Shown one piece after another: positions 1 through 64,000 of a stretch of DNA of 64,000 nt. How positions within the stretch are numbered: position 1 is the stretch's first letter; each line of letters opens with the position of its first letter. Source of the DNA: Bacteroidales bacterium (GTDB lineage: Bacteria > Bacteroidota > Bacteroidia > Bacteroidales > Bacteroidaceae); assembly GCA_012517855.1 (NCBI GenBank), contig JAAYUD010000082.1, positions 1-64,000 of the forward strand, in the 5' to 3' direction. Position numbers and translations under genes: made by a program. Below the pieces are notes generated by a model. It had not been told where the DNA came from. It worked only from the letters and a program-made list of their open reading frames with translations, and made no database searches.

Positions 1-5
1 AAAAA

Positions 6-58
6 CATAAGGACGAAACTTGCGACTCACGGGCGTGAGTCGCAAGGTATATAAGTAC
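6..58. repeat. 22-bp-step palindromic element A (composite core)
   Basis: Three cores have centres exactly 22 bp apart. ATAAGGAC at 7-14 is centred at 10.5. A perfect hairpin with 13-bp arms (19-31 and 34-46, GG in the middle) is centred at 32.5. ATAAGTAC at 51-58 is centred at 54.5. The same composite core recurs at 50005-50056 with the flanking cores in the opposite arrangement. The element lies downstream of the GH18 gene and its terminator, and may extend beyond the window edge. The spacing is read directly; the function is unknown. Confidence 0.75.
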
Positions 59-108
59 CCCACCGAGAACAGGTAAGAGGATTGAAAAAGAATCCCCCAA
101 CGGCGAAC

Positions 109-145
109 AAAAAAATGAAGCAGATATATCGCATACCCGCTTCAT
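109..145 (-). terminator. Rho-independent terminator after the GH18 operon
   Basis: Read on the minus strand, the arms ATGAAGC and GCTTCAT (positions 145-139 and 121-115) enclose a 17-nt loop. They are followed by a run of Ts, seen as A109-A115 on the plus strand. It sits 28 bp past the GH18 stop codon, where the chitin-locus operon should end. Confidence 0.6.
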
Positions 146-172
146 CGTTACGAATCTTTAATTATAAAAAAA

Positions 173-1306
173 TCAGTGTTTCATAGTTGCATTCCAGACG
201 GCTTTAGTCAACGTTTCTTCACCATCGTCTCCACTGCAATCCCAATAGCACATGCCTTTCATACCTAATCCTATAATCCACGCACCTTTTATTGCGATGC
301 TTTTTGCATTATCATAACTATAATACATCTGACCATTCTTTGTCACATAAGGCACATTCGCGCCGGCATCCCAATTATCAATTTTGTATACGCCCTTATC
401 AAGAGTAAGAATATCTTTGTAATTGATCGTCTTATCCGAGAACGTATGCCTCCCATAGAAAGGAATACCAAGCAGCAATTTGCTGAAAGGAGCGCCGGCA
501 TTAATATACGCATTGACAGCACGTTGACAATCCCAATAAGATGAAGGATCGTTCAATGCAGATTGATACTTCGGAGCTGCATCCATATCATAGGTCATGA
601 TGTTAACATAATCAACATAAGGCATGACGGCTGCAATATCGATGTATTGATAACCACCGGCAACGGGCTTCTTATCCATTACGTATCCGGCAAAGGTCAA
701 TAAATAATTGTTACCTAGTGTTTCCCTCAACTGCTTCATCAGCAACGTAAAGTTTGCCACATCATTAGCTGGATCGCATGCTGCCCCACTCCACGAAAGA
801 CCGGGAAACTCCCAATCCATATCAATGCCGTCAATGCCCCACTTTTTGATAAATGCAAGACAATCTTCGGCAAATTGTTTGCGATAGTCTGCATTAGCAG
901 CAATAGCAGAGAAACTGCCTCCCTGTGAATTGTCACTATTTTCAACAACATGCGTAAACGATATCATAATCTTCAAAGAAGGATTCAGTTTCTTAAGATT
1001 GACAACGTTCTGGAATCTTGATTCTTGGCCTTCCAATTTGAAACCCTTATATACGCCACTCGCAACATAAACTTCGGCAAAAGCATAGTTAATATTTGTG
1101 ACATATTGCGGATCGGGCAGAGTGGATCCATACCATGTACAATAAGCCGTCACTACACGTCCATCAACTTTCGGCTCTGTAGTATCGCCATTACCGTTGG
1201 TAGAAGGCACCGAGTTGTAATCGTCTTTAGAACATCCCGTAAAAGATAAAGCTACCACTCCGAAAACGACACCTACTAAATATCTTAATCTAATATTATC
1301 TAACAT
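173..1306 (-). CDS. GH18 chitinase-like lipoprotein
   Basis: This is a glycoside hydrolase family 18 enzyme of 377 aa. The catalytic DxxDxDxE motif is visible as DGIDMDWE, with the acid/base Glu at residue 166. Other chitinase-type signatures are NIMTYDM, GIPFYGR and a C-terminal CYWDCSGDDGE stretch. The N-terminus has a hydrophobic segment ending in a lipobox-like FTGC (Cys25), so it is probably a surface or periplasmic lipoprotein. It is the last gene of the minus-strand operon with SusD/SusC and GlcNAc-metabolism genes, which supports chitin, chito-oligosaccharide or another GlcNAc-containing glycan as substrate. An endo-beta-N-acetylglucosaminidase acting on N-glycans is the alternative; the chitinase-like C-terminal motifs favour chitinase. 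Confidence 0.85.
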   Translation of the reverse strand: MLDNIRLRYLVGVVFGVVALSFTGCSKDDYNSVPSTNGNGDTTEPKVDGRVVTAYCTWYGSTLPDPQYVTNINYAFAEVYVASGVYKGFKLEGQESRFQNVVNLKKLNPSLKIMISFTHVVENSDNSQGGSFSAIAANADYRKQFAEDCLAFIKKWGIDGIDMDWEFPGLSWSGAACDPANDVANFTLLMKQLRETLGNNYLLTFAGYVMDKKPVAGGYQYIDIAAVMPYVDYVNIMTYDMDAAPKYQSALNDPSSYWDCQRAVNAYINAGAPFSKLLLGIPFYGRHTFSDKTINYKDILTLDKGVYKIDNWDAGANVPYVTKNGQMYYSYDNAKSIAIKGAWIIGLGMKGMCYWDCSGDDGEETLTKAVWNATMKH

Positions 1307-1407
1307 ACAAATATTTTTGAAGTGAAAAATATACTTAGAGAAGGTACATCCAACGGTTATATATCATAGCAAATGACATGAACAACCGTCGGACATACCA
1401 TTATCAT

Positions 1408-2307
1408 TTATTTAGCCTCGTAATATACATACCAGCCGCTATCATCCCAATCGACGCCCCCTTTATATTTGTCGGGATGATAAAGAGTCATGTAATTATC
1501 TGTCAAAGTAAGAATCCAGAATGTGTTTTTAGTATTATTCTGGCCTTCATCATCATGTTCGTGCCCGATAACGGGAATACTCGTGACCAACTCTCCGATT
1601 ACGCCCTTCTCCGGACTATTATGAGTATAAGAGAAAGAGCCACTGCCAACGCTATCGCCATTAGGTTTATAGGTCAAAAGTTTACCGCCATCATAAACCA
1701 TAGACATCGATTGGTCGCCTATCTTATCAATGGATGAAACATTATTCCACCATGCAAAGTTAGATTCAGGAGTATAACCGGCATCCGTATATTTCCAGCC
1801 GCCATGTGCTCCCATGTTACACACAGAGCCCCATGCTACAACTCTAAACTTCCATATCTTTTTGGCCGCTTTATCAGACTTGTCTTTTGCTCCTGTCAGA
1901 TATTTATCATATTCGTCGAAAACATTCGTTACGTTGAACGTGAATGGCTCTGTCTGAACAACCTTATTGGCAGAGATGCCCACATAATATAATTTATAAT
2001 CCCCATTGGCAGGACAAATAATGGTATCATTATCTGTACCATAAGTATACTGGGTATCTCCATGAACCAAATGCCATACACCCCCAATACCGGGACGATT
2101 ATTTTTTATGATGACGTATTGATCTCCTATCACTTTCCCATCTTGATTCGGTAATTGAGTACAAGACAATGCGGCTTTCAAATCGGAAGCTGAAATAGAA
2201 GTTCCATCCTTGTCGAAATTCGACTTATCTTCTAGCGGATCACAACTAAAGAAAGTAACCGCTGCAGCAAACAAAATTACATATTTAAAATAAGTTTTCA
2301 TAGTCAT
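1408..2307 (-). CDS. SusE/SusF-position surface glycan-binding lipoprotein
   Basis: A 299-aa predicted lipoprotein: a short hydrophobic N-terminus ends in FFSC, with acidic residues following the Cys. I do not recognise a catalytic motif. The position directly after susD (3-bp gap) and before the GH18 gene is typical of SusE/SusF-like or surface glycan-binding proteins. The C-terminal half is rich in Trp, Tyr and Gly, with motifs such as AWWNN and GWYVYY that could form a carbohydrate-binding surface. An alternative start lies two codons downstream (MKTYFKY). The glycan-binding role is inferred from context, not from a diagnostic motif. Confidence 0.6.
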   Translation of the reverse strand: MTMKTYFKYVILFAAAVTFFSCDPLEDKSNFDKDGTSISASDLKAALSCTQLPNQDGKVIGDQYVIIKNNRPGIGGVWHLVHGDTQYTYGTDNDTIICPANGDYKLYYVGISANKVVQTEPFTFNVTNVFDEYDKYLTGAKDKSDKAAKKIWKFRVVAWGSVCNMGAHGGWKYTDAGYTPESNFAWWNNVSSIDKIGDQSMSMVYDGGKLLTYKPNGDSVGSGSFSYTHNSPEKGVIGELVTSIPVIGHEHDDEGQNNTKNTFWILTLTDNYMTLYHPDKYKGGVDWDDSGWYVYYEAK

Positions 2308-2310
2308 CCT

Positions 2311-4098
2311 CTATTTTAAATTATTCCAATCATTAAATTGAGCTGAAGCATCCCAACCCGGATTCTGTTTAAGAACCCCATTCGAAAGATCTATTTCGTC
2401 TTGAGGTATGGGCCAATATCCTTGAGTTTTTTGCAATCGCGCAGCATAATCATAATGAACCATTGGAACAATGACAGCCGCATTGATAACCTTAAAGTCG
2501 TTTTGCTTGTTAAGCGCATCGCCGGCTTCTTTCAGAGAAGGTCCCGACCAACGCAGCAAATCCCACCAACGAATAGATTCAAATGCCAATTCCCAACGCC
2601 GTTCTTCTTTAATTGCCTCAAGAGAATATGTCACCGGAGCCATATGTGAACGTGCACGGACTTTGTTCAATCCGTCCGCATCTTGTTCCAATTCAGATTG
2701 CATCAACAGTACATCTGCAAAACGCATGTGTATTAAATCGGCAATATTCAATAAAGATTGAGAAGTTTGATTGGACATATCCGGATACATCTTCTTACTG
2801 AAAGGAAGGATATTCCCTTTATCATAAGCATTGATATTGATATACTTTTTCTGGAAATAGCCCGTTTGCTCATAATATCTTTTAGAGACAGTATAATCCG
2901 GCTCATCGGTATCCAATCTGGAATCCATCAGCATCGAACCCTTATGATTGGGATCCATAGCTTTATACGACCATATAGAACCTGTCAGGCGCGGATCTTC
3001 CGTATAGCCGTCAAGGAACGTTTGTTTCCCCGACCACTCTTTCCACTCGTTCACCATTGCAGGAGAGACAGGACCTGCCCCCCATCCGGTACCGAACGGA
3101 TAACTTACGAATTTATCATAATCATCGGCCGACGGAGAAAAGTATTGAGATACAGTATTGGTAAACCATGTATAGGTCCAATCAGATTTCATGTTGTGCT
3201 TATTGGCAAAGAGCGTTTCATCCGAACTATTGCCTACCCAACTCAATTTATTATCGACAACATATTTATAATGATAATCACTATTGTCTTCAGTCGCGGT
3301 ATTTGTATAAGCCCACAAATTACGCTGATCGCCCACCAGTTTATAACCGGAATTAGTTACGCAATCATCAATCCATTGGCAAACCATATCCTTTGTTATA
3401 TGTCCGGGCAACTCCGTCTTGGCATAACGCCCTGTATAAAACAAGAATATACGTGCCATAAAAGCTTCCGCCGCATATTTTGTAGCGTGACCGGCTCTTT
3501 CAGAGCCAGCAGGATATATTTTATTGGGCAACATTTCGATCGCGTTCTTCATATCCGAGGCAATCAATGAATACACACTGTCTATATCGGCCCGAGGCAC
3601 ATTACTTGCCTCAATTGTTTTACGAATAGGAACTCCGCCAAATACCTGAGCCAACTCATAATAAGCAATTCCTCTTAAGAAGTATGCCTCACCATAGTGC
3701 CTACTTTTCTCTTCGTCGCTCGACCAACTCTTTACATTAGGAAAAGAATTGATGGCATTATTGGCACGATTAATCAATGTATAATCACGACTCCAAAGCC
3801 CTAAGAAAGTATTCAAGTTATCTTTATACATTAAAAAATTGGTAGCACAATTATTAGAGAATGATAAGTTGCCTCCCAAACAGTCATCACCGGCCAATTG
3901 TGCAATATAATATTCAGACGAATTCTCAGGCGATTCGAATAGCAAATGGGCATAAATAGCAGTCAGCATTTCATCAGCATCTTTCTCCGATTCGGGGAAG
4001 TTTGCCGTAGTCTTATGTGTCAAGTCGTTCGTATCCAAAAAGTCATTGCATCCACACAACAACAAGACAGTCGATATTAAAAATATAATCTTTTTCAT
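2311..4098 (-). CDS. SusD-like nutrient-binding outer-membrane lipoprotein (chitin/GlcNAc locus)
   Basis: A 595-aa SusD/RagB family protein. The N-terminus is a lipoprotein signal ending in LLLCGC (Cys17), followed by NDFLDT, a typical SusD start. The helical TPR-like region contains YFLRGIAYYELAQVFGG, a hallmark of the family, and the C-terminus has the common RRWELAFESIRWWDLLRW segment. SusD proteins cap the SusC barrel and capture glycans at the cell surface. The gene lies 9 bp after susC and 3 bp before the SusE-position lipoprotein, so it is clearly cotranscribed. At 595 aa it is somewhat long for the family. Confidence 0.93.
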   Translation of the reverse strand: MKKIIFLISTVLLLCGCNDFLDTNDLTHKTTANFPESEKDADEMLTAIYAHLLFESPENSSEYYIAQLAGDDCLGGNLSFSNNCATNFLMYKDNLNTFLGLWSRDYTLINRANNAINSFPNVKSWSSDEEKSRHYGEAYFLRGIAYYELAQVFGGVPIRKTIEASNVPRADIDSVYSLIASDMKNAIEMLPNKIYPAGSERAGHATKYAAEAFMARIFLFYTGRYAKTELPGHITKDMVCQWIDDCVTNSGYKLVGDQRNLWAYTNTATEDNSDYHYKYVVDNKLSWVGNSSDETLFANKHNMKSDWTYTWFTNTVSQYFSPSADDYDKFVSYPFGTGWGAGPVSPAMVNEWKEWSGKQTFLDGYTEDPRLTGSIWSYKAMDPNHKGSMLMDSRLDTDEPDYTVSKRYYEQTGYFQKKYININAYDKGNILPFSKKMYPDMSNQTSQSLLNIADLIHMRFADVLLMQSELEQDADGLNKVRARSHMAPVTYSLEAIKEERRWELAFESIRWWDLLRWSGPSLKEAGDALNKQNDFKVINAAVIVPMVHYDYAARLQKTQGYWPIPQDEIDLSNGVLKQNPGWDASAQFNDWNNLK

Positions 4099-4107
4099 AA
4101 TCGCAGA

Positions 4108-7100
4108 TTAGAATTTGACATTTAATCCAAACAATACATTGCGGGAACCCGGATAGTATCCAAGATCAATGCCTTGTGCATAACTCCCCGCACTTTCACC
4201 ACCGAATCCGATTTCAGGATCCATTCCCGAGTAACCCGTAAAGGTATATAGATTCTGCACTGTAGCATACAGACGCAACTGAGTAAACGGAAGCGACTTA
4301 AACGTTTTCTTAAAATCGTATCCGATAGTCACATTCTTTATCTTCAGATAGTCTCCATTTTCCACATATAAATCCGAAATTTTATTCCAATTACTACTTG
4401 ATGAACTCGACAATCTCGGAAGTTTATTTGACGTTCCTTCACCATGCCAACGTTTCAATATATCCGTTGTGTAATTTTGCAACGGAGATGAACTGAAATC
4501 GCGATAACACTTCATTATCTGCTGACCGAATGCACCATACGTTGTTACAGAAAGATCTAAAGCTTTCCAACTGATATTGAAGGACAACCCCATTGTAAAG
4601 TCAGGATGAGGATCACCCAACTTTGTTCTGTCATTGGTATCAATCACACCATCATGGTTAACATCCTCCCAAATCACATCACCCGGTTGTGTCTTCTTCC
4701 CGTTGAGCAGTGCTCCTTTATAATTATCTATTTGAGCTTGATTTTGGAAAATACCTTTCGATTTATATCCGAAGAAATACCCAACCGGTTGTCCGGGTTC
4801 AGCCACACGATAACATTCTTCTGCACCTTCCCAAAGCAAACTGCCCGGACCATGAATAAGACCTTCCGAATTTCCTACCTTCGTTACTCTATTTCTATTA
4901 TACGAAATATTATAGTTAATTCCGTAATTGATGTCTTTGCCAACCTTATCATTCCAATGTAATGTCAGCTCCACACCATCGTTCTTTATATTACCTCCAT
5001 TGACTGATGGAGGATTGGCACCACAGCTATACAAGACAGGAGCTTCGACAAGCCAATCTTTTGTCACACGATGATACCAGTCGAACTCTACGCCCAATCT
5101 GTTTGAAAGCAAACGAGCGTCAAAGCCGGCATCGGTCTGCTGTTCTGTTTCCCATTTCAAATTAGGATTTGTCAACCGATAAGCATAAAAACCTGTTGAT
5201 ATATTATTCATAGAGTCTCCGAAAGAATATCCTCCATAAGTATTGTTGGACGCTATCTGAGAAATCCATTGAAACGTATCAACTCTATTATTACCATTTT
5301 GCCCCCACGATGCTCTGACTTTAAGAAAATCAAGCCAGTTCGAAGTAGACTTCATAAAGTTCTCGTTTGAAATGACCCACCCCGCAGAGAACGAAGGGAA
5401 GTATCCCCAACGATGACCACGAGCAAAAGTAGAACATCCGTCTGCGCGCATGGTGAAAGAAGCCATATATTTCTCTTGATAATTATAAAGTATACGACCG
5501 AAGAAAGAAGAAACAGCTGCTTGAGAATACGGTCCGCCACCCAAAGTCGTTACGCTTGTAGGATTAGTAGGCACATTAACCATATAGGCATGAGCAAGGT
5601 CTGTATAATACGAACCGACTTTTGTTCCATTCAGGGTCTCTCCATAACCCGATTTTTCGAGAGTGGAACCCAAAAGGACATCGAAATGATGATCGTTCAG
5701 ATTATAGAGATAGTCGACAGTATTCTCCCAAGACCACCGATTGTAAATAGACATAGACTGAGTGACCTGATCTTTATCGCTAATGAGCGTAGAGGTCAAC
5801 TCATAAGTAGGAACATAACCCCGATAGCTTGAAGAGCCGTAAATATAACCGAATTGAGATTTAATCTTCAAATTCTTCATCGGTTGCAATTCAGCATAAA
5901 TACTCGACTGCAAATAGTGTCCCTTATTCTTATTTTGGTTCATAAAGTAATCCAGATAGGCTATCGGGTTTTTATCCGAGCTATTCGATATATCCCAGTT
6001 GTATCCGTCGGCTATTCTATCTTTATACATATAGTAGTCGCCGTTGTAGTCGTAAGCATGCATCAGCGGACTCATCACAAGCATATTGTGAACGCCATTC
6101 CAATAGATACCGCCCGTACCGAACGAACCTCTTGTTTCTTCGTATTTATAATTGATTGTTTCGCCGACTTTAAGGAAATCCAAGTCTCCTATTTTCTTTA
6201 CGATCTGCGAAGTATTAACGCGGAAGTTATATCTATGCAAATCGGGAACTGCTCTAGGCACACCCATTGTGGCTTCTTGTGTTGTCATAGACAAACCGAC
6301 CGAATAAGTTGAGTTCGGGGTACCGCCTGAGAAGTTTAAAGAATGGTTTTGCACCACGGCGTTCTTGTTTTTAATTTCTTTCAGCCAATTGGTACCTTTC
6401 CATGTGCCGTCTTCTATTATCTTCAAATCTTTCGCAGGAATATAGTTCGACCAATTATAGGGTTCCAAACCATCCATTACACGCCCTTCATCTTGCATCG
6501 ACATATATTCTTTTGCGTTCAGTATGGTTGGAATTTTATATAGATTCTGCACGCCATAATATCCATCGTAACTAACGACAGATGTGCCCGACTTTCCTTG
6601 TTTTGTTGTTATCAATATCACACCGTTGGCTGCACGAGCCCCATAAATAGCCGACGAAGCTGCATCTTTCAGAATATCTACCGATTCGATATCCGAAGGA
6701 TTCAACCCATCCAAACTTGCATTGGCAACTCCATCGACAACATACAGCGGCTCGGAATCGCCGATAGTGCCGATACCACGGATATTGACAGTATATCCGC
6801 AGCCAATGAATCCATTGGACTGAGTGATATTCACGCCTGGCGCTTGACTTTGAAGAGCACCCATCACGTCTACCGTGTTCAACTTCGCAATATCATCACC
6901 TTTCACCTGAACGGTAGAACCTGTTACTAGTTTTTTCTTTTGAACGCCATATCCTATCACAACTACTTCGTCCAAAGATTTAGATTCTTCCACCAACACA
7001 ACTTTCATATTCTTACCGGCACTCACCACCTGAGTGCGATACCCGATATAAGATATGACAAGAGTAGAATTCACTTTCGCAGAAAGGGTAAAGACACCAT

Positions 7101-7362
7101 CTATATTGGTAGATGTGCCGTTGGTTGTTCCCTTTTCTAAAACACTTGCACCGATAATTGCTTCTCCTTTTTCGTCAACAACTTTACCAGTAACCTTTAC
7201 TTTGTTTTGACTTTGTTCGTTTGTTTCCGGAGATTTTTCTTTTGAAGTAGTAAGAACAGCATTATCCGATGAGAAAGGACTTCCATCATTTGCTTCGGCT
7301 TTGTTAGAGCCGAAGACAAATAATGAAATCAATGAAAATAGATAGATAGATTTAGTTCTCAT
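4108..7362 (-). CDS. SusC/RagA-type TonB-dependent transporter (chitin/GlcNAc locus)
   Basis: A 1084-aa outer-membrane transporter. After a signal peptide (about residues 1-24) comes a carboxypeptidase-regulatory-like domain (about 55-130) with GKVVDEKGEAIIGASV. A TonB-box/plug entrance follows (SLDEVVVIGYG), then the plug (GALQSQAPGV, YVVDGVANASL, DAASSAIYGARAANGVI) and the C-terminal barrel ending in LFGLNVKF. It imports oligosaccharides using TonB energy and pairs with the SusD 9 bp downstream. The spacer to the upstream SIS gene is only 23 bp, so cytoplasmic sugar genes and the outer-membrane transporter appear to share one transcript. Confidence 0.95.
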   Translation of the reverse strand: MRTKSIYLFSLISLFVFGSNKAEANDGSPFSSDNAVLTTSKEKSPETNEQSQNKVKVTGKVVDEKGEAIIGASVLEKGTTNGTSTNIDGVFTLSAKVNSTLVISYIGYRTQVVSAGKNMKVVLVEESKSLDEVVVIGYGVQKKKLVTGSTVQVKGDDIAKLNTVDVMGALQSQAPGVNITQSNGFIGCGYTVNIRGIGTIGDSEPLYVVDGVANASLDGLNPSDIESVDILKDAASSAIYGARAANGVILITTKQGKSGTSVVSYDGYYGVQNLYKIPTILNAKEYMSMQDEGRVMDGLEPYNWSNYIPAKDLKIIEDGTWKGTNWLKEIKNKNAVVQNHSLNFSGGTPNSTYSVGLSMTTQEATMGVPRAVPDLHRYNFRVNTSQIVKKIGDLDFLKVGETINYKYEETRGSFGTGGIYWNGVHNMLVMSPLMHAYDYNGDYYMYKDRIADGYNWDISNSSDKNPIAYLDYFMNQNKNKGHYLQSSIYAELQPMKNLKIKSQFGYIYGSSSYRGYVPTYELTSTLISDKDQVTQSMSIYNRWSWENTVDYLYNLNDHHFDVLLGSTLEKSGYGETLNGTKVGSYYTDLAHAYMVNVPTNPTSVTTLGGGPYSQAAVSSFFGRILYNYQEKYMASFTMRADGCSTFARGHRWGYFPSFSAGWVISNENFMKSTSNWLDFLKVRASWGQNGNNRVDTFQWISQIASNNTYGGYSFGDSMNNISTGFYAYRLTNPNLKWETEQQTDAGFDARLLSNRLGVEFDWYHRVTKDWLVEAPVLYSCGANPPSVNGGNIKNDGVELTLHWNDKVGKDINYGINYNISYNRNRVTKVGNSEGLIHGPGSLLWEGAEECYRVAEPGQPVGYFFGYKSKGIFQNQAQIDNYKGALLNGKKTQPGDVIWEDVNHDGVIDTNDRTKLGDPHPDFTMGLSFNISWKALDLSVTTYGAFGQQIMKCYRDFSSSPLQNYTTDILKRWHGEGTSNKLPRLSSSSSSNWNKISDLYVENGDYLKIKNVTIGYDFKKTFKSLPFTQLRLYATVQNLYTFTGYSGMDPEIGFGGESAGSYAQGIDLGYYPGSRNVLFGLNVKF

Positions 7363-7385
7363 GGTATTTGTTTTAATTTTATAGA

Positions 7386-8147
7386 TTAGAGTACATGAAG
7401 CCTCTTTTGATACTCATCAATAGCCTCATCCAGACGTTCCTGAGCAGTAGTATCTCCCGGAACATTGTGCGACGGATTAATATAGAGATGGACACCTCTC
7501 TCTTCAAGAATCTCACAAACAGTTGTAATGGTCATCCATACCATGGTGACAAATCCAAGTGTAGAAAGCGGTCCTATCTTATCAATATGATTCTTCATCG
7601 GTACAGAAGCATCTTGCAACGGAACACACGAATCGACAACGACATCTGCAAGCTGAAATAAATTCTTCTTGGAAGAATGACGTCCAGGTTTATCGCCCGT
7701 AGCGGCAGCCGAACCATAAACAATCACTTTCATTCCACATTTCTTTGCTTCAAGAGCCATATCGATATTCACGGCATTGATGCCTGTATGAGAGAATATC
7801 CACATGCAATCCTTCGAATCAAAATGATAGTTCTTCATGATCTGTTGTCCATAGCCTTCCTGGCGTTCCAGATATAAAAATTGATGAATACCCATCTGTC
7901 CCACAATCTGCGTGAAGAAAGTCAACGGCAATTCGCAAAGCGGATGAAAACCTACGATACCGCCAATACGCGGATACATTTCTTCGCACGGAATCGTAGC
8001 ATGACCACAACCCCATGTGTGTACCCAACGGCCGGCCTGAATACTATCGGCCATTATCGTAGCAGCCTTGCGGATGTTTTCCATTTGGGTAGATTCAATA
8101 CTGTCCATCACATTATGGGCGTTCTTTAACCATTCTTTTGCTAACAT
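7386..8147 (-). CDS. SIS-domain phosphosugar protein (UPF0309-like)
   Basis: A 253-aa cytoplasmic protein with a sugar-isomerase (SIS) fold. Visible are the phosphosugar-binding loop region WGCGHATIPCEEM near the N-terminus, FSHTGINAVNIDMALEAKK in the second half of the Rossmann-like fold, and KVIVYGSAAAT. It resembles UPF0309-type SIS proteins, whose reaction is not firmly established; MurQ-like etherases and GlmS-type isomerases share the fold. It lies 7 bp after the MFS gene and 23 bp before susC, between sugar import and phosphorylation genes. A role on an amino-sugar phosphate is likely by context, but the exact reaction cannot be read from sequence. Confidence 0.7.
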   Translation of the reverse strand: MLAKEWLKNAHNVMDSIESTQMENIRKAATIMADSIQAGRWVHTWGCGHATIPCEEMYPRIGGIVGFHPLCELPLTFFTQIVGQMGIHQFLYLERQEGYGQQIMKNYHFDSKDCMWIFSHTGINAVNIDMALEAKKCGMKVIVYGSAAATGDKPGRHSSKKNLFQLADVVVDSCVPLQDASVPMKNHIDKIGPLSTLGFVTMVWMTITTVCEILEERGVHLYINPSHNVPGDTTAQERLDEAIDEYQKRLHVL

Positions 8148-8154
8148 AATTTTA

Positions 8155-9318
8155 TTATTTAAAAAGTGAATAATGTTTGTATACTCTAAATAAAATCAAC
8201 ATCATGATAATACATACGATCATCACAACCGGATATACTGCCAAACTAATGACGTGTGACAAGGTACCTACTATACTATTAATTAGCGTATTCCCTACAA
8301 TACTGATCGTTATGGCCACTCCAAAGGCTGTTCCCAACAACGAAGAGTAATCTTTGCCTACAATGCTGAGTATAATGGGAAATGTTGCCGAGATACCTAT
8401 GCCGACAAGTATCATTCCCAACGCCGCCACCATAAAGTTATGGGCGAACGACAGGCAAATGAAACCGAGCATGGCAACAACAAAGCATGATATCAAAATA
8501 TTGTCTTGCTTCCATTTCTTCAACAACACTGCCAGACACAAACGCGAGACTGTCAATGCAACCACCATACAAGTAAGAGTCTGCAATATCAATCCAGATC
8601 GAATATCGGTAGATTTCTCCAGATACAATGTTGTCCAATTATTGCACGAACCTTCAATACCGCTCTCAAAAAAGAGGATGAAACTCAATATCAAAAGGCT
8701 CTTTTCTTTCAGCAGCCCGACAGCTTTCTTGAAAGGAAAACTCTGGGCATGCTTGGATACGGGGAAGGGAGCATAAAAACACACAACGATACATACCAGC
8801 ATCACCGCCCCTATAAACCGAATGATGGCTCCATAACTATAGTATTCCGATAAAAAGCCTATCAACAAAGGCATGCCTATTGCACCGATACCATAGAAAG
8901 CTCCCAAAAGACTAAGCTTCGAACCGCGTTGTAAATCATCATCGTACAAATCGGCCACCAATGCGTTGGTTTCTCCGTTCAGAACTCCACCTCCCAGACC
9001 TATCATAAAAATAGAAAACTGAAGCAATGGTATATCGAGAAAGAACGAAAGTCCTATCAGCCCCAACAAAACCGAAAAACAACTGAGCAGGAAAAGGACC
9101 TTATAGCCATAATGATCGCAGATAGGACCGAATATCAATGATCCAAGCAAGATACCCAAAGGAAGAAATGCCACCAAGGCCGATGCCTGCAAAGTACTCA
9201 AAAGCATCTTCTCCGTAAGAGATGGCAACACCGAACCGAGCGTAATCATAGATATTCCAAAGAAAGACATTCCGATACACGCGGCTATAAACGAAAACAT
9301 TTTATTGTCAGTATCCAT
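8155..9318 (-). CDS. MFS transporter, probable inner-membrane amino-sugar importer
   Basis: A Major Facilitator Superfamily protein of about 387 aa with roughly 12 hydrophobic segments. The family signature between helices 2 and 3 is seen as GPICDHYGYKVLF. The open frame extends upstream to 9507, but that would overlap the ROK gene by 173 bp and add a non-membrane leader. The start at 9318 (MDTDNKMF) follows a purine-rich AAGAAAAAGAAT; an alternative ATG at 9342 overlaps the ROK stop. It most likely moves GlcNAc, chitobiose or a related sugar from periplasm to cytoplasm for the upstream kinase. The substrate is inferred from neighbours. Confidence 0.8.
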   Translation of the reverse strand: MDTDNKMFSFIAACIGMSFFGISMITLGSVLPSLTEKMLLSTLQASALVAFLPLGILLGSLIFGPICDHYGYKVLFLLSCFSVLLGLIGLSFFLDIPLLQFSIFMIGLGGGVLNGETNALVADLYDDDLQRGSKLSLLGAFYGIGAIGMPLLIGFLSEYYSYGAIIRFIGAVMLVCIVVCFYAPFPVSKHAQSFPFKKAVGLLKEKSLLILSFILFFESGIEGSCNNWTTLYLEKSTDIRSGLILQTLTCMVVALTVSRLCLAVLLKKWKQDNILISCFVVAMLGFICLSFAHNFMVAALGMILVGIGISATFPIILSIVGKDYSSLLGTAFGVAITISIVGNTLINSIVGTLSHVISLAVYPVVMIVCIIMMLILFRVYKHYSLFK

Positions 9319-9334
9319 ATTCTTTTTCTTTTTA

Positions 9335-10300
9335 TTATTCATTTGTCGTATCCGGATGAAGAGCAATATAACCGGCACCCAATAGACCTGCATTGCCCGA
9401 AAGCTTGGACGGAACAAAAGACACTTGTTTAATACTGATGGGTTGAGCCCACTTGCAAGCCTCGGTATAGATGTCGTTAACAAAAATCTTGGCAGGGCCA
9501 AAGACACCTCCGCCCCATACTATCTTTTCGGGATTCAATATACTAACAAGATTCGCTGCCCCCATTCCCCACATCTGTATGGCTTTTCGGATCACCGTTA
9601 TAGCTATCGGATCATTATCCGCATATACATCAAACACATCGTTCGTGGTGATTCTACTGATAGGCATCTGCCTCAACAGGCCTCTATACGTTTTGTTATC
9701 TCTCACGGCATCTCTCGCCCTGCAGCAAATACCGGATCCCGATGCATAATATTCAAAGCAGCCGGCAGCATCATAATCCGACTTATATGGAGGCTCCAAT
9801 GCCATCCATCCCGTCGCACCTATTATATTATCGGCACCATGAAGAGCTCTACCATCTATAATAATCCCTGCGCCGATACCCGTGCCGACAGCTATAAAGA
9901 TCACATTTTTGCATCCCTTGGCGGCACCTTGCCACATTTCGCCATGAACATAGCAAATACGGTCATTGTCGATATATACATTAATATTCGGATTGTCTAT
10001 AGCCGCACGAAGCACTTCCCTAAGAGGATAGTTTTGCCATCCCGGTATGTTGGGAGCCCAAACCCTACCGGTCTGAGGATTGGCATTCCCCGGTACACAA
10101 ACGCCAACGCTCTCTATTTCTATTTTATGGTACTTGGCTTTCATGATTAACCGCTTTAAATTTTCAGCGATCAATTTTCCAACATCGTTACCAACGCGTC
10201 CTTTCAATAAATTACGATGATTGAACATGATTTTACCATCTGCCGACATAATAGCGCTCGCTATTTTCGTTCCACCAATATCAAGTGCAATAACTGCCAT
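9335..10300 (-). CDS. ROK-family sugar kinase, probable GlcNAc-type kinase
   Basis: A 321-aa ROK kinase. It begins with the ATP-binding DIGGTKIASAIM motif. A central VGVCVPGNANPQTG and FIAVGTGIGAGIIIDG follow, then VWGGGVFG near the C-terminus. ROK kinases phosphorylate GlcNAc, ManNAc, glucose or related sugars. The usual zinc cluster CxCGxxGCxE is degenerate here: only GCFE remains after a DYDAA stretch. It is the first gene of the operon, behind a good promoter, and lies opposite nagA, which would use the GlcNAc-6-phosphate product. GlcNAc kinase is the best inference; ManNAc kinase is possible. Confidence 0.8.
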   Translation of the reverse strand: MAVIALDIGGTKIASAIMSADGKIMFNHRNLLKGRVGNDVGKLIAENLKRLIMKAKYHKIEIESVGVCVPGNANPQTGRVWAPNIPGWQNYPLREVLRAAIDNPNINVYIDNDRICYVHGEMWQGAAKGCKNVIFIAVGTGIGAGIIIDGRALHGADNIIGATGWMALEPPYKSDYDAAGCFEYYASGSGICCRARDAVRDNKTYRGLLRQMPISRITTNDVFDVYADNDPIAITVIRKAIQMWGMGAANLVSILNPEKIVWGGGVFGPAKIFVNDIYTEACKWAQPISIKQVSFVPSKLSGNAGLLGAGYIALHPDTTNE

Positions 10301-10391
10301 ATGAGTGTTTTTAAATTAGACTTTTGTTCATTACGGTTAATATGATAAAAGAACTTTCCGAGGGACTCATCTTTTCCCATTATCAATTAGA

Positions 10392-10424
10392 CAAATTTAT
10401 GTATAATATATATTTAGTATCAAA
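10392..10424 (-). promoter_or_regulatory. Bacteroidales promoter for the ROK-MFS-SIS-susCD-GH18 operon
   Basis: On the minus strand, TTTG (10424-10421), 21 nt, then TAAATTTG (10399-10392) match the TTTG and TAnnTTTG consensus. Transcription would start about 85 nt upstream of the ROK ATG. A second -7-like TATATTTG on the minus strand at 10547-10554 lacks a matching -33 element. Confidence 0.65.
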
Positions 10425-10790
10425 TTATCAATTCAGTATTTACACATAAAAATAGTTGTAATGCACTAACAAATTTTAATATCGCAAAGCGGTGCACCTT
10501 TTATCAAGCAATAAATACCTGAATATCAAATACAATACAAATAAAACAAATATAGGCAAGACGTTTCTTTGATGCATATTAACATATAATTAGAGTATAT
10601 GTGCAAACATACAACGTTTAAAAAATATAAATTAACGAATATCATTTATACAACGAAAGGCTTGTGTTTGCACATAAACATACTTGCCCAAAGAACGATA
10701 TTTTAATACAAAACAAATGGATCGATAAAAGTTTCCGACCTTTACTTTCGAGGGCTTTGCCTATAAGGCCTATCGTTTTCATACTGACGA

Positions 10791-10888
10791 TTCATTCGTT
10801 TGGTCGTGAGCATACACATGTTTGGTCACGACCATACACTTGTTTGCTCGTGACCAAACACGTGTTTCGTCGTGAGCAAACGAATGAA
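10791..10888. repeat. 22-bp-step palindromic element B (four tandem units)
   Basis: Four contiguous 22-bp units at 10799-10820, 10821-10842, 10843-10864 and 10865-10886 share at least 13 invariant positions (TTT start, TC at 6-7, GA at 10-11, CA at 13-14, AC at 16-17, TG end). Their semi-palindromic cores are centred at 10806.5, 10828.5, 10850.5 and 10872.5. A second short palindrome, clearest as ACACGTGT at 10858-10865, falls 11 bp off phase. The whole is also a 98-bp imperfect palindrome with perfect 12-bp outer arms (10791-10802 and 10877-10888). No coding function is supported. Confidence 0.85.
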
Positions 10889-11160
10889 AGTAAAGCACAG
10901 CATCAATGAGAGAGCCTTAAGTAACGCATGAAACATATTGATGACAAGAGATTTACATACGCAAGGCTACCATTATCACTTAAATATGTTTTATGCTCAT
11001 ATCGTTTCAATAAAATGACAAACGGATAGGCACACCGAACCAAGAATCATTCTGCACACAATGCTATTCTTTTATATAAAAAACGAGGGATTTTAAACAT
11101 TAAAATGTACTTACTAACTTTAAATATCTTATTATATGCCGTATTAATGATATTTATCAC

Positions 11161-11168
11161 TAATTTTG
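11161..11168 (+). promoter_or_regulatory. Probable -7 box for nagA
   Basis: TAATTTTG matches TAnnTTTG and lies 22 bp before the nagA ATG, giving a short leader. No clear TTTG is found 19-21 bp upstream, so the promoter may depend on an activator. Confidence 0.45.
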
Positions 11169-11190
11169 CAATAATAATAAATCTCCTATT

Positions 11191-12321
11191 ATGAAATATT
11201 TTAGTCTAACAAACGGTTCGGTCATTACAGGCGGAGAGATACTCCAGAATAAAGCGGTGATAGTGAAAAACGATAAAATTGTAGATATTGTTGATCAATG
11301 CTCTTTACCGCATGACATAGAAAAAATAGATTTAGGAGGTAATTATTTAGCACCGGGTTTTATCGACGTACAAGTAAATGGTGCCGGCGGAGCTTTCTTC
11401 GGAGGCGCCCCCACAGCAGACGGACTGGGCATCATGGAGAAAGCATTGCTCAAAGAAGGCACTACCGGATTCCTTGTTACTGCAGCCACCAATAAGTTCG
11501 AGGTTTACAGGCAGATGATACAGTATGCCCATGATCACAGAAAAGAAGCTTTAGGCAATTACCTGGGGCTGCACCTTGAAGGACCGTACATCAACCCCCG
11601 CAGCAAGGGAGCTCATCCTGTCGGCTTAATCAAAAAAGCAACTCTCGACGAAGTAAAGGCTTTGGTCGAATCGGGAGACGGCGAAATACGAGTCATGACC
11701 ATGGCGCCCGAACTGCAACCCGAAGAAGTCATTCGATACTTGGACGCGCAAGGCATTGTTATCTCCATAGGACATAGTGCGCCCACATACGACGAAGCCA
11801 TGCATTTCTTGACAGGACGCAAACGTATGGCAACGCATCTATACAACGGCATGCAACCCATGCATCACCGATACCCGGGGCTTATACCTGCCATATTCCG
11901 CGCTCGCCCTTTTACAGGAATAGTTGTAGACGGAATTCATGTTAGCTACCCGATGGTAAGATTGGCAAAACAAGTACTGGCTGATTCGCTGATGCTTGTC
12001 ACCGATGCAGTAACAACTTGCAAAACGGGAGCGTATCAACATACCCTTCGAAACGATCATTATGTAACAGTAGGAGCCGATGGGAAAGAAACCATATCGG
12101 GCTCGGCTCTCAGTATGCTCAAAGCAGTACAAAACTGCGTGGAGCATGTAGACATATCGCTTGCGGAAGCTGTGAATATGGCATCGCTTTACCCGGCTCA
12201 ATCGATAGGCCTAGCCGACAGAATAGGACAAATAAAGAAAGGCTTTGATGCCGACTTTATTGTTTTCGACAGCAATTTCCAGGTCTGCAAAGTCTGCCTG
12301 AAAGGGACATTTATGTGCTAG
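11191..12321 (+). CDS. nagA: N-acetylglucosamine-6-phosphate deacetylase
   Basis: NagA (376 aa) converts GlcNAc-6-phosphate to glucosamine-6-phosphate plus acetate in the cytoplasm. The amidohydrolase metal site is intact: Glu130 in HLEGPY, His195 in IGHSAPTYDEA and His216 in THLYNGM, with catalytic Asp272 in LVTDAV; His250 lies near the substrate site. Length matches the family. It is divergent from the ROK kinase that should supply its substrate and is followed after 23 bp by a regulator on the same strand. No nagB deaminase is present in the window, so the next step must be encoded elsewhere. Confidence 0.93.
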   Translation: MKYFSLTNGSVITGGEILQNKAVIVKNDKIVDIVDQCSLPHDIEKIDLGGNYLAPGFIDVQVNGAGGAFFGGAPTADGLGIMEKALLKEGTTGFLVTAATNKFEVYRQMIQYAHDHRKEALGNYLGLHLEGPYINPRSKGAHPVGLIKKATLDEVKALVESGDGEIRVMTMAPELQPEEVIRYLDAQGIVISIGHSAPTYDEAMHFLTGRKRMATHLYNGMQPMHHRYPGLIPAIFRARPFTGIVVDGIHVSYPMVRLAKQVLADSLMLVTDAVTTCKTGAYQHTLRNDHYVTVGADGKETISGSALSMLKAVQNCVEHVDISLAEAVNMASLYPAQSIGLADRIGQIKKGFDADFIVFDSNFQVCKVCLKGTFMC

Positions 12322-12344
12322 CAACATATATATTCTAATGTGCC

Positions 12345-15179
12345 ATGAAACAAACTTTTTCCTTCATACTCTTTATCCTTTTCTCGACATCGGCATTCTC
12401 TTCGTCTTTCATGCCGCTTGTACGACACTACTCAGTAAAGGATTATCAGGCTGACAATCAGAATTGGTCTGTTACTCAGGCTCACAATGGAGTAATGTAT
12501 TTCGGCAATTCGGGCGGATTGCTATCTTATGACGGCTATCAATGGAAACTGACAAAAGTTGCCGGAGGACAAATTGCACGCTCGGTATTTGCCGACGGGC
12601 AACGCATCTATGTCGGTTCTTTTGAAGAATTCGGCTATTTCGATACGGATCAATATGGACAATTAAAATACCATTCACTAAGCAGACTACTCAAGAACTG
12701 CCGAATGAGAAACGATGAAATATGGAAGATAGTCAAGGTAGGCAAGTCCATTTGCTTTCAGTCGTTCAGCACATGTTTCTATTATGATGGGAAAACTGTA
12801 AAGGCTTATCGCGATCGGTATTACGATCCACTGTTTCTATTTTCTTGTTTCGGCAAGATGTACGTACAGCTTATCAATAGCGGTTTTTCCATATTCAATG
12901 GACATTCTTATCGCATTGTTATACAGCGGTCTCAACTAAATAATTCGGACGTAGTAGCCGTTTGCCCCTACTACAACAAACTGATGCTGTTGGTTACAAA
13001 AAGCGGGAAAATATATGTCTACAATCCCAACAACAATAAGCTTTCGCCATTCAATACACAAATTGACGGTGACTTGGCAAAAGCGACAGTAAATAGAGCC
13101 TTGCTCACTAAAGACAATCTTTTGATTATCGGTACCATATCCGACGGATTGTATGCCATCCGTAAAGATGGAAGTCTACTGTGGCATTTCAATCGAAGCG
13201 AATCGCTAAGCAACAACACGGTGCTGGGTTTATGTTGCGATGCTAACAATAATATATGGGCAAGCCTGGATGATGGAATTGCCTTCATCGAATACAATTC
13301 TCCTCTGACCTTGCTTACGCCAAAGTACAATCAGCCCCCCATAGGGATGATTTATAGCATACTACATCAAAGCGACAAATTCTATTTAGCGACCAACCAG
13401 GCTTTATATACATTAAATACCAAATCCAACGATTTCAAAATTATTCCCAACTCCAATGGACAGAACTGGTACATTAATGAGTTTGACGGACAGATATTTG
13501 GCGGCAGCAACACCTATTGCACCCATTTAAAGAACGATATTGCCATACCGATCAATCAGACAACGGGCAGTACCTGCATCAAAAAGTGTACGATCAACGG
13601 AAAAGAGATATTGCTCAATTCAACTTATGCCGGGCTCGAAGTATTCGTAAAAAACAGCTCGAAGCAATGGCTATGGAGCCATAACATAACAGGATTTTCC
13701 AATCCCATCAGGCATTTTGAGGTTGATACGGATGGTTCCATTTGGCTCACCCATATGTATAAAGGCGCCTATCATTTGTGGTTGACAGATAATCTTCGGG
13801 CCGTTCGATATGCCAAGTACTTCGACACTCTGAATGGTACGGACGAAGGGCATATCCATGTGATGAAAATTCAAGGGGACATTGTCTTATCCAATGAACA
13901 ATCGGCTTATGTTTATTCGAACATCAAACACGCCCTCGTTCCGTTTACGCAACTCAACAAACTACTCCCCGAGCCGAATAATATATTGGGAGCCGCAGAG
14001 GTAAATGGTCACCTCTTTTGGCTAATCACCTCCAAAGGATATGTATTGGTAGATGGTTACGAAGGCCAGTTCCGAATCAAAGCTTATATACCCTTTTCCA
14101 AGTTCGATAGCTCGATACACAACGAAAGTTCGGTATTCGTAGATAAAGAGGGCAACTCTTATTTCAATCTGAACAACGGTTTCGCTCATTATGACTTAAA
14201 AAACAGAGACAATAGCCCGAAACTATTTAAAATGAGTATCGAACAAATAGAATGCTTCAACAATAAAAGAGAATCTATTTTCCTTCCAATCAATAAAGAT
14301 GGGGAAGTAAGCTTTTCATATAGGGAAGTTTCTTTCAGGTTGCTTATGCCCCATTACGATCTCACTCCCTACATGATACACTACTCTATAAAAGGAAGTG
14401 GGCTCAATTTGGAAACCGACTCTTACGACCCCGTGATGCACTACGGAAACTTAGATTATGGCACATACGACTTTTCGGCGGTAATATACAACGATCTGAA
14501 TCAGAAGATTGGAGAGGTGAATTATCATTTCATCATAAACCGCCCGTTCTACCTCTCATGGTTGGCCATCTGTTTTTACATCATTCTGCTTGGTACAGCT
14601 ATCTATTACATCAGCAGATGGAGACTGCACCATTTGATGAAAAAAGAAAAAGAGGCCTACGAAATAGAGCAATCCAAACAGAAACTAAAAATGCACGAAC
14701 AAGAATTGCTCATCGCCGAACAAAACAAAAAGCTTTTGGAGTCCGAGATATCACTCAAAAGTAAAGACTTGGCGAGTATGGCAATGGGTATTATAGCCAA
14801 GAACAATATGCTCGAAGAACTCCGGTCTATGATTCAAGAGCAATTGAATAAGGGTACGACGACAAACAAATTTATGAAACAACTACTCATCAAAATAAGT
14901 GAAGACATAGAGAACAAAGAATTTTGGGAGTTGTTTCAGCAGAACTTCGATTTGATACATGCCAATTTCTTCCGCCATCTACGCGAAAGGTACCCCGAAC
15001 TTACGCCAACCGATCTCCGCTTCTGTGCATTGCTTCGTCTGAATCTCACAACAAAAGATATTGCACAGATAAACAATTTAACGGTTCGAGGAGTCGAAGC
15101 TGCCCGATATAGGATTCGCAAAAAGCTAAACATTGCTGAAGAAGACAGCTTGGTCGACTTCTTGATCGACCTGGTATAA
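12345..15179 (+). CDS. Membrane-spanning beta-propeller/Y_Y_Y sensor with LuxR-like HTH
   Basis: A 944-aa one-component sensor-regulator. It has a signal peptide (about 1-20), then a long periplasmic region of propeller-like repeats (NNIWASLDDGIAFIEYN, DGSIWLTHM) and a Y_Y_Y-type domain (about 655-730). A membrane helix follows (about 735-757), then a coiled coil (about 760-810) and a C-terminal HTH (about 886-928, PTDLRFCALLRLNLTTKDIA and VRGVEAARYRIRKKL). There is no histidine-kinase or receiver domain, unlike hybrid two-component polysaccharide sensors. It probably senses a glycan in the periplasm and acts on DNA from the membrane. It could serve the chitin locus behind nagA or the adjacent susC locus 211 bp downstream. 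Confidence 0.8.
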   Translation: MKQTFSFILFILFSTSAFSSSFMPLVRHYSVKDYQADNQNWSVTQAHNGVMYFGNSGGLLSYDGYQWKLTKVAGGQIARSVFADGQRIYVGSFEEFGYFDTDQYGQLKYHSLSRLLKNCRMRNDEIWKIVKVGKSICFQSFSTCFYYDGKTVKAYRDRYYDPLFLFSCFGKMYVQLINSGFSIFNGHSYRIVIQRSQLNNSDVVAVCPYYNKLMLLVTKSGKIYVYNPNNNKLSPFNTQIDGDLAKATVNRALLTKDNLLIIGTISDGLYAIRKDGSLLWHFNRSESLSNNTVLGLCCDANNNIWASLDDGIAFIEYNSPLTLLTPKYNQPPIGMIYSILHQSDKFYLATNQALYTLNTKSNDFKIIPNSNGQNWYINEFDGQIFGGSNTYCTHLKNDIAIPINQTTGSTCIKKCTINGKEILLNSTYAGLEVFVKNSSKQWLWSHNITGFSNPIRHFEVDTDGSIWLTHMYKGAYHLWLTDNLRAVRYAKYFDTLNGTDEGHIHVMKIQGDIVLSNEQSAYVYSNIKHALVPFTQLNKLLPEPNNILGAAEVNGHLFWLITSKGYVLVDGYEGQFRIKAYIPFSKFDSSIHNESSVFVDKEGNSYFNLNNGFAHYDLKNRDNSPKLFKMSIEQIECFNNKRESIFLPINKDGEVSFSYREVSFRLLMPHYDLTPYMIHYSIKGSGLNLETDSYDPVMHYGNLDYGTYDFSAVIYNDLNQKIGEVNYHFIINRPFYLSWLAICFYIILLGTAIYYISRWRLHHLMKKEKEAYEIEQSKQKLKMHEQELLIAEQNKKLLESEISLKSKDLASMAMGIIAKNNMLEELRSMIQEQLNKGTTTNKFMKQLLIKISEDIENKEFWELFQQNFDLIHANFFRHLRERYPELTPTDLRFCALLRLNLTTKDIAQINNLTVRGVEAARYRIRKKLNIAEEDSLVDFLIDLV

Positions 15180-15269
15180 GCACTATTCCGTAGTAGTCTA
15201 TTCATCCAAAACATAGATTATATAACATTAATTTACAGTATATTAAATGATATTGCAGTAGTAAAGACG

Positions 15270-15306
15270 TAGTACGTTAATAAAACATTTTTATCAAAAC
15301 GTACTA
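15270..15306 (+). promoter_or_regulatory. Two-step hairpin upstream of the second susC
   Basis: A stem of 9 bp (TAGTACGTT at 15270-15278 with its complement at 15298-15306) encloses a second 6-bp stem, ATAAAA at 15280-15285 and TTTTAT at 15289-15294. It lies about 85 bp before the susC ATG. It could be an operator, a leader-RNA structure or the terminator of the upstream regulator. No TAnnTTTG box was found in this gap. Confidence 0.4.
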
Positions 15307-15390
15307 TCGTGATACTGTCTTTTTTGGTGCATCTATTGTTTTTGTATTCATTTGCATCAGAAAACTTTTTATAAACTTTAAATTAATAAC

Positions 15391-18300
15391 ATGAAAGAAA
15401 AATTCATTATTCTCTTTTCTGCGTTATTGATGTTTGCCAATCTAGTTTTTGCGCAATCTACAATAACAGTAACGGGTACTGTACTCGAAGAAGGTACAAA
15501 TGAGCCCATCATTGGAGCCAATGTCCTTGTAAAGGGGACAACTAACGGAACCGCATCCGATTTGAACGGTAAATATACCCTACGCAATGTTCCTTCTAAC
15601 GGAACTTTGGTAATCAGTTACATAGGTATGAAATCAACAGAAGTATCGGTCAATAATCGGCAAATAATTAATATCACTTTATCAGCCGACGTACATCAAC
15701 TTAATGATGTAGTAGTCATCGGTTATGGTACCAGCAAAGCCAAAGACCTGACATCTCCTATTTCAGTAGTCAAAGGAGAAGAGATCAGAGACATTGCCAC
15801 CAGTTCTCCGATGTCGGCACTGCAAGGTAAAGTTCCCGGATTGTCTATTGTCAATTCAAATGCTCCGGGTGCAGGGCCTACGGTAACGATCCGCGGTTTA
15901 GGTTCTTTCAACGGTTCCTCTCCTCTTTATGTAGTGGATGGTATGTTCTACAACGACATCACTTTCTTGAATAATAGTGATATTCAAGAGATTTCTGTTT
16001 TAAAAGATGCATCGGCAGCTGCTATCTATGGTGTTCGGGCTGCCAACGGCGTCGTTATCGTTACAACTAAAAAGGGATTCAAAAATCAGAAACCCAAAGT
16101 AAGTTATGAAGGGTATGTCGGCATACAACATGCGTCTAATGTATTGAAGATGGCTAATTCTCAGGAATATGCCACCATGATGATGGAAGCCGACTACAAC
16201 ACCTATTCTTCTTATATGAAAAACTCTATCGACCTCTTTGGAGGAAGTTATGCCGATAGCGATTTCCATAATTGGACATACGGAGCCAATACCGATTGGT
16301 ACAAACAACTTCTCCGTACAGCTACCATCACCAACCATAGTTTGAGCATAAGCGGAGGTTCGGACAAAGCATCTTATGCAATCGGCTTCAACTACCTATA
16401 CCAAGATGGTATTATGGACTGTACGAACAATTACAAACGTTTGAACTTCCATGCCAACTTGGATTATGACGTATACAATTGGTTGAAAGTAGGAGCCAGT
16501 TTCGTAACAAGCAATTCGAATCAACGGAGTCCCAACAACTCGGCTTGGCAGCAGGCTTTCAACATTCCGTCAATCATTCCGGTTTACTCGGACAAGAACA
16601 CCGATGCTACTCCAGACAAATATGCATCTCCTTCTCAAGTTGGATTTACGTCGAACTTCAACAACCCGATCGCTACGGCGAACTATTACAACAGTAAGAA
16701 CGAAACATTCCAGGTGTTACCTACTTTCTACGCCGAAATAGGTCTTATCCCGAACAAGTTGAAGTTCAGAACTCAGTTCAGCCAAAGTTTCTCGCTCACA
16801 AACAGTCGTGTATTTATACCTTCTTATTATGTTAGTTCGTGGCAGCAGTCTTCTCAGTCTTCTTTGACTAAGTCAGACAATAAATACTACAACTACATCT
16901 TAGACAACACACTGACTTATCAGGACTCTTTCGGCAATCACAACATTACTGCCATGATCGGTCAGTCGAGCCGCGAAGAGAACTATCGCCTCCTCTCAGG
17001 AACCGCAACCAATGTGCCCGATTTGCGTGAAGAGTATCTTTATCTGACTAACGGAAATACAACAGGACGTACTGTTAGTGATGGTGGTACCACCTATCGT
17101 GGTTTGTCTTATTTCGCCAGACTACAATACAACTATGCCGACAAATATTTATTGAGTGCTACAATGCGTGCCGACGGTTCTTCCAAGTACAACAATAAAT
17201 GGGGCTACTTCCCATCTGTAGGTCTTGGTTGGGTCATGAGCAATGAGAACTTCATGAAAGATATCAAAGCGATAAACTACTTGAAGCTTCGTGCTAGCTG
17301 GGGTAAACTTGGTAATGACAACATTGCTGCAAGCGATGGTTACGCAGGACTATTACAGGGGAAAAATGATTATAACGGCGTTTATGGCAATACAACCGTA
17401 CCAGGATATTATTACGACGGTTCATTCAGCTGGCTAAGCTGGGAAGTTGTCGAAGAATTCAATGCAGGCTTCAACTTTACGACATTAAATAATCGTTTAT
17501 CTGTCGATTTGGATTACTTCAACCGTACTACCAACAATGCGGTTATCAGCACGACACTGCCATTAAGCAATAGCACATTGGCCGGAAACAATGGTAAGAT
17601 CAATAACCAAGGTTTTGAACTATCACTGAATTGGACCGATAAAGTAGGAAAAGATTTCCGTTATAACGTAGGTCTGAATATGTCAACTCTGAGAAATCGT
17701 GTTCGCAGTCTAAACGGAGCTCCTTACATATACGGCGGAAGTGCCGAAAACCGCACCATCGATATGGTAGGTAAGCCTATGAATTCATATTATGGCTATA
17801 AAGTAGCCGGTATCTATCAGACAGCTGCCGAAATAGCTAACGATCCTGTTGCACAAAACATCATCGCTTCGGGTATCACGCTCGAACCGGGCGACTTCAA
17901 ATACAAAGATGTAAATGGCGACAAGATGGTAGACGATAAAGACCGGGTTACATTGGGTTCGAACATTCCGAAGCTATCTTATGGATTGAATGCAGGTTTC
18001 CAATACAAGAATTTGGAATTCAGCATGGCATTGGCCGGTGTAATGGGCAATAAGATCTATAATAGAAAACGCGGTCTGCGTTATGCTCAAACCAACTACA
18101 ACTTCGACTACGATATGTACAAGAACAGATGGCATGGCGAAGGAACATCCAACAGCTATCCTTCTGCAAAAGCACTAACCAAAGGTTGGAACGTAAGCCA
18201 CACCAGCGACTTTTATGTAGAAAGCGGCTCGTATTTCAGAATCCAAAATTTGCAATTGGCCTACAACTTCAGAAATATTAGAATGGGTGGTTTCATCATA

Positions 18301-18453
18301 CCAAATATCCGTATGAGTGTTAATGCAGAGAACCCACTGACAGTGTTCAACGCAAACAGTTTCACTCCAGAAGTAACTAATTCCAATGGGTGGGATACCG
18401 AAGTATACCCCATGTCATCAACATATACTTTCGGTCTCCGCATTGATTTCTAA
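15391..18453 (+). CDS. SusC-type TonB-dependent transporter (beta-glucan locus)
   Basis: A 1020-aa SusC/RagA homologue. Its signal peptide ends at LVFA before Gln-Ser. A carboxypeptidase-regulatory-like domain (about 27-105) and TonB-box region (LNDVVVIGYGTSK) follow, then the plug (GKVPGLSI, LYVVDGMFYN, DASAAAIYGVRAANGVV) and the barrel ending in YTFGLRIDF. It is expected to import glucan oligosaccharides with the SusD encoded 20 bp downstream. Unlike the first locus, it starts a transcription unit behind a 211-bp gap with a hairpin. Confidence 0.95.
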   Translation: MKEKFIILFSALLMFANLVFAQSTITVTGTVLEEGTNEPIIGANVLVKGTTNGTASDLNGKYTLRNVPSNGTLVISYIGMKSTEVSVNNRQIINITLSADVHQLNDVVVIGYGTSKAKDLTSPISVVKGEEIRDIATSSPMSALQGKVPGLSIVNSNAPGAGPTVTIRGLGSFNGSSPLYVVDGMFYNDITFLNNSDIQEISVLKDASAAAIYGVRAANGVVIVTTKKGFKNQKPKVSYEGYVGIQHASNVLKMANSQEYATMMMEADYNTYSSYMKNSIDLFGGSYADSDFHNWTYGANTDWYKQLLRTATITNHSLSISGGSDKASYAIGFNYLYQDGIMDCTNNYKRLNFHANLDYDVYNWLKVGASFVTSNSNQRSPNNSAWQQAFNIPSIIPVYSDKNTDATPDKYASPSQVGFTSNFNNPIATANYYNSKNETFQVLPTFYAEIGLIPNKLKFRTQFSQSFSLTNSRVFIPSYYVSSWQQSSQSSLTKSDNKYYNYILDNTLTYQDSFGNHNITAMIGQSSREENYRLLSGTATNVPDLREEYLYLTNGNTTGRTVSDGGTTYRGLSYFARLQYNYADKYLLSATMRADGSSKYNNKWGYFPSVGLGWVMSNENFMKDIKAINYLKLRASWGKLGNDNIAASDGYAGLLQGKNDYNGVYGNTTVPGYYYDGSFSWLSWEVVEEFNAGFNFTTLNNRLSVDLDYFNRTTNNAVISTTLPLSNSTLAGNNGKINNQGFELSLNWTDKVGKDFRYNVGLNMSTLRNRVRSLNGAPYIYGGSAENRTIDMVGKPMNSYYGYKVAGIYQTAAEIANDPVAQNIIASGITLEPGDFKYKDVNGDKMVDDKDRVTLGSNIPKLSYGLNAGFQYKNLEFSMALAGVMGNKIYNRKRGLRYAQTNYNFDYDMYKNRWHGEGTSNSYPSAKALTKGWNVSHTSDFYVESGSYFRIQNLQLAYNFRNIRMGGFIIPNIRMSVNAENPLTVFNANSFTPEVTNSNGWDTEVYPMSSTYTFGLRIDF

Positions 18454-18473
18454 CCTATTAAAGTAATAATAAC

Positions 18474-19937
18474 ATGAAATATTTAAAATCCATATTTTGC
18501 CTACTATTCATACTACTTATAAGTAGTTGTAGTAATTACTTGGACAAAGCTCCCGAAGTGACAGTCGACTCTAAGACTGTTGACTATACCGATATATCTA
18601 ATATGTATGCTCCTGTTTCGGGCGTTTACTCATGGGTGAGACAAGAAGGAACCCATTGGGCAGTCTATGGCATGACAATTACCCGCGATGATGATGTAGA
18701 TCCCGGTACTACCGGAGACGATTGGGTGAAATTGAATAACTACAAGTATGATAATACTCTTTGGTTTTGGAACGAACCTTTCAGTGTTTTGTATTATCGC
18801 CTCATCAAATACTGCAATACTGCATTAGTTGATCTACAGAAATTCGAAGCCAATTGTTCGGGCACAAGTCTTGCAACCAATCATTCTTATCAGGGTGAAG
18901 TTCGCTTTCTCCGCGCTTATGCTTATTATCGTCTTGTTCAGCTCTTCGGTCCGGTGCCTATTCTCAAGACAAACGATCAGGCAGACGTACACCGCAGAAG
19001 TGTGAATTCGGTTTATGCTTATGCACTCGAAGATTTGCAGTATGCTATAGATAATTGCCAAAAGTGTCGTCCTAACCAGATGGATCACGTAGGAGCAGTA
19101 ACAGCTTATACCGCAGAGATGTTGGCTGCTAAGATTTATCTGAATCAAAACAACTACCAGAAGGTTTACGATTTGACCAAAGATATTATTGATAATGGAA
19201 AATTCTCTTTATATTCCAACTATAAAGAGTTGTTCAAGATACCTGGAAAACTTTGCGATGAATCGCTTTTCGAGATACAAACAACAGACTTCGGGACAGG
19301 CTCGGGAGATGTAGTCGGAACCAATGCTTGGTTCACATTCCAAGGTCCGGCCAACAATGGTAATATTTCAGGTTGGGGTTGGATCAGCCCGAACAAGAAC
19401 TTCCGCGATTGGGCAACTGCACGTGGAGAAACAGTTCGTGCACAAAACGATTTCCTATACGCGGGCACAACGACCGATTGGGGTGATGTTATCCGTCCGG
19501 CACAAGGAGCCGAGACAGGTTGCTACAACGGAAAAGCTTATACGCCAACCTCCGAATTAACGCCAGGCCGAACAGACTATGGCTGCAACAACAACGTAAG
19601 AGTATTCCGTTATGCGGACGTGTTGCTGATGTATGCCGAAGCTTGCCTGCAACTGAATCAGAATTTAAGCGACGGTATCGCAAAATTCAATCAGGTTCGT
19701 ACTCGTGCAAACATGCCTACTGTTTCGTCTTTGACACTCGATGGAATATTGGATGAACGCCGTATGGAACTTTGCATGGAATGGGGCGACCGCTTTAACG
19801 ATTTGGTTAGAACCGGAAAGGCTGTCAGCGTACTCACCAGCGAAGGATATACGTATACACAAGACAAACAATATTTCCCGATCCCAAAAGCAGCGATAGA
19901 TATCTCGCCGCAATTGAGTGAAGATGTAGTAGAATAA
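18474..19937 (+). CDS. SusD-like lipoprotein (beta-glucan locus)
   Basis: A 487-aa SusD/RagB protein with a lipoprotein signal ending in LISSC (Cys19) followed by SNYLDKAP. Family features are the EVRFLRAYAYYRLVQLFGP segment and the C-terminal DERRMELCMEWGDRFNDLVR. It partners with the preceding SusC at the cell surface. A very strong hairpin follows its stop codon, before the GH144 gene, which may lower or protect expression of the enzyme genes relative to the binding proteins. Confidence 0.93.
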   Translation: MKYLKSIFCLLFILLISSCSNYLDKAPEVTVDSKTVDYTDISNMYAPVSGVYSWVRQEGTHWAVYGMTITRDDDVDPGTTGDDWVKLNNYKYDNTLWFWNEPFSVLYYRLIKYCNTALVDLQKFEANCSGTSLATNHSYQGEVRFLRAYAYYRLVQLFGPVPILKTNDQADVHRRSVNSVYAYALEDLQYAIDNCQKCRPNQMDHVGAVTAYTAEMLAAKIYLNQNNYQKVYDLTKDIIDNGKFSLYSNYKELFKIPGKLCDESLFEIQTTDFGTGSGDVVGTNAWFTFQGPANNGNISGWGWISPNKNFRDWATARGETVRAQNDFLYAGTTTDWGDVIRPAQGAETGCYNGKAYTPTSELTPGRTDYGCNNNVRVFRYADVLLMYAEACLQLNQNLSDGIAKFNQVRTRANMPTVSSLTLDGILDERRMELCMEWGDRFNDLVRTGKAVSVLTSEGYTYTQDKQYFPIPKAAIDISPQLSEDVVE

Positions 19938-19946
19938 TAAGCTCAT

Positions 19947-19978
19947 TAGTGCTGTAGCAATCATTTGCTACAGCACTA
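19947..19978 (+). promoter_or_regulatory. 14-bp perfect intercistronic hairpin between susD and GH144
   Basis: TAGTGCTGTAGCAA at 19947-19960 is perfectly complementary to 19965-19978 across a TCAT loop. It starts 9 bp after the susD stop. There is no T-run after it, so an mRNA-stabilising or partial-termination element fits better than a full terminator; the downstream enzyme genes have no clear promoter. Confidence 0.75.
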
Positions 19979-20045
19979 TATTACAAATGCAACAATAAAA
20001 ACAATAACACGATTTGATATTTGATTATCATAAAAAAACAATAAT

Positions 20046-21416
20046 ATGATAAGTACCATTAAGAAGATAGCACTATATATCCTACTAGTGAGTTGCTGGA
20101 GTTGCGCTTCCGCCTCAAACGGAGACGGGCCCAATACAACAAAGCCCGATACGTTGGATGTAACACGTCCTACTTCTTTCACAGACGACAATGCTTTTCT
20201 GGATTATATTCAGAAAGTTCACTTCAACTATATGTGGGATGGAGCAGAACCAATATCTGGCATGGCGCCCGAGCGAATTCACCTCGACGGCATCTATCCG
20301 GAACACGACTCATCGGTTGTTACTCTAGGAGGCAGCGGATTCGGTGTGGCAGGTATTTTGGTAGCTATTGAAAGAGGATTTATAACACGCGACGCAGGAC
20401 TAAAAAGACTCACTAAGATTGTTGACTATCTATCGCGAGCCGATCGCTTCCACGGTGTCTGGCCACATTGGCTATACGGCCCTTCGGGCAAGGTAAAACC
20501 TTTCGGAACGAAAGACGACGGCGGCGACTTGGTAGAAAGCTCTTTCATGATGCAGAGTCTGCTTTGTGTAAGACAATACTTTAAGGGTGGCAACCAAGCA
20601 GAGCAACAGTTGGCCGATAAGATAGATGCTCTATGGAAAACCATGGAATTTGATTGGTACCAAAACGGACAAGACAAACTATATTGGCATTGGTCGCCCG
20701 ATTATGATTTTCAAATGAACTTTCCTCTCGAAGGATACAATGAAACGATGATTACGTATATACTTGCCGCTTCCTCACCAACACACTCCATTTCTGCTTC
20801 GGCCTACCACAATTGCTGGGCAAGAGGAGGAGATATCGTAAGTTCGGCAGTAGCCTATGGCTATCCTCTTATCTTAAAACACAATGGGGCCGAAGCTACC
20901 GGAGGCCCACTCTTTTGGGCGCATTACTCGTGGATAGGCTTAAACCCAACCAAACTGAAAGATGAATATGCCGAATACTGGAAAGTTGTACAGAATCATG
21001 CGCTATCGGATTATGCCTATTGCGTAGACAATCCCAAACACTATAAAGGATATGGCGAAAACTGCTGGGGACTGACAGCCAGTTATTCTATCGATGGCTA
21101 CTCGGCACACGCTCCCAACAACGATTTGGGAGTCATCACACCCACCGCGGCATTATCCAGTTTCCCCTATACTCCCGAACAATCCATGAGAGCTCTAAAA
21201 TACTTCTGGAATAAAGGCAATTGGATATGGGGAAAATATGGTTTTTATGATGCATTCTCCGAAACGGCCGATTGGACAGTACCCCGCTACCTGGCTATTG
21301 ACCAATGCACCATTGCGCCGATGATAGAAAATTACCGTAGCGGATTGCTTTGGAAACTATTTATGAGCTGCCCTGAGATTCAAGCAGGCCTCCAAAAACT
21401 AGGTTTTACTTATTGA
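20046..21416 (+). CDS. GH144-type endo-beta-1,2-glucanase (glycoamylase fold) lipoprotein
   Basis: A 456-aa enzyme of the family formerly labelled glucoamylase/PF10091, now GH144, whose characterised members act on beta-1,2-glucan. A lipobox LVSC (about Cys17) predicts a lipoprotein. The (alpha/alpha)6-barrel signature segments are visible: HFNYMWDGAEP, VVTLGGSGFGVAGIL, FPLEGYNETMITYILAASSP, GGPLFWAHYSWIGLNP and NCWGLTASYSIDGY. It precedes a GH3 beta-glucosidase by 25 bp, a pairing known from beta-1,2-glucan use. Family membership is well supported; whether it is endo-acting or sophorose-releasing cannot be read here. Confidence 0.82.
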   Translation: MISTIKKIALYILLVSCWSCASASNGDGPNTTKPDTLDVTRPTSFTDDNAFLDYIQKVHFNYMWDGAEPISGMAPERIHLDGIYPEHDSSVVTLGGSGFGVAGILVAIERGFITRDAGLKRLTKIVDYLSRADRFHGVWPHWLYGPSGKVKPFGTKDDGGDLVESSFMMQSLLCVRQYFKGGNQAEQQLADKIDALWKTMEFDWYQNGQDKLYWHWSPDYDFQMNFPLEGYNETMITYILAASSPTHSISASAYHNCWARGGDIVSSAVAYGYPLILKHNGAEATGGPLFWAHYSWIGLNPTKLKDEYAEYWKVVQNHALSDYAYCVDNPKHYKGYGENCWGLTASYSIDGYSAHAPNNDLGVITPTAALSSFPYTPEQSMRALKYFWNKGNWIWGKYGFYDAFSETADWTVPRYLAIDQCTIAPMIENYRSGLLWKLFMSCPEIQAGLQKLGFTY

Positions 21417-21441
21417 ATATTAACTATACAGATATTACAGA

Positions 21442-23748
21442 ATGAAAATTAAGAGCTACTTATTTATCCTGTTACTACTACCAAGTTTATTAGCTGTAGC
21501 AGGCAAGCCGGTCAAAAAATCGACCAAGGTGAATAAAGCACCACAATCCATGGAACAGTTCATCGACAATTTGATGAATAAAATGACTATTGACGAGAAG
21601 ATAGGGCAACTCAACTTGCCTACTTCCGACGGTGCTGTGACAGGAGAAATAAAAAGCAGTGGAGTTGCACAAATGGTATGCGACGGAAAAGTCGGTGCCA
21701 TACTCAATATGAAAGGTACAAAAGATATCCGTGCCATGCAAAAGTTGGCAGTAGAAAAGAGCCGTCTGCATATTCCTCTTATCTTCGGTTTGGATGTCGT
21801 TCACGGTTACGAAACAACTTTCCCCATACCACTCGGCATATCGTGCAGTTGGGATATTCCGGCTATCCAAAACTCGGCTCGTGTGGCTGCTATCGAAGCC
21901 AGTGCCGACGGAATCTGTTGGACTTTCAGCCCCATGGTTGATATCTGTCATGATGCTCGCTGGGGAAGAATAGCCGAAGGTTCGGGCGAAGACCCATTCT
22001 TAGGATCGGCTATTGCCCAAGCTATGGTAAAGGGCTATCAGCAAGACTTCTCTTCCAATACCGACATTATGGCTTGCATCAAGCATTTTGCTCTTTATGG
22101 AGCCGCCGAAGCCGGAAGAGACTACAATACTGTCGATATGAGCAAATATAGAATGTACAACGAATATCTGGCACCCTATCAAGCAGCAGTCAATGCCGGA
22201 GCCGGAAGCGTAATGACTTCTTTCAACACAATCAACGGTATTCCCGCAACAGCAAACCACTGGTTGCTCACCGATCTGTTAAGAAACGATTGGGGATTCA
22301 AAGGTTTTGTCGCAACAGACTATACAGCCATTACAGAACTCATTAACCACGGCATAGGCAACGAACAGGAAGTAGCCGCACGCTCACTGAAAGCGGGTGT
22401 CGATATGGATATGGTGTCCAGCGCATTCTTGAATACGCTGAAGAAATCGCTCGAAGAGGGCAAAATAACCATAGATGATATAAATACCGCCTGCCGCCGC
22501 GTATTGGAAGCTAAATATAAGTTAGGCCTTTTTGCCGATCCATACAAATACTTGGACGACTCGAGAGCAAAAAAAGATATTTTCACGCCCGAACATCGTA
22601 CTGCCGCTCGCAAACTGGCAACCGAAAGCTTTGTATTACTCAAGAACGACAACAATCTGTTGCCGTTGCAACGCAAAGGAACCATTGCCATCATCGGCCC
22701 GATGGGAAACACCCGCAATAATTTGCCGGGAAGTTGGAGCGTTGCTACAAGACGCAACGAATATCTGTCGGTTTACGAAGGTCTAAAACAAATGGCAGGC
22801 GATAAAGCCACCATACTCTATGCCAAAGGAAGCAACCTGGTAAGCGATGCAAAATACGAAGATCGTGCTACAATCTTCGGCAACAAATTGGGACGCGACA
22901 ATCGTAGCGATGCCGATTTACTTAAAGAGGCATTGGATGTGGCAGCAAAATCGGATGTCATTGTCGCTACTCTAGGCGAAGCCGAAGCGATGAGTGGAGA
23001 AAGTTCAAGCCGTTCTCAACTCGAGATGCTCGATTCACAACATGCCCTACTTGAAGCCTTGCTCAAGACAGGCAAGCCTGTAGTACTGGTGCTCTTCACG
23101 GGTCGCCCCGTAGTGCTCACTTGGGAGAAAGCTAACGTTCCGGCCATTCTCAACGTATGGTTTGGAGGCAGCGAAACAGCCTTGGCTCTGGGCGATGTAC
23201 TATTTGGAGATGTAAATCCAAGCGGAAAACTGACAACTTCTTTCCCACAGACTGTAGGACAGTTGCCCTATTCTTACAACCATCTGAACACCGGTCGACC
23301 GATGGACAAAAACGGTTGGTTCCAGAAGTTCCGTACAGGATACCTGGATGTAAGCAATGACATGCTCTATCCTTTCGGTTACGGATTGAGTTATACAACT
23401 TACAAATATAGCCCCGTGACGCTTAGCTCGTCGACCATGAATAGCGATGGCAGCATCACAGCAAGTGTTACCGTACAAAATACCGGTGCTCGCGAAGGTG
23501 ACGAAGTTGTACAAATGTATATTAGAGACGTGGTAGCTACTTCGTCACGACCGGTGAAAGAGCTCAAAGGATTCCAGCGTATTCATCTGAAAGCAGGCGA
23601 AAGTAAAACCGTAGATTTCACCATCACAACCGATCTTCTGAAATATTATAACGAGAATCTACAACATGTAGCCGAGCCGGGAGAATTTCAGGTAATGATA
23701 GGAACCAATAGTGAAGATGTACAAACACAATCGTTCAGACTCGAATGA
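21442..23748 (+). CDS. GH3 beta-glucosidase (BglX-like)
   Basis: A 768-aa periplasmic GH3 enzyme with signal peptide, (beta/alpha)8 domain, alpha/beta sandwich and C-terminal fibronectin-III-like domain. The catalytic nucleophile is Asp293 in GFVATDYTAITEL. Substrate-site motifs include GLDVVHGYETTFPIP, RWGRIAEGSGEDP and CIKHFALYGAAEAGRDY. Its context with a GH144-type enzyme suggests it cleaves sophoro-oligosaccharides, as reported for the Bacteroides GH3 enzyme BT_3567; other beta-glucans remain possible. It lies 25 bp after the GH144 gene. Confidence 0.9.
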   Translation: MKIKSYLFILLLLPSLLAVAGKPVKKSTKVNKAPQSMEQFIDNLMNKMTIDEKIGQLNLPTSDGAVTGEIKSSGVAQMVCDGKVGAILNMKGTKDIRAMQKLAVEKSRLHIPLIFGLDVVHGYETTFPIPLGISCSWDIPAIQNSARVAAIEASADGICWTFSPMVDICHDARWGRIAEGSGEDPFLGSAIAQAMVKGYQQDFSSNTDIMACIKHFALYGAAEAGRDYNTVDMSKYRMYNEYLAPYQAAVNAGAGSVMTSFNTINGIPATANHWLLTDLLRNDWGFKGFVATDYTAITELINHGIGNEQEVAARSLKAGVDMDMVSSAFLNTLKKSLEEGKITIDDINTACRRVLEAKYKLGLFADPYKYLDDSRAKKDIFTPEHRTAARKLATESFVLLKNDNNLLPLQRKGTIAIIGPMGNTRNNLPGSWSVATRRNEYLSVYEGLKQMAGDKATILYAKGSNLVSDAKYEDRATIFGNKLGRDNRSDADLLKEALDVAAKSDVIVATLGEAEAMSGESSSRSQLEMLDSQHALLEALLKTGKPVVLVLFTGRPVVLTWEKANVPAILNVWFGGSETALALGDVLFGDVNPSGKLTTSFPQTVGQLPYSYNHLNTGRPMDKNGWFQKFRTGYLDVSNDMLYPFGYGLSYTTYKYSPVTLSSSTMNSDGSITASVTVQNTGAREGDEVVQMYIRDVVATSSRPVKELKGFQRIHLKAGESKTVDFTITTDLLKYYNENLQHVAEPGEFQVMIGTNSEDVQTQSFRLE

Positions 23749-23780
23749 GATAAGATTATATAGATAGTAGTGTGCAAAGG

Positions 23781-23812
23781 GGATGGAGGAGCTGAAATAA
23801 GTTCCTCTATCC
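23781..23812 (+). other. Hairpin between GH3 and GH43-like genes
   Basis: GGAT/GAGGA at 23781-23790 pairs with TCCTC/ATCC at 23803-23812, with one mismatch inside the stem. No T-run follows, so it is not a standard terminator. The 148-bp gap before the next gene suggests partly separate expression. Confidence 0.4.
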
Positions 23813-23896
23813 GTTATAAGGCAAACCACTATCGGGTAATGGTACAACACTCTAGCTCTTGGAAGCTTTCCTTAATATTAAGTTTACACTAAAAGA

Positions 23897-25999
23897 TTGT
23901 TCAATATGGCACGTTTTTTCAATGCGATTTTCTTCATTTGTTTATGTCTGATACCCACCAATACTTTTGCGCAGGCAGCCAAAGTAGTAAAAGGACAAAT
24001 CAGCAATTACTATATTCCTACCACTCACGAACGCATCATAAAGGGTATCGTAACAGACTCTCAAGGACATCCTTTAGACGGAGCTACTGTGATGTTTTTC
24101 GCTTCTCCCATCCATTGCAATACCGACATTGAAGGACGTTTCGAACTGAAAGGCAGTGATGGCGACCGCCACCTCTATGTGTATTATCCTCAAAAGAAAC
24201 TTTATAACAAGACATTACAACTCGCCGATAACGATATCCATATTCGTTTGGAAGACGAGAATCGTATCCTGCCCAAGCGGTATCAAACATTGGCTACGCG
24301 CTGGTATGATATGAATAAACCGAGTAATCGTACTTTCTGCAACCCCGTAAACATCAGTTACAATTTCGAGCCCTACAACAATAACTCCAAAGAGGGTAAT
24401 TCTTTTCGCTCTACAGCCGACCCCATGGCGTTGGTTTACAAAAACGAATACTACTTGTTTTCTACAAATCAAGGAGGATACAATTGCTCAAAAGATTTGG
24501 TGAATTGGAAATTCATTCCCGCCTCTTTTCAACGTAAGCCAACCGACGACGATCTTTGTGCTCCCGCGGCATTTGTCAGTGGCGATACCTTATTTTATGT
24601 AGGTTGCACCTACGAAGGACTACCGGTGTGGTATACTACCCAGCCCAAATCGGGACGTTTCAAACGGTATGTCGAAAAGACTGTTTTGCCTGCTTGGGAT
24701 CCCTACATATTCAGGGACGACGATGGCAGACTTTACTTATACTACGGATCGAGCAACGAATATCCAATCAAAGGCGTAGAGATTGACACACGCGACTTCT
24801 ACCCCATCAGTAAAATAAAAAACATGTTATTGCTTCATCCCAAAGAACACGGATGGGAACGTTTTGGTATGAACAATGACGACTCGCTCACGCTGGCACC
24901 TTTTGTCGAAGGCGCTTTCATGACCAAACACCAAGGCAAATACTACTTGCAGTATGGTGCACCCGGTACCGAATTTAAGGTTTATGGCGATGGCGTCTAT
25001 GTAGGCAATTCTCCCCTGGGACCTTTCACCTATCAAAAGCATAATCCGATGAGCTACAAACCGGGCGGATATGTTCAAGGTTCGGGACACGGAGGAACCT
25101 TTGCCGACTTATCGGGCAACTACTGGCACGTATCCACTTGCATGTTGTCTTTAAAATATAAGTTCGAACGACGCATCGGAATATATCCCGCCGCTTTCGA
25201 CAAAGATGGAATCATGTATTCCTCGAGTGCCTTTGGAGATTACCCCACCTACTCTGCCGTCGACGATATCAAAGATCCTACCCAACGTTTCACCGGCTGG
25301 ATGTTATTGTCTTACAACAAACCGATCGAGGTTTCTTCAACAGATAGCATTTTCGAAGGGCGCTATGCCGACGACGAATCGATGCGGACGTATTGGGCTG
25401 CCAAGACAGGCGGACCTGAAGAATGGTTGAAAATGGACTTGGGGAAAATAGAAACCGTAAGAGCTATTCAGATAAACTACTACGATCACCATGCCGACCA
25501 ATATAACAGAGCAATGGATTTATATCATCAATATCGAATATATCATTCTATCGACGGCATACATTGGGAGTTGGTCGTAGACAAATCCAACAACGACAAA
25601 GACGTACCACATGACTATATAGAACTCAACGAACCGCTACAAACCCGATATTTAAAATTCGAGAATATTCATGTTGCATCCGGACAATTGGCATTATCGG
25701 GCTTCCGTGTGTTCGGTAATGACAAGGACAAGCTACCGTTGCCCATAAAGAAGTTCAACGTAGTGCGCGACAAGAAAGATCCACGCAATGCCATGATAAC
25801 ATGGCAGAAATCGCTCAAAGCTTACGGCTACAACATTTATTACGGCATAGCCCCCGACAAATTGTATAATTCCATCACTGTGCTAGGGACAGAAAAATAC
25901 GACTTCCGAGGCCTGGATAAAGAAACGACATACTATTTTGCTATCGAAGCTTTGAGTGAAAGCGGGCGTTCTCCATTGTCCGGCATTATAAGGAGATAG
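23897..25999 (+). CDS. GH43-like protein with F5/8 discoidin and Fn3 domains
   Basis: A 700-aa secreted multidomain protein. A signal peptide ends before Gln in TFAQAAK. A carboxypeptidase-regulatory-like domain follows (about 45-115), then a five-bladed propeller of GH43 type with the expected acidic triad Asp175 (ADPMAL), Asp268 (WDPYIF) and Glu338 (FVEGAFM). A discoidin/F5-8C carbohydrate-binding domain (about 475-610) and a C-terminal Fn3-like domain complete it. It probably removes side groups or cleaves a beta-linked sugar from the locus substrate; the subfamily and sugar specificity are not determinable here. It is the last gene of the locus. Confidence 0.8.
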   Translation: MFNMARFFNAIFFICLCLIPTNTFAQAAKVVKGQISNYYIPTTHERIIKGIVTDSQGHPLDGATVMFFASPIHCNTDIEGRFELKGSDGDRHLYVYYPQKKLYNKTLQLADNDIHIRLEDENRILPKRYQTLATRWYDMNKPSNRTFCNPVNISYNFEPYNNNSKEGNSFRSTADPMALVYKNEYYLFSTNQGGYNCSKDLVNWKFIPASFQRKPTDDDLCAPAAFVSGDTLFYVGCTYEGLPVWYTTQPKSGRFKRYVEKTVLPAWDPYIFRDDDGRLYLYYGSSNEYPIKGVEIDTRDFYPISKIKNMLLLHPKEHGWERFGMNNDDSLTLAPFVEGAFMTKHQGKYYLQYGAPGTEFKVYGDGVYVGNSPLGPFTYQKHNPMSYKPGGYVQGSGHGGTFADLSGNYWHVSTCMLSLKYKFERRIGIYPAAFDKDGIMYSSSAFGDYPTYSAVDDIKDPTQRFTGWMLLSYNKPIEVSSTDSIFEGRYADDESMRTYWAAKTGGPEEWLKMDLGKIETVRAIQINYYDHHADQYNRAMDLYHQYRIYHSIDGIHWELVVDKSNNDKDVPHDYIELNEPLQTRYLKFENIHVASGQLALSGFRVFGNDKDKLPLPIKKFNVVRDKKDPRNAMITWQKSLKAYGYNIYYGIAPDKLYNSITVLGTEKYDFRGLDKETTYYFAIEALSESGRSPLSGIIRR

Positions 26000-26537
26000 T
26001 ATCTTCTTCGGCAACATTACCGTTCAAATACGATATAACTGTTATCTGTATTCTGACTGGAACAGCAAAAAATAAGACTCACTAGCAAAAGCGTAGGGAA
26101 CATACATAGATTTATCTTTACATCCATTAAAGTCCTTTGAAACAATTTCTCAAATTACAGAAGACTTTGCCACCTCCGTATGACACCATTGCGCACTATC
26201 CCACAGTAAGTTAACGACACACCGTATACAACGCCAGCGAAAAAAGGTCCGAAAATCGGGGCAAGAGCATATTGTAGGCACCTTATTTTCGGCGGACCTC
26301 TGCTTAGAATGATTCTAAACGATAGCTTACAGATGGTTGAGAGCCCGTTTTCGCAAAAACGAATATATTCTATTCATCCGGACAAGCAGCTCATTCCCGA
26401 TGAAAGTTTTCGAGCAAGCAAATGCGACAATCCATCGGCATGCTTCTTCTTCCGTTAGCCACATAGAAGCGGTGCATAAATTCGAATGAACAGCTTCTTT
26501 ATGCTATTGAAACGACATATGTCCCTAAAAATATTTT

Positions 26538-26569
26538 CGTCCATACGTTTTCAGAAAAACATAAGGACG
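26538..26569. repeat. Degenerate 22-bp-step pair
   Basis: GTCCATAC (26539-26546, centre 26542.5) and ATAAGGAC (26561-26568, centre 26564.5) are 22 bp apart. Together they form an imperfect hairpin with T- and A-rich inner arms. It looks like a worn copy of the ATAAGGAC-type element at 26845. Confidence 0.5.
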
Positions 26570-26677
26570 TCACCGAAAAAAACGAACATACGACAATTGA
26601 GCATGATATAGACCGCTTCACTAAAAGACCTATTGCCCTAATTACCAACAACCAATAAGTTTTCATTTTTATACGAT

Positions 26678-27155
26678 GCACACCCCATTGACATAGAAAC
26701 ACGCTAATCAATAGGTGGTTATCCACAAGTCGTTTTTCAGAACATTTCTGAGGGTGAATATCGAGGACGATACTGATACTATTTTAACCATATCGAAGTG
26801 GCACTTATTGATACACAAAATAGAACCTGCGTCTTCAAAAAATGATAAGGACAAACATAAAAATTCATAAGGACGAAACCAAAAGTTTGTCCTTATAAAC
26901 TTTTAGTTTCGTCCTTATGAATTTCTCGCTAGATATCAGTGACTTACGCACGATATATTTATATCTCGCTCTTATTGAACTTACATTCGATCACTGAAAC
27001 AGTATCGGAAATAGTGCCTCAAAAGGGCTTGTAACTGATGTTCGGATAAGAAAGTATCAGAATGTCGGTGAATGTTCACCTTGAAATACGTTCCGAAAAA
27101 TGGATTACACGTAACGTGTTGCATCACAGTTTATTTCTATGTCAATGGGGTGTGC
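26678..27155. repeat. Perfect 22-bp inverted repeat flanking a 434-bp segment
   Basis: The arms at 26678-26699 and 27134-27155 are exact reverse complements, beginning GCACACCCCATTG on the left. Matching resumes outside after a one-base bulge. The enclosed segment encodes no transposase. It could be a MITE-like remnant or the ends of a lost insertion sequence. No convincing target-site duplication was seen. Confidence 0.65.
26845..26932. repeat. 22-bp-step element C with interleaved complementary units
   Basis: Cores ATAAGGAC (26845, 26867) and their complements GTCCTTAT (26889, 26911) start exactly 22 bp apart. Unit 1 (26845-26856) is complementary over 12 bp to unit 3 (26885-26896). Unit 2 (26861-26879) is complementary over 19 bp to unit 4 (26906-26924). 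The pairings cross, giving a pseudoknot-like order 1-2-1'-2'. It lies in a gene-free stretch and is not part of an ORF. Confidence 0.85.
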
Positions 27156-27321
27156 CATCCAACTATTTGCATAGACCAAAACGACACTAACATACTTGAG
27201 TTCGAGATAAAAATAAGATATATATTATAAACCGACACAAGGTCTAAATTCTATGAAGATAGAGAACACGTATAATTAGAATAAAAAGCATGATATATAA
27301 CTGATTATCATAAATATTGCA

Positions 27322-27329
27322 TATATTTG
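27322..27329 (+). promoter_or_regulatory. Probable -7 box for the tandem gene array
   Basis: TATATTTG matches TAnnTTTG about 88 bp before the first tandem gene. No strong TTTG lies at the expected upstream distance. Confidence 0.4.
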
Positions 27330-27417
27330 TATTAGAAAAAATAAAATGATAATAAGAATATAGCAAACTTTAGAAGCATTCATTTTAATAGTTCAACAAT
27401 AGCAACAAAAAGGACTT

Positions 27418-27906
27418 ATGGCAACAAGAATTGTAACAAAAATCGGCTATGTGTTTTGTGTAGATGTAGACAACCAATACAAACGTTTCTTTCAGTATAT
27501 TGCAGACGATATGACCATGCTAAACACTCGTGTCATCAGAGTATTCAAACGGAAGTACCCCATGGACTATATTCCAAATATGGAAGAGATTGTAAAAGAT
27601 GAGGTTGATTTCTATGCCCACACGATAATAAAGTTCGGCATTCAGGAAAATCTGTGGTACAAAGTAGGAAAATCTTCCGAGTTGGGCGATGTTGAAAGCA
27701 TCATGTTTCGAGAATCGGCAGATTATGGTTTCAGCAGAGAAAAGAAATCATACGACTGGTATATTTGGCATATCGGCCAACCGACACAATCTATTGGTGA
27801 ATTGACTGATAAATACAAAGATCTTGATATTGGTATATTAATAGCATATCCCAGTATCGCAGAAAGAATAAAAACCGGCAAATATAGTTTTTGGTATCCG
27901 CATTAA
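27418..27906 (+). CDS. Tandem paralogue 1, putative immunity-type protein
   Basis: A 162-aa soluble protein with no signal peptide or membrane segment. I do not recognise a catalytic motif. Recurrent features are GYVFCVDVDNQYKRFFQYI, VIRVFKRKYPMDYIPN, DEVDFYAHTIIKFGI and LWYKVGKS. These resemble proteins annotated in Bacteroidales as Imm26/HocA-type immunity proteins of polymorphic toxin systems, but I recall this only loosely. It is the first of three near-identical copies; its N-terminus (MATRIVTK) and upstream sequence differ from copies 2 and 3. Tandem immunity genes without their toxin would fit protection against neighbouring strains. No toxin, Rhs or T6SS gene is visible nearby. Confidence 0.65.
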   Translation: MATRIVTKIGYVFCVDVDNQYKRFFQYIADDMTMLNTRVIRVFKRKYPMDYIPNMEEIVKDEVDFYAHTIIKFGIQENLWYKVGKSSELGDVESIMFRESADYGFSREKKSYDWYIWHIGQPTQSIGELTDKYKDLDIGILIAYPSIAERIKTGKYSFWYPH

Positions 27907-27975
27907 TCATTAAGCAAACTCTTGACCATCGTTATTTACGAAGGGACGAAGTAGCTTGAATTACTCAAATAATCT

Positions 27976-28010
27976 TTTTCTGCCTCTAAACGATCTTTAA
28001 AGGCAGAAAA
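27976..28010 (+). promoter_or_regulatory. 10-bp-stem hairpin in leader of tandem copy 2
   Basis: TTTTCTGCCT (27976-27985) is perfectly complementary to 28001-28010. The same structure occurs before copy 3 at 28611-28645 with one mismatch. It lacks a trailing T-run and is probably a leader hairpin or attenuator duplicated with the gene. Confidence 0.4.
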
Positions 28011-28047
28011 GGTTATCAATTCAAATTCAATTATTTAGAACTACAAT

Positions 28048-28542
28048 ATGGAAAAGAGAACAAGAATCGTAACAAAAATCGGCTATGTGTTTTGTGTAGA
28101 TGTAGACAATCAATACAAACGTTTCTTTCAGTATATTGCAGACGATATGACCATGCTAAATGGTCGTGTTATTAGAGTATTCAAACGGAAGTATCCCATG
28201 GACTATATTCCGAACATGGAAGAGATTGTAAAAGATGAGGTTGACTTCTACGCTCATACGATAATAAAGTTCGGCATTCAGAAAAATCTGTGGTACAAAG
28301 TAGGAAAATCTTCCGAGTTGGGCGATGTTGAAAGCATCATGTTTCGAAAATCAGGAGATTATCCTTTCAGCAAAGAAGAAAAATCATACGACTGGTATAT
28401 TTGGCATATCGGCCAACCGACACAATCTATTGGTGAATTGACTGATAAATACAAAAATCTTGATATTGGTATGCTAATAGCCTATCCCAGCATTGCAGAA
28501 AAAATAAAAACCGGTAAATATGATTTTGGATATCCATATTAA
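28048..28542 (+). CDS. Tandem paralogue 2, putative immunity-type protein
   Basis: A 164-aa copy starting MEKRTRIVTK. It is almost identical to copy 1 over the first 110 residues, with scattered differences later (RKSGDYPFSKEEK; C-terminus DFGYPY). The 141-bp gap before it is itself nearly identical to the gap before copy 3, so the duplication unit of about 635 bp includes gene plus leader. The role is inferred from copy 1; expression could be coordinate or from repeated leaders. Confidence 0.65.
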   Translation: MEKRTRIVTKIGYVFCVDVDNQYKRFFQYIADDMTMLNGRVIRVFKRKYPMDYIPNMEEIVKDEVDFYAHTIIKFGIQKNLWYKVGKSSELGDVESIMFRKSGDYPFSKEEKSYDWYIWHIGQPTQSIGELTDKYKNLDIGMLIAYPSIAEKIKTGKYDFGYPY

Positions 28543-28682
28543 TCATTAAGCAAACTATTGACCATGGTTATTTACGAAGGGACGAAGTAGCTTGAATCAC
28601 TCAAATAATCTTTTCTACCTCTAAACGATCTTTAAAGGCAGAAAAGGTTATCAACTCAAATTCAATTATTTAGAACTACAAT

Positions 28683-29177
28683 ATGGAAAAGAGAACAAGA
28701 ATCGTAACAAAAATCGGCTATGTGTTTTGTGTAGATGTAGACAATCAACACAAGCGTTTCTTTCAGTATATTGCAGACGATATGACCATGCTAAATACTC
28801 GCGTCATTAGAGTATTCAAACGGAAGTACCCCATGGACTATATTCCAAATATGGAAGAGATTGTAAAAGATGAGGTTGATTTCTACGCTCATACGATAAT
28901 AAAGTTCGGCATTCAGCAAAATTTATGGTATAAAGTAGGAAAATCTTCCGAATTAGGTGATGTGACGAATATTCTATTTAGAGATTCTGAAGACTATGGT
29001 TTCAGCAAAGAAGAAAAATCATATAATTGGTATATTTGGTATATTAACCAACCGACAAAATATATTGGTGAATTAACGGATGAATATAAAAATATAGATA
29101 TTGGCGTAGTTATTCGTTATCCCAGTATCGCAGAAAGAATAAAAACCGGTAAATATGACTTTTGGTATCCACATTAA
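28683..29177 (+). CDS. Tandem paralogue 3, putative immunity-type protein with divergent C-terminus
   Basis: A 164-aa third copy. Residues 1-110 match copies 1 and 2 closely. The last 50 residues diverge more, for example TNILFRDSEDYG, WYINQPTKYIGELTDEYKN and GVVIRYPS. Conserved N-terminal and variable C-terminal parts are consistent with a specificity region changing within a paralogue array, though this is inference. It is the last intact copy; recombinant fragments follow it. Confidence 0.65.
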   Translation: MEKRTRIVTKIGYVFCVDVDNQHKRFFQYIADDMTMLNTRVIRVFKRKYPMDYIPNMEEIVKDEVDFYAHTIIKFGIQQNLWYKVGKSSELGDVTNILFRDSEDYGFSKEEKSYNWYIWYINQPTKYIGELTDEYKNIDIGVVIRYPSIAERIKTGKYDFWYPH

Positions 29178-29223
29178 TCCTCAGAGAATAGGTATGAGAC
29201 ATAATAAAGAATAGTAATACCTT

Positions 29224-29340
29224 ATGGGAAAAAAAGCAGCTGTTGCAAAGGTCATTTATGGAATTGATCTAGATTACATGTATGATGATGATAAAACCCG
29301 CCCAGGTTTATGTTCCATTTATACTATATTCCGAACATGA
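29224..29340 (+). pseudogene. Short chimeric ORF with array-derived 3' end
   Basis: A 38-codon frame beginning MGKKAAVAKVIYG. Its last part contains ACTATATTCCGAACATG, which matches the tandem genes at their DYIPNM codons but is read in another frame and stops at once. This suggests a recombination junction between an unrelated gene start and an array fragment. A functional small protein is unlikely. Confidence 0.5.
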
Positions 29341-29371
29341 AACGGTTTGTAACTCCAAAAAATAGAATGAG

Positions 29372-29854
29372 ATGAAAAGAATAGTTAGCGTTATTGTTGT
29401 TCTTTTTGTGGTATTCCAACTCAAAGGACAAGAGAATAATCAGTTAAATAGAATCCTAATTTCTGCAATTGATTCATATACTACAAACAATAAGGATTTA
29501 GTTAGGAACAAATTTAGCTTACAAGATACAAGCCGTTATTATATTTGTATGGATGGTTTACCTGCTGACTTTCCTTATGGTAATGTTCAAAATGCGACTT
29601 TCTTTAGTCTGAGTAATTTAAAGGGCATACCAGATTCTTTCAAGCACAAATTAAAAAAAGGAATAAATGCACTCTTTATCAGTTTAAATATATCAAACAA
29701 TCAAATAATTATTACCATTTCTGAGCGAATAGTCAGACGGCCAAAGAAAAACAATTTAAATATAGCAATAAGCGATTGGGGAATTTTCACTTATGAATAT
29801 TCCTGCGAAAAACAGAAATGGGAATTGAAAGAACCCAAATATGGAGGAGTTTAA
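29372..29854 (+). CDS. Secreted hypothetical protein in the paralogue island
   Basis: A 160-aa protein with a signal peptide ending at QLKG before Gln-Glu-Asn, so probably periplasmic. I recognise no domain. The body is Asn- and Ile-rich with segments such as SLQDTSRYYICMDGLP and ISERIVRRPKK. It lies between intact copy 3 and the decayed fourth copy of the array, so it was probably inserted or shuffled in together with array fragments. Function unknown; an accessory or periplasmic immunity role is only a guess. Confidence 0.6.
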   Translation: MKRIVSVIVVLFVVFQLKGQENNQLNRILISAIDSYTTNNKDLVRNKFSLQDTSRYYICMDGLPADFPYGNVQNATFFSLSNLKGIPDSFKHKLKKGINALFISLNISNNQIIITISERIVRRPKKNNLNIAISDWGIFTYEYSCEKQKWELKEPKYGGV

Positions 29855-29883
29855 GAAACAGCCAGCGGGTTTATAAAATTGAT

Positions 29884-30104
29884 GTTTCTTTCAGTATATT
29901 GCAGACGATATAACCATGCTAAATGGTCGTGTTATCAGAGTATTCAAACAGAAGTACCCCATGGACTATATTCCAAACATGGAAGAGACTGTAAAAAATG
30001 AGGTTGATTTCTATGCCCATACAATAATGAAGTTCGGAATTCAGCATAATTTGTGGTAAAAAGTAGGGAAGACAGGTAAATATGACTTTTGGTATCCACA
30101 TTAA
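29884..30104 (+). pseudogene. Decayed fourth copy of the tandem gene
   Basis: DNA homologous to the array begins abruptly at GTTTCTTTCAG with the 5' end missing. It has an in-frame stop right after the LW codons (TGGTAA). About 50 codons are deleted before the conserved end ACAGGTAAATATGAC and the shared TTTTGGTATCCACATTAATC. It cannot encode a full product and shows that the array has lost copies. Confidence 0.85.
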
Positions 30105-30150
30105 TCGTCAAGCAATTGATAAGGAGAATACCAAAATAAGGAAGATAAAC

Positions 30151-30186
30151 TCAGAGCCATGTGCAGCTTTTTGCACACGGCTCTGA
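30151..30186. terminator. Strong hairpin, probable bidirectional terminator
   Basis: A 15-bp stem with one mismatch (30151-30165 with 30172-30186; TCAGAGCC opposite GGCTCTGA) lies between the plus-strand island and the convergent kinase gene. The nearest plus-strand T-run is about 12 nt beyond the stem, so termination efficiency is uncertain. Confidence 0.55.
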
Positions 30187-30251
30187 AGAATAAGTTCGGT
30201 TTTTAGTACTATATTTAAATAGAAATGCGATCAGATAATATAAATCTCCAA

Positions 30252-31925
30252 TCAATATTTGAAGCTACTTCCTCCCAGAAACTCGCGAAGCAAGGAGGTA
30301 GGAGGTATCTCGATATCTTTTATCGGACTAAAATACTGAATGAATTTCAATAAACGATAGGCTTCACAATACTCGGGACAATTGTGAGGGACACTCATCA
30401 GTATGGGTTCTACATGCATCCTTAATACTGCCAATTCAAAGAATAGAGCCGAATTGAACATGACATCGGCATTCTCTTGATAAGGAAATATCCACTTATC
30501 TTCGCCCGCTCTGACACTCGGCCAACGCGAAATAGTTTCTTGTGCCGAATAGCCGCGATAATTGAAATCTCGAATAATGCGACGCAACAAGCGATTGTCG
30601 GTGGTTGGAATCCAATTGTGATTATCAAGCGAAATGGAAGTCAACGCCGAAACGTATATTTTAAATTTACTTTCCTCGGGTATATCAGGGGTTAATTCCG
30701 GATTCAGTCCATGAATTCCTTCCAATATCAATACGGTGTGATCGTCTATCTTGAGTTTATCTCCTTTGTACTCTTTCCTTCCTTGTTGAAAATTGAAAGA
30801 AGGCAACTCTACTTCTTCACCATTCAGCAACATATTCATCTGGCGGTTGAAAAGTTTCAAATCAAGAGCATATAAAGACTCATAATCATAGTCGCCATTC
30901 TTATCACGAGGAGTCTGTTCACGATCTACAAAATAATTGTCGAGAGAAATGGCTCTAGGCATTATTCCGTTTGTCATTAACTGAACACAGAGACGTTTGC
31001 TGAAAGTGGTTTTACCCGAAGAAGAAGGTCCGGCAATAAGCACTAACTTTACCTTGCTACCATTAATATCGCGATGATATATCATATCGGCTATCTGGGC
31101 AATCTTTTTCTCTTGCAACGCCTCGGATATCTGAATAGCATCTGTGGCATACCCCTTTAGGCATAACTCGTTGAAATCTCCGACTGTCTGAACCCCCATG
31201 ATATTTTCCCAACGCCGATATTCGTTATACACATCAAGCATTTTCTCTTGTTTAATAACTTCTTCCAATTGCTCGGGGTTATCTTTGTTGGGAACTCGGA
31301 GCAGAAAGCCATCATAGTATTTTATCACATCAAAGACTTTCAAAAAGCCCGTACTAGGCACTAAATTGCCATAATAGTAATCGATGGTTTCGCCTAAGGT
31401 ATAGTAATAAGTATAGAGAGTGCCGGAGGTCTGAAGCAGTTTAGCCTTATCGTTCATGCTATGCTCATTGAATATGCGAACAGCATCTTCTGTATGGCAC
31501 TCGATACGGTGAAACGGAATGTTTTCGGCAATCAGTTCTTCCATACGAGTTTTGATACGAGCAATATCTTCATCGGTTATTGCTCTGCCATGACTCAAAT
31601 TGCAGTAATATCCTCTCGATACCGGATGTTCCAGAAATAGCTGACTCTCCGGGAACAACTCGCTGGTAGCTTTGTATAAGACAAAACAAAGGGAACGGAC
31701 ATAAGTCCGCATACCCGATGGATCGCGTACATCCAGGAACTCTACATCTTTGTTATTATATACTCTATAATTAAGTCCTTCAGACTTATTATTCACCTTG
31801 GCGCTGACCACCGGATAAGGAAATTTCAAGTCAAACCCATAATAAATATCCAAAAGTGAGGAACCTATGGGAAAATCTTTATAATAATTATTATTTTTGC
31901 AGTAAATTTGTACTGTCTGTTTCAT
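30252..31925 (-). CDS. TGS/ThrRS-like N-terminal nucleoside (uridine-type) kinase
   Basis: A protein of about 557 aa with two parts. The N-terminal half resembles the TGS and second additional domains of threonyl-tRNA synthetase (LEHPVSRGYYCN, FHRIECHTEDAVRIF). The C-terminal half is a P-loop uridine kinase/phosphoribulokinase-like domain with LIAGPSSSGKTTFSKRL near residue 300 and SLDNYFVDREQTPRD. Such fused nucleoside kinases are common in Bacteroidetes; the substrate is not certain. The ATG at 31925 (MKQTVQIYC) is preferred over an upstream TTG. The gene is divergent from the Na/Pi cotransporter across about 90 bp. Confidence 0.85.
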   Translation of the reverse strand: MKQTVQIYCKNNNYYKDFPIGSSLLDIYYGFDLKFPYPVVSAKVNNKSEGLNYRVYNNKDVEFLDVRDPSGMRTYVRSLCFVLYKATSELFPESQLFLEHPVSRGYYCNLSHGRAITDEDIARIKTRMEELIAENIPFHRIECHTEDAVRIFNEHSMNDKAKLLQTSGTLYTYYYTLGETIDYYYGNLVPSTGFLKVFDVIKYYDGFLLRVPNKDNPEQLEEVIKQEKMLDVYNEYRRWENIMGVQTVGDFNELCLKGYATDAIQISEALQEKKIAQIADMIYHRDINGSKVKLVLIAGPSSSGKTTFSKRLCVQLMTNGIMPRAISLDNYFVDREQTPRDKNGDYDYESLYALDLKLFNRQMNMLLNGEEVELPSFNFQQGRKEYKGDKLKIDDHTVLILEGIHGLNPELTPDIPEESKFKIYVSALTSISLDNHNWIPTTDNRLLRRIIRDFNYRGYSAQETISRWPSVRAGEDKWIFPYQENADVMFNSALFFELAVLRMHVEPILMSVPHNCPEYCEAYRLLKFIQYFSPIKDIEIPPTSLLREFLGGSSFKY

Positions 31926-32014
31926 TGTACGCAACTATATTAAGTTAATCTTGATATAAATATACACCATAAAAAGACAATGAACAAAAGAAAATACATT
32001 TAATAAAGCATAAT

Positions 32015-33724
32015 ATGTCAATTTTCGCTATTTTTAAGCTTTTGGGATGTCTCGCTCTGCTTATGTTCGGGATGAAGACGATGAGCGAAGCCTTGCAAAA
32101 GCTGACGGGAGACAAGCTACGCAAGATATTGGGAGCTATGACGACCAACAGCTTCACAGGACTGCTAACGGGAGCGCTCGTTACAGCAACCATCCAATCA
32201 TCTACTGCTACAACTGTGATGGTTGTAAGCTTTGTGAATGCAGGCCTCCTGACTTTGGCACAAGCTATCAGTGTGATTATGGGAGCCAACATCGGAACGA
32301 CAGTCACGGCATGGCTTATGTCGATATTTGGTTTCCAGATCAATCTGGGTGATTATGTCTTTTGTTTATTTGCGATAGCTATCCCTTTCTTTTTCTCAAA
32401 GAAAGGGGACAAAAAATCTTTTGGCGAATTTCTATTCGGTTTCTCGTTCATGTTTTTGGGGCTTCTCACATTACGCCAAACAGGTTCTGACATGCATTTG
32501 GAAACAAACCCTGCTATTCTCTCATTCATCGATCATTGCAAAAACTGGGGAGATCTATCCATTCTGATGTTTTTGCTCATTGGAGGCTTTCTCACCATGT
32601 GTATTCAATCGTCGGCGGCTGTCATGGCTATCACGATGATATTATGTTCTGCTCATCCCGAAAGCCTGGATTTGGGTATCGCACTGGTAATGGGTGAAAA
32701 TATAGGCACGACTGTTACTTCGAATATTGCTGCCCTAACCGGTAATTCGCAAGCCCGACGTGCCGCCTTGTCGCATCTCATGTTCAACATGTTTGGTGTA
32801 TTCTGGGTATTGTGTGTGTTTCATCCCTTTATCAGTTTGGATAAGTATCTTGTCAACCTCATCGCCCCCAACGTAGATGAACATATCAAAGTCACTTTCT
32901 ATTTGTCTGCGTTCCATACGATGTTCAATGTTTGCAACGTGCTGATATTAATCTGGTTCATTAAACCATTCGAAAGAATTGTTTGCCAACTCATCAAAGA
33001 GAAAGAAGAGGATGAAGACTTCAGGCTTCGATATATTTCTTCGGGCATGCTATCGACGGCAGAACTTTCGATTCTCCAGGCTCACAAAGAAATCATCCTT
33101 TTCAGCCAACGTATTCAACGCATGTTTGGAATGGTACGATCCTTGCTTCAGACGACTAAAGATGAAGAATTCGCCAAACTTTTCTCCCGAATAGAAAAAT
33201 ATGAAAACATTAGCGACCATATGGAAATTGAAATAGCCGATTATCTCAATCATGTATCCGAAGGCCGACTAAGTTCCACAAGCAAACTGGCCATTCGAGG
33301 CATGCTTCGTGAAGTAACCGAAATAGAAAGTATTGGCGATAGTTGCTATAATTTAGCACGTACCATAAGTAGAAAAAAACAATCAAATACAGACTTCACC
33401 GAACAACAATACGAACATATCCATTTCATGATGAAACTGGATGAAGACGCTTTGAACCAGATGCTGGTAATACTCGAAAAAGGAGACCAACAGGAATTGG
33501 AAATCAATAAAACCTATAATATAGAAAATGAAATAAACAATTATCGCAACCAATTAAAAACTCAAAACATTTTGGATGTGAACAACAAGCAATACGACTA
33601 TCAGATGGGCGTCTATTATATGGACATTATCAGTGAATGCGAGAAATTGGGCGATTACACACTCAATGTCGTTGAAGCAAGCGTTGATGTCAAAGACAAA
33701 AATTACTCTAACAATTATCACTAA
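32015..33724 (+). CDS. Na+/phosphate cotransporter family protein with PhoU-like tail
   Basis: A 569-aa NptA/YjbB-type transporter. Two inverted repeats carry the paired signature QSSTATTVMVVSFVNAG and QSSAAVMAITMIL, each with a GANIGTT/GENIGTT motif that forms the Na+/Pi binding site. The C-terminal 230 residues form a helical PhoU-like cytoplasmic domain. It probably imports or exports phosphate across the inner membrane. It leads a run with a Ca-type P-ATPase 15 bp downstream, a HAD hydrolase and ribF. Confidence 0.88.
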   Translation: MSIFAIFKLLGCLALLMFGMKTMSEALQKLTGDKLRKILGAMTTNSFTGLLTGALVTATIQSSTATTVMVVSFVNAGLLTLAQAISVIMGANIGTTVTAWLMSIFGFQINLGDYVFCLFAIAIPFFFSKKGDKKSFGEFLFGFSFMFLGLLTLRQTGSDMHLETNPAILSFIDHCKNWGDLSILMFLLIGGFLTMCIQSSAAVMAITMILCSAHPESLDLGIALVMGENIGTTVTSNIAALTGNSQARRAALSHLMFNMFGVFWVLCVFHPFISLDKYLVNLIAPNVDEHIKVTFYLSAFHTMFNVCNVLILIWFIKPFERIVCQLIKEKEEDEDFRLRYISSGMLSTAELSILQAHKEIILFSQRIQRMFGMVRSLLQTTKDEEFAKLFSRIEKYENISDHMEIEIADYLNHVSEGRLSSTSKLAIRGMLREVTEIESIGDSCYNLARTISRKKQSNTDFTEQQYEHIHFMMKLDEDALNQMLVILEKGDQQELEINKTYNIENEINNYRNQLKTQNILDVNNKQYDYQMGVYYMDIISECEKLGDYTLNVVEASVDVKDKNYSNNYH

Positions 33725-33739
33725 TACACAACTAATTAA

Positions 33740-36421
33740 ATGAACACAGATCAGAAAAATTTATTTGGCCTGACCGAAAAAGAAGTTATCGAACGCCGGG
33801 AAAGAGATGGATACAATCTACTCTCTCCTCCCAAGCGCATTTCTCCTTGGATTCTTTATTTAGAAAAGTTCAAGGATCCCGTGATACGTATCCTTGTTTT
33901 TGCCGCCTTCTTGTCGCTTATCATTTCTATTTTAGAAAACCAATACGCTGAAACGATCGGTATTATTACAGCTATACTACTAGCAACCGGCATCGGTTTC
34001 TTTTTTGAATATAATGCCAAACGGAAATTCGACTTGCTCAATACGATCAATGACGACATGCTTGTCAAAGTGATGCGAAGCGGACAGGTTTGCGAAATCC
34101 CTCGGAAAGATATTGTTGTCGACGATATTGTGATCTTAGGGACAGGAGATGAAGTTCCTGCCGACGGGACGTTACTAAAAGCGGTATCCGTACAAGTCAA
34201 CGAATCGTCACTCACCGGAGAACCGATAGTGAACAAAACCATTTACGAAGATCGGTTCGACAAAGAAGCGACTTATGCTTCGAACCGAATGATGCGCAGC
34301 ACTACGATAGTAGAAGGCTACGGAACAATGATCGTTACTGCGATTGGCGATAATACCGAAATAGGACACGTAGCCCGACAGAGCACAGAAGAAAGTGGAG
34401 TAAAAACACCGCTCAACATCCAATTGGAACATTTTGCCAAACTCATAAGTAAAATAGGTTTTATTATTGCAGGACTGGCCTTTTGCATCTTTGTCACGCG
34501 TGATTTAATTGTATTCTTCTCGGAACACGATATAAAGGGGTGGCACGACTATATAGATATAGCCCGAATCTGCCTCAACTACTTCATGATGGCCGTCACG
34601 CTTATTGTAGTGGCTGTTCCCGAAGGATTGCCAATGAGCGTAACCCTCAGTTTGGCTCTGAACATGCGGCGAATGCTCAAAACCAACAACTTGGTGAGGA
34701 GCATGCATGCCAGTGAAACGATGGGGGCTATCAACGTCATCTGTACTGACAAGACGGGAACACTGACCCAAAACAGCATGCAAGTACAATATTCGCTGTT
34801 TAATGGTAAGAACGATATAGTACTTGAAAAAGATGAGGTAAGTCAACTTATAAAAGAAGGTATAGCAACTAACTCTACTGCTTATCTGGAAACAGCAAGC
34901 GCCGATGTACACGGTTTAGGGAATCCAACCGAAATAGCGCTGTTACTCTGGTTGCACAAGCAAAAGATAAACTACTTGGATATACGTGAGGCAGCTACTC
35001 CCATCAGTGAAATAACCTTCTCGACCGAGCGGAAATACATGGCCATGCTTACTGACTCAAGCCTTCTACCAGGCAAACGCATACTTTACATGAAAGGTGC
35101 TCCGGAGATTGTAGGAAATCATTGCGATACGATTTTACAACTTTCAGCGACGGAAGACATTGAACCTCATCGCTCCCAATTGAAAGAATGGCTTCTCGGG
35201 GCACAGAACAAAGCAATGAGAACACTTGCTTTTGCCTACAAGATAGTAGACAATGACGCAACAAATTGCCAACAACTGATCAAAGAAAAAGGATTTACCC
35301 TTGTCGGGATGGTAGCCATAGCCGACCCTATCCGCGAAGGTATTAGCCAAGCAATAAACGAATGCCGTTCGGCTGGAATCAATATTAAGATAGTCACCGG
35401 CGACACAATAGGTACTGCAACAGAAATAGCCCGTCAGATAGGATTATGGAATGACAAAGAAGATACGGAGATAAACAGAATAACCGGACCGGAATTTGCA
35501 GCACTAAGCGACGAGAAGGCACTTGAAAGAGTCGGCAAACTCAAAATCATTTCGCGCGCGCGTCCTACCGACAAACAACGTCTAGTACAACTGCTTCAGA
35601 AGCAAGGAGCTATAGTCGCCGTCACCGGAGATGGAACAAATGATGCGCCGGCCCTCAACCACGCACAAGTGGGACTTTCGATGGGTTCGGGCACATCGGT
35701 TGCCAAAGAAGCCAGCGATATTACATTGCTCGACGATTCTTTTGCCAGTATCAGCACTGCCGTAATGTGGGGACGGTCGCTCTATAAGAATATCCAACGG
35801 TTTATAGTCTTCCAACTGACTATTAACTTAGTCGCTCTTGGTATCGAATTGCTAGGATCGTTTGTAGGGACCCAATTGCCCCTCACCGTTACCCAGATGT
35901 TGTGGGTGAATCTTATTATGGATACTTTTGCATCTCTGGCGCTATCGTCCATTCCGCCATCAAAAGCCGTAATGAAAGAAAAACCACGCCGCCTCAACGA
36001 CTTCATCATTACCCGCCCCATGTACCTTAATATATTTACCACAGGTGCCATATTCTTATCAATACTGATGGGATTGATTATTTACTTTACAGCAAGCGAT
36101 ATTACCATCTCGGATTATCATCTTACGGTATTCTTCACCATCTTCGTCATGCTGCAATTCTGGAATCTATTCAATATCCGAGTATTCGGAAGTACAAGCT
36201 CAGCATGGAAAGGTTTAATACATTCGCCCAGTTTCTTGGCAGTGGGCGGTATCATCCTGATAGGGCAAATTATCATTGTGCAATTTGGTGGAGCGGTATT
36301 TCGAACAACTCCCCTAGACATATACACCTGGCTAAGTATTATCGGAGCAACCTCTTTTATTCTCTGGATAGGAGAGCTAAAACGTTTAAAACAACGAAAT
36401 AAGAAAGAAAACAATGAATGA
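33740..36421 (+). CDS. P-type ATPase, calcium-translocating (P2B/PMCA-like)
   Basis: An 893-aa inner-membrane P2-type ATPase. The phosphorylated Asp337 is in CTDKTGTLTQ. Membrane helix 4 carries VAVPEGLPMSV, the Ca-binding PEGL motif. The actuator domain has SSLTGEP, the nucleotide domain YMKGAPE, and the hinge VTGDGTNDAPAL. These features fit a Ca2+ exporter of PMCA type, but Mn2+ is possible. It follows the Na/Pi cotransporter by 15 bp and overlaps the HAD gene by 8 bp, suggesting translational coupling. Confidence 0.88.
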   Translation: MNTDQKNLFGLTEKEVIERRERDGYNLLSPPKRISPWILYLEKFKDPVIRILVFAAFLSLIISILENQYAETIGIITAILLATGIGFFFEYNAKRKFDLLNTINDDMLVKVMRSGQVCEIPRKDIVVDDIVILGTGDEVPADGTLLKAVSVQVNESSLTGEPIVNKTIYEDRFDKEATYASNRMMRSTTIVEGYGTMIVTAIGDNTEIGHVARQSTEESGVKTPLNIQLEHFAKLISKIGFIIAGLAFCIFVTRDLIVFFSEHDIKGWHDYIDIARICLNYFMMAVTLIVVAVPEGLPMSVTLSLALNMRRMLKTNNLVRSMHASETMGAINVICTDKTGTLTQNSMQVQYSLFNGKNDIVLEKDEVSQLIKEGIATNSTAYLETASADVHGLGNPTEIALLLWLHKQKINYLDIREAATPISEITFSTERKYMAMLTDSSLLPGKRILYMKGAPEIVGNHCDTILQLSATEDIEPHRSQLKEWLLGAQNKAMRTLAFAYKIVDNDATNCQQLIKEKGFTLVGMVAIADPIREGISQAINECRSAGINIKIVTGDTIGTATEIARQIGLWNDKEDTEINRITGPEFAALSDEKALERVGKLKIISRARPTDKQRLVQLLQKQGAIVAVTGDGTNDAPALNHAQVGLSMGSGTSVAKEASDITLLDDSFASISTAVMWGRSLYKNIQRFIVFQLTINLVALGIELLGSFVGTQLPLTVTQMLWVNLIMDTFASLALSSIPPSKAVMKEKPRRLNDFIITRPMYLNIFTTGAIFLSILMGLIIYFTASDITISDYHLTVFFTIFVMLQFWNLFNIRVFGSTSSAWKGLIHSPSFLAVGGIILIGQIIIVQFGGAVFRTTPLDIYTWLSIIGATSFILWIGELKRLKQRNKKENNE

Positions 36422-37040
36422 GAATAACATCAAGAATTTAGTTTTTGATTTCGGTAATGTATTGGTAAACTTAAACAAACAACGATGTGTAAAGCAGTTC
36501 GAAGAACTCGGTCTGCATAAAGTAAACGAACTTATCAGCAATTCTTTTAAAGAAGGCTTCTTCCAAAGCTACGAGCTGGGAATGATTTCTACAGAAGAAT
36601 TTCGTGAACATATCCACTCGTTGACAGATAAGAGTCTGAAAGACGAGGACATAGATACCGCATGGAATAGTTTTTTAGTAGACATTCCTCCTCGCAAATT
36701 AATGCTCCTTTTAGAACTAAGAAAGAAGTACATGGTGTATCTACTGAGCAATACCAACGAACTACATTGGCAATGGTCATGCCAGAACCTGTTTCCTTAT
36801 AAAGGATTCGATGTAAACAGCTACTTTGAGAAGACTTATCTCTCATTTGAGATGAAGCTATCAAAACCTGACGCCAAAATATTTCAGACGATGATCGAAG
36901 ATTCGGGCATAGAGCCTAAAGAAACTCTTTTTATTGATGACTCGGTAGACAACTGCCTGGCAGCTGAAACACTGGGAATAAGATCGTTCGTTGCCGAATC
37001 CAATGAAGACTGGACACGTCTATTTGACAATAAAAAGTAA
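36414..37040 (+). CDS. HAD-superfamily hydrolase
   Basis: A 208-aa haloacid-dehalogenase phosphatase. Motif I is VFDFGNVLVNL, motif II is YLLSNTNELH, motif III Lys lies in KLSKPDAKIF, and motif IV is FIDDSVDNCLAA. It resembles YihX/HAD-IA sugar-phosphate or flavin-nucleotide phosphatases. Its start overlaps the end of the ATPase gene by 8 bp and ribF starts 12 bp later. Dephosphorylation of a flavin intermediate is conceivable from the ribF neighbour but not shown. Confidence 0.85.
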   Translation: MNENNIKNLVFDFGNVLVNLNKQRCVKQFEELGLHKVNELISNSFKEGFFQSYELGMISTEEFREHIHSLTDKSLKDEDIDTAWNSFLVDIPPRKLMLLLELRKKYMVYLLSNTNELHWQWSCQNLFPYKGFDVNSYFEKTYLSFEMKLSKPDAKIFQTMIEDSGIEPKETLFIDDSVDNCLAAETLGIRSFVAESNEDWTRLFDNKK

Positions 37041-37052
37041 AAAGAAATAAAT

Positions 37053-37982
37053 ATGGAAGTTATCCGTTTTTCATCTGCAACTTTACATCCCATCTGCGCA
37101 GCGACTATCGGTTTCTTTGATGGAGTGCATCGCGGACATCAGTACTTGATAGATCGTGTCAGAGCTGTTGCCAAACGAGAGAACTGCCGTTCGGCTGTAA
37201 TCACTTTTCCCGCTCCTCCCCAGCAAATAATAAATCCGGCATTCAAAGCACAACTTATCAGTACTTATGAAGAGAAAATTGAGATGCTTTCGGAAAAAGG
37301 TATTGACGAATGTATCATTCTGGATTTTAATAAAGAACTGTCGAGCCTTTCGGCAAAGCAATTTATGAACGACATACTCAAAGAGCAATTTAATGTCGCC
37401 CATTTAATTGTAGGATACGACCATCGTTTCGGACACGATAGACGTGAAGGCTATAATGACTATGTACGTTATGGAGAAGAAATAGGAATAAGCGTAGAAG
37501 CCGTACCTGCTTTCGAATGGCACGACCGTATCATTAGTTCTTCGGCAATACGCCAGTTGTTATACAAAGGTAATATTGAAGAGGCGAACGATGCACTAGG
37601 ATACTCCTATTATATAAAAGGGGAGGTTATAAAAGGACACCAAATGGGTAGAAAGATGGGATTCCCAACAGCCAACATTGCCCTAAACAGCGACGAGAAA
37701 ATTGTGCCGAAAGCAGGAGTCTATGCCGTCAGAGTTCATTCCAAAGGAGAAACCTATGGTGGAATGCTTAATATAGGCCATCGACCCACTCTTGATAACG
37801 GCAATGACACAAGCATAGAAGCACATATTCTCGACTTCGACAAAGATATTTATGGCTGTCCGATCTGTATTTCGTTCATTAAATATATACGAAAAGAACA
37901 AAAGTTCCCGTCTATCGCAGCCTTAATACAACAATTGAATATTGATAAAGAGACAATAGAAAAGATACTTGAAAATGATTGA
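37053..37982 (+). CDS. ribF: Bifunctional riboflavin kinase/FAD synthetase
   Basis: A 309-aa RibF enzyme that makes FMN from riboflavin and FAD from FMN. The N-terminal nucleotidyltransferase domain shows GFFDGVHRGHQYLID and the ISSSAIRQLL segment. The C-terminal flavokinase domain has GRKMGFPTANI and GVYAVRVH. Length is normal for the family. It is the last gene of the plus-strand run, and no FMN riboswitch is visible upstream. Confidence 0.93.
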   Translation: MEVIRFSSATLHPICAATIGFFDGVHRGHQYLIDRVRAVAKRENCRSAVITFPAPPQQIINPAFKAQLISTYEEKIEMLSEKGIDECIILDFNKELSSLSAKQFMNDILKEQFNVAHLIVGYDHRFGHDRREGYNDYVRYGEEIGISVEAVPAFEWHDRIISSSAIRQLLYKGNIEEANDALGYSYYIKGEVIKGHQMGRKMGFPTANIALNSDEKIVPKAGVYAVRVHSKGETYGGMLNIGHRPTLDNGNDTSIEAHILDFDKDIYGCPICISFIKYIRKEQKFPSIAALIQQLNIDKETIEKILEND

Positions 37983-38172
37983 TTAACCAAACGGGGAATC
38001 ATATTGCAATTTGCGCACTCTACATTCGACATCTCTGCCACGGTGGTCAATGCGCTGCCTAAAATGCTTTTAAACGCTTCGTGATATCTTTCTAAAAGGA
38101 TGAAGTCTGTGAGACATACTGACGAAAGTTGGTTCACCTCAGAGAGGTTTTATCTCTTTGTCCCGAGAAGAA

Positions 38173-38268
38173 TGTCGTTCCACATATGTGAGTTGATCGA
38201 ATCACATATGTGAGTCGATCGTTCCATATATGTGATTCGATCAACTCACATATGTGGAACGACAAAAC
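38173..38268. repeat. 22-bp-step palindromic element D (92-bp near-perfect palindrome)
   Basis: Perfect 37-bp arms (38173-38209 and 38228-38264) flank an 18-nt centre. The arms are made of CACATATGTG-like cores starting at 38181, 38203, 38225 and 38247, exactly 22 bp apart. GATC-centred secondary cores lie 11 bp off phase at 38196.5, 38218.5 and 38240.5. The structure alternates two short palindromes every 11 bp. It could form a long cruciform or RNA hairpin. No function is known to me. Confidence 0.9.
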
Positions 38269-38509
38269 CTTAATGAGCCAACAGAAATACCTTAAATACG
38301 ACAATCCTGATTCAATAAGATGTGTACAAAAAACCTTCTCTCAGAAAAGAGCCGGATCACTTCCATGCACGGGCAGTGAGCAAAGAAGTCATTACCTACA
38401 AGCAATTAAAAATGAGTTGAAAGGAGTTTCGGCACGGTGCACACACCACAGATGCCGGATGATGACTTAATCGGTTGATATACGAAGTGGGCGATCCAAG
38501 TTTCATAAT

Positions 38510-38596
38510 ACGTTATCAGTAAGCAAGATAACGTCATTTCGAGGTCCCAAAAACAAGTCACACCTGTATATGTTATTCATAGTCAACAAGATAACA
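38510..38596. repeat. Pair of related hairpins in the ribF-comF gap
   Basis: ACGTTATC (38510-38517) pairs with GATAACGT (38527-38534). About 60 bp later TGTTAT (38571) pairs with ATAACA (38591-38596), both right arms following CAAG. The two look like diverged copies of one structure, possibly a terminator pair for the convergent genes. Confidence 0.45.
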
Positions 38597-38842
38597 TGAC
38601 GGATACTTCAGCAACAATAAAAAACAACAGAACTGCCATCACCTGAATAATTCATACTTGAGCCGACATAAGAAGAAAGGTAAAAGCGATTCAAATACAA
38701 TAAGTGGGTGGTAATGATGGCGTTATTGCCCCTTTATCATTGTGACAGCAATGCCTCAGCGTCCGAAATATGTTTAGAAATAGGATAAGCTTTTATTCTA
38801 ATGAACTATCGGGAGCAGAAATATCATTAAAGCTATAACCTT

Positions 38843-39550
38843 TTATTGAGCAGCAACGGCCAATGTGAGTAAACTGACTTTCGCCTCTTTGAGAGTGGCA
38901 AAACTTTCGATAAAAGCCAATGCTGTTGCTCCAGTAGTGACAACATCGTCAATAACTAAAATATGTTTGCCTTCAAGACGTTCGGGGTGCTCGAGTTGAA
39001 AGATTTGCTGAACATTCTCCCATCTTTGAAAAGGTGTTTTCCGTGTTTGCGTTTCGACGTGTTTTACACGCTTCACAGCATGCATTTCGATTGGCAAATC
39101 GGTGACATGAGAAACTCCTTTGGCAATCCACTCGCTTTGATTATATCCACGAATCCGTTGCCGTTTTGGATGAAGTACAACTGGCATCAACAAATCAATT
39201 CCATCAAAGAAATTCGATTGTTGTAGCAACTCTGCCGCCATATTTCGCCCCATAACCTCTCCTATTTCCTTTTTACCACCATATTTAATTGCGTGAATAA
39301 TCTTTCGCATTTCACTACCTCGATAGTAATAAAAATAAGATGTAGCCTTGATTAGGTTTATCCGCCCCCAGAATAGACGTTCAACAGGATTTTCGGACAA
39401 TAAATGATAATTCGTACGAGGCAGATTCAGAAGACAAGAGGTACATAAAAAATCCTCACCGCGCACCAGTGGAGAATCACAGACAGTGCAACAGCGAGGA
39501 AATAAAAGGTTTATCAGCGAACTGATATACGTAAAAACTTTATTCAACAT
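38843..39550 (-). CDS. comF: ComF-family phosphoribosyltransferase-like protein
   Basis: A 235-aa ComF/GntX-type protein. Its N-terminus has a zinc-finger-like Cys set (LFPRCCTVCDSPL, FLCTSCLLNLP). The C-terminal phosphoribosyltransferase signature is HILVIDDVVTTGATA. ComF is linked to DNA uptake, although its exact biochemical role is unclear. Its ATG overlaps the typA stop in a TAATG junction, so it is translationally coupled to typA. Confidence 0.88.
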   Translation of the reverse strand: MLNKVFTYISSLINLLFPRCCTVCDSPLVRGEDFLCTSCLLNLPRTNYHLLSENPVERLFWGRINLIKATSYFYYYRGSEMRKIIHAIKYGGKKEIGEVMGRNMAAELLQQSNFFDGIDLLMPVVLHPKRQRIRGYNQSEWIAKGVSHVTDLPIEMHAVKRVKHVETQTRKTPFQRWENVQQIFQLEHPERLEGKHILVIDDVVTTGATALAFIESFATLKEAKVSLLTLAVAAQ

Positions 39551-41346
39551 TACCGACCCGCACGTTTGCGTTCCAATTCGTCAAGAATTATTTTACGCAT
39601 TCTCATGTGCTTAGGTGTAACTTCTACATATTCGTCTTCTTTGATATATTCCAACGCTTCTTCAAGCGAAAATTGAACAGGAGGAATAAGACGAGCTTTA
39701 TCGTCGGCTCCCGAAGCACGCATATTGGTTAGCTTTTTGGACTTCGTTACGTTTACGACTAAATCGTTGTCTTTATTATGCTCTCCGACAACTTGACCGC
39801 CATAAACCTCTTCTTGTGGGAAAATAAAGAAACGTCCTCTATCTTGCAACTTGTCAATAGCATAAGCGAAAGCCGTTCCGCCTTCCAAAGCAACTAATGA
39901 GCCATTGAGACGACGGTTAATTTCGCCTTTATAAGGTTGATACTCTTTATATCGATGAGCCATAACAGCCTCACCCGCAGATGCAGTAAGAACATTGGTT
40001 CGCAGTCCGATGATACCACGCGAAGGAATTTCGAATTCCAAATTAACGCGTTCTCCTTGATTAGTCATCATCAACAAATTACCTTTACGGCGGGTTACCA
40101 TATCAATAATTTTACTACTATATTCTTCGGATACATTAATGGTAAGTTCCTCTACCGGTTCGCACTTAACGCCATCGATCTCTTTGTAAATAACTTGAGG
40201 TTGACCTACTTGCAACTCGTATCCCTCACGACGCATTGTCTCGACAAGTACAGAAAGATGAAGCACACCACGTCCGGAGACGATCCATTTACCTTCCACT
40301 TCACCACTTTTTACCCTAAGAGCCAAATTCTTCTCCAATTCTTTATTCAAACGGTCTTGTATATGCCTAGAAGTAACGAATTTTCCATCCTGACCATAAA
40401 AAGGCGAGTCGTTGATAGCAAAGAGCATACTCATTGTGGGCTCGTCAATAGTAATTGGAGGTAGCGCTTCCGGATTTTCAAAATCGCATACCGTATCACC
40501 TATCTCGAAGCCATCAATACCAACCAAAGCACAAATGTCACCCGACGAAACTTCGCTCTTACGGGCACGTCCCATGCCTTCAAAGACATGCAGTTCTTTG
40601 ATTTTAGATTTTTGTTTAGTACCGTCACGCTTAACGAGTGTAATATCCATTCCTTCGCGCAGAGTTCCACGATGGACACGTCCTACCGCAATACGACCGG
40701 TATAAGAAGAAAAATCGAGCGAAGTAATCAACATCTGAGGAGTACCTTCCAATTGTGTTGGAGCGGGTATATTCTCGAGAATACTATCCAATAATGGAAT
40801 AATATTGTCGGTCGGTTTTCTCCAATCGGTATTCATCCAGCCATTCTTTGCCGAACCATAAATAGTAGGGAAATTGAGCTGATCGTCTGTAGCGCTAAGA
40901 TTATACATTAACTCCCAAATCATATCGCGTACTTCCTCAGGGCGGCAGTTAGGTTTATCAACCTTGTTGATGACAACAATCGGTTTGAGACCGATTTCGA
41001 GTGCCTTCTGCAACACAAAGCGAGTTTGCGGCATAGGCCCCTCAAAAGCATCAACCAAGAGCAAACAGCCATCTGCCATATTGAGCACACGTTCTACCTC
41101 ACCCCCAAAATCGCTATGTCCTGGGGTATCTATAATATTAATCTTTACATCTTTGTAATTGATCGAAACGTTTTTGGAAAGAATCGTTATCCCTCGTTCA
41201 CGCTCCAAATCATTGTTATCCAGTATCAGGGTACCCTTCTCCTGATTAGCACGGAACAAATGGCCCGCTAACAACATCTTATCTACCAGCGTGGTTTTGC
41301 CATGATCGACATGGGCAATAATTGCAATATTTCTAATATTTTGCAT
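39550..41346 (-). CDS. typA: Translational GTPase BipA/TypA
   Basis: A 598-aa ribosome-associated GTPase. The G1 motif is [11 protein letters not shown]3 is [12 protein letters not shown] and G4 is [15 protein letters not shown]-like domains and the BipA-specific C-terminus follow ([15 protein letters not shown]). It assists ribosome assembly and stress translation. The gene runs opposite rpsO, sharing a 150-bp divergent promoter region, and is directly followed by comF with a 1-bp overlap. Confidence 0.95.
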
Positions 41347-41364
41347 ATAAAACTAATTTGACTG

Positions 41365-41372
41365 CAAAGTTA
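41365..41372 (-). promoter_or_regulatory. Probable -7 box for typA-comF
   Basis: On the minus strand this reads TAACTTTG, a TAnnTTTG match, 19 bp upstream of the typA ATG. No good -33 element was found. Confidence 0.45.
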
Positions 41373-41423
41373 CTACAAAATCAGGTAAATACTAACTTTC
41401 TCTAAAAAAAATAGCATAAAGCA

Positions 41424-41453
41424 TTGAAATATAAAAGGTAATTCATACCTTTG
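41424..41453 (+). promoter_or_regulatory. Promoter for rpsO
   Basis: TTG at 41424-41426, 19 nt, then TACCTTTG at 41446-41453 match the Bacteroidales consensus. The predicted leader is about 37 nt. Confidence 0.65.
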
Positions 41454-41496
41454 CACCCACGAAAATCATTTTTTATATTAAAAAAAGCAATAAATT

Positions 41497-41766
41497 ATGT
41501 ATTTAGACGCTGAAACAAAAAAAGAAATCTTCGGTAAGTACGGAAAGTCCAACACTGATACTGGCTCATCAGAAGCTCAGATTGCTTTGTTTTCATACCG
41601 TATTACCCATCTGACTGAGCACCTAAAGCTCAACAGAAAAGATTATAGCACAGAAAGAGCATTGACCATGTTGGTTGGCAAACGTCGTCGTTTGCTAGAC
41701 TATTTGAAAGACAGAGATATCGAAAGATATCGTGCTATCGTTAAAGCTCTCGGATTGCGTAGATAA
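41497..41766 (+). CDS. rpsO: Ribosomal protein S15
   Basis: An 89-aa S15 protein of the small ribosomal subunit that binds 16S rRNA. The family pattern is clear: [37 protein letters not shown] and [12 protein letters not shown]. It is a single-gene unit with its own promoter and a strong terminator. Elsewhere S15 represses its own translation; no such leader fold was checked. Confidence 0.97.
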
Positions 41767-41788
41767 TTTATCTATCAGCAAAAAAATT

Positions 41789-41825
41789 AAAGGCCGCCTC
41801 ATCATAAAGATGAAAGCGGCCTTTT
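41789..41825 (+). terminator. Rho-independent terminator of rpsO
   Basis: AAAGGCCGC (41789-41797) pairs with 41816-41824, and the stem ends in TTTT. It may also serve the convergent sufE unit, since the left side is A-rich. Confidence 0.85.
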
Positions 41826-41875
41826 CTTATTCCAATATTTCTCCTTTAACTCACTAGCAAAAGAAGGGAAAGCCT

Positions 41876-42298
41876 TTAAATACCCTTTGTTTTATAAGCC
41901 AAAGCATACATCCGCATTTGTTTTACCATAGCAAGCAAACCGTTGCTGCGAGTCGGAGAAAGATGCTCTTTCAATCCTATCTTTTCAATAAAATAGAGAT
42001 CCGCATTAAGAATCTCATCGGGTGTATGTCCCGAAAGCACTCTAATCAGGAGTGTAACAATACCTTTTACAATCAAAGCATCACTTTCTGCGGTAAAAAT
42101 AAGTTTCCCGTCTTTGACATCGCATTGAAGCCATACCCGACTTTGACATCCATCAATAAGATTTTCTTCTGTCTTATACTTTTCGTCCAAAGATTGTTGG
42201 TCATTGCCCATATCGATAAGCATCTGGTAACGATCCATCCAATCATCAAAATCACTAAATTCGCTGACTATTTCGTCTTGTTGTTCGTTGATTGTCAT
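41876..42298 (-). CDS. sufE: SufE-family cysteine desulfurase sulfur acceptor
   Basis: A 140-aa SufE protein that takes sulfane sulfur from SufS for Fe-S cluster assembly. The active Cys51 lies in LIDGCQSRVW, and the family segment VKGIVTLLIRVLSGHTPDEI is present. Length fits. It starts 17 bp after the M28 gene ends and is probably cotranscribed with it; the suf operon itself is not in the window. Confidence 0.9.
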   Translation of the reverse strand: MTINEQQDEIVSEFSDFDDWMDRYQMLIDMGNDQQSLDEKYKTEENLIDGCQSRVWLQCDVKDGKLIFTAESDALIVKGIVTLLIRVLSGHTPDEILNADLYFIEKIGLKEHLSPTRSNGLLAMVKQMRMYALAYKTKGI

Positions 42299-42315
42299 TC
42301 TATTTATTTATTTTT

Positions 42316-43296
42316 CTACTTCTCATTATAAATTACTTGCATCACCGTCTGCCCTACCGCTTTAAGTGTTGCTTTATCAATATGATCCATATTATCGGCA
42401 AGTGTATGCCACGTAGGAGTGAAACTACCATCCTTACTATATGGAATAATATCTGCTGTAGGGATATTGGCCATTTGATTGATAAAGACATGATCGTCTG
42501 TAACTTGAGAGCCTTGCTCATTAACAAAATACTGACCATAGCCAAGACTCGCAGCAGCCTTCCACAACTTACGGTTGATTGCCGAAGCATACTGTTCGGA
42601 ATAAACTTCTTTGTGAAACACAGACCCCTTGCCCCCTACCATATCAAGTAGTATGCCGAAACGTGCCGTATAGCCGTCAACATGAGGATTGCGAGCCCAA
42701 TACTGAGCACCTAATGCCCACGAACTTTCATCATCTTTCTTCTCGAATTGAGGAATACCATAATCTTCGGCGTCCAGAAAAATAATATCAATACCCATTT
42801 CGGGTTGTTGTTTCTGAATGAGACGGGCAATCTCGAGCAACACACCAACACCACTTGCACCATCATTGGCCGCCAAGATTGGTTTATGCCAATTTGCTTT
42901 ATCAGGATCATTGTCTGCCCATGGACGAGAGTCCCAATGAGAAAAGAGCGCAATACGTTTCTTACTCTCCGGTTTAAATGAACCGACGATATTGACCGAT
43001 TTCAAGATCGTCCCATCGTAACCGGCAAGGTCACACTTTTGCAAAGTTACCGTAGCGCCATAACTTTTCAATTTCGCCGAAAGATAATCGGCACAATCCT
43101 TATGTGCTTTACTGTTGGGTATACGAGGTCCGAAATCAACTTGTGCCTTTACATAATGATAAGCACTATCGGCATTGAATACCGGGACATTGACCGATGC
43201 AACCGCAACTTCTGTCGTTTTGCTTTTCCCACCACCGCAAGATACAAATCCCACAGCGCCGAGACAGACAGAAAGGAAAAGAGTAAAATTCTTCAT
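42316..43296 (-). CDS. M28-fold glutaminyl cyclase / zinc aminopeptidase lipoprotein
   Basis: A 326-aa lipoprotein (signal ending FVSC) of the M28 metallopeptidase fold. Zinc-site segments are FSHWDSRPWADNDPD, LAANDGASGVGVLLE and IIFLDAEDYG. These match the type II glutaminyl cyclases described from Porphyromonas and other Bacteroidetes, which form N-terminal pyroglutamate on exported proteins. A leucyl-aminopeptidase activity is the alternative annotation. Several secreted proteins in this window start with Gln after the predicted cleavage site, which supports the cyclase role. Confidence 0.8.
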   Translation of the reverse strand: MKNFTLFLSVCLGAVGFVSCGGGKSKTTEVAVASVNVPVFNADSAYHYVKAQVDFGPRIPNSKAHKDCADYLSAKLKSYGATVTLQKCDLAGYDGTILKSVNIVGSFKPESKKRIALFSHWDSRPWADNDPDKANWHKPILAANDGASGVGVLLEIARLIQKQQPEMGIDIIFLDAEDYGIPQFEKKDDESSWALGAQYWARNPHVDGYTARFGILLDMVGGKGSVFHKEVYSEQYASAINRKLWKAAASLGYGQYFVNEQGSQVTDDHVFINQMANIPTADIIPYSKDGSFTPTWHTLADNMDHIDKATLKAVGQTVMQVIYNEK

Positions 43297-43314
43297 AACT
43301 TTGCTATTTTGCTA

Positions 43315-43322
43315 CAAAAATA
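43315..43322 (-). promoter_or_regulatory. Possible -7 box for M28-sufE
   Basis: The minus strand reads TATTTTTG, matching TAnnTTTG, 19 bp before the M28 ATG. The spacing to a CAA at 43349 is too long for a standard -33 element. Confidence 0.35.
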
Positions 43323-43383
43323 CACATTTTACCTTTAGAAGGCATTCACAATATACAAAATTATAACATATAATAGTAGATAA

Positions 43384-44097
43384 CTAGCTCTGTCCATCCA
43401 AAAACTTTTGGAAATTAGTTTTATAACTATCACTCACGGGAATATACGTCTTTTCGAAGACAATGCGTCCGTGATCAATAACCCGTATCTTACTCTTTTG
43501 TACAATATACGATCGATGTACTCTGATAAACCTCGAAGCAGGCAAAAGTTGCTCCATCGCTTTCATATTCATAAGAGACAATATAGGGCGAGGAACACCT
43601 TCAATATAAATTTTCACATAATCTTTGAGACCTTCTACATAGAGTATTTTGGCAAGCTCTATCTGAATGAGTTTATATTCGCTTTTCACAAAAATACTTT
43701 GAATTTCTTTCTCTTCACCAGGACCTTTAGGCTGTGCCATTTCAAACCATTGCAATGCTTTATTGGCGGCTTCCAGGAAATCGACATAAGATATAGGTTT
43801 GAGCAAGTAATCGAGAGCATTGACTCGATAACCATCAAGCGCATATTGTCCAAAAGCCGTTGTAAATATTACTCTAGTACGAACAGGCAACATCTTCGAG
43901 AATTCCAATCCGTTCAATTCGGGCATTTGAATATCCAGGAACAACAAATCGACTTCATTATCCGGTAATTCTTTCATAGCCAAAATAGCATTAGCATACC
44001 TTCCTGTTAACTTCAGAAAAGGAGTCTTTTCGACATAACTTTGCAATAACCCGAGCGCCAATGGCTCGTCGTCAACGATGGCACAACGCAGTATCAT
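43384..44097 (-). CDS. LytTR-family response regulator
   Basis: A 237-aa response regulator. The receiver domain (1-120) has the acidic pair at 9-11 (VDDEP), phosphoacceptor Asp55 in LLFLDIQMPELNG and Lys in YLLKPISY. The C-terminal LytTR DNA-binding domain (about 135-235) has FIRVHRSYIVQKSKI. It overlaps the histidine-kinase gene by 26 bp, so the two form a cognate pair. Being downstream of an efflux operon suggests it controls or responds to that transporter. Confidence 0.92.
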   Translation of the reverse strand: MILRCAIVDDEPLALGLLQSYVEKTPFLKLTGRYANAILAMKELPDNEVDLLFLDIQMPELNGLEFSKMLPVRTRVIFTTAFGQYALDGYRVNALDYLLKPISYVDFLEAANKALQWFEMAQPKGPGEEKEIQSIFVKSEYKLIQIELAKILYVEGLKDYVKIYIEGVPRPILSLMNMKAMEQLLPASRFIRVHRSYIVQKSKIRVIDHGRIVFEKTYIPVSDSYKTNFQKFLDGQS

Positions 44098-45139
44098 GGT
44101 ATATTATTATTTTAGAAAAATATTCTTTCCCGTCGGGCGAGATACCCTTTTCCCAATTATAACGACCGGCATAAATCAATTCGAGACGTTTGCCCACTTG
44201 TTCCAGTCCAATACCGGAACCACTTTTATCGTTTTGCTTTTTCGGATAATTACTATTGCGTATTTCACAAGTAACATCACCATCTATCTCCGACATTTTG
44301 ATATTGATATAGCTCCTTTCAGAAGGTGAAATTCCATGTTTGAAAGCATTTTCTATAAGCGAAATGAAAAGAAGCGGCGCTATCATGACCGTATCATCGG
44401 AAGGAACGTCAAAATCAACGTCGATCGTCACATTATCGGTCACTCGAATACGCATCAATTCAATGTAGTTCTTCATAAAATCCACTTCCTTACTGAGCAA
44501 CACATAGTCTTGTTGATCCTCGTAAAGCACATGACGCAACAAACGGCTCAATTCTTCTACTACCTGCTGAGCTTTGTCCGTATCAAAAGCAATCAGTGCA
44601 TAAATATTATTAAGCGTATTGAGCAAAAAGTGAGGATTCAATTGATTACGCAAATTCTTCAATTCAGCTTCGGCTCTATTTTTCTCCGCTTCACGACGGG
44701 CCTCGTCAGATTTTATCCAACGTTGGCTCATCCTTATAGCCACACTAAGTCCGATAAACAAAACAGAGGTTATGAAGAACTGGAAATACATAGGCCATTT
44801 AGGAGGATGATGTCGCCAATGTTCATAAAACGTATCGGGAAACAAGACATAACAGCCATACTGCCACAGCAATATTAGTCCTAAAGACAAAGTAACTATC
44901 AACACATTGAAAGCATAAAAGCTTTTTACCTTGTCTTTAAATAGAATCTGAGGAATCAAAAGAGAATAGTTCAGATAAAAAGGCAACATAAAAATAACCT
45001 GAACACCCAGCATCCGTAAAAGATGTCCAAAATCTTGATTCCAATTTCCCGTATGCTCAATGAAGCAGAGGGGGAATATAATAACAATTCCCCAACAAAT
45101 GACATGTATCATGAAAGAACGTCTCATCAATATACTCAT
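44072..45139 (-). CDS. LytS-like membrane sensor histidine kinase
   Basis: A kinase of about 355 aa with four N-terminal membrane helices, a short coiled coil and a His_kinase domain whose phosphorylated His lies in LRNQLNPHFLLNTLNNIYAL. The ATP-binding N box is SLIENAFKHGI and the G box SGIGLEQVGKRL. The frame opens with a GTG at 45151, but a TAnnTTTG box at 45154-45161 puts transcription start near 45147, so the ATG at 45139 is preferred. It pairs with the overlapping LytTR regulator. Confidence 0.88.
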   Translation of the reverse strand: MSILMRRSFMIHVICWGIVIIFPLCFIEHTGNWNQDFGHLLRMLGVQVIFMLPFYLNYSLLIPQILFKDKVKSFYAFNVLIVTLSLGLILLWQYGCYVLFPDTFYEHWRHHPPKWPMYFQFFITSVLFIGLSVAIRMSQRWIKSDEARREAEKNRAEAELKNLRNQLNPHFLLNTLNNIYALIAFDTDKAQQVVEELSRLLRHVLYEDQQDYVLLSKEVDFMKNYIELMRIRVTDNVTIDVDFDVPSDDTVMIAPLLFISLIENAFKHGISPSERSYINIKMSEIDGDVTCEIRNSNYPKKQNDKSGSGIGLEQVGKRLELIYAGRYNWEKGISPDGKEYFSKIIIYHDTALCHR

Positions 45140-45153
45140 TATCTGTTTCACTG

Positions 45154-45161
45154 CAAATATA
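45154..45161 (-). promoter_or_regulatory. Possible -7 box for the LytS-LytT pair
   Basis: The minus strand reads TATATTTG directly before the kinase start region. It would give an internal promoter between the efflux genes and the two-component genes. No -33 element at proper spacing. Confidence 0.35.
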
Positions 45162-45227
45162 ACTAATTATTCAAAAGGATGGTTCGAACCTTCTATCTTA
45201 AATCATCCCGTCCTTTATTATTGTTAT

Positions 45228-46448
45228 TTATTCATAACGAATAGCCTCTATAGGATCCAAATTGGCAGCCTTTTTTGCAGGATACCATCCGAAAAAGATA
45301 CCTGTAAGAGTACATACAATAAACGAAAGAGCCACTGTCCAAAGTTGTATACTGATAGGCCAATGGGCTAAGAACTTAACAACAAACGAAGCACCGACAC
45401 CCAACACAACCCCTATCAAACCTCCTGTGATACTAATAAGAATCGCTTCAATCAAGAACTGGCTCAAAATATCGACGCCTCTTGCACCAACGCTCATTCG
45501 AAGTCCAATCTCGCGAGTCCTTTCAGTTACAGATACGTACATGATATTCATTATTCCAATTCCACCAACGATCAATGAGATGCCAGCGATGCAAGCCAAC
45601 AACGTTGTCATCAATCCTGTTGTAGAATTCATCATAGAGCTCAACTCCTCCTGAGAACGAATATTAAAATCGTCATTATCACTCGTTTTCAGTTTATGAT
45701 CGGCCCGCAAAATATCTGTCAAATCTTTTATGGCATCCTGCGTCATATCTTCTGTGATAGCCGAAGCAAAGATTCCTTGCAAATAGGTTTGCGCCTGAAT
45801 TCTTTTCATTACAGTAGTGTATGGAGCCAGAACGACATCATCTTGATCTTGCCCCATAGAATTATAACCTTTAGATTTCAGCACTCCGACAACGCGAAAA
45901 GGGATACTGTTAAAACGTATAATTTGTCCCACGGGGTCTTCCCCATTGGGAAATAAATTCGTAGCAATCGTTTTACCGATAACACAGACCTTGGCAGCCA
46001 CTTTAATATCTTGTTCGGTAAACATTTCGCCGGTTTCTACCGACAGTTGCCTTATTGTAAGATAATCTAAACTAATTCCACTGATGCTCGATGGATAATT
46101 ATTGCTACCCGCAATGTATTGTCCCGAACTAGAAACGCTTGGACTCACGGCTGCCAGATATTTCGCATCCTTACAAATATTCTCATAATCGGTCAGTTTA
46201 AGTGTTTCCATCGAACTGGCACTTTGACGAACACCACCGAACATATCGGCTCCGGGACGAATCATAATCATATTAGACCCCATCTCTGCAATCTGAGCCT
46301 GAATACTTTGCTTCGAACCTTGACCGATGGCAAGCATCGTAATAACTGATGCCACACCGATGATAATGCCAAGCATCGTCAAGAAAGTGCGCATCTTACT
46401 ATTTGAAAGCGCTTTCAACGCTATTTTAAACAAATTAGTTCCGTTCAT
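45228..46448 (-). CDS. MacB/FtsX-type ABC transporter permease
   Basis: A 406-aa MacB-like permease. One N-terminal membrane helix (KMRTFLTMLGIIIGVASVIT) is followed by a large periplasmic domain. Three C-terminal helices form the FtsX domain (GISLIVGGIGIMNIMYVSV, TREIGLRMSVGAR). It works as a mechanotransmission exporter with the ATPase 8 bp upstream, the MacA-like adaptor and the TolC-like channel of the same operon. Likely cargo is a macrolide-like drug, peptide or lipid, not determinable here. Confidence 0.9.
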   Translation of the reverse strand: MNGTNLFKIALKALSNSKMRTFLTMLGIIIGVASVITMLAIGQGSKQSIQAQIAEMGSNMIMIRPGADMFGGVRQSASSMETLKLTDYENICKDAKYLAAVSPSVSSSGQYIAGSNNYPSSISGISLDYLTIRQLSVETGEMFTEQDIKVAAKVCVIGKTIATNLFPNGEDPVGQIIRFNSIPFRVVGVLKSKGYNSMGQDQDDVVLAPYTTVMKRIQAQTYLQGIFASAITEDMTQDAIKDLTDILRADHKLKTSDNDDFNIRSQEELSSMMNSTTGLMTTLLACIAGISLIVGGIGIMNIMYVSVTERTREIGLRMSVGARGVDILSQFLIEAILISITGGLIGVVLGVGASFVVKFLAHWPISIQLWTVALSFIVCTLTGIFFGWYPAKKAANLDPIEAIRYE

Positions 46449-46456
46449 GGCATCTA

Positions 46457-47200
46457 TTAATTATCATCAGGAAGCGGTATGGTCGTCAGTTTGACTTTAG
46501 CATCCTGAATGTTATCATTTACTTTATCGTCTCTAATCTTCCCATCACGCAACGTAATCGTTCGACTCGAATAGAAAGCTATTTCGGGATTATGGGTGAC
46601 AAAGATAATGGTTCTACCTTCGGCATGAAGCTTCTGAAAAAGCACCAAGATTTCAAAAGATGTACGAGTATCAAGATTGCCGGTCGCTTCGTCGGCCAGA
46701 ATAACAGCCGGATTATTAACCAAAGCACGAGCAATAGCCACGCGTTGCATCTGCCCGCCCGACATCTGGTTAGACTTATGATTCAAACGGTCGCCCAATC
46801 CGACAGCATCTAGTGCTTCGATAGCACGACGACGTCTTTCGGAAGCACTCACGGAGCCATTATACATCAATGGTAATTCCACATTTTCTATCGCCGTCGT
46901 TTTGGGCAGCAAGTTATAGCTTTGAAAAACAAATCCGATCTTGCGGTTGCGAAGCACTGCTCGCTGCGGCTTAGTCATGGTGCGTACAGATATTCCATCG
47001 AGCAGATATTCTCCTTTGGTTGGAGTATCCAAGCAACCCAACAGATTGAGCAAAGTAGATTTGCCTGAACCAGACATTCCCATGATAGTTACAAATTCTC
47101 CTTCGTTGATAGTAAATGAAACACCGCGCAAAGCATGTACTGTCTCTTCGCCAACAATGAAATTCCGGCGAATATCTTGTAATTCTATTATCGGTTTCAT
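46457..47200 (-). CDS. MacB/LolD-type ABC transporter ATP-binding protein
   Basis: A 247-aa ATPase. Walker A is [15 protein letters not shown], the signature is [15 protein letters not shown], Walker B is [12 protein letters not shown] and the H-loop VTHNP. It belongs to the LolD/MacB group that powers type VII ABC exporters. It sits between the adaptor (16 bp) and the permease (8 bp). In Bacteroidetes the ATPase and permease are separate, as here, rather than fused as in E. coli MacB. Confidence 0.93.
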
Positions 47201-47216
47201 AATTTAATTCTCCTAC

Positions 47217-48410
47217 TTAGTTTGTACCACCGTTTCTTTTCTTACTGTTGGGATGTTTTGGCATAAAGGGTGACGAATTTTGATTGGAAGAATCGGCAGA
47301 CATATCACTCTTTCCACCCGCAGCAACAGCATCAAGCACTACCTGCTGCCCTTCGTCTATTCCGCTCAATATCTCGGTACGAATACCATTCGTGATACCT
47401 ATTTGAACTGCATGGGCTGTAAACGTATTACCGTCACGAGTCCACAGTTTATGAGGCGCATTACAATCGACTATTTTTGCATCTTTACCTACCAATGTTT
47501 GATCGGGAGTAAAACGCAGCGCTTTAGACCGTACACTCAGCACATGGCTCTTTTCACTGGTATAAATAGTGACATTAGCTGTCAGCCCGGGTTTCAACTT
47601 CATCGATTCGTTATTCGTTTTGATAATGATCTGATAGGTCACCACATTATTACTTGCACCTGCATTCAAACGGACCTGCTTTACCACACCCTCAAAAGTG
47701 TCGTCAGGAAAGGCATCGACTGTAAAAGAAACCCGTTGACCATCTACAATATTACCTATATCGGCCTCATCGACCTTTGCTACAACTTGAAGATCTTTTA
47801 AATTTTTAGCAATGGTAAATAGCTTAGGCGTGCTATAAGTCGCTGCAACTGTTTGCCCCACTGCAACAGAACGCGACAAGACGATGCCATCTATAGGAGA
47901 GGTAATGGTGGCATATCCCAAATTAGTCTTTGCCTTTTCATAATCTTGTTTTGCTACATCATACGCTTGCTTTGCTTTGTCATAGCTATCAAGTGCCGTG
48001 TCATAATCAGATTGGCTTACCAATTGTTTTGCATGTAATTGTTTGTAGCGACCAAAATTTTTGGCTTGATATTGCCATTCACTCAAAGCACTCTTCATAC
48101 TCGCAATCTTTGATTTCAAATCGGCTTCAAGAGTCGTTTTATCAAGTTCGGCTACAATCTGCCCCTTTTTGACTACACTATTATAATCTGCGAACACTTT
48201 AGTCACAAGCCCGGAAACTTGAGTTCCAACATTAACCGTATCGGCTTGGAGTGTACCTGTTGCCGTAATGCTCGTCGCAATATCGTTTCGAGTAACCTTT
48301 GTGTTTTCAAAAGTAACCTTGCTGGAACTTTTCTTGCCGGAACACATATAAAGTATTACCAGCAGAACAATTGCTACAACAGCAACTAGAATGATATTTT
48401 TCTTTTTCAT
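47217..48410 (-). CDS. MacA/HlyD-type periplasmic adaptor
   Basis: A 397-aa membrane fusion protein with one N-terminal membrane anchor (IILVAVVAIVLLVILYM). Its biotinyl-lipoyl half motifs (GTQVSGLVTKVFADYNSVVK; GYATITSPIDGIVLSRSVAV) flank a coiled-coil hairpin. A beta-barrel and membrane-proximal domain follow. It bridges the permease and the TolC channel. The C-terminal tail is low-complexity, Ser/Asn/Lys-rich. Confidence 0.92.
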   Translation of the reverse strand: MKKKNIILVAVVAIVLLVILYMCSGKKSSSKVTFENTKVTRNDIATSITATGTLQADTVNVGTQVSGLVTKVFADYNSVVKKGQIVAELDKTTLEADLKSKIASMKSALSEWQYQAKNFGRYKQLHAKQLVSQSDYDTALDSYDKAKQAYDVAKQDYEKAKTNLGYATITSPIDGIVLSRSVAVGQTVAATYSTPKLFTIAKNLKDLQVVAKVDEADIGNIVDGQRVSFTVDAFPDDTFEGVVKQVRLNAGASNNVVTYQIIIKTNNESMKLKPGLTANVTIYTSEKSHVLSVRSKALRFTPDQTLVGKDAKIVDCNAPHKLWTRDGNTFTAHAVQIGITNGIRTEILSGIDEGQQVVLDAVAAGGKSDMSADSSNQNSSPFMPKHPNSKKRNGGTN

Positions 48411-48461
48411 TGAAGTATATGTTTTTTATTTTTATTCTTTCTCCGATTATAGTGCTATAGG

Positions 48462-49829
48462 CTATAATGAAATCTTATCACCCTGATAATATTTCAACAG
48501 TTGAGTATTCAATATCGCCATATATTTAGCTTGCAACATTTCTTGCTGCGAAGTATTCAACGTATTTTTTTGAGTCAGCAGTTCTATAATATTTTTTAAA
48601 CCAAGATTAAATTGCTCTTGAATCAAATCAAAACTAATCTGCGAGCTTTTCATTTTCTCTTTTGCTGCCACATATTGTTGCTGTGCACTGTTGGCATCAA
48701 GCCAAAAACCTTCTATTGTCTTATAAAGTGTCTTTTGTTGGTCTTGCAACTCCAGTTCGCTGGTCTGCTTAGCCAGTTGCGCTCTCTGTATGCTACTCTT
48801 GGTTGCACGTTTGTCGAGGATAGGAATACTTACATTGATACCAATCGTATTGCTCCAAGCATTCTTTAGTTGTTTCATAAAGCCATAATCACTACCACTT
48901 ACGTTATAGGTGCTCAAACCACCTGTCAGGCTTACCGTTGGCAAATAGGCAGCTTTGGCTATTCTAATATTCAAATCAGAAACATCTATACTTAGTTTCT
49001 TCGATTCAATTTCGGGACGATTATTTACAGCTGCCATAAAAACCTGACTCTTCGATGGAAGTGGAGACAGCACGTCGATAGTAGCCAAATCGGGTATAGC
49101 AAGATTCATCTCTTCGTCGCCATCCAGTTCGAGCAATTGCTTTAATTGCAACTTATAGTTGGCAAGAGTAGCTTGATCGCTGACCAATTGGTATTTGTCC
49201 GTACTGACTTGCGATTCGAATTGAGCGACGTCGGCTTTATTCAAAGAACCGGCTTTGAACATCTGTTTTGCTCGAGAAAGCTCTGCCTCAGATAAATTCA
49301 AAGCACTCTCGTCTGTCTTTATGGTTTCAGCAGCATACAAAATCTGAACATAGATTTTGGTGATAGATTCTTCAATGCTCTTTTCGGAGGAACTCACTGA
49401 CAGGTCGGCAATTTTACTATTCAACTGTTGCAATTGGATATTCTTTTGTATTTTACCACCATTGTAAAGAGTCATCGAAGCATTCAGACCATAATTGCCG
49501 GTATACGTTGTCTTACTACTTGTCGAAACAATATTGCTCCCATTTACGGTGCTTGCCGACTGCTGAAAAGGACGATTTGCCAGACTCTGATCTGTAGAGA
49601 ACGAAAGACCAGGTTGACGTGCTGCCTTCGCTTCCAATACATCGATCTTTGTGCTGGCAGCAGTTACCCTGTTTTGCTTAATCGTGATATTCTGTTTGAG
49701 CGCATAGTCAATGCAGCTTTGCAATGTCCATTGCGATGGCTTTATTGTTTGTTTAGCATCTTGAGCCATAATACTACCAAACACTGCAAATAAACAGAAT
49801 GTTGCTGTTATTAATCTCTTTAAGTTCAT
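48462..49829 (-). CDS. TolC-family outer-membrane efflux protein
   Basis: A protein of about 455 aa of the TolC/OEP family. The signal peptide ends at SIMA before Gln-Asp. Two helical repeat halves show the typical LSEAELSRAKQMFKAGSLNK and FDLIQEQFNLGLKNIIELL. The ATG at 49829 (MNLKRLIT) is chosen because the promoter -7 box ends 28 bp before it and an upstream ATG at 49859 would lie inside that box. First gene of the efflux operon. Confidence 0.92.
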   Translation of the reverse strand: MNLKRLITATFCLFAVFGSIMAQDAKQTIKPSQWTLQSCIDYALKQNITIKQNRVTAASTKIDVLEAKAARQPGLSFSTDQSLANRPFQQSASTVNGSNIVSTSSKTTYTGNYGLNASMTLYNGGKIQKNIQLQQLNSKIADLSVSSSEKSIEESITKIYVQILYAAETIKTDESALNLSEAELSRAKQMFKAGSLNKADVAQFESQVSTDKYQLVSDQATLANYKLQLKQLLELDGDEEMNLAIPDLATIDVLSPLPSKSQVFMAAVNNRPEIESKKLSIDVSDLNIRIAKAAYLPTVSLTGGLSTYNVSGSDYGFMKQLKNAWSNTIGINVSIPILDKRATKSSIQRAQLAKQTSELELQDQQKTLYKTIEGFWLDANSAQQQYVAAKEKMKSSQISFDLIQEQFNLGLKNIIELLTQKNTLNTSQQEMLQAKYMAILNTQLLKYYQGDKISL

Positions 49830-49856
49830 ATCATATATATCTATAAATTGACGATA

Positions 49857-49888
49857 CAAAAATAAGACAGACCCTTATCGTAGACAAA
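49857..49888 (-). promoter_or_regulatory. Promoter for the TolC-MacA-MacB operon
   Basis: On the minus strand TTTG (49888-49885), 20 nt, then TATTTTTG (49864-49857) fit the consensus exactly. Predicted leader about 20 nt to the ATG at 49829. Confidence 0.7.
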
Positions 49889-50004
49889 AAAGATAGACAA
49901 CGACAATCTTTTTGACGAAAATAGACCTTATTTTATCGATAATCTCGAAATTACAGTGTCCAACAAAGAAAAATAAAAAACAATAGTTTAGTTACTTTGA
50001 TTAC

Positions 50005-50056
50005 ATACTTATGGCGCTTGCGACTCACGGGCGTGAGTCGGAAAAAACATAAGAAC
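50005..50056. repeat. 22-bp-step palindromic element E (composite core)
   Basis: ATACTTAT (50005-50012, centre 50008.5), a perfect 9-bp-arm hairpin (50021-50029 and 50032-50040, centre 50030.5) and ATAAGAAC (50049-50056, centre 50052.5) are 22 bp apart. The middle core and its TTG left flank repeat the element at 6-58. Relative to that copy, the flanking cores are swapped in order and orientation. Confidence 0.8.
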
Positions 50057-50193
50057 GAGAATATTCTCTCCTCTATATCAACAGAAGAAAAACATTAGTC
50101 CAAAGGAATTCCACCCAATAATAAAAAGACTACCCCTCAAAATGCTACGAGAAAAAGAAAGATATAATACCTGCATAACAACCGAGAACAAAT

Positions 50194-50228
50194 AAAAAAA
50201 GCCTCCGACAAACATTGTTGTCAGAGGC
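50194..50228 (-). terminator. Rho-independent terminator of frdCAB
   Basis: On the minus strand GCCTCTGACAA pairs with TTGTCGGAGGC (one mismatch) and is followed by seven Ts (A50194-A50200 on plus). It lies 43 bp past the frdB stop. Confidence 0.85.
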
Positions 50229-50271
50229 AATTATTAATCAAAATGTAAGTAACGTAACTTGAACTAATATA

Positions 50272-51027
50272 TTAGTCTTTTAATTTAGCTACAATGAAAT
50301 CACGATTCAAGAAAGCAATGTTATCGATCGTCTCACTCTTTGGACATTCGGCCTCACATGCTCTTGTATTGGTACAGTTACCAAATCCAAGTTCATCCAT
50401 CTTGGCAATCATGGCCTTCACACGACGCCCAGCTTCAACTTTTCCTTGCGGAAGTATATTGAGTTGAGCAATTTTAGAAGAGACAAACAACATCGCAGAA
50501 CCATTCTTACAAGCTGCCACACAAGCTCCACAGCCAATACAAGAAGCGGCATCCATAGCCCTATCGGCGACTTTCTTAGAGATAAGTATGCCGTTGGCAT
50601 CCTGAGGTGCACCGGTATTAACACTGATAAAACCGCCTGCTTGAATAATTTTATCAAAAGCGCCACGGTCTACCATCAAATCGCGAATGATAGGAAATGC
50701 AGCCGAACGCCATGGCTCTACCGTGATAACATCACCATCTTTGAAACGACGCATATAAAGTTGGCAAGTAGTAGCAGCCGTTGCAGGTCCATGTGGGTAT
50801 CCGTTAATATAGAGTGAACACATACCGCAAATTCCTTCACGGCAGTCGTGGTCGAACACTACGGGTTCTTCACCCTTATTAATCAATTCTTCATTCAGAA
50901 TATCCATCATTTCGAGGAAAGAAGTATCACCGGGGATATCCTTCATCGGATATTCTTTAAAAGCGCCTGGTACTTTAGGACCTCTTTGACGCCATATCTT
51001 CAATGTAAATGATATATTTTTGTCCAT
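50272..51027 (-). CDS. frdB: Fumarate reductase/succinate dehydrogenase iron-sulfur subunit
   Basis: A 251-aa subunit B that relays electrons between the flavin and the quinone. The [2Fe-2S] ligands are in [11 protein letters not shown] and a following TTC. Further cluster ligands are [11 protein letters not shown] and [13 protein letters not shown]. It is the third gene of the operon, 5 bp after the flavoprotein. In Bacteroides this enzyme mainly reduces fumarate to succinate during anaerobic growth. Confidence 0.95.
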
Positions 51028-51032
51028 CGTTA

Positions 51033-52976
51033 TTATACTTTATAGTTACGAGTCTTAACCTCAGTGAATTCATATTTCAACGGCTCTTTGATAAGTTCCG
51101 GTTCAGAATCCTCGCCAGTATACTTCCAGCAGGCCACATACATATAATCTTTATCGTCACGAAGAGCTTCACCCTCCGGAGTCTGATATTCTTCACGGAA
51201 ATGTCCACCGCAAGACTCGTTACGATTTAACGCGTCAATAGCCATCAACCGACCGACTTCAATAAAATCTGCCAAACGAATAGCCTTGTCAAGTTCCACA
51301 TTCAAATCGTCAGCATTACCGGGAATACGTACACTTGAATAGAATTCCTTCTTCACTTTATCAATTTCGAGAACTGCCTTTTCAAGAGACTCTTTGGTAC
51401 GTCCCATTCCGACACATTCCCACATTACACGACCAAGTTCTTTGTGAATCGAATCAACAGAGTGTTCACCCTTAATTGACATCAATTTTTCAATTTTATC
51501 GGTAACTTCCTTTTCTGCAGCCACAAACTCAGGCATATCAACAGAAAAACGAGGAACCTGAATCTGGTCAGATAAGTAATTCTGAATAGTATAAGGCAAT
51601 ACAAAATAACCGTCAGCCAAACCTTGCATCAAAGCAGAAGCACCCAAACGGTTAGCACCATGATCGGAGAAGTTGCATTCGCCAATAGCAAAAAGGCCGG
51701 AAATAGAAGTCTGCAATTCGTAATCTACCCAAATACCACCCATTGTATAATGAATAGCAGGGAAAATCATCATCGGGTTATTATAAGGATTGACATCGGT
51801 GATTTCTTCGTACATATCGAATAAATTACCGTAACGGGCACGAACAACATCTTCGCCCAAACGATCAATCGCATATTTAAAATCCAAGAATACAGCTAAA
51901 CCGGTATTGTTTACACCATAACCTTTATCGCAACGTTCCTTGGCTGCACGAGACGCTACATCACGAGGAACTAGATTACCAAAAGCTGGATAACGACGTT
52001 CCAAATAGAAATCGCGTTGATCATCTGGTATATCATTTGGATTGAGTTTGCCTTCTTGAAGTGCTTTGGCATCTTCAATGCGTTTCGGAACCCAAATACG
52101 TCCATCATTACGAAGAGACTCAGACATCAACGTCAACTTCGACTGCTTATCACCATGCACAGGGATACACGTTGGGTGAATCTGAGCGTAACAAGGATTA
52201 GCAAAGTAAGCGCCTTTTTTATAACATTGTATAGCTACCGAACCGTTAGAGGCCATCGCATTGGTCGAAAGGAAATAAGCATTCCCATAACCACCGGTAG
52301 CAATAACAACAGCATGAGCCGAATAGCGTTCAATCTTACCATTAACAAGATTGCGGGTAATAATACCACGAGCACGGCCTTCAACAATAACTAGGTTGAG
52401 CATTTCATGACGTGCATAAAGCTTAACGGTACCTTTACCAATTTGACGACTCAATGCAGAGTAAGCGCCCAACAGCAATTGCTGGCCAGTCTGTCCTTTA
52501 GCATAAAAAGTACGTGAAACCTGAGCACCACCGAAAGAACGGTTGTCTAATGTGCCACCATAATCGCGGGCAAAAGGAACGCCCTGAGCTACACATTGGT
52601 CGATGATATTATTCGAAACTTCTGCCAAACGATAAACATTGGCTTCGCGAGAACGATAATCACCACCTTTAATAGTATCATAATACAGACGATAGATAGA
52701 GTCACCGTCATTCTGATAATTTTTTGCAGCATTGATACCACCTTGAGCTGCAATAGAGTGAGCACGACGAGGTGAATCCTGAATACAGAAATTAAGTACA
52801 TTGAAGCCCAATTCGCCAAGAGAAGCAGCAGCCGAAGCACCAGCAAGACCCGTTCCGACAACGATAATATCAAGACGACGTTTATTGGCAGGGTTTACAA
52901 GCTTTTGGTGAGCCTTATAATTGCTCCATTTCTCCGCTAAAAGGCCTTCGGGAATTTTAGAATCTATGTTAGCCAT
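51033..52976 (-). CDS. frdA: Fumarate reductase/succinate dehydrogenase flavoprotein subunit
   Basis: A 647-aa catalytic subunit. The dinucleotide motif is [17 protein letters not shown]. His73 in [17 protein letters not shown] is the expected covalent FAD attachment residue. Substrate-site segments such as HTVD-like [11 protein letters not shown] and [17 protein letters not shown] are present. It catalyses fumarate/succinate interconversion on the cytoplasmic side. It belongs to the frdCAB operon with single-subunit membrane anchor. Confidence 0.95.
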
Positions 52977-52999
52977 AATTGTATATACTTTTATTGAAA

Positions 53000-53692
53000 T
53001 TAAATGCTCGCGCCTAAAAAGGTGACTTTAATGAAAAAGAAAATAACTACCAAAGCGAAGCAAGCCATAAGAATAGTAGTATAAATATTGGAAATACACT
53101 TCCAACGTTTAATCCAAATCTGGTTGTTCCAGCCCAATGTTTGAAGAGCACTCCAGAAACCATGAGTAAGATGGAACCAGATAGCACCGAACCAAACGAG
53201 ATAAAGCAATACAAAAACAGGGTTCTTGAATGTGATCTTCATCAAAGCGATACCGTCTGCCGGATCACCTCCGGGTGCCAATACCATATCATTTGCTATT
53301 TCGGCAAACTGCATATGATACCAAAAATCTGTAAGATGCAGAATAATACCGAGAACAACAATCAGACCCAGCACAAACATGTTTTGTGAGGCCCATTCGA
53401 CAGTTGTCGGACGTACCGTTACAGCATAACGTTCCGAACCACGTGCTTTGCGATTCAACAAGGTGAGCCAAACAGCGTAAATGATGTGAATAAGAAACAA
53501 AGCTGCCAAACCCATCGAACCGACGAGGGCATACCAGTTAGCTCCCAAAAATTCACAAATCGCATTATACCCTCTCTCAGAGAAGACAGCTACCAAGTTC
53601 ATCGCCATGTGAAATGTCAGAAAGAGGATAAGAGCAATACCTGTGACACTCATTACCACTTTCCTTCCTACGGATGAATTAACTAACCACAT
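53000..53692 (-). CDS. frdC: Fumarate reductase/succinate dehydrogenase cytochrome b subunit
   Basis: A 230-aa membrane anchor with about five hydrophobic helices and His residues suited to diheme binding ([26 protein letters not shown]). It transfers electrons from menaquinol to FrdB. This single-subunit type B cytochrome is typical of Bacteroidetes and Wolinella-like enzymes. First gene of the operon, preceded by a consensus promoter. Confidence 0.92.
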
Positions 53693-53765
53693 AAATGATT
53701 CAATTTTTAAGATTATTATTGTTTAGAATTAAATTAATTTTTAATTATTACAGCCCATACAGGCA

Positions 53766-53797
53766 CAAAATTAAGACAAATAGATTGATTGAGCAAA
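53766..53797 (-). promoter_or_regulatory. Promoter for frdCAB
   Basis: On the minus strand TTTG (53797-53794), 20 nt, then TAATTTTG (53773-53766) match consensus. The leader is about 70 nt. Nested inverted repeats (53780-53789 with 53842-53851; 53800-53807 with 53814-53821) overlap the -33 side. Confidence 0.65.
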
Positions 53798-53851
53798 CAA
53801 TTAAAGAAATAAATCTTTAATATGCTTATTATTACAGCCCTATCAATCTAT
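53780..53851. promoter_or_regulatory. Nested inverted repeats upstream of frdC
   Basis: Outer arms ATAGATTGAT and ATCAATCTAT (53780-53789, 53842-53851) enclose an inner ATTAAAGA/TCTTTAAT stem (53800-53821). A 13-bp direct repeat ATTATTACAGCCC occurs at 53744 and 53828. They may end the upstream protease transcript, control frdC, or both. Confidence 0.45.
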
Positions 53852-53862
53852 GGCACATTTCC

Positions 53863-55458
53863 CTACTTTCTTTTCTTAACGGGCTTTGCGATCTCTTTCT
53901 TGTGCATAATAGACAGCGCTTTCTGCAAACTCTCGTTTGTTTCATTAATAACCTGAAAATATTCGTTCATATCCCAAAGGTCGCGTGCTACCAAAGCTTT
54001 CAGCTGAAGTTTGATAAAAGGCAACGATGTCTGATACTGCTTTTCGTTGAACTTTATTCCAGCCTTGTCTGCTTTGCTACGCACTTCATCAAGCATCGTG
54101 GTCTTGGTTACATCGAATGATGTTCTATACTTTTCGAAAGTAGGATATTGGGCTTTCAATGCTGCTCTATTTTTTTCGACATACTGTGCCGTTTCTTGCA
54201 AAATGATGCCCCTATTACTTAATTCACGAAGATAATCGCTATAATCGGTAGTGTCGACAGGTACAAAATAATCGGGCATAATACCACCGCCACCATAAAC
54301 AACACGACCAAGCTTCAACGTTTTACATTTCAAAGAATCGGGAAAATGAATACTATCGGCACTCTGCATCTCACCACGAGCATATCTCTTTATAATATCT
54401 GCAGCATAGTCAATCTTGCCACCATAAGGTTTCTGGATGCACCGTCCGGAAGGTGTATAATAATGAGCGATGGTTAAGCGAATCATCGAACCATCAGGTA
54501 ACTCTATAGGACGTTGAACAAGTCCTTTACCAAAGGTACGCCGACCAACCACGGTAGCACGATCCCAATCCTGAACAGCACCGGTTACGATCTCACTTGC
54601 CGAAGCTGTAAACTCGTCAACCAACACAAATACCCGTCCTGTCTTGAATATTCCATTACCAGTGGCCAAGAAATCACTTCGCGTAGAATTACGCCCTTCG
54701 GTATAAACGATAAGTTGTTTATTATCCAAAAATTGATTTGCCAATTCTGTCGCTGCTTGCAGATAACCGCCACCATTGCCCTGTAGATCCAACACAAGAT
54801 CGACCATCCCTTGTTGTTTAAGTTTCTTTAATGAAGCAATCACTTCTTCACCGGTTGTTGCAGCAAACTGACTGATCCGAATATAACCTACTTTCGGCTC
54901 CACCATATAGCATGCATCAATACTATAAATAGGAATTGTATTGCGTTTTACATTAAAATACAGCAATCCTTTTTCACCACGGCGAACGATAGAGAGCTTC
55001 ACTACCGTTCCTTTGGGGCCACGAAGACGTTGCATTATTTTCTCTGTACTCATTTTCACTCCGGCAATTGCCGTATCATTGACAGCAACAATACGATCGC
55101 CGGCAAGAATACCGACTTTCTCGGAAGGCCCATTCGTAACAGGCTGAATGACAAACAACGAATCCTCTATCATTTGGAATTGAACACCGATGCCATCAAA
55201 ATTGCCCTGCAATGGAGCATTCATCAACTTCACTTCTTCTGCATTGGAGTAAGTAGAATGAGGATCGAGTTTTGACAGCATACCCTCTATGGCATCCTCC
55301 ACAAGTTTGTTCTCATTGATTTTGTTCACATACAGATTATTTATTGCCATTTCGGCAATCTGCAATTTACGCATGGCATCTTTATTAAAGTCCTGAGCCG
55401 TAATGTCGGCAACAGCAACAAATGCCAAAAGACACACAGTGATTAGTTTTCTCATCAT
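53863..55458 (-). CDS. C-terminal processing peptidase, S41 family
   Basis: A 531-aa periplasmic serine protease. The signal peptide ends at DITA before Gln-Asp. A PDZ domain (about 85-160, EKVGILAGDRIVAVNDTAI) precedes the S41 core. The catalytic Ser lies in DEFTASASEIVTGA and the Lys in RRTFGKGLVQRP. These enzymes trim or degrade exported proteins. It is last in an operon with coaD, parE and an acetyltransferase gene, spaced 6 bp from coaD. Confidence 0.92.
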   Translation of the reverse strand: MMRKLITVCLLAFVAVADITAQDFNKDAMRKLQIAEMAINNLYVNKINENKLVEDAIEGMLSKLDPHSTYSNAEEVKLMNAPLQGNFDGIGVQFQMIEDSLFVIQPVTNGPSEKVGILAGDRIVAVNDTAIAGVKMSTEKIMQRLRGPKGTVVKLSIVRRGEKGLLYFNVKRNTIPIYSIDACYMVEPKVGYIRISQFAATTGEEVIASLKKLKQQGMVDLVLDLQGNGGGYLQAATELANQFLDNKQLIVYTEGRNSTRSDFLATGNGIFKTGRVFVLVDEFTASASEIVTGAVQDWDRATVVGRRTFGKGLVQRPIELPDGSMIRLTIAHYYTPSGRCIQKPYGGKIDYAADIIKRYARGEMQSADSIHFPDSLKCKTLKLGRVVYGGGGIMPDYFVPVDTTDYSDYLRELSNRGIILQETAQYVEKNRAALKAQYPTFEKYRTSFDVTKTTMLDEVRSKADKAGIKFNEKQYQTSLPFIKLQLKALVARDLWDMNEYFQVINETNESLQKALSIMHKKEIAKPVKKRK

Positions 55459-55464
55459 TTCTTT

Positions 55465-55920
55465 TTAAATTTCCATCCCTTCCGGAATAAACCGGCTAAT
55501 ATCCTTATGGTACATTAATAATTCTCTGACAATAGTAGAACTGACGCCGGTCAACTCAGGCTCGGTAAACAATAAAATCGTTTCAATACCCGACATCTTA
55601 CGATTTACATCAGCAATAGTTTCTTCATATTCAAAATCACTCACTGTACGGATACCTCTTATAATAAAGTCTGCCCCGATCTGTTGTGCAAAATCCATTG
55701 TCAAACCTTCGTAAGATTCAACTTTGATACGCGGCTCATCACGATACAATTTCCGAATAATATCAACTCGCTTTTCTAATGGAAAGTAAGTATTCTTTTG
55801 ATCATTAATCCCAATGCTGACAACTACTTCGTCCATAAAAGTCAAAGCCCGTTTCACTATCGAAAAATGCCCGATAGTAAAAGGATCGAACGTTCCTGGG
55901 AATATTGCTTTTCTTTCCAT
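55465..55920 (-). CDS. coaD: Phosphopantetheine adenylyltransferase
   Basis: A 151-aa enzyme for the penultimate step of coenzyme A synthesis. The nucleotidyltransferase motif is [16 protein letters not shown] and the C-terminal SSTIVREL matches the ISSS-type motif. Length is normal. It lies 12 bp after parE and 6 bp before the S41 protease. Confidence 0.95.
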
Positions 55921-55932
55921 CGTTTATTTAAG

Positions 55933-57828
55933 TTATGCTATGTCGCTAATTAAATTCTCCGGTCTATCCTCTTCTATTACCAAATTATCAATAATGAAAT
56001 TCTGACGTTCCATCGTATTCTTGCCCATATAGAAAGCCAATAGATCTTTCACCGCATCTGTCTTGCGCAATTTGACCTGATCAAGGCGTATATCCTTGCC
56101 GATAAAATGCACAAACTCTTCTGGAGATATTTCTCCCAATCCTTTGAATCGAGTGATTTCAGGCGAAGGTTTTAATGCTCTTATAGCATTCACTCTCTCT
56201 TCCTCAGAATAACAGTAGCGCGTTTCTTTCTTATTCCGAACTCTAAATAATGGTGTCTGAAGAATATAGACATGCCCTTTCTTTATCAAATCGGGAAAGA
56301 ATTGCAAAAAGAAAGTGATCATTAACAACCGAATATGCATGCCATCGACATCGGCATCAGTTGCAACGATTACCTTATTGTATCTAAGTGCTTCAATACC
56401 ATCTTCTATATTAAGTGCAGCCTGCAACAAATTGAATTCCTCATTTTCATAGACAACCTTCTTGGTCAACCCGAATGAATTAAGAGGTTTACCACGCAAA
56501 CTAAACACAGCCTGAGTATTGACATCACGGCTCTTCGTAATAGAGCCACTCGCCGAATCACCCTCCGTAATAAAGATACACGACTCCTCTTGACGGTCTC
56601 CTTTAGAATCATTCAGATGAATACGGCAATCGCGTAATTTCCGATTATGAAGATTGGCTTTTTTAGCTCGTTCTCGAGCCAATTTCGTCACCCCGGCAAT
56701 TGCTTTGCGTTCTTTCTCCGACTCTTGAACTTTCTGGAGCATCACTTCAGCAATATCGGAGTTCTTGTGGAGAAAATTATCCAATTGCTCCTCTATAAAA
56801 TTACCTACAAATTTGTTTACCGAAACCGCATCTTTTTTAAGAGAGATAGTGTTAGAGCCAAGCTTTATCTTTGTCTGACTTTCAAAAATAGGATCCTCCA
56901 CATTGATGGCAATAGCTCCTACAAGACCGTTTCGGATATCATTGAATTCAAAGTTTTTATTATAAAAATCTTTGATTGTATGAGCCACATGTTCTTTAAA
57001 GGCTGACAAATGTGTACCACCCTGCGTCGTATTCTGTCCATTAACGAAAGAGTAGTATTCTTCACCATATTGATTGGTATGAGTAAAAGCAATTTCAATG
57101 TCATCGCTCTTGAAATGAATAATCGGATATAATCCCGGCGAAGTCATGTTATCATTGAGCAGATCTTCCAAACCATTTCGAGAGATAATGCGTTGTCCAT
57201 TGAATATGATAGAAAGCCCAGTATTAAGATAGGTATAATTTCGAAGCTTCGTTTCAATGAATTCTGACTGAAACGAGTAATTTACAAACAAAGTATTATC
57301 CGGTTCAAAGAACATATAAGTTCCATCTTCCTCATCAGTATCTTTCGTTTCGTCCGACAGTAATAGTCCTTTGGCAAAAGTAATAATCCTCACTTTGCCG
57401 TCACGATAACTGCGAACTTCGAAAAAAGAGCTTAACGCATTGACAGCTTTGGCACCAACTCCATTAAGTCCAACACTTTTCTTGAAAACGGCATTATCAT
57501 ACTTGGCACCCGTATTAAGTAGACTGACCGCCTCAACAAGAGCCCCCTGGGGAATTCCTCTACCGTAATCTCGCACACTAACACGTAGATTATCCTCCAG
57601 ATCGATTTCGAGCCGTTTACCGAATCCCATTCGGAATTCATCAATACTATTATCTATAACCTCTTTCAACAAGACATAAATACCATCTTCAGGATGAGAA
57701 CCATCTCCCAAACGACCAATATACATACCCGGTCGCGTACGGACATGCTCCATATCACTCAGATGCCTTATACTGTCATCAGTATAATTTGTCTTGAATT
57801 CGTTTTCCTCAATGATATTTTCTTCCAT
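55933..57828 (-). CDS. parE: Type IIA topoisomerase B subunit (topoisomerase IV ParE-like)
   Basis: A 631-aa GHKL ATPase/TOPRIM protein. The N-terminal region has [14 protein letters not shown] and the ATP-lid [14 protein letters not shown]. The TOPRIM domain shows [25 protein letters not shown] and YRGKPL-like [11 protein letters not shown]. Compared with GyrB it lacks a long C-terminal insert, so topoisomerase IV is favoured. The partner subunit is not in the window. It sits 3 bp after the acetyltransferase gene. Confidence 0.88.
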
Positions 57829-57831
57829 ATT

Positions 57832-58965
57832 TTATTTAATGCTCCTGATAAAAGCACGACGACGTTTGTGCTGTTCACATTTAAAATAGTCCCATTGCGA
57901 CTGAACTTTACCATTCAATTCTAATTCGGGATTACTTTCAGCATATACAAACCCCATCTTTTTATAGACCGGTATTAAATCATAAAACAATAATGCATTG
58001 ACGCCTTTATTTTGATATTCAGGTTTCACTGCGATAAGCAGCAGTTCCAACACTTTAGCATGTTTAATAAAAAGCGATTTCAACAAATGGTACCAACCGA
58101 AAGGCAGTAATCTCCCATGGGCTTTCTGCAAAGCCCTAGCAAGCGAAGGCATCGATATACCCACTCCCACTAAAGTGCCGTCATCTTTGGTAATCAAAGT
58201 CAACATATGCAGATCAACAATATGCAAATACATCTTTATATATTGCTTGATTTGCCTGGGGGTTAGTGGAGAGTAGCCATAGAGAGGACTATAAGCCTCA
58301 TTCATTAGTTCAAATATAGCCTCTCCATATTCTTTTGATATTTTCCTTGCAGAAGTACATTTCGTGATATGCAGACCATATTTCTTCATCACGATTTCCG
58401 AAATGCGCTTATGTTTTTCGGGAATCGCATCGGGAATATATATTTTGTATTCCACCCAATCGGCATCTTTTTCAAAGCCCAATTTGACCATGTGATCCAC
58501 ATAATAAGGATAATTATATATTGTGGCGATCGTACTTAATTGATCATAACCTTCAACTAACATACCTTCAGCATCAAAATCTGTAAAACCGAGCGGTCCT
58601 TGTACGTCATTCATTCCACGTTCCCTGCCCCATTGTTCTACAGTATCAATCAGTGCTTTTGAGACTTCTATATCATCTATAAAATCTATCCAACCAAAAC
58701 GGACTGTCTTTTTATCCCATTTTTCGTTTGCTCTATTATTTATGATAGCAGCAACGCGGCCCACAATTTTTCCGCCTTTATATGCCAAGAAATAATCGGC
58801 CTCGCAAAATTCAAAAGCTGCATTCTTTTTCTTATTGAAAGTATTGAGCATATCATCAAACAAATCGGGTACCGAATATGGGTTATCCTTATACATGAAA
58901 TAATTAAAGCGGATAAATTTCTTTAACTCCCGCTTTGTAGAGACCTTTTTGATTATTACAGACAT
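57832..58965 (-). CDS. GNAT-like N-acetyltransferase family protein
   Basis: A 377-aa cytoplasmic protein. The C-terminal part resembles a GNAT fold, with AVKPEYQNKGVNALLFYDLIP as the probable acetyl-CoA-binding region and LNGKVQSQWDYFK at the end. The N-terminal RFNYFMYKDNPYSVP and GPLGFTDFDAEGML motifs are conserved in hypothetical proteins of this type. The substrate is unknown. It begins the operon with parE, coaD and the S41 protease. Confidence 0.7.
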   Translation of the reverse strand: MSVIIKKVSTKRELKKFIRFNYFMYKDNPYSVPDLFDDMLNTFNKKKNAAFEFCEADYFLAYKGGKIVGRVAAIINNRANEKWDKKTVRFGWIDFIDDIEVSKALIDTVEQWGRERGMNDVQGPLGFTDFDAEGMLVEGYDQLSTIATIYNYPYYVDHMVKLGFEKDADWVEYKIYIPDAIPEKHKRISEIVMKKYGLHITKCTSARKISKEYGEAIFELMNEAYSPLYGYSPLTPRQIKQYIKMYLHIVDLHMLTLITKDDGTLVGVGISMPSLARALQKAHGRLLPFGWYHLLKSLFIKHAKVLELLLIAVKPEYQNKGVNALLFYDLIPVYKKMGFVYAESNPELELNGKVQSQWDYFKCEQHKRRRAFIRSIK

Positions 58966-58988
58966 ACCTTGCTAATATATATTTGGAG

Positions 58989-58996
58989 CAAAGATA
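58989..58996 (-). promoter_or_regulatory. -7 box for the GNAT-parE-coaD-S41 operon
   Basis: The minus strand reads TATCTTTG, the ideal TAnnTTTG form, 24 bp before the ATG. The -33 region is weak. Confidence 0.55.
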
Positions 58997-59328
58997 CAAA
59001 GAAAAAATGAAAGGCACAGAATAATAAATAAATATAGTTATAAATAAACAATTCAAGAAATAATGACCGTTAATAAATAATAGCAAAGAATGTAGAAACA
59101 ATAATTAGAGCTAAGAATACGGTTTCCTTAGTTAGAAGATATTGAAAAGAGATACTAAAAAAACTATTCCAAACTGGAATACTCTCATCTCTATTTAAGG
59201 TTCTGAATAGCCAAGGAGAAAGAGATGAAACTCTTTGTTATACATATATACTAAATTCGCCTCTATGCCATCTTCTACTAAAGAGAAAATTTGCATCAAG
59301 GCGAATTATTTTTGCAAAACAGAAACTG
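58997..59328. other. Intergenic region after the metallophosphoesterase gene
   Basis: About 330 AT-rich bases. It contains a TATTCCA/TGGAATA hairpin near 59163-59181 and long-loop inverted arms AATTCGCCT (59254-59262) and AGGCGAATT (59299-59307) that may form part of a terminator. No gene is seen. Confidence 0.5.
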
Positions 59329-60690
59329 TTATAAGTCCACTTCTTTATTATTCACTAATAAATGCGTACCATATTTATATTGATACAATGCAACCTGCAG
59401 TTTCTTCTTGTCAGAATTCATAGGAAGAATCACCACAAAATGCATATTCTTAGCGTCTTGGTCTATCACCTTATTCTTATCACGCGTCTTCTCATCTTCC
59501 CAAGTACCGGTATTGGCATAAACACAAGATTTATTTTCACTATTGGTATAAGATTTAATCATCGGCAAATGGGTATGGCCGAAAACTACGAGACGGACAA
59601 AAGAACGAATAGGGACAAGAAAATATTGTAAGTATGATTGGTCATCAATAAAACCCGTATGCAAGCTCCCTGATATAGCATCGTCAATATTTGTCGAAAC
59701 AAGAGCATGATTATACCTTTCGCGATCATCCCAATTGGCCTGAGTAAATAAACCATCATATAGATTCATCTCTATATGACCATCTGTTGCATTATTTCGA
59801 GGTAAAATATCATTAATAGAATAAGCCTTCGTATAATTCCCCACATTCGTAGTGATAATCTTGTCATCGAAATTATCTTTCACATAAATCAAACCTGACA
59901 ACACTTGATTCCATAAATAATAGTAATTATATTTACTATTCTGCTCCTCATTATTCGGATCATTCAGCTTTACATTGGGCACTTTTGTAGCAGCTTCTGG
60001 AGTAGTAGGATCTATAAACGAATTAGCAGCGATACGAGCAAAAAAGTAACCGGGAGGCAATATAGAACCCGGAGCTTCAGACTCATTGGCGCCAGGAGTC
60101 ATTGCACAGAAGAAATCATAGCGGTGACCATGTTCTATAGCAATCTGCGGATAGCCGTCTGGATAATAAGTACCAACTGCGAGTCTGTCTTTATCACGGG
60201 CTTGATTTACCCCAGGCATTGCAACATCAACATTTTCCGGGGAGATACCCATATCGTGGTTTCCAGGAATATAAGTAACCTTTACATTACGATCTTTAAT
60301 AATACCGTTCAACACATCAAAGATACGTTGATTTGCCACTACCGTCTTTCTGACAAAATCGGTCTGAGAGCCATTCCCATAAGTATTCACTCTTGTCGGA
60401 ATATACCATTCGTCGAACATATCGCCCGCTATGACGAGTTCTTTAATAGTGTTCGAAGAGCGTACCTCATTAAGGAATTGCTCCAGCCGTTTTAAGTGCT
60501 TCACATTTTCAGAGTACGCCAAATCGTTTCCCAAATGTAAATCACTAATCACAATAATTTTGTCGCGTTCTACATTGCTACTCGCACTGATAGTGTCAAA
60601 TGGATTATCAGCGGAATCTTTGTCACTGTTGCACGATACCAAACCAAAAGCAGATGCAACAAACAAAAGGATAAAACTAATTTTCTTCAT
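59329..60690 (-). CDS. Metallophosphoesterase lipoprotein
   Basis: A 453-aa calcineurin-like phosphoesterase. The lipobox is GLVSC. Metal-binding motifs are ISDLHLGND, IAGDMFDEW, IPGNHDMG, EHGHRYDFF and VVFGHTHLP, so both metal sites look complete. It probably cleaves phosphomonoesters or diesters in the periplasm or at the surface; UDP-diacylglucosamine hydrolase LpxH-like activity is less likely because it is exported. It stands alone with its own promoter. Confidence 0.82.
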   Translation of the reverse strand: MKKISFILLFVASAFGLVSCNSDKDSADNPFDTISASSNVERDKIIVISDLHLGNDLAYSENVKHLKRLEQFLNEVRSSNTIKELVIAGDMFDEWYIPTRVNTYGNGSQTDFVRKTVVANQRIFDVLNGIIKDRNVKVTYIPGNHDMGISPENVDVAMPGVNQARDKDRLAVGTYYPDGYPQIAIEHGHRYDFFCAMTPGANESEAPGSILPPGYFFARIAANSFIDPTTPEAATKVPNVKLNDPNNEEQNSKYNYYYLWNQVLSGLIYVKDNFDDKIITTNVGNYTKAYSINDILPRNNATDGHIEMNLYDGLFTQANWDDRERYNHALVSTNIDDAISGSLHTGFIDDQSYLQYFLVPIRSFVRLVVFGHTHLPMIKSYTNSENKSCVYANTGTWEDEKTRDKNKVIDQDAKNMHFVVILPMNSDKKKLQVALYQYKYGTHLLVNNKEVDL

Positions 60691-60781
60691 AAATGTAACA
60701 AATATTAGGGATAAATTAAGATAATCCTATGCCAATAAAAAATAATCTGAATCTACCAGTGTAGCGTCAATATAGCTTGGA

Positions 60782-60810
60782 CAAAGGTAGTCAACATTTA
60801 GCCGACCAAA
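60782..60810 (-). promoter_or_regulatory. Probable promoter for the metallophosphoesterase
   Basis: The minus strand reads TTTG (60810-60807), 17 nt, then TACCTTTG (60789-60782). The spacing is slightly short. The leader would be about 85 nt. Confidence 0.5.
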
Positions 60811-60877
60811 GTCTCATATTTACAAAACCGACGTATCATAAATACAAAACATTGCGATTTTAAGACAAAAAAGACGA

Positions 60878-60906
60878 TTTGATTACCAAATTATTTGTTA
60901 AATTTG
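60878..60906 (+). promoter_or_regulatory. Possible promoter abutting the AraC-type gene
   Basis: TTTG at 60878-60881 and TAAATTTG at 60899-60906, 17 nt apart. Transcription would start within a few bases of the ATG at 60916, so the mRNA may be leaderless or nearly so. Confidence 0.45.
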
Positions 60907-60915
60907 CACCTTGTT

Positions 60916-62007
60916 ATGCAAAGCCTATATTTAGCTACTATATTTGCGGCTGCAATTGCCTGCTTGCTCACATCGTTGTTGATCTTTGCCCGCAGAAAAA
61001 GTGGAGAACGCTCACGCGTGATCCTAGCATGGATCGTTTTATTTTCTGTAGCAAACTATATAACACGATTTTATGCCCTATGCCATGGCAAGGAACCTAG
61101 TCAGATCATTTCGGTACCCATGTTGCTACTTGCTCTTTTCATGGTAATTTGCTACATCATGTACCCTATTGAGGTGATATCACCCGGTTATCTTAATTTC
61201 AGACGTATCCTCAAACTCTACAGTCCGCTCATCGTATTAATCGGTATTTATGTTCTTTTGTTAAATACAGGAACAACTTTTCCTCCTTATCATTCGTTGC
61301 TCCACATGTTACCCGACATCGCACAATTCCACGTATGGTTTCGGCTTATACTTTCCATTCTGATCTTTACTCCTGTACTTTTCATATTCATTATTCCCTA
61401 CACAAGGCGTTACAACAATACAGACAGAACATGGATACTGAAATATACACTTTGTTTTGCAATCAACACACTAGCCTATATGATTGTATTGATGTCCGAT
61501 TTGTTAGTGATCAAAACTTTATATTATTATGTAAGTGCAGGCTGTAGCATCTATATCGCCTATATGGAATTGTTTGAAAGATTGATAGAACCACGCTCGA
61601 CACTTGTGAATAAAATTAAAAACATAAAAATCGAAGACCTCGGTCATAAGGAAACATTAATTGCTAAAGAAAATCCGTTGTGCAAAAAGATTATTGTTTA
61701 CATGAACCAGTCGTACGATTATAGAGACCCCGATATTTCGCTGAACAAATTGGCCGCCTCGCTTTGCACCAACCGCACTACGCTTTCAAATGCTTTGCAC
61801 AAACTAGGATACACCAATTTCAATACCTATATTAATACATTGCGTATCGAGGACTTTATTCGGCGTATCCAAGCCAAAGAATCTGCCAACTATCAAGAAG
61901 CGTTCTATGATGCAGGCTTCCGTTCACGAGCCACAGCTTTTAGGAATTTCAAACAATATACAGGAAAAACACCTTCAGAGTATTTCTTACATCAAACCGT
62001 TGATTGA
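60916..62007 (+). CDS. Membrane-anchored AraC-family regulator
   Basis: A protein of about 363 aa. The N-terminal two thirds contain six or seven hydrophobic helices. The C-terminal AraC HTH pair (about 260-360) has LNKLAASLCTNRTTLSNAL and YQEAFYDAGFRSRATAFRNF. Such membrane-bound AraC regulators are frequent in Bacteroidetes; the signal is unknown. The start at ATG 60916 is preferred over a TTG at 60895, which overlaps the -7 box. It is convergent with the methyltransferase gene. Confidence 0.85.
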   Translation: MQSLYLATIFAAAIACLLTSLLIFARRKSGERSRVILAWIVLFSVANYITRFYALCHGKEPSQIISVPMLLLALFMVICYIMYPIEVISPGYLNFRRILKLYSPLIVLIGIYVLLLNTGTTFPPYHSLLHMLPDIAQFHVWFRLILSILIFTPVLFIFIIPYTRRYNNTDRTWILKYTLCFAINTLAYMIVLMSDLLVIKTLYYYVSAGCSIYIAYMELFERLIEPRSTLVNKIKNIKIEDLGHKETLIAKENPLCKKIIVYMNQSYDYRDPDISLNKLAASLCTNRTTLSNALHKLGYTNFNTYINTLRIEDFIRRIQAKESANYQEAFYDAGFRSRATAFRNFKQYTGKTPSEYFLHQTVD

Positions 62008-62077
62008 ATTTTCATTCGACTAATTGCAAATAAAATTAAGGAAGCTTTGACAAACCTACAAAATTTTCATAAATATA

Positions 62078-63283
62078 TCAGTCGCTTCTGAGAGCAGAAG
62101 ACATTACAATTTTTTCTCCCCGAATGATCACATGCTGACCATTCTGAAGCGTCGTTGCAAATAGGAAATCATTACCACCGTCCGAAAGATGAAAGCGTTT
62201 ATGAAGTTCAGCAGCTGCTACAGGGAAATTACGAACACAAATATTTGCCTTCTTCATCCCTTTAAGGAATAAGTTCAAATCCTTCTTATTAAAAGAGCTG
62301 TATCCGCAAATTTTAAAAACCTTTCCTGGAAAGTCTGATACCAATTTGTCTGACGTATATAAATGGCTATTAGGATGAAGTTTTTCTATTCCAAATCGCA
62401 CTGCCAACACTTTAAAAGCTCCTGCTTTAAGTACCGACGCATTAGGCTCGTATAAATAATGACTTAAAACGGAAGTAAAATAACAAACAGACGACAGTTC
62501 TTCATCACGATGAAATACAAATGACTGAGAAGAAATCTTATTTAGATTAACACAATGAATAGAAACCGAATCGCAATTATTCCTATCAAGCAGCAATAGC
62601 AGTTCCTTGCACTCTCCCCCAACAGAAACGATATGCACTTCCCACGGGTATTTTAATTGTTGCATGGCAGCATATACATCAAGCATTGGCGAAAGCTTAA
62701 CCAAAATCTTATGAGCCTTGGACAAGAGTAAATCATTTATGACCACTATATCAGGCTCACAATCACTAACGGCAAAGACCTTCCCACCTTGACTATCCCT
62801 ACGCGCCGGATCTACATAAATAACATCTACCGGATTCATTTTCTGCACATATTCAATAGCATCGGCATTAACCGTTTCAATATTATGCAATCCCAATGCC
62901 ACAAAATTATGAGCAGCCAACTGACACAATCTTTCTTGCCGCTCCACATAAACAACATGATCGAACTGTTTGGCAAAACAAGAACTATCCACGCCGAGTC
63001 CCCCTGTTAAGTCTACCAGTGTATTGCCACCAACAAGCTCTGCTTTGTAAGCAGCCGTTGTCTCACTGGAGCACTGTTCCAAAGCCAAATGCGGGGGATA
63101 TACGACATCAGGGTTGCTATACCATGAAGGCAACTTACTTTTTGCTTTTTGCCGACCTTCTATCTGAACGACAGCGGTAGGCATGTCTATTTCGGGATAA
63201 CGCGAAGCACGAAAGCCCAATGTAAATACATCGTCATCAATATGGTCAAGAATAAATTTCTTTGTTTCTTTCGAAATAAACAT
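62078..63283 (-). CDS. Class I SAM-dependent methyltransferase with THUMP-like domain
   Basis: A 401-aa protein. The Rossmann methyltransferase core shows motif I LVDLTGGLGVDSSCFAKQ, a motif II acidic residue in VVYVERQERL and the DPARRDSQGGKVFAVSDCEP stretch. The C-terminal part resembles the THUMP-like domain, suggesting an RNA substrate. Homologues are widespread in Bacteroidetes with no firm substrate. Single gene with a consensus promoter. Confidence 0.8.
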   Translation of the reverse strand: MFISKETKKFILDHIDDDVFTLGFRASRYPEIDMPTAVVQIEGRQKAKSKLPSWYSNPDVVYPPHLALEQCSSETTAAYKAELVGGNTLVDLTGGLGVDSSCFAKQFDHVVYVERQERLCQLAAHNFVALGLHNIETVNADAIEYVQKMNPVDVIYVDPARRDSQGGKVFAVSDCEPDIVVINDLLLSKAHKILVKLSPMLDVYAAMQQLKYPWEVHIVSVGGECKELLLLLDRNNCDSVSIHCVNLNKISSQSFVFHRDEELSSVCYFTSVLSHYLYEPNASVLKAGAFKVLAVRFGIEKLHPNSHLYTSDKLVSDFPGKVFKICGYSSFNKKDLNLFLKGMKKANICVRNFPVAAAELHKRFHLSDGGNDFLFATTLQNGQHVIIRGEKIVMSSALRSD

Positions 63284-63324
63284 TTGGTACGTTTCCTCTT
63301 TAATATAGTTACTTTAGCAGTATG

Positions 63325-63356
63325 CAAATATAGATATTATATTGACATTTCGCAAA
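63325..63356 (-). promoter_or_regulatory. Promoter for the SAM methyltransferase
   Basis: On the minus strand TTTG (63356-63353), 20 nt, then TATATTTG (63332-63325). It gives a leader of about 35 nt. Confidence 0.65.
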
Positions 63357-63450
63357 TTATAAACATTCGGTTCGACTATAGACGGCTACCATTTCACCAT
63401 GAAAAGTGAGTAAAAAGATGGTAATATTCAGCTAAATAAACTGAATGATT

Positions 63451-63482
63451 TTTGTATATGAGAACTGCTTACACTATCTTTG
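63451..63482 (+). promoter_or_regulatory. Promoter for the dipeptidyl peptidase gene
   Basis: TTTG (63451-63454), 20 nt, then TATCTTTG (63475-63482), an ideal match. The leader is about 22 nt. Confidence 0.7.
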
Positions 63483-63510
63483 CCATCTAAATCAATACTA
63501 ACAATTTGGT

Positions 63511-64000
63511 ATGAATATGAAAAAGTTAGGCATACTTTTGTTTTTGTGCACTTGCTATATGTCATTTATAGGAGCACAAGGCACTAAATCTCTTGATCTG
63601 AAAGAGATTGTAGATGGTAAATTCTATCCCAAAACGGTACGCAATGTAATGCCGATGAGCGAAGGAGAATTTTACACTCAAATGAACGAAGATGGTACCA
63701 AAATTATCAAATATTCGTTTCGGACAGGACAACAAGTCGAAGTTCTTTTCGACGTCTCGACAGCACGCGATTGCCCTTTCAAAAACTTCGACAGCTATAG
63801 TTTTTCGCCAGATGGCTCCACTTTATTGATCGCCACAAACAAAAAGCGTATTTATCGCCGTTCTTTCACAGCCGACTATTATTTATATCAACTCAACAAG
63901 AATGCGGACGGCGTTACAACCCGCAACAAAATAGAGAAGCTTTCAGAAGGAGGGGCACAACAATCACCGGTATTCTCTCCCGACGGAAATATGGTAGCTT
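63511..64000 (+). CDS. Dipeptidyl peptidase IV (S9B), N-terminal part
   Basis: The frame runs off the window after 163 codons. The signal peptide ends at FIGA before Gln-Gly. The visible part is the start of a beta-propeller with the repeat-like FSPDGSTLLIATNKKRIYRR and SPVFSPDGNMVA, typical of DPP IV/S9B enzymes. The catalytic alpha/beta-hydrolase domain lies beyond the window, so activity cannot be checked. The ATG at 63511 or 63517 could start it. Confidence 0.8.
   Translation, partial: MNMKKLGILLFLCTCYMSFIGAQGTKSLDLKEIVDGKFYPKTVRNVMPMSEGEFYTQMNEDGTKIIKYSFRTGQQVEVLFDVSTARDCPFKNFDSYSFSPDGSTLLIATNKKRIYRRSFTADYYLYQLNKNADGVTTRNKIEKLSEGGAQQSPVFSPDGNMVA

What the first reader, a model, noticed from the sequence alone, without database searches (positions are those of the whole stretch)
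6..50056. A family of intergenic elements built on an exact 22-bp lattice of short palindromes
Five intergenic sites (6-58, 10791-10888, 26845-26932, 38173-38268, 50005-50056) plus one degenerate site (26538-26569) contain palindromic or semi-palindromic cores whose centres are exactly 22 bp apart. In two of them a second short palindrome sits 11 bp off phase. The core sequences differ completely between types (ATAAGGAC, GTCGTGAC-like, CACATATGTG, CGACTCACG-hairpin), yet the step is the same. 22 bp is about two helical turns, so bound dimers would sit on one DNA face. Conserved geometry with free sequence suggests a structural or protein-lattice constraint, or a replication/mobility mechanism that makes such units. 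I know no described element with this rule.
Basis: partly seen in the sequence, partly recalled or inferred. Interest (0 to 1): 0.85.

Follow-up and report, generated by a model that had tools for sequence, protein, structure and literature searches.

The report
22-bp palindrome lattices between Bacteroides genes
Genomes of Bacteroides and its family carry many short hairpin-like repeats between genes whose sequences differ from species to species but whose palindromes almost always sit exactly 22 bp apart, so DNA geometry is conserved while the letters are free to change, and no description of this was found in the papers searched.

Summary
The genome belongs to an unnamed genus near Bacteroides (Bacteroidaceae). 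In 0.81 Mb of it, arrays with palindromic units occur at period 22 sixteen times and at any other period from 15 to 35 at most twice; in 2.46 Mb of other Bacteroidaceae the counts are 32 at 22 bp, 6 at 23 bp and 0-5 elsewhere; 200 kb of E. coli and 0.46 Mb of other Bacteroidia give none at 22. Adjacent cores in five families lie 22 bp apart 142 times, 23 bp 12 times, 21 bp never. Core sequences are unrelated between families and species. Nearly all sites are intergenic, and most form inverted repeats.

B. fragilis and a near-identical sister show how they change: one arm rewritten into the exact reverse complement of the other, gain or loss of exactly one 22-bp unit, and presence versus absence. 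Hairpin template switching best explains the arms. What fixes the 22-bp pitch is not shown; docking of dimeric DNA-binding proteins on one DNA face is my leading guess. A Y1 transposase, a terminator role and RNA-level selection are not supported. Function is unknown. The nearest described element is the BrickBuilt MITE of Porphyromonas.

The parts
6..58 (.). Lattice fragment, family 2: ATAAGGAC (7-14) and hairpin CTTGCGACTCACG/CGTGAGTCGCAAG (19-46), centres 22 bp apart; the contig begins inside the element
   Evidence: full copies at C11:11848-11971 and C27:15877-15973; window start is contig C32 position 1
10791..10888 (.). Lattice element, family 5 (GTCGTGAC / CATACACGTG words, CATTCGTTTG ends); 22-bp period; whole-element dyad at 10839.5
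   Evidence: RNA folding z = -8.3; a further copy at C27:55242-55368
26538..26569 (.). Degenerate ATAAGGAC site inside a repeated intergenic module (26507-26598); not a lattice by itself
   Evidence: many copies of the module in 0.81 Mb
26837..26924 (.). Lattice element, family 1: ATAAGGAC at 26845-26852 and 26867-26874, GTCCTTAT at 26889-26896 and 26911-26918; hairpin arms 26861-26888/26897-26924
   Evidence: z = -9.6; ATAAGGACGAAA occurs 123 times in the genome against 1 for the reversed control
26731..27150 (+). Larger repeated intergenic module that contains the family-1 lattice
   Evidence: about 6 copies in 0.81 Mb, 73-81% identical
38173..38264 (.). Lattice element, family 3: four CACATATGTG-type cores 22 bp apart between TGTCGTTCC and GGAACGACA; 92 bp, arms 98% complementary
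   Evidence: z = -14.4; about 37 places in the genome
37998..38634 (+). Larger repeated intergenic module around the family-3 lattice; the lattice inside it has 2, 3 or 4 units in different copies
50008..50056 (.). Lattice fragment, family 2: hairpin centred at 50030.5 and ATAAGAAC (50049-50056) 22 bp away

Best explanation
These are members of a Bacteroidaceae-wide class of intergenic elements made of 11-bp half-words joined head to head and tail to tail, giving palindromic cores every 22 bp and, in most copies, one overall hairpin. Shown or nearly shown: the pitch is 22 bp (23 rarely, 21 not) whatever the sequence; arms are rewritten by template switching at the palindromic joints, so one arm becomes the exact reverse complement of the other; whole 22-bp units are gained, lost and flipped; elements appear and vanish at orthologous sites. 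Inferred: the pitch is held by DNA-binding protein dimers that sit on successive cores on one face of the helix (two turns at about 11 bp per turn), so each family is an array of sites for one protein and 22-bp spacing is kept while sequences drift. The protein and the cell function are unknown.
For: Pitch. Sequence freedom; family 3 found in no other genome of 61 relatives. Inverted symmetry: 88 of 123 arrays have an inverted partner above the 99th percentile of random sites. Template switching: B. fragilis versus G196, 4 of 5 differences in 601 bp fall within 17 bp and make a 32-nt exact reverse complement of the other arm; further cases of 23 and 15 nt; none for reversed or complemented controls. 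Exact 22-bp gain or loss (L292/L298). In the window's genome family-3 words are exchanged in both arms together, the middle of the element is found inverted relative to constant flanks, and unit number is 2, 3 or 4. Operator-like conservation: information mostly 1-2 bits at offsets 1-6 from the core, mostly 0.2-0.6 bit at offsets 10-11 (family 3 about 1 bit there). No G-U excess over A-C (56 to 46, p = 0.37) in sense-oriented stems, so no sign that symmetry is kept at the RNA level.
Against: No binding protein or gene linked to a family was found. Tandem palindromic sites of IclR regulators lie mainly 19-21 bp apart (PMC8222616), not 22-23. Five or more families per genome would need as many proteins. 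About 28% of period-22 arrays have no inverted partner and some are simple direct repeats. The direction of the template-switch changes is not polarised by an outgroup.
Confidence: 0.45

Rival explanations
1. Mutational by-product without function: tandem slippage plus quasipalindrome template switching builds and homogenises the arrays in weakly constrained DNA, and some property of the Bacteroidaceae replication fork sets the 22-bp step.
For: Template switching and unit gain/loss are seen directly; sites are intergenic and turn over; no consistent gene context.
Against: Known template switching has no fixed step; independent families sharing 22 and not 21, and operator-like conservation inside families, call for an outside ruler.
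Confidence: 0.22
2. Non-autonomous mobile elements (REP- or MITE-like): the lattice is the binding array of an unidentified transposase that multiplies and moves it.
For: Multicopy species-specific families; presence/absence between sister species; families 1 and 3 sit in larger repeated modules, as in BrickBuilt.
Against: No Y1 transposase; no target duplication or constant ends seen at the one presence/absence site; B. fragilis matches between copies cover the lattice only, not flanks; some families have two copies.
Confidence: 0.2
3. RNA elements: the hairpins act in untranslated RNA, for example as double-stranded stems whose 22-bp step is two turns of A-form helix (an RNase III-sized unit).
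For: Very stable folds (z -4.6 to -14.4); 22-23 bp fits 11-11.5 bp per turn better than B-DNA; two B. fragilis copies lie just after a stop codon.
Against: No G-U excess; also found in divergent intergenic DNA; core symmetry runs through the centre with no unpaired loop positions.
Confidence: 0.1
4. Ordinary bidirectional transcription terminators.
For: Enriched between convergent genes in the window's genome (15 in 15.8 kb against 4 in 18.7 kb divergent); family 2 hairpins have A and T flanks.
Against: No such enrichment in 80 Bacteroidaceae loci; at the B. fragilis site a separate classical terminator follows the array and alone remains in most of the related species examined.
Confidence: 0.03

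Closest known systems
BrickBuilt MITE of Porphyromonas gingivalis (PMC4596501)
   Same: Bacteroidales, strictly intergenic, tandem 23-nt units between constant leader and tail, predicted long stem-loops, unit number varies between strains, about 19 copies
   Different: Defined by one sequence with a 23-nt direct repeat in one species and IS5-like terminal repeats; no palindromic core lattice and no rule holding across unrelated sequences is described. The paper also mentions 22-nt tandem repeats reported earlier in strain W83, without locations.
REP/BIME sequences and their RAYT (Y1) transposases
   Same: Short intergenic palindromes, multicopy, species-specific
   Different: No Y1 transposase in seven of eight lattice-bearing genomes tested; no GTAG-type head noticed; fixed 22-bp arrays
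Quasipalindrome template-switch mutation (PMC7202029, PMC8794818)
   Same: Arms corrected to exact reverse complements in one multi-base event
   Different: A general mutation process; it does not predict arrays with a fixed 22-bp step
Tandem palindromic operators, e.g. IclR family (PMC8222616)
   Same: Palindromic sites about two helical turns apart, dimers on one DNA face
   Different: Mainly 19-21 bp, usually near promoters of few genes; here 22-23 bp, 2-7 sites per array, dispersed multicopy

Membership tests
REP/RAYT system | Y1 transposase (PF01797) in the same genome | tested here: not met
   none in G000, G061, G062, G063, G064, G196, G238; two in G066
REP/RAYT system | Short imperfect palindrome with a conserved tetranucleotide head | not tested
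   no common head was noticed in the listed elements, but it was not searched for
MITE | Terminal inverted repeats at constant ends | tested here: inconclusive
   family 3 has TGTCGTTCC..GGAACGACA ends but is nested in a larger module; B. fragilis matches are confined to the lattice
MITE | Target site duplication | tested here: inconclusive
   one presence/absence site, flanks too diverged to define the boundary
BrickBuilt | Tandem units between constant leader and tail | tested here: inconclusive
   met in architecture for families 1 and 3 of this genome; not seen in B. fragilis
BrickBuilt | Its 23-nt sequence and IS5-like ends (GAGACC..) | not tested
   no sequence comparison run; none noticed among listed elements
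Intrinsic terminator | Array is itself the terminator of the flanking gene | tested here: not met
   B. fragilis site: separate terminator present with or without the array
Structured RNA | G-U tolerated above A-C in stems on the transcribed strand | tested here: not met
   56 to 46, p = 0.37
Known Rfam family | Match above the gathering score | tested here: not met
   none in the window
Protein-bound dimer lattice | A protein that binds the cores cooperatively at 22-bp pitch | not testable with these tools
   only operator-like conservation seen

The most novel reading that the evidence does not exclude
A previously undescribed class of bacterial intergenic element defined by geometry and not by sequence: arrays of palindromes on an exact 22-bp pitch, created and kept symmetric by hairpin template switching and held at two helical turns by a family of fast-evolving DNA-binding proteins that coat them, perhaps as a chromosome-organising or regulatory platform of Bacteroidaceae.
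Probability: 0.35. Interest if true: 0.9.

Novelty: new variant of a known kind. Interest (0 to 1): 0.74.

Why it matters
Repeat families are normally recognised by sequence. Here unrelated sequences in many species share one exact spacing, so sequence searches see only scattered species-specific repeats and miss the class. If a protein sets the pitch, it is an abundant unknown DNA-binding activity in major gut bacteria; if replication sets it, it is a mutational ruler that I know of no description of. B. fragilis and its sister species make both readings testable now.

Tried and rejected
Y1 transposase link: rejected. Known RNA family: no match; relaxed search gave only hairpin-type chance matches. 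Terminator: rejected. RNA-level selection by G-U excess: not supported. Conserved position across species with sequence turnover: looked for in 80 orthologous neighbourhoods, only weak recurrence, so not claimed. Naming the organism by repeat sequence: no match in genome contigs or viral contigs; kinship was taken from a conserved protein. Literature searches for such a lattice found nothing; subscription papers are not held, so prior description cannot be excluded. In L268/L269 the scan also reported a 15-nt case in a poorly aligned flank; it is ignored.

Full report
WHAT WAS CLAIMED AND WHAT IS THERE. At four of the five the spacing is exact in the sequence; at 50008-50056 one of two intervals is. 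Two details need correcting. ATAAGGAC is not a palindrome, so at 26837-26924 the symmetry is that of the whole hairpin. Sites 6-58 and 50008-50056 are pieces of one family, whose full copies alternate a hairpin with ATAAGGAC (e.g. C11:11848-11971). The window lies at the start of a contig that begins inside such an element.

IS IT MORE THAN CHANCE? I read 812,749 bp of the same genome. Perfect 8-mer palindromes in intergenic DNA lie 22 bp apart 17 times against about 3 in dinucleotide shuffles, and 44 bp apart 13 times against 3. A scan with no palindrome requirement, for 30-bp stretches at least 70% identical to themselves after a shift, gives 33 clusters at 22 and 23 at 44; other periods give about 0-8. 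Restricting to arrays with palindromic units, period 22 has 16 and every other period from 15 to 35 has 0-2. Copies of one family are not independent, but the 44 sites listed fall into at least six sequence families. The scan picks regions by period; palindromy and intergenic position were then measured separately.

HOW WIDE IS IT? A conserved window protein is 80% identical to Bacteroides salyersiae and B. nordii, so the genome is a Bacteroidaceae; its genus has no other member among the genomes compared. Eighty Bacteroidaceae loci brought in by that protein (1.42 Mb) give 53 clusters at period 22, 29 at 44 and 11 at 66; periods 11, 14, 21 and 24, with 19-22 each, include simple direct and coding repeats. 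B. fragilis has 9 in 400 kb, B. neonati 2 in 100 kb and seven other Bacteroidaceae genomes 4 in 140 kb. With palindromic units required, 2.46 Mb of other Bacteroidaceae give 32 at 22 bp, 6 at 23 and 0-5 at other periods, while 0.46 Mb of other Bacteroidia and 200 kb of E. coli K-12 give none at 22. Cores differ completely: CACATATGTG, AACTAACGTTAGTT, TCACACGTGTGA (this genome), AAGTTAACTT and ATCGCTTAAGCGAT (B. fragilis), CACCTAGGTG (B. neonati), ACAGCGCTGT (L152). Within five families adjacent cores are 22 bp apart 142 times, 23 bp 12 times and 21 bp never.

ANATOMY. Of 123 arrays, 88 have an inverted partner nearby above the 99th percentile of random sites. Many arrays read as 11-bp half-words alternately direct and inverted, so core joints and spacer joints are both dyads; core joints are clearly more symmetric. 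Inside families, information is highest in the six or so positions next to the core dyad and low in the spacer, with family 3 of this genome the least so, like a roughly 14-16-bp operator plus a 6-8-bp spacer. Almost all sites are intergenic (1 of 43 and 2 of 57 in predicted genes); they show no consistent orientation preference outside this genome and tend to avoid the last stretch before a start codon. In this genome families 1 and 3 sit in larger repeated intergenic modules and the family-3 lattice has 2, 3 or 4 units inside the same flanks.

HOW THEY CHANGE. The most informative site is in B. fragilis at 4,130,600-4,130,701. Around it, most of the other Bacteroides loci read have the same gene end and an ordinary terminator, with no array; B. 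fragilis, the sister G196 and the more distant G238 have one, between the stop codon and the separate terminator. B. fragilis and G196 differ at 5 of 601 positions; four lie within 17 bp and make the right arm of G196 the exact reverse complement of the left arm, a 32-nt match. Similar exact matches of 23 and 15 nt appear at two of the other locus pairs, and none appears for reversed or complemented controls. This is the signature of quasipalindrome template switching (PMC7202029, PMC8794818). At another pair one species has exactly one more 22-bp unit (L292/L298), and at a third the array is present in one species and absent in the other. In this genome the six distinct four-unit family-3 forms show words exchanged in both arms at once, and the middle of the element inverted relative to constant flanks, as template switching or local inversion at palindromic joints would give. 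Direction is not polarised by an outgroup.

WHAT SETS THE STEP. Template switching explains symmetry and turnover but not why independent families all use 22 bp. I consider most likely that dimeric proteins bound to successive cores dock on one face of the helix; two turns at about 11 bp per turn give 22. This is inference. Against it, IclR tandem sites favour 19-21 bp (PMC8222616) and no protein was found. The A-form reading (an RNA stem) would fit 22-23 bp equally well, but stems show no G-U excess on the sense strand, core symmetry has no loop gap and arrays also occur between divergent genes. A purely mutational ruler is not excluded.

COMPARISON. The Y1 transposase expected of REP systems is absent in seven of eight genomes tested. 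Target duplications and constant ends of MITEs could not be shown. The nearest described element, BrickBuilt of P. gingivalis (PMC4596501), shares the leader-array-tail plan and intergenic habit, but is one sequence with a 23-nt step; that paper also mentions earlier-reported 22-nt tandem repeats without locations. Nothing describing a sequence-independent 22-bp palindrome lattice was found in the open-access library; subscription papers are not covered.

VERDICT. The evolutionary mechanism of the arms is moderately well supported; the ruler and the function remain open.

Noticed in passing
window 26161-26355: Sharply bounded intergenic repeat of about 187 bp with conserved blocks (CCTTTGCCACCTCCGTATGACACCAT ... 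CGCCAGCG ... AAAATCGG ... TTATTTTC), at least 14 copies in 0.81 Mb, found in none of 117 other Bacteroidota genomes and without an Rfam match; possibly an unknown structured RNA or mobile module.
   Followed up: partly
window 26161-27150 and copies at C70:122.6k, C70:158.6k, C70:202k, C52:72k, C16:49k, C6:21k, C27:70k: Three intergenic modules occur together in varying order and orientation, a mosaic of repeats around the family-1 lattice.
   Followed up: partly
contig ends of G000 (C32:1, C41:1, C91:1, C110:1, C114:1): Several contigs of this assembly start inside lattice elements, so they probably limit short-read assembly.
   Followed up: no
L104:2839, L110:16435, L151:3371, L153:104: Palindromic arrays with 23-bp pitch in some Bacteroidaceae, a minority variant close to the 23-nt step of BrickBuilt.
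   Followed up: partly
L105:13512-13800: A giant hairpin whose arms are 22-bp direct repeats, with a loop of about 90 nt.
   Followed up: no
L130, L141, L142:1635: Arrays with an 11-bp direct period (GGAGCAGGTAA-like) in several Bacteroides species.
   Followed up: no

Follow-up and report, generated by a model that had tools for sequence, protein, structure and literature searches.

The palindromic array at positions 10791–10888 of the window (the whole stretch of 64,000 nucleotides analysed here) is a member of a small family of non-coding repeats scattered through intergenic DNA. The family is one of several, unrelated in sequence, which have in common an architecture: dyads or inverted units, about four per array, set at a 22-bp step within a palindrome of ~84–98 bp. 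Across both families and genera it is the step, and not the sequence, that is kept. The best explanation for these observations, to which we assign a probability of about 0.45, is a dispersed repeat family within a geometry-defined class whose 22-bp step reflects same-face binding by a putative dimeric protein.

Structure and copies of the focal array

The focal array (no strand assigned) was delimited by reading of the sequence, an inverted-repeat search, TRF and a detector which combines palindrome and period in a single score and is blind to sequence. It is a 98-bp imperfect palindrome of four units, each comprising an 18-bp dyad and a 4-bp spacer at a spacing of exactly 22 bp. The dyads were read from the sequence as GTTTGGTCGTGAGCATAC (10798–10815), GTTTGGTCACGACCATAC (10820–10837), GTTTGCTCGTGACCAAAC (10842–10859) and GTTTCGTCGTGAGCAAAC (10864–10881), none with an assigned strand. 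The 12-bp outer arms, read likewise as TTCATTCGTTTG (10791–10802, + strand) and CAAACGAATGAA (10877–10888, − strand), are perfect, and the array is bounded by TTCATTCG and CGAATGAA. The inverted-repeat search returned arms at 10791–10838 and 10841–10888 (48 nt, 81% complementary, 2 nt apart), while TRF gave a period of 22, 3.5 copies and a score of 100, its highest among 25 rows for the window. Counted by hand, 13 of the 22 columns are identical across all four units (12 when the units are cut one base earlier). The first-pass annotation had described a four-unit palindrome of 98 bp with perfect 12-bp outer arms and at least 13 of 22 positions shared; all of this is borne out, and it was right to read the element as structured and phased. 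The detector score is 84, compared with best scores of 47–54 in each of 20 Markov-1 windows of 64 kb. Rfam models searched against the focal site (9000–12500) produced no match up to E 1. A perfect 10-bp inverted repeat, CTTTACTTTC / GAAAGTAAAG, flanks the array (10740–10749 and 10886–10895); inspection of the other copies by eye did not show it there.

The window is contig C32 of a 3.64-Mb assembly in 114 contigs. BLAST against this genome located three more copies of the focal array, with four units at C66:35294 and five each at C55:14996 and C27:55250, and the detector found a fourth, more diverged relative on C9 (L069), whose cores include GCTG..CAGC and GGTG..CACC. The focal family therefore has five located copies of 4–5 units in its own genome. 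The first-pass annotation had named isolation, with no relatives elsewhere in the genome, as the result that would refute it, and these copies show the opposite. The copies do not have common flanks: the BLAST matches stay within 32–153 of the 200-base query, and the left boundary TTCATTCG recurs in two of the three other BLAST copies but is altered in C55. The focal sequence is absent from 100 relatives and 117 other phylum-sample genomes, and has no match in plasmid or phage collections. No target-site duplication was seen by eye at four focal-family copies, and no empty site was found for this family. A search of the genome for an autonomous element with the same ends, using the array as query, returned arrays only. 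The 12-bp outer arms could act as terminal inverted repeats, yet they run on as part of the array.

The 22-bp step within and beyond the genome

Twenty stretches of ~20 kb, chosen without regard to arrays, were sampled from the same genome (399 kb, or 463 kb with the window). The detector requires both palindrome and period, so its counts concern the joint signature; hits were filtered for an open frame of <150 aa and at least 25 distinct trinucleotides, and ten of the dropped hits had a period of 22. All 16 non-coding palindromic arrays in the 463 kb have a period of exactly 22 (3/3 in the window and 13/13 in the sample). They fall by eye into about seven unrelated sequence families, and in the stretches sampled one array of this architecture occurs per ~31 kb. 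When periods of 15–31 were scanned in the window, all three strong hits lay at 22, with only a shadow of one at 18. Long palindromes sought with the period condition removed numbered 22 in the non-coding part of the 463 kb; 15 showed a clear period, which was 22 in every case. Adjacent-unit lags were 22 in 35 of 36 assignable pairs, a tally that counted three spurious focal-family units; the half-site tests below use the 22 real ones.

The window holds two other arrays, both located by the detector and without an assigned strand. The second array (38173–38264) lies between convergent genes and has the 22-bp architecture in an unrelated sequence with CACATATGTG dyads. Around it is a dispersed non-coding repeat of roughly 780 bp (family 2; 37933–38720, ends approximate, no strand assigned) present at about 37 places in the genome. 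The third array (26839–26924) is built of AAGGACGAAA units, two forward then two inverted, and is palindromic only overall, without local dyads. It sits in the middle of a MITE-like element (family 3; 26678–27155, no strand assigned) found at no fewer than 40 places, whose perfect 22-bp terminal inverted repeats, of CACACCCCATTGACATAGAAAC type, occupy 26678–26699 and 27134–27155. In both families the array belongs to the most conserved portions of the repeat. Columns of the family-2 array average 0.77–0.92 compared with 0.2–0.9 in the flanks, and the family-3 array matches its own inverse at 81–94%, with whole-element identity to other copies mostly 74–83%. We checked 22 family-2 copies for block order: five are without the full array and one is without recognised blocks, and among the remaining 16 the inner blocks can face either way with respect to the flanks. 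Four arrays are of type A> B> <A and one is A> <B <A, as against two of type <A B> A> and two of type <A <B A>. The array of this ~780-bp repeat is where many contigs of the assembly stop, and the arrays therefore break assembly. At 38.2 kb, Rfam gave matches of miRNA type; these fall below gathering scores and reflect the long hairpin.

Outside this genome, 64 of 83 adjacent-unit lags were 22, nine were 21 and six were 23. Non-coding hits had a period of 22 in 5/5 cases among stretches from the same family (20 stretches, 17 genomes) and in 7/9 cases in three complete genomes of that family. At TypA loci, taken as the best 80 of 588 and belonging mostly to Bacteroides, Phocaeicola and other Bacteroidales, the figure was 17/27, and a further four hits had a period of 21 and two a period of 23; no hit arose in a Markov-2 null of these loci. 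Taken together, these sets from other Bacteroidaceae genera give 29/41 hits at 22 and six more at 21 or 23. Among other families of the class the figure was 1/5 (L210). The TypA protein of the window's genome has 85% identity to Bacteroides, the top value among those best 80 of 588 loci, and the genome is therefore that of a Bacteroides relative. No array hits were obtained in 200 kb of one E. coli genome (K-12), nor in a second phylum-sample set of 331 kb and unspecified kinship, in which three of the 20 stretches (L341, L345 and L351) had a G+C of 0.00 and were probably read as N. Two stretches held clusters of repeats. One, from a Bacteroidaceae MAG (L183), has six period-22 arrays of a single GC-rich type in 18 kb, five of which the filter removed; the other (L238, genome G007) has several period-14 CAATTGTC/GACAATTG clusters, a tandem palindromic repeat with a different step.

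Array turnover and candidate mechanisms

In Bacteroides caecigallinarum, orthologous sites often retain an array in which the cores have been replaced and the spacer letters vary. Three genomes of this species were compared (G308, G309 and G310, of which G309 is ET12). An array carried by An496 (L155) is lacking between the same flanks in ET12 (L163), where the junction is clean, and An428a (L276) also carries an array at this site, as judged by comparing the flanks by eye. Elsewhere in ET12, the family of this array is found at about 20 places. When orthologous sites of G309 were compared with those of G308 or G310, 11 of 17 comparisons had an array no more than 150 bp from where it was expected, using a score threshold of ≥25 of 36 (control maximum 22 in 102 windows); two further comparisons were without a usable flank hit and are outside the 17. 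In one of the six array-less comparisons (L260 vs L292) another 22-bp palindromic array with different stems was seen nearby by eye. Cores at occupied sites often differ, for instance CTTTGT/ACAAAG in G309 as against TGCGCA and GACGCA in G310 and G308. Exact ACAGTT cores number 8 in G308, 0 in G309 and 2 in G310, and RRR cores 11, 53 and 15, respectively (Fisher's test on the two counts, 6e-6 for G308 v G309 and 0.056 for G310 v G309).

Across 22 aligned three-unit arrays from this species, the stems AAAAYG/CRTTTT are conserved while the cores and spacers are variable. The 44 spacers comprise 25 distinct sequences, near random at the two middle positions and always 4 in length. Most of the aligned arrays had been selected for a 22/22 spacing, found at 18 of the 20 loci that were fetched; the exceptions are L271, with one step of 23, and L276, which did not chain. 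Covariation between the arms is not above permutation (318/500 shuffles reach the value), and the spacers do not pair across the palindrome (194/500). The cores of units 1 and 3, in contrast, are complementary far above shuffles (0/500 reach the value), as would be expected either of pairing in a hairpin or of correction by template switching. For the focal family, matches at the variable core positions number 54/66 within the unit and 38/60 across the palindrome, and half-site matching is not above within-array shuffles (1232/2000 reach the value).

The preferred mechanism is same-face dimer binding. Twenty-two bp (21–23 in relatives) corresponds to two helical turns, so that a DNA-binding protein acting as a dimer would meet every unit on the same side of the helix, and adjacent dimers might co-operate along the array. 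We favour this mechanism, with moderate confidence, because it would call for just such a step of two turns in which the spacer letters are free. The binding protein would most likely maintain, spread or pack the repeats genome-wide rather than regulate the GlcNAc genes, and an effect of the array on its flanking genes, if any, would be incidental. The explanation as a whole draws on the unrelated loci without common flanks, the constant step, the arrays kept at orthologous sites, the core types that differ between sister genomes, the clean empty site at L163 compared with L155, the better matching within units than across the palindrome in the focal family and the lack of a G.U bias. Against the dimer reading stand the complementarity of the unit 1 and unit 3 cores in B. 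caecigallinarum, where the arms do not covary above shuffles, the half-site matching of the focal family, which is no better than in shuffles, the lack of local dyads in family 3, an excellent RNA fold, and the mild enrichment of convergent contexts and of adjoining A or T runs, both given below. The unit 1 and unit 3 cores and family 3 are real difficulties, and because of them we still weigh a role as a hairpin and an origin by mutation alone. A broader proposal is that a class of intergenic elements found mainly in Bacteroidaceae inherits geometry and not sequence: each genome would have several unrelated types of palindromic array at the two-turn step, cores would be swapped at fixed sites between sister species, and putative reader proteins would change their DNA specificity fast, along with the arrays. 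We consider this conceivable, though on balance improbable.

A role in RNA is a rather doubtful alternative, but the strongest of them. Here, the transcribed array would form a long stem-loop acting as a terminator, an RNase III site or a transcript stabiliser, and 22 bp would represent two turns of the A-form. The focal array has a predicted fold of −51.5 kcal/mol (z −8.4) as RNA, and −30.3 (z −6.4) as DNA, and complementary cores are kept in units 1 and 3 in B. caecigallinarum. Several copies in that species end in T runs (for example L260, L266 and L268), so that this family looks like a set of two-way terminators. Convergent contexts are also somewhat enriched. Of 51 arrays, 45 could be placed, with 17 in co-directional, 15 in convergent and 13 in divergent contexts, against background length shares of 0.51, 0.19 and 0.30 (overall p 0.04); the arrays therefore do not seek promoters, and show a mild excess at gene ends. 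Other observations disfavour an RNA role. Neither the focal array nor family 2 has an A or T tract at its ends, the focal array is flanked by divergent genes, spacers do not pair across the palindrome in the B. caecigallinarum arrays as described above, and there is no strand bias towards G.U over A.C mismatches (126 vs 110, dispersion 1.2, in 47 palindromes). Moreover, a hairpin by itself needs no fixed internal step of 22 bp. Termination was rejected for the focal copy: no T run longer than 1 stands at its end, so that the hairpin is not followed by the T run of an intrinsic terminator. Runs of at least five A or T adjoin 12 of 52 arrays, as opposed to 2 of 52 control positions, a set of arrays which does not include the focal one.

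A neutral origin, which we judge unlikely, would have quasi-palindromes arise and become homogenised through template switching at hairpins and duplication of units, and scatter in a MITE-like manner, the step being functionless. Whole-array inversions relative to the flanks in family 2, presence and absence at an orthologous site (L155 vs L163) and the occurrence of arrays in all gene orientations are consistent with this origin. It is harder to reconcile with a single exact step shared by unrelated sequences that differ greatly in base composition, with a spacer length that is near-constant while the letters vary freely, and with arrays that rank among the most conserved stretches of the family-2 repeat.

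The site of the focal array invites a local reading, which we regard as very unlikely, namely that it provides sites for a GlcNAc-responsive regulator of the two adjacent genes. The array lies between divergent genes encoding a ROK-family protein of sugar kinase type (9335–10300, − strand; PF00480) and a NagA-type amidohydrolase (11191–12321, + strand; PF22643 and PF01979), at 490 bp from the start codon of the former (10300) and 302 bp from that of the latter (11191), these distances being counted to start codons and not to mapped promoters. An operator would suit this divergent intergenic position, as well as phased sites with dyad symmetry, but nothing beyond position speaks for a cis-regulatory role at the GlcNAc locus. 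The sister copies adjoin a RodA-like gene, an HU-like gene and a tRNA (named by eye, with no search), and a role specific to the nag or chitin/GlcNAc locus is not supported because of these unrelated neighbours. The recurrence of the architecture throughout the sampled stretches, and the absence of the focal sequence from the relatives and the wider phylum sample, also count against a local operator. A metabolic regulon was rejected in turn, as the neighbours of the focal-family copies share nothing visible. The first-pass annotation had suggested that the element could influence expression at this locus or simply be tolerated there; of these, toleration fits best, while the copies beside unrelated genes weigh against the former. 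Arrays near tRNA genes, identified by eye, were seen at four loci in B. caecigallinarum and the window's genome (L269, L274, L277 and L044). The NagA-type protein was matched in 52 of 151 family genomes with a best non-self identity of 32%, and so has no close relative among them and is too diverged for an empty-site comparison; a scan of genome contigs with NagA for syntenic loci gave 49 pattern stretches, of which none is a relative. Lastly, chance or an isolated tandem duplication with no relatives elsewhere in the genome, for which no point in favour was found, is refuted by the Markov nulls and by the three BLAST copies and diverged fourth, and its probability is negligible.

If the step that we attribute to same-face dimer binding is indeed a protein-binding ruler, then Bacteroidaceae genomes could each carry on the order of a hundred phased platforms; the 13 arrays in 399 kb sampled extrapolate to about 120 for the window's own genome. 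No name was found for a factor that would use them. Similarity searches miss these arrays because the rule is geometric, and a spacing-based search finds them in genera without a common array sequence. This raises the testable question of what holds 22 bp constant while the letters change.

Relation to known repeats

No description of 22-bp palindromic arrays in Bacteroidaceae was found in titles and abstracts, a body of text which mostly excludes the subscription journals. Several known systems are comparable in part. REP/BIME and REPIN-RAYT elements are short, palindromic, intergenic dispersed repeats of a conserved sequence type associated with a Y1 transposase. The arrays described here are likewise short, palindromic, intergenic and dispersed, but the window's genome has no Y1-type (RAYT) transposase (0 matches to PF01797, with control matches in 5/14 genomes), and a RAYT hypothesis was rejected on this basis. 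Correia-type MITEs are fold-back intergenic elements of about 100–150 bp and resemble the focal array in this respect, but they have conserved terminal repeats and no internal 22-bp step. The ends of Tn7 and Mu are phased arrays of 22-bp transposase sites, a spacing of two helical turns. The tandem 22-bp sites are a point of likeness, as are the two forward and two inverted units of family 3. The focal array, however, has no transposase gene next to it, and within one genome the step is common to several unrelated sequences.

Porphyromonas gingivalis belongs to the order Bacteroidales, as does the window's genome. Its BrickBuilt MITE, built of 23-bp bricks, is the closest described relative (PMC4596501). 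BrickBuilt is an intergenic element of 19 copies with tandem units that lack spacers and are predicted to form long stem-loops; the 23-nt unit has one consensus and reaches up to 22.8 copies, between a leader and a tail with IS5-type terminal repeats (PMC4596501). Some copies are without leader or tail, gaps in draft assemblies fall at copies, and the element is described there as having no BLASTn match outside the species (PMC4596501). Copies are also mentioned in a report on reassembled P. gingivalis genomes (PMC5771137). Set beside BrickBuilt, the arrays here differ in having a 22-bp step, mostly three to five units and many unrelated sequences. The focal copy, with a period of exactly 22 in place of the 23-nt unit, differs also in being without a leader, a tail or separate terminal repeats. 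The likeness is nonetheless considerable: the focal array is multi-copy and intergenic throughout, as BrickBuilt is, and families 2 and 3 of the window also carry their array inside a longer repeat. We therefore read the focal element as a dispersed intergenic repeat of the BrickBuilt/MITE-like kind.

Follow-up and report, generated by a model that had tools for sequence, protein, structure and literature searches.

A 92-bp palindrome between two convergent Bacteroidales genes is probably an HU-HIG array in a decayed transposon-like VapE/HU element

Long perfect palindromes are not expected to persist in bacterial DNA, and the one studied here raises the question of where it came from and why its arms still match. 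It lies between two convergent genes in the window, that is, the whole 64,000-nucleotide stretch of a Bacteroidales bacterium contig that was analysed. The original prediction was that a palindrome maintained at such a place implies recent origin or selection. This was the right question, but the site proved to be neither single nor tied to this locus: about 40 copies are present in the genome, and their source is the region upstream of an HU-HIG gene. Our preferred reading, which we regard as probable, is that the palindrome is a cis-acting HU-HIG array and that the transposon-like VapE/HU element carrying it is a copy that has decayed and suffered internal deletion.

Structure and setting of the palindrome

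The palindrome and the sequences beside it comprise the following features.

37996..38097, minus strand: decayed remnant of a VapE-like gene (N-terminal part), with which the relic element begins on the left (DNA matches)
38144..38172, plus strand: -7-like box region (TTTATCTCTTTGTC) directly before the array; TATCTTTG in better-preserved copies (sequence)
38173..38264, no strand: palindromic array, 92 bp long, with four CACATATGTG-type dyads at a 22-bp period (sequence and about 40 related places in the genome)
38307..38411, plus strand: residues 1-36 of HU-HIG, preserved as a remnant (75% identity by tblastn, E = 9e-11)
38433..38606, plus strand: remnant of the HU-HIG gene end and the following element sequence (matches the DNA around the intact C44 gene)
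38607..38706, plus strand: degenerate right-hand element sequence without a terminal inverted repeat (sequence matches)

A 92-bp palindrome with perfect 37-bp arms had been described and is indeed present, but it ends at 38264; the end given earlier, 38268, lies 4 bp beyond. If one mismatch is allowed, the arms extend to 40 nt. The four 22-bp units were located in the sequence where they had been placed, with cores at 38181, 38203, 38225 and 38247 and GATC-centred spacers 11 bp off. The core at 38225 is CATATATGTG, one mismatch from CACATATGTG, and the 22-bp lag score of the palindrome is 46/62. Among the hairpins in the window it is the only one with perfect arms longer than 19 bp, and by far the longest of those whose arms are perfect. 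The neighbouring genes, ribF (37053-37982, plus strand) and a comF-like gene (38843-39550, minus strand), are convergent, as stated in the original prediction. A tRNA search gave no match.

The palindrome could have been an assembly artefact. This is unlikely and was rejected, because the core recurs at many unbroken loci with differing flanks and other genera have arrays built in the same way. At least 10 contigs begin or finish inside, or a few bases from, a palindrome copy; thus, the assembly does break there.

A dispersed family in this genome

The suggestion to search for the palindrome elsewhere in the genome was borne out, since about 40 dispersed matching places were found in 3.64 Mb on 114 contigs. 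CACATATGTG occurs 75 times in the genome, compared to 0 times for the reversed control. Copies have one to four units: one (C44), two (C46, C27), three (C27) and mostly four. The palindrome sequence was found in none of 60 related genomes (0/60), and among this set its sequence type appears to be private to the species. Four-unit arrays of a variant type (GTCGAATCATATATGTGA...) with other flanks were seen near contig ends at L048, L049 and L051 (C108, C66, C16).

Both flanks of the palindrome are repeated among the copies. They are decayed pieces of two divergent genes: the right flank matches both ends of an HU-HIG gene, and the left flank matches a VapE-like gene on the opposite strand. The HU-HIG gene encodes a DNA-binding protein of the HU (DNA-packaging-like) kind that has a winged helix at its C-terminus. 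The HU-HIG remnant lies immediately downstream of the window palindrome, whose dyads have a 22-bp period, and the middle of the gene is deleted. The intact C44 HU-HIG copy (226 aa) matches PF18291 (E = 1e-27), while the VapE-like gene corresponds to PF05272 plus DUF3874. The DNA of the left remnant shows matches of 70-71% to the intact VapE copies (L061, L062) and of 73-80% to other derivatives. A separate repeat at 38693-38820 shares about 77% identity with part of C46 (L075), next to which an element of this kind has inserted.

In the better-preserved copies a transposon-like element about 2.3 kb long can be recognized, and the copies have their terminal inverted repeats in common. The C70 copy carries an intact VapE gene of 402 aa and a decayed HU gene with the array between them; its inverted ends are ACTTGAGTTCAAGATAAGAAATCAA and ATTTGAGTTCGGAATAAGAAATCAA, with AATGATT on each side. 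The target duplication is convincing at C70 (AATGATT), suggestive at C107 (AAATATA-like) and ambiguous for the other complete copies. With up to 3 mismatches allowed, the end motif TTGAGTTCGGGATAAGAA occurs 53 times in the genome and its reversed control twice. In 12 deleted copies the end motif is joined to the same point of VapE. The family thus has the terminal inverted repeats common to its copies that characterize MITEs, and also an amplified internal-deletion derivative without an intact gene; because the 12 copies have one common VapE junction, the deleted derivative must have multiplied, as MITEs do. Two further sequences bounded by paired ends are much shorter, at about 56 and about 129 bp. 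No transposase was noticed between the paired ends of the copies that were read, which enclose VapE and HU genes only, or no gene.

The window copy spans approximately 37996 to 38706 and has lost both terminal repeats. Because neither remains, it is a relic, a deleted derivative of the element. A second region of the window (26389-27213) is perhaps another relic; it encodes 17 aa resembling the C66 HU-HIG protein (26439-26389) and also holds an end-motif-like site (27196) and, at 26861-26924, a hairpin whose 19-bp arms are perfect.

Conservation of the core and matching of the arms

For 15 four-unit copies, compared with flips allowed and with 100 bp per flank, mean identity was 94.6% in the core, 77% in the left 100 bp and 84% in the right 100 bp. 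The core exceeded both flanks in 96% of the pairs. In some copies the centre or the arms are flipped relative to others. Template switching, or an inversion inside the palindrome, would generate such flipped orientations and can keep the arms matched, and this best explains the near-perfect arms together with the inverted orientations. The conservation of the core would fit selection on a bound sequence and palindrome-directed correction or conversion equally well.

These observations also bear on a rival explanation, in which the palindrome is a neutral minisatellite or MITE, selfish and non-binding, with arms matched by recombination alone. Amplified deletion derivatives, variation in unit number and internal inversions, which are typical of palindromes, all agree with it, and the minisatellite MITE BrickBuilt of Porphyromonas gingivalis is a published precedent (PMC4596501). 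Nevertheless, in many genera the 21/22-bp design is found again, built from unrelated sequences and specifically in front of winged-helix HU genes (see below). A neutral repeat is disfavoured because it would not track one gene family. We therefore consider this explanation unlikely for the family, although it may hold for the window copy itself.

Arrays upstream of HU-HIG genes

In this genome, the sequence upstream of the full-length HU-HIG genes was read directly, and most of those outside the family of the window copy proved to have dyad arrays of another sequence. Four-dyad arrays of about 84-94 bp precede the C66, C17, C38 and C68 genes, a longer array precedes the C55 gene and a single dyad the C52 gene. 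These arrays differ in sequence (TCACACGTGTGA, CTCACAGCTGTGAG, CTCACCATGGTGGG, GCTCGTGAGC, CATATGATCATATG and GACTCACGGCCGTGAGTC). The array-bearing genes mostly start 19-24 bp past the start of a TAnnTTTG-like box. Upstream of the C9 gene there is a degenerate AT-rich repeat only. The intact C44 gene, which belongs to the family of the window copy, is preceded by one dyad only; thus, the four-unit form is not strictly needed.

Non-redundant upstream regions were then compared across Bacteroidales, using shuffle controls that preserve base composition only. Among winged-helix HU-HIG genes, 33/50 had a best period that was significant and measured 22 bp (20 genes) or 21 bp (13 genes); the remaining 17/50 have no 21/22-bp array by this test. 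Among HU-HIG genes without a winged helix 4/37 showed a 22-bp period and none a 21-bp period (33/50 vs 4/37, Fisher P = 2e-7). The assignment of the winged helix is backed by the definition of PF18291, and some members also match several HTH families weakly. As the period test was suggested by reading this genome, its independent part consists of the other genomes and the named records; with the genes of this genome excluded the counts are 28/42 vs 4/36. Folding the arrays to one unit gave dyad symmetry at P ≤ 0.05 in 23/37 cases.

Furthermore, 12 previously unused plasmid- and phage-collection records were analysed. An array was present in 11 of them (P ≤ 0.01; the period was 22 bp in 10 and 21 bp in 1), compared to 1/12 for control stretches downstream in the same records. 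Among them are Parabacteroides distasonis NZ_OY725757 and two records of Bacteroides finegoldii, NZ_OY725913 and NZ_OY725911, with divergently oriented VapE and HU genes. A control stretch downstream of the HU gene in NZ_OY725913.1 (L226, 1561-1910) has a 22-bp score of 44/62, perhaps a further array after the gene. Taken across Bacteroidales, 21/22-bp dyad arrays are associated with winged-helix HU-HIG genes, and the array is probably a binding site of HU-HIG proteins.

The position of the arrays bears on whether the palindrome acts as RNA, either as a 5'UTR hairpin that attenuates or stabilizes the HU transcript or as a bidirectional terminator between the convergent genes. Its RNA fold is very stable (-68.5 kcal/mol vs -23.9 for shuffles, z = -12.4), the arrays of this genome sit between the -7 box and the start codon, and the window copy is flanked by convergent genes. 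In other genomes, however, the array may lie upstream of the -7 box. It was found upstream of the box in 6 genes and downstream in 6, where about 1.2 and about 0.7 are expected by chance; this placement on either side therefore favours a DNA site over an RNA hairpin. In addition, some arrays, such as that of L083, keep the 22-bp period and the dyads but have poor long-range pairing, the window yields no Rfam match at gathering score, and no T run follows the stem in the window copy. A function as RNA is hence improbable, and the evidence does not support the view that the palindrome arose as an RNA element or terminator between the convergent genes.

VapE genes and ownership of the array

The array of the element lies between divergent VapE and HU genes, and VapE relatives are present in phage and plasmid-collection records. 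Both facts would suit a reading in which the VapE element replicates from, or is processed at, the array, with VapE as replication helicase and no role in gene regulation. However, most array-bearing HU genes in the loci read have no VapE neighbour, and most VapE genes lacking a winged-helix HU neighbour also lack the array. A 22-bp array was found at 3/4 VapE loci with a winged-helix HU neighbour, while a 21/22-bp array was found at 2/15 VapE loci without one. The VapE replication origin was rejected, since the array goes with the HU gene and not with VapE; we regard it as very unlikely. We assign the array to the HU gene. The VapE search of viral contigs and the HU and VapE scans of a genome-contig collection gave no match.

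Other arrays in the window and the genome

A further array was identified in the window.

10790..10883, no strand: second solitary four-dyad array, of the C55 HU-HIG type (22-bp lag score 50/62, the top score in the window)

This array of 94 bp lies between divergent ROK-kinase-like and nagA-like genes, and no HU remnant was found near it. A third type of dispersed array with a 22-bp period (AACTAACGTTAGTT) occupies about 40 places in the genome (e.g. L099:4235-4440, L097:4758-4880 and L105:4376-4500), and some of these arrays adjoin the same TTGAGTTCGGGATAAGAA end motif. Since arrays occur apart from their genes, binding in trans is possible.

Proposed mechanism

According to the HU-HIG reading, the cognate protein, with its HU domain and winged helix, would bind neighbouring dyads side by side on a single face of the DNA, with two helical turns from one to the next. 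In front of the gene for this protein the array would act as an autoregulatory operator and as the assembly site of the protein. We infer that binding on the array is cooperative and accompanied by autoregulation, because the dyads are two turns apart on one face and are tied to a protein with an HU fold and a winged helix. Transposition would have dispersed this operator-like array through the genome. Copies elsewhere may be trans binding sites for the product of the surviving full-length C44 HU-HIG gene, or inert relics.

Relation to known systems

BrickBuilt is a MITE of P. gingivalis with tandem 23-nt units and 19 copies in strain ATCC 33277 (PMC4596501), and it is the nearest published relative of the palindrome family. 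Like the family described here, it is dispersed and intergenic, varies in unit number (down to 1) and has short inverted-repeat ends (PMC4596501). One BrickBuilt copy lies beside a PF00216 (HU-type) gene, and its ends resemble those of ISPg1/ISPg9 (PMC4596501). It is set apart by its description: in the accessible part of that paper the 23-nt units are direct repeats and are not described as dyads, no VapE/HU remnants are reported and no link to HU genes is drawn (PMC4596501). PINSR, a 188-bp repeat of Prevotella intermedia, is likewise high-copy, lineage-specific and intergenic and comes from a related group; in contrast to the element described here, it has no terminal inverted repeats, and neither a 22-bp array nor a gene remnant is described for it (PMC4755523). 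REP/BIME sequences with RAYT transposases are also dispersed extragenic palindromes, but the unit found here is much longer and multi-dyad. No PF01797 (Y1 transposase, RAYT kind) was found in the genome, while 5/14 control genomes were positive, and REP/RAYT identity was rejected because the genome has no Y1 transposase.

The family that supplies the array, HU-HIG (PF18291), is defined by an HU domain fused to a wHTH, Ig or Gly-rich motif, and the intact copies in this genome match it. In the literature searched we found nothing relevant on arrays before HU-HIG genes and no description of upstream DNA arrays for PF18291; within this scope, the link between array and HU-HIG appears to be new.

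HU-HIG genes are common in the Bacteroidaceae searched, and the literature searched does not describe which DNA they target. A family-wide 21/22-bp dyad array with member-specific sequence provides a direct, testable link between protein and site. As a broader and still speculative idea, to which we give a small chance, the winged-helix HU-HIGs could be a large family of self-addressed nucleoid-type proteins, each recognizing its own 21/22-bp dyad array and assembling there; scattering of the arrays by transposition, in this genome about 40 copies of one type and about 40 of another, would create new sets of protein-organized or silenced sites. Operator-like arrays that escaped into mobile elements may explain otherwise unexplained dispersed palindromes and minisatellite MITEs in this group.
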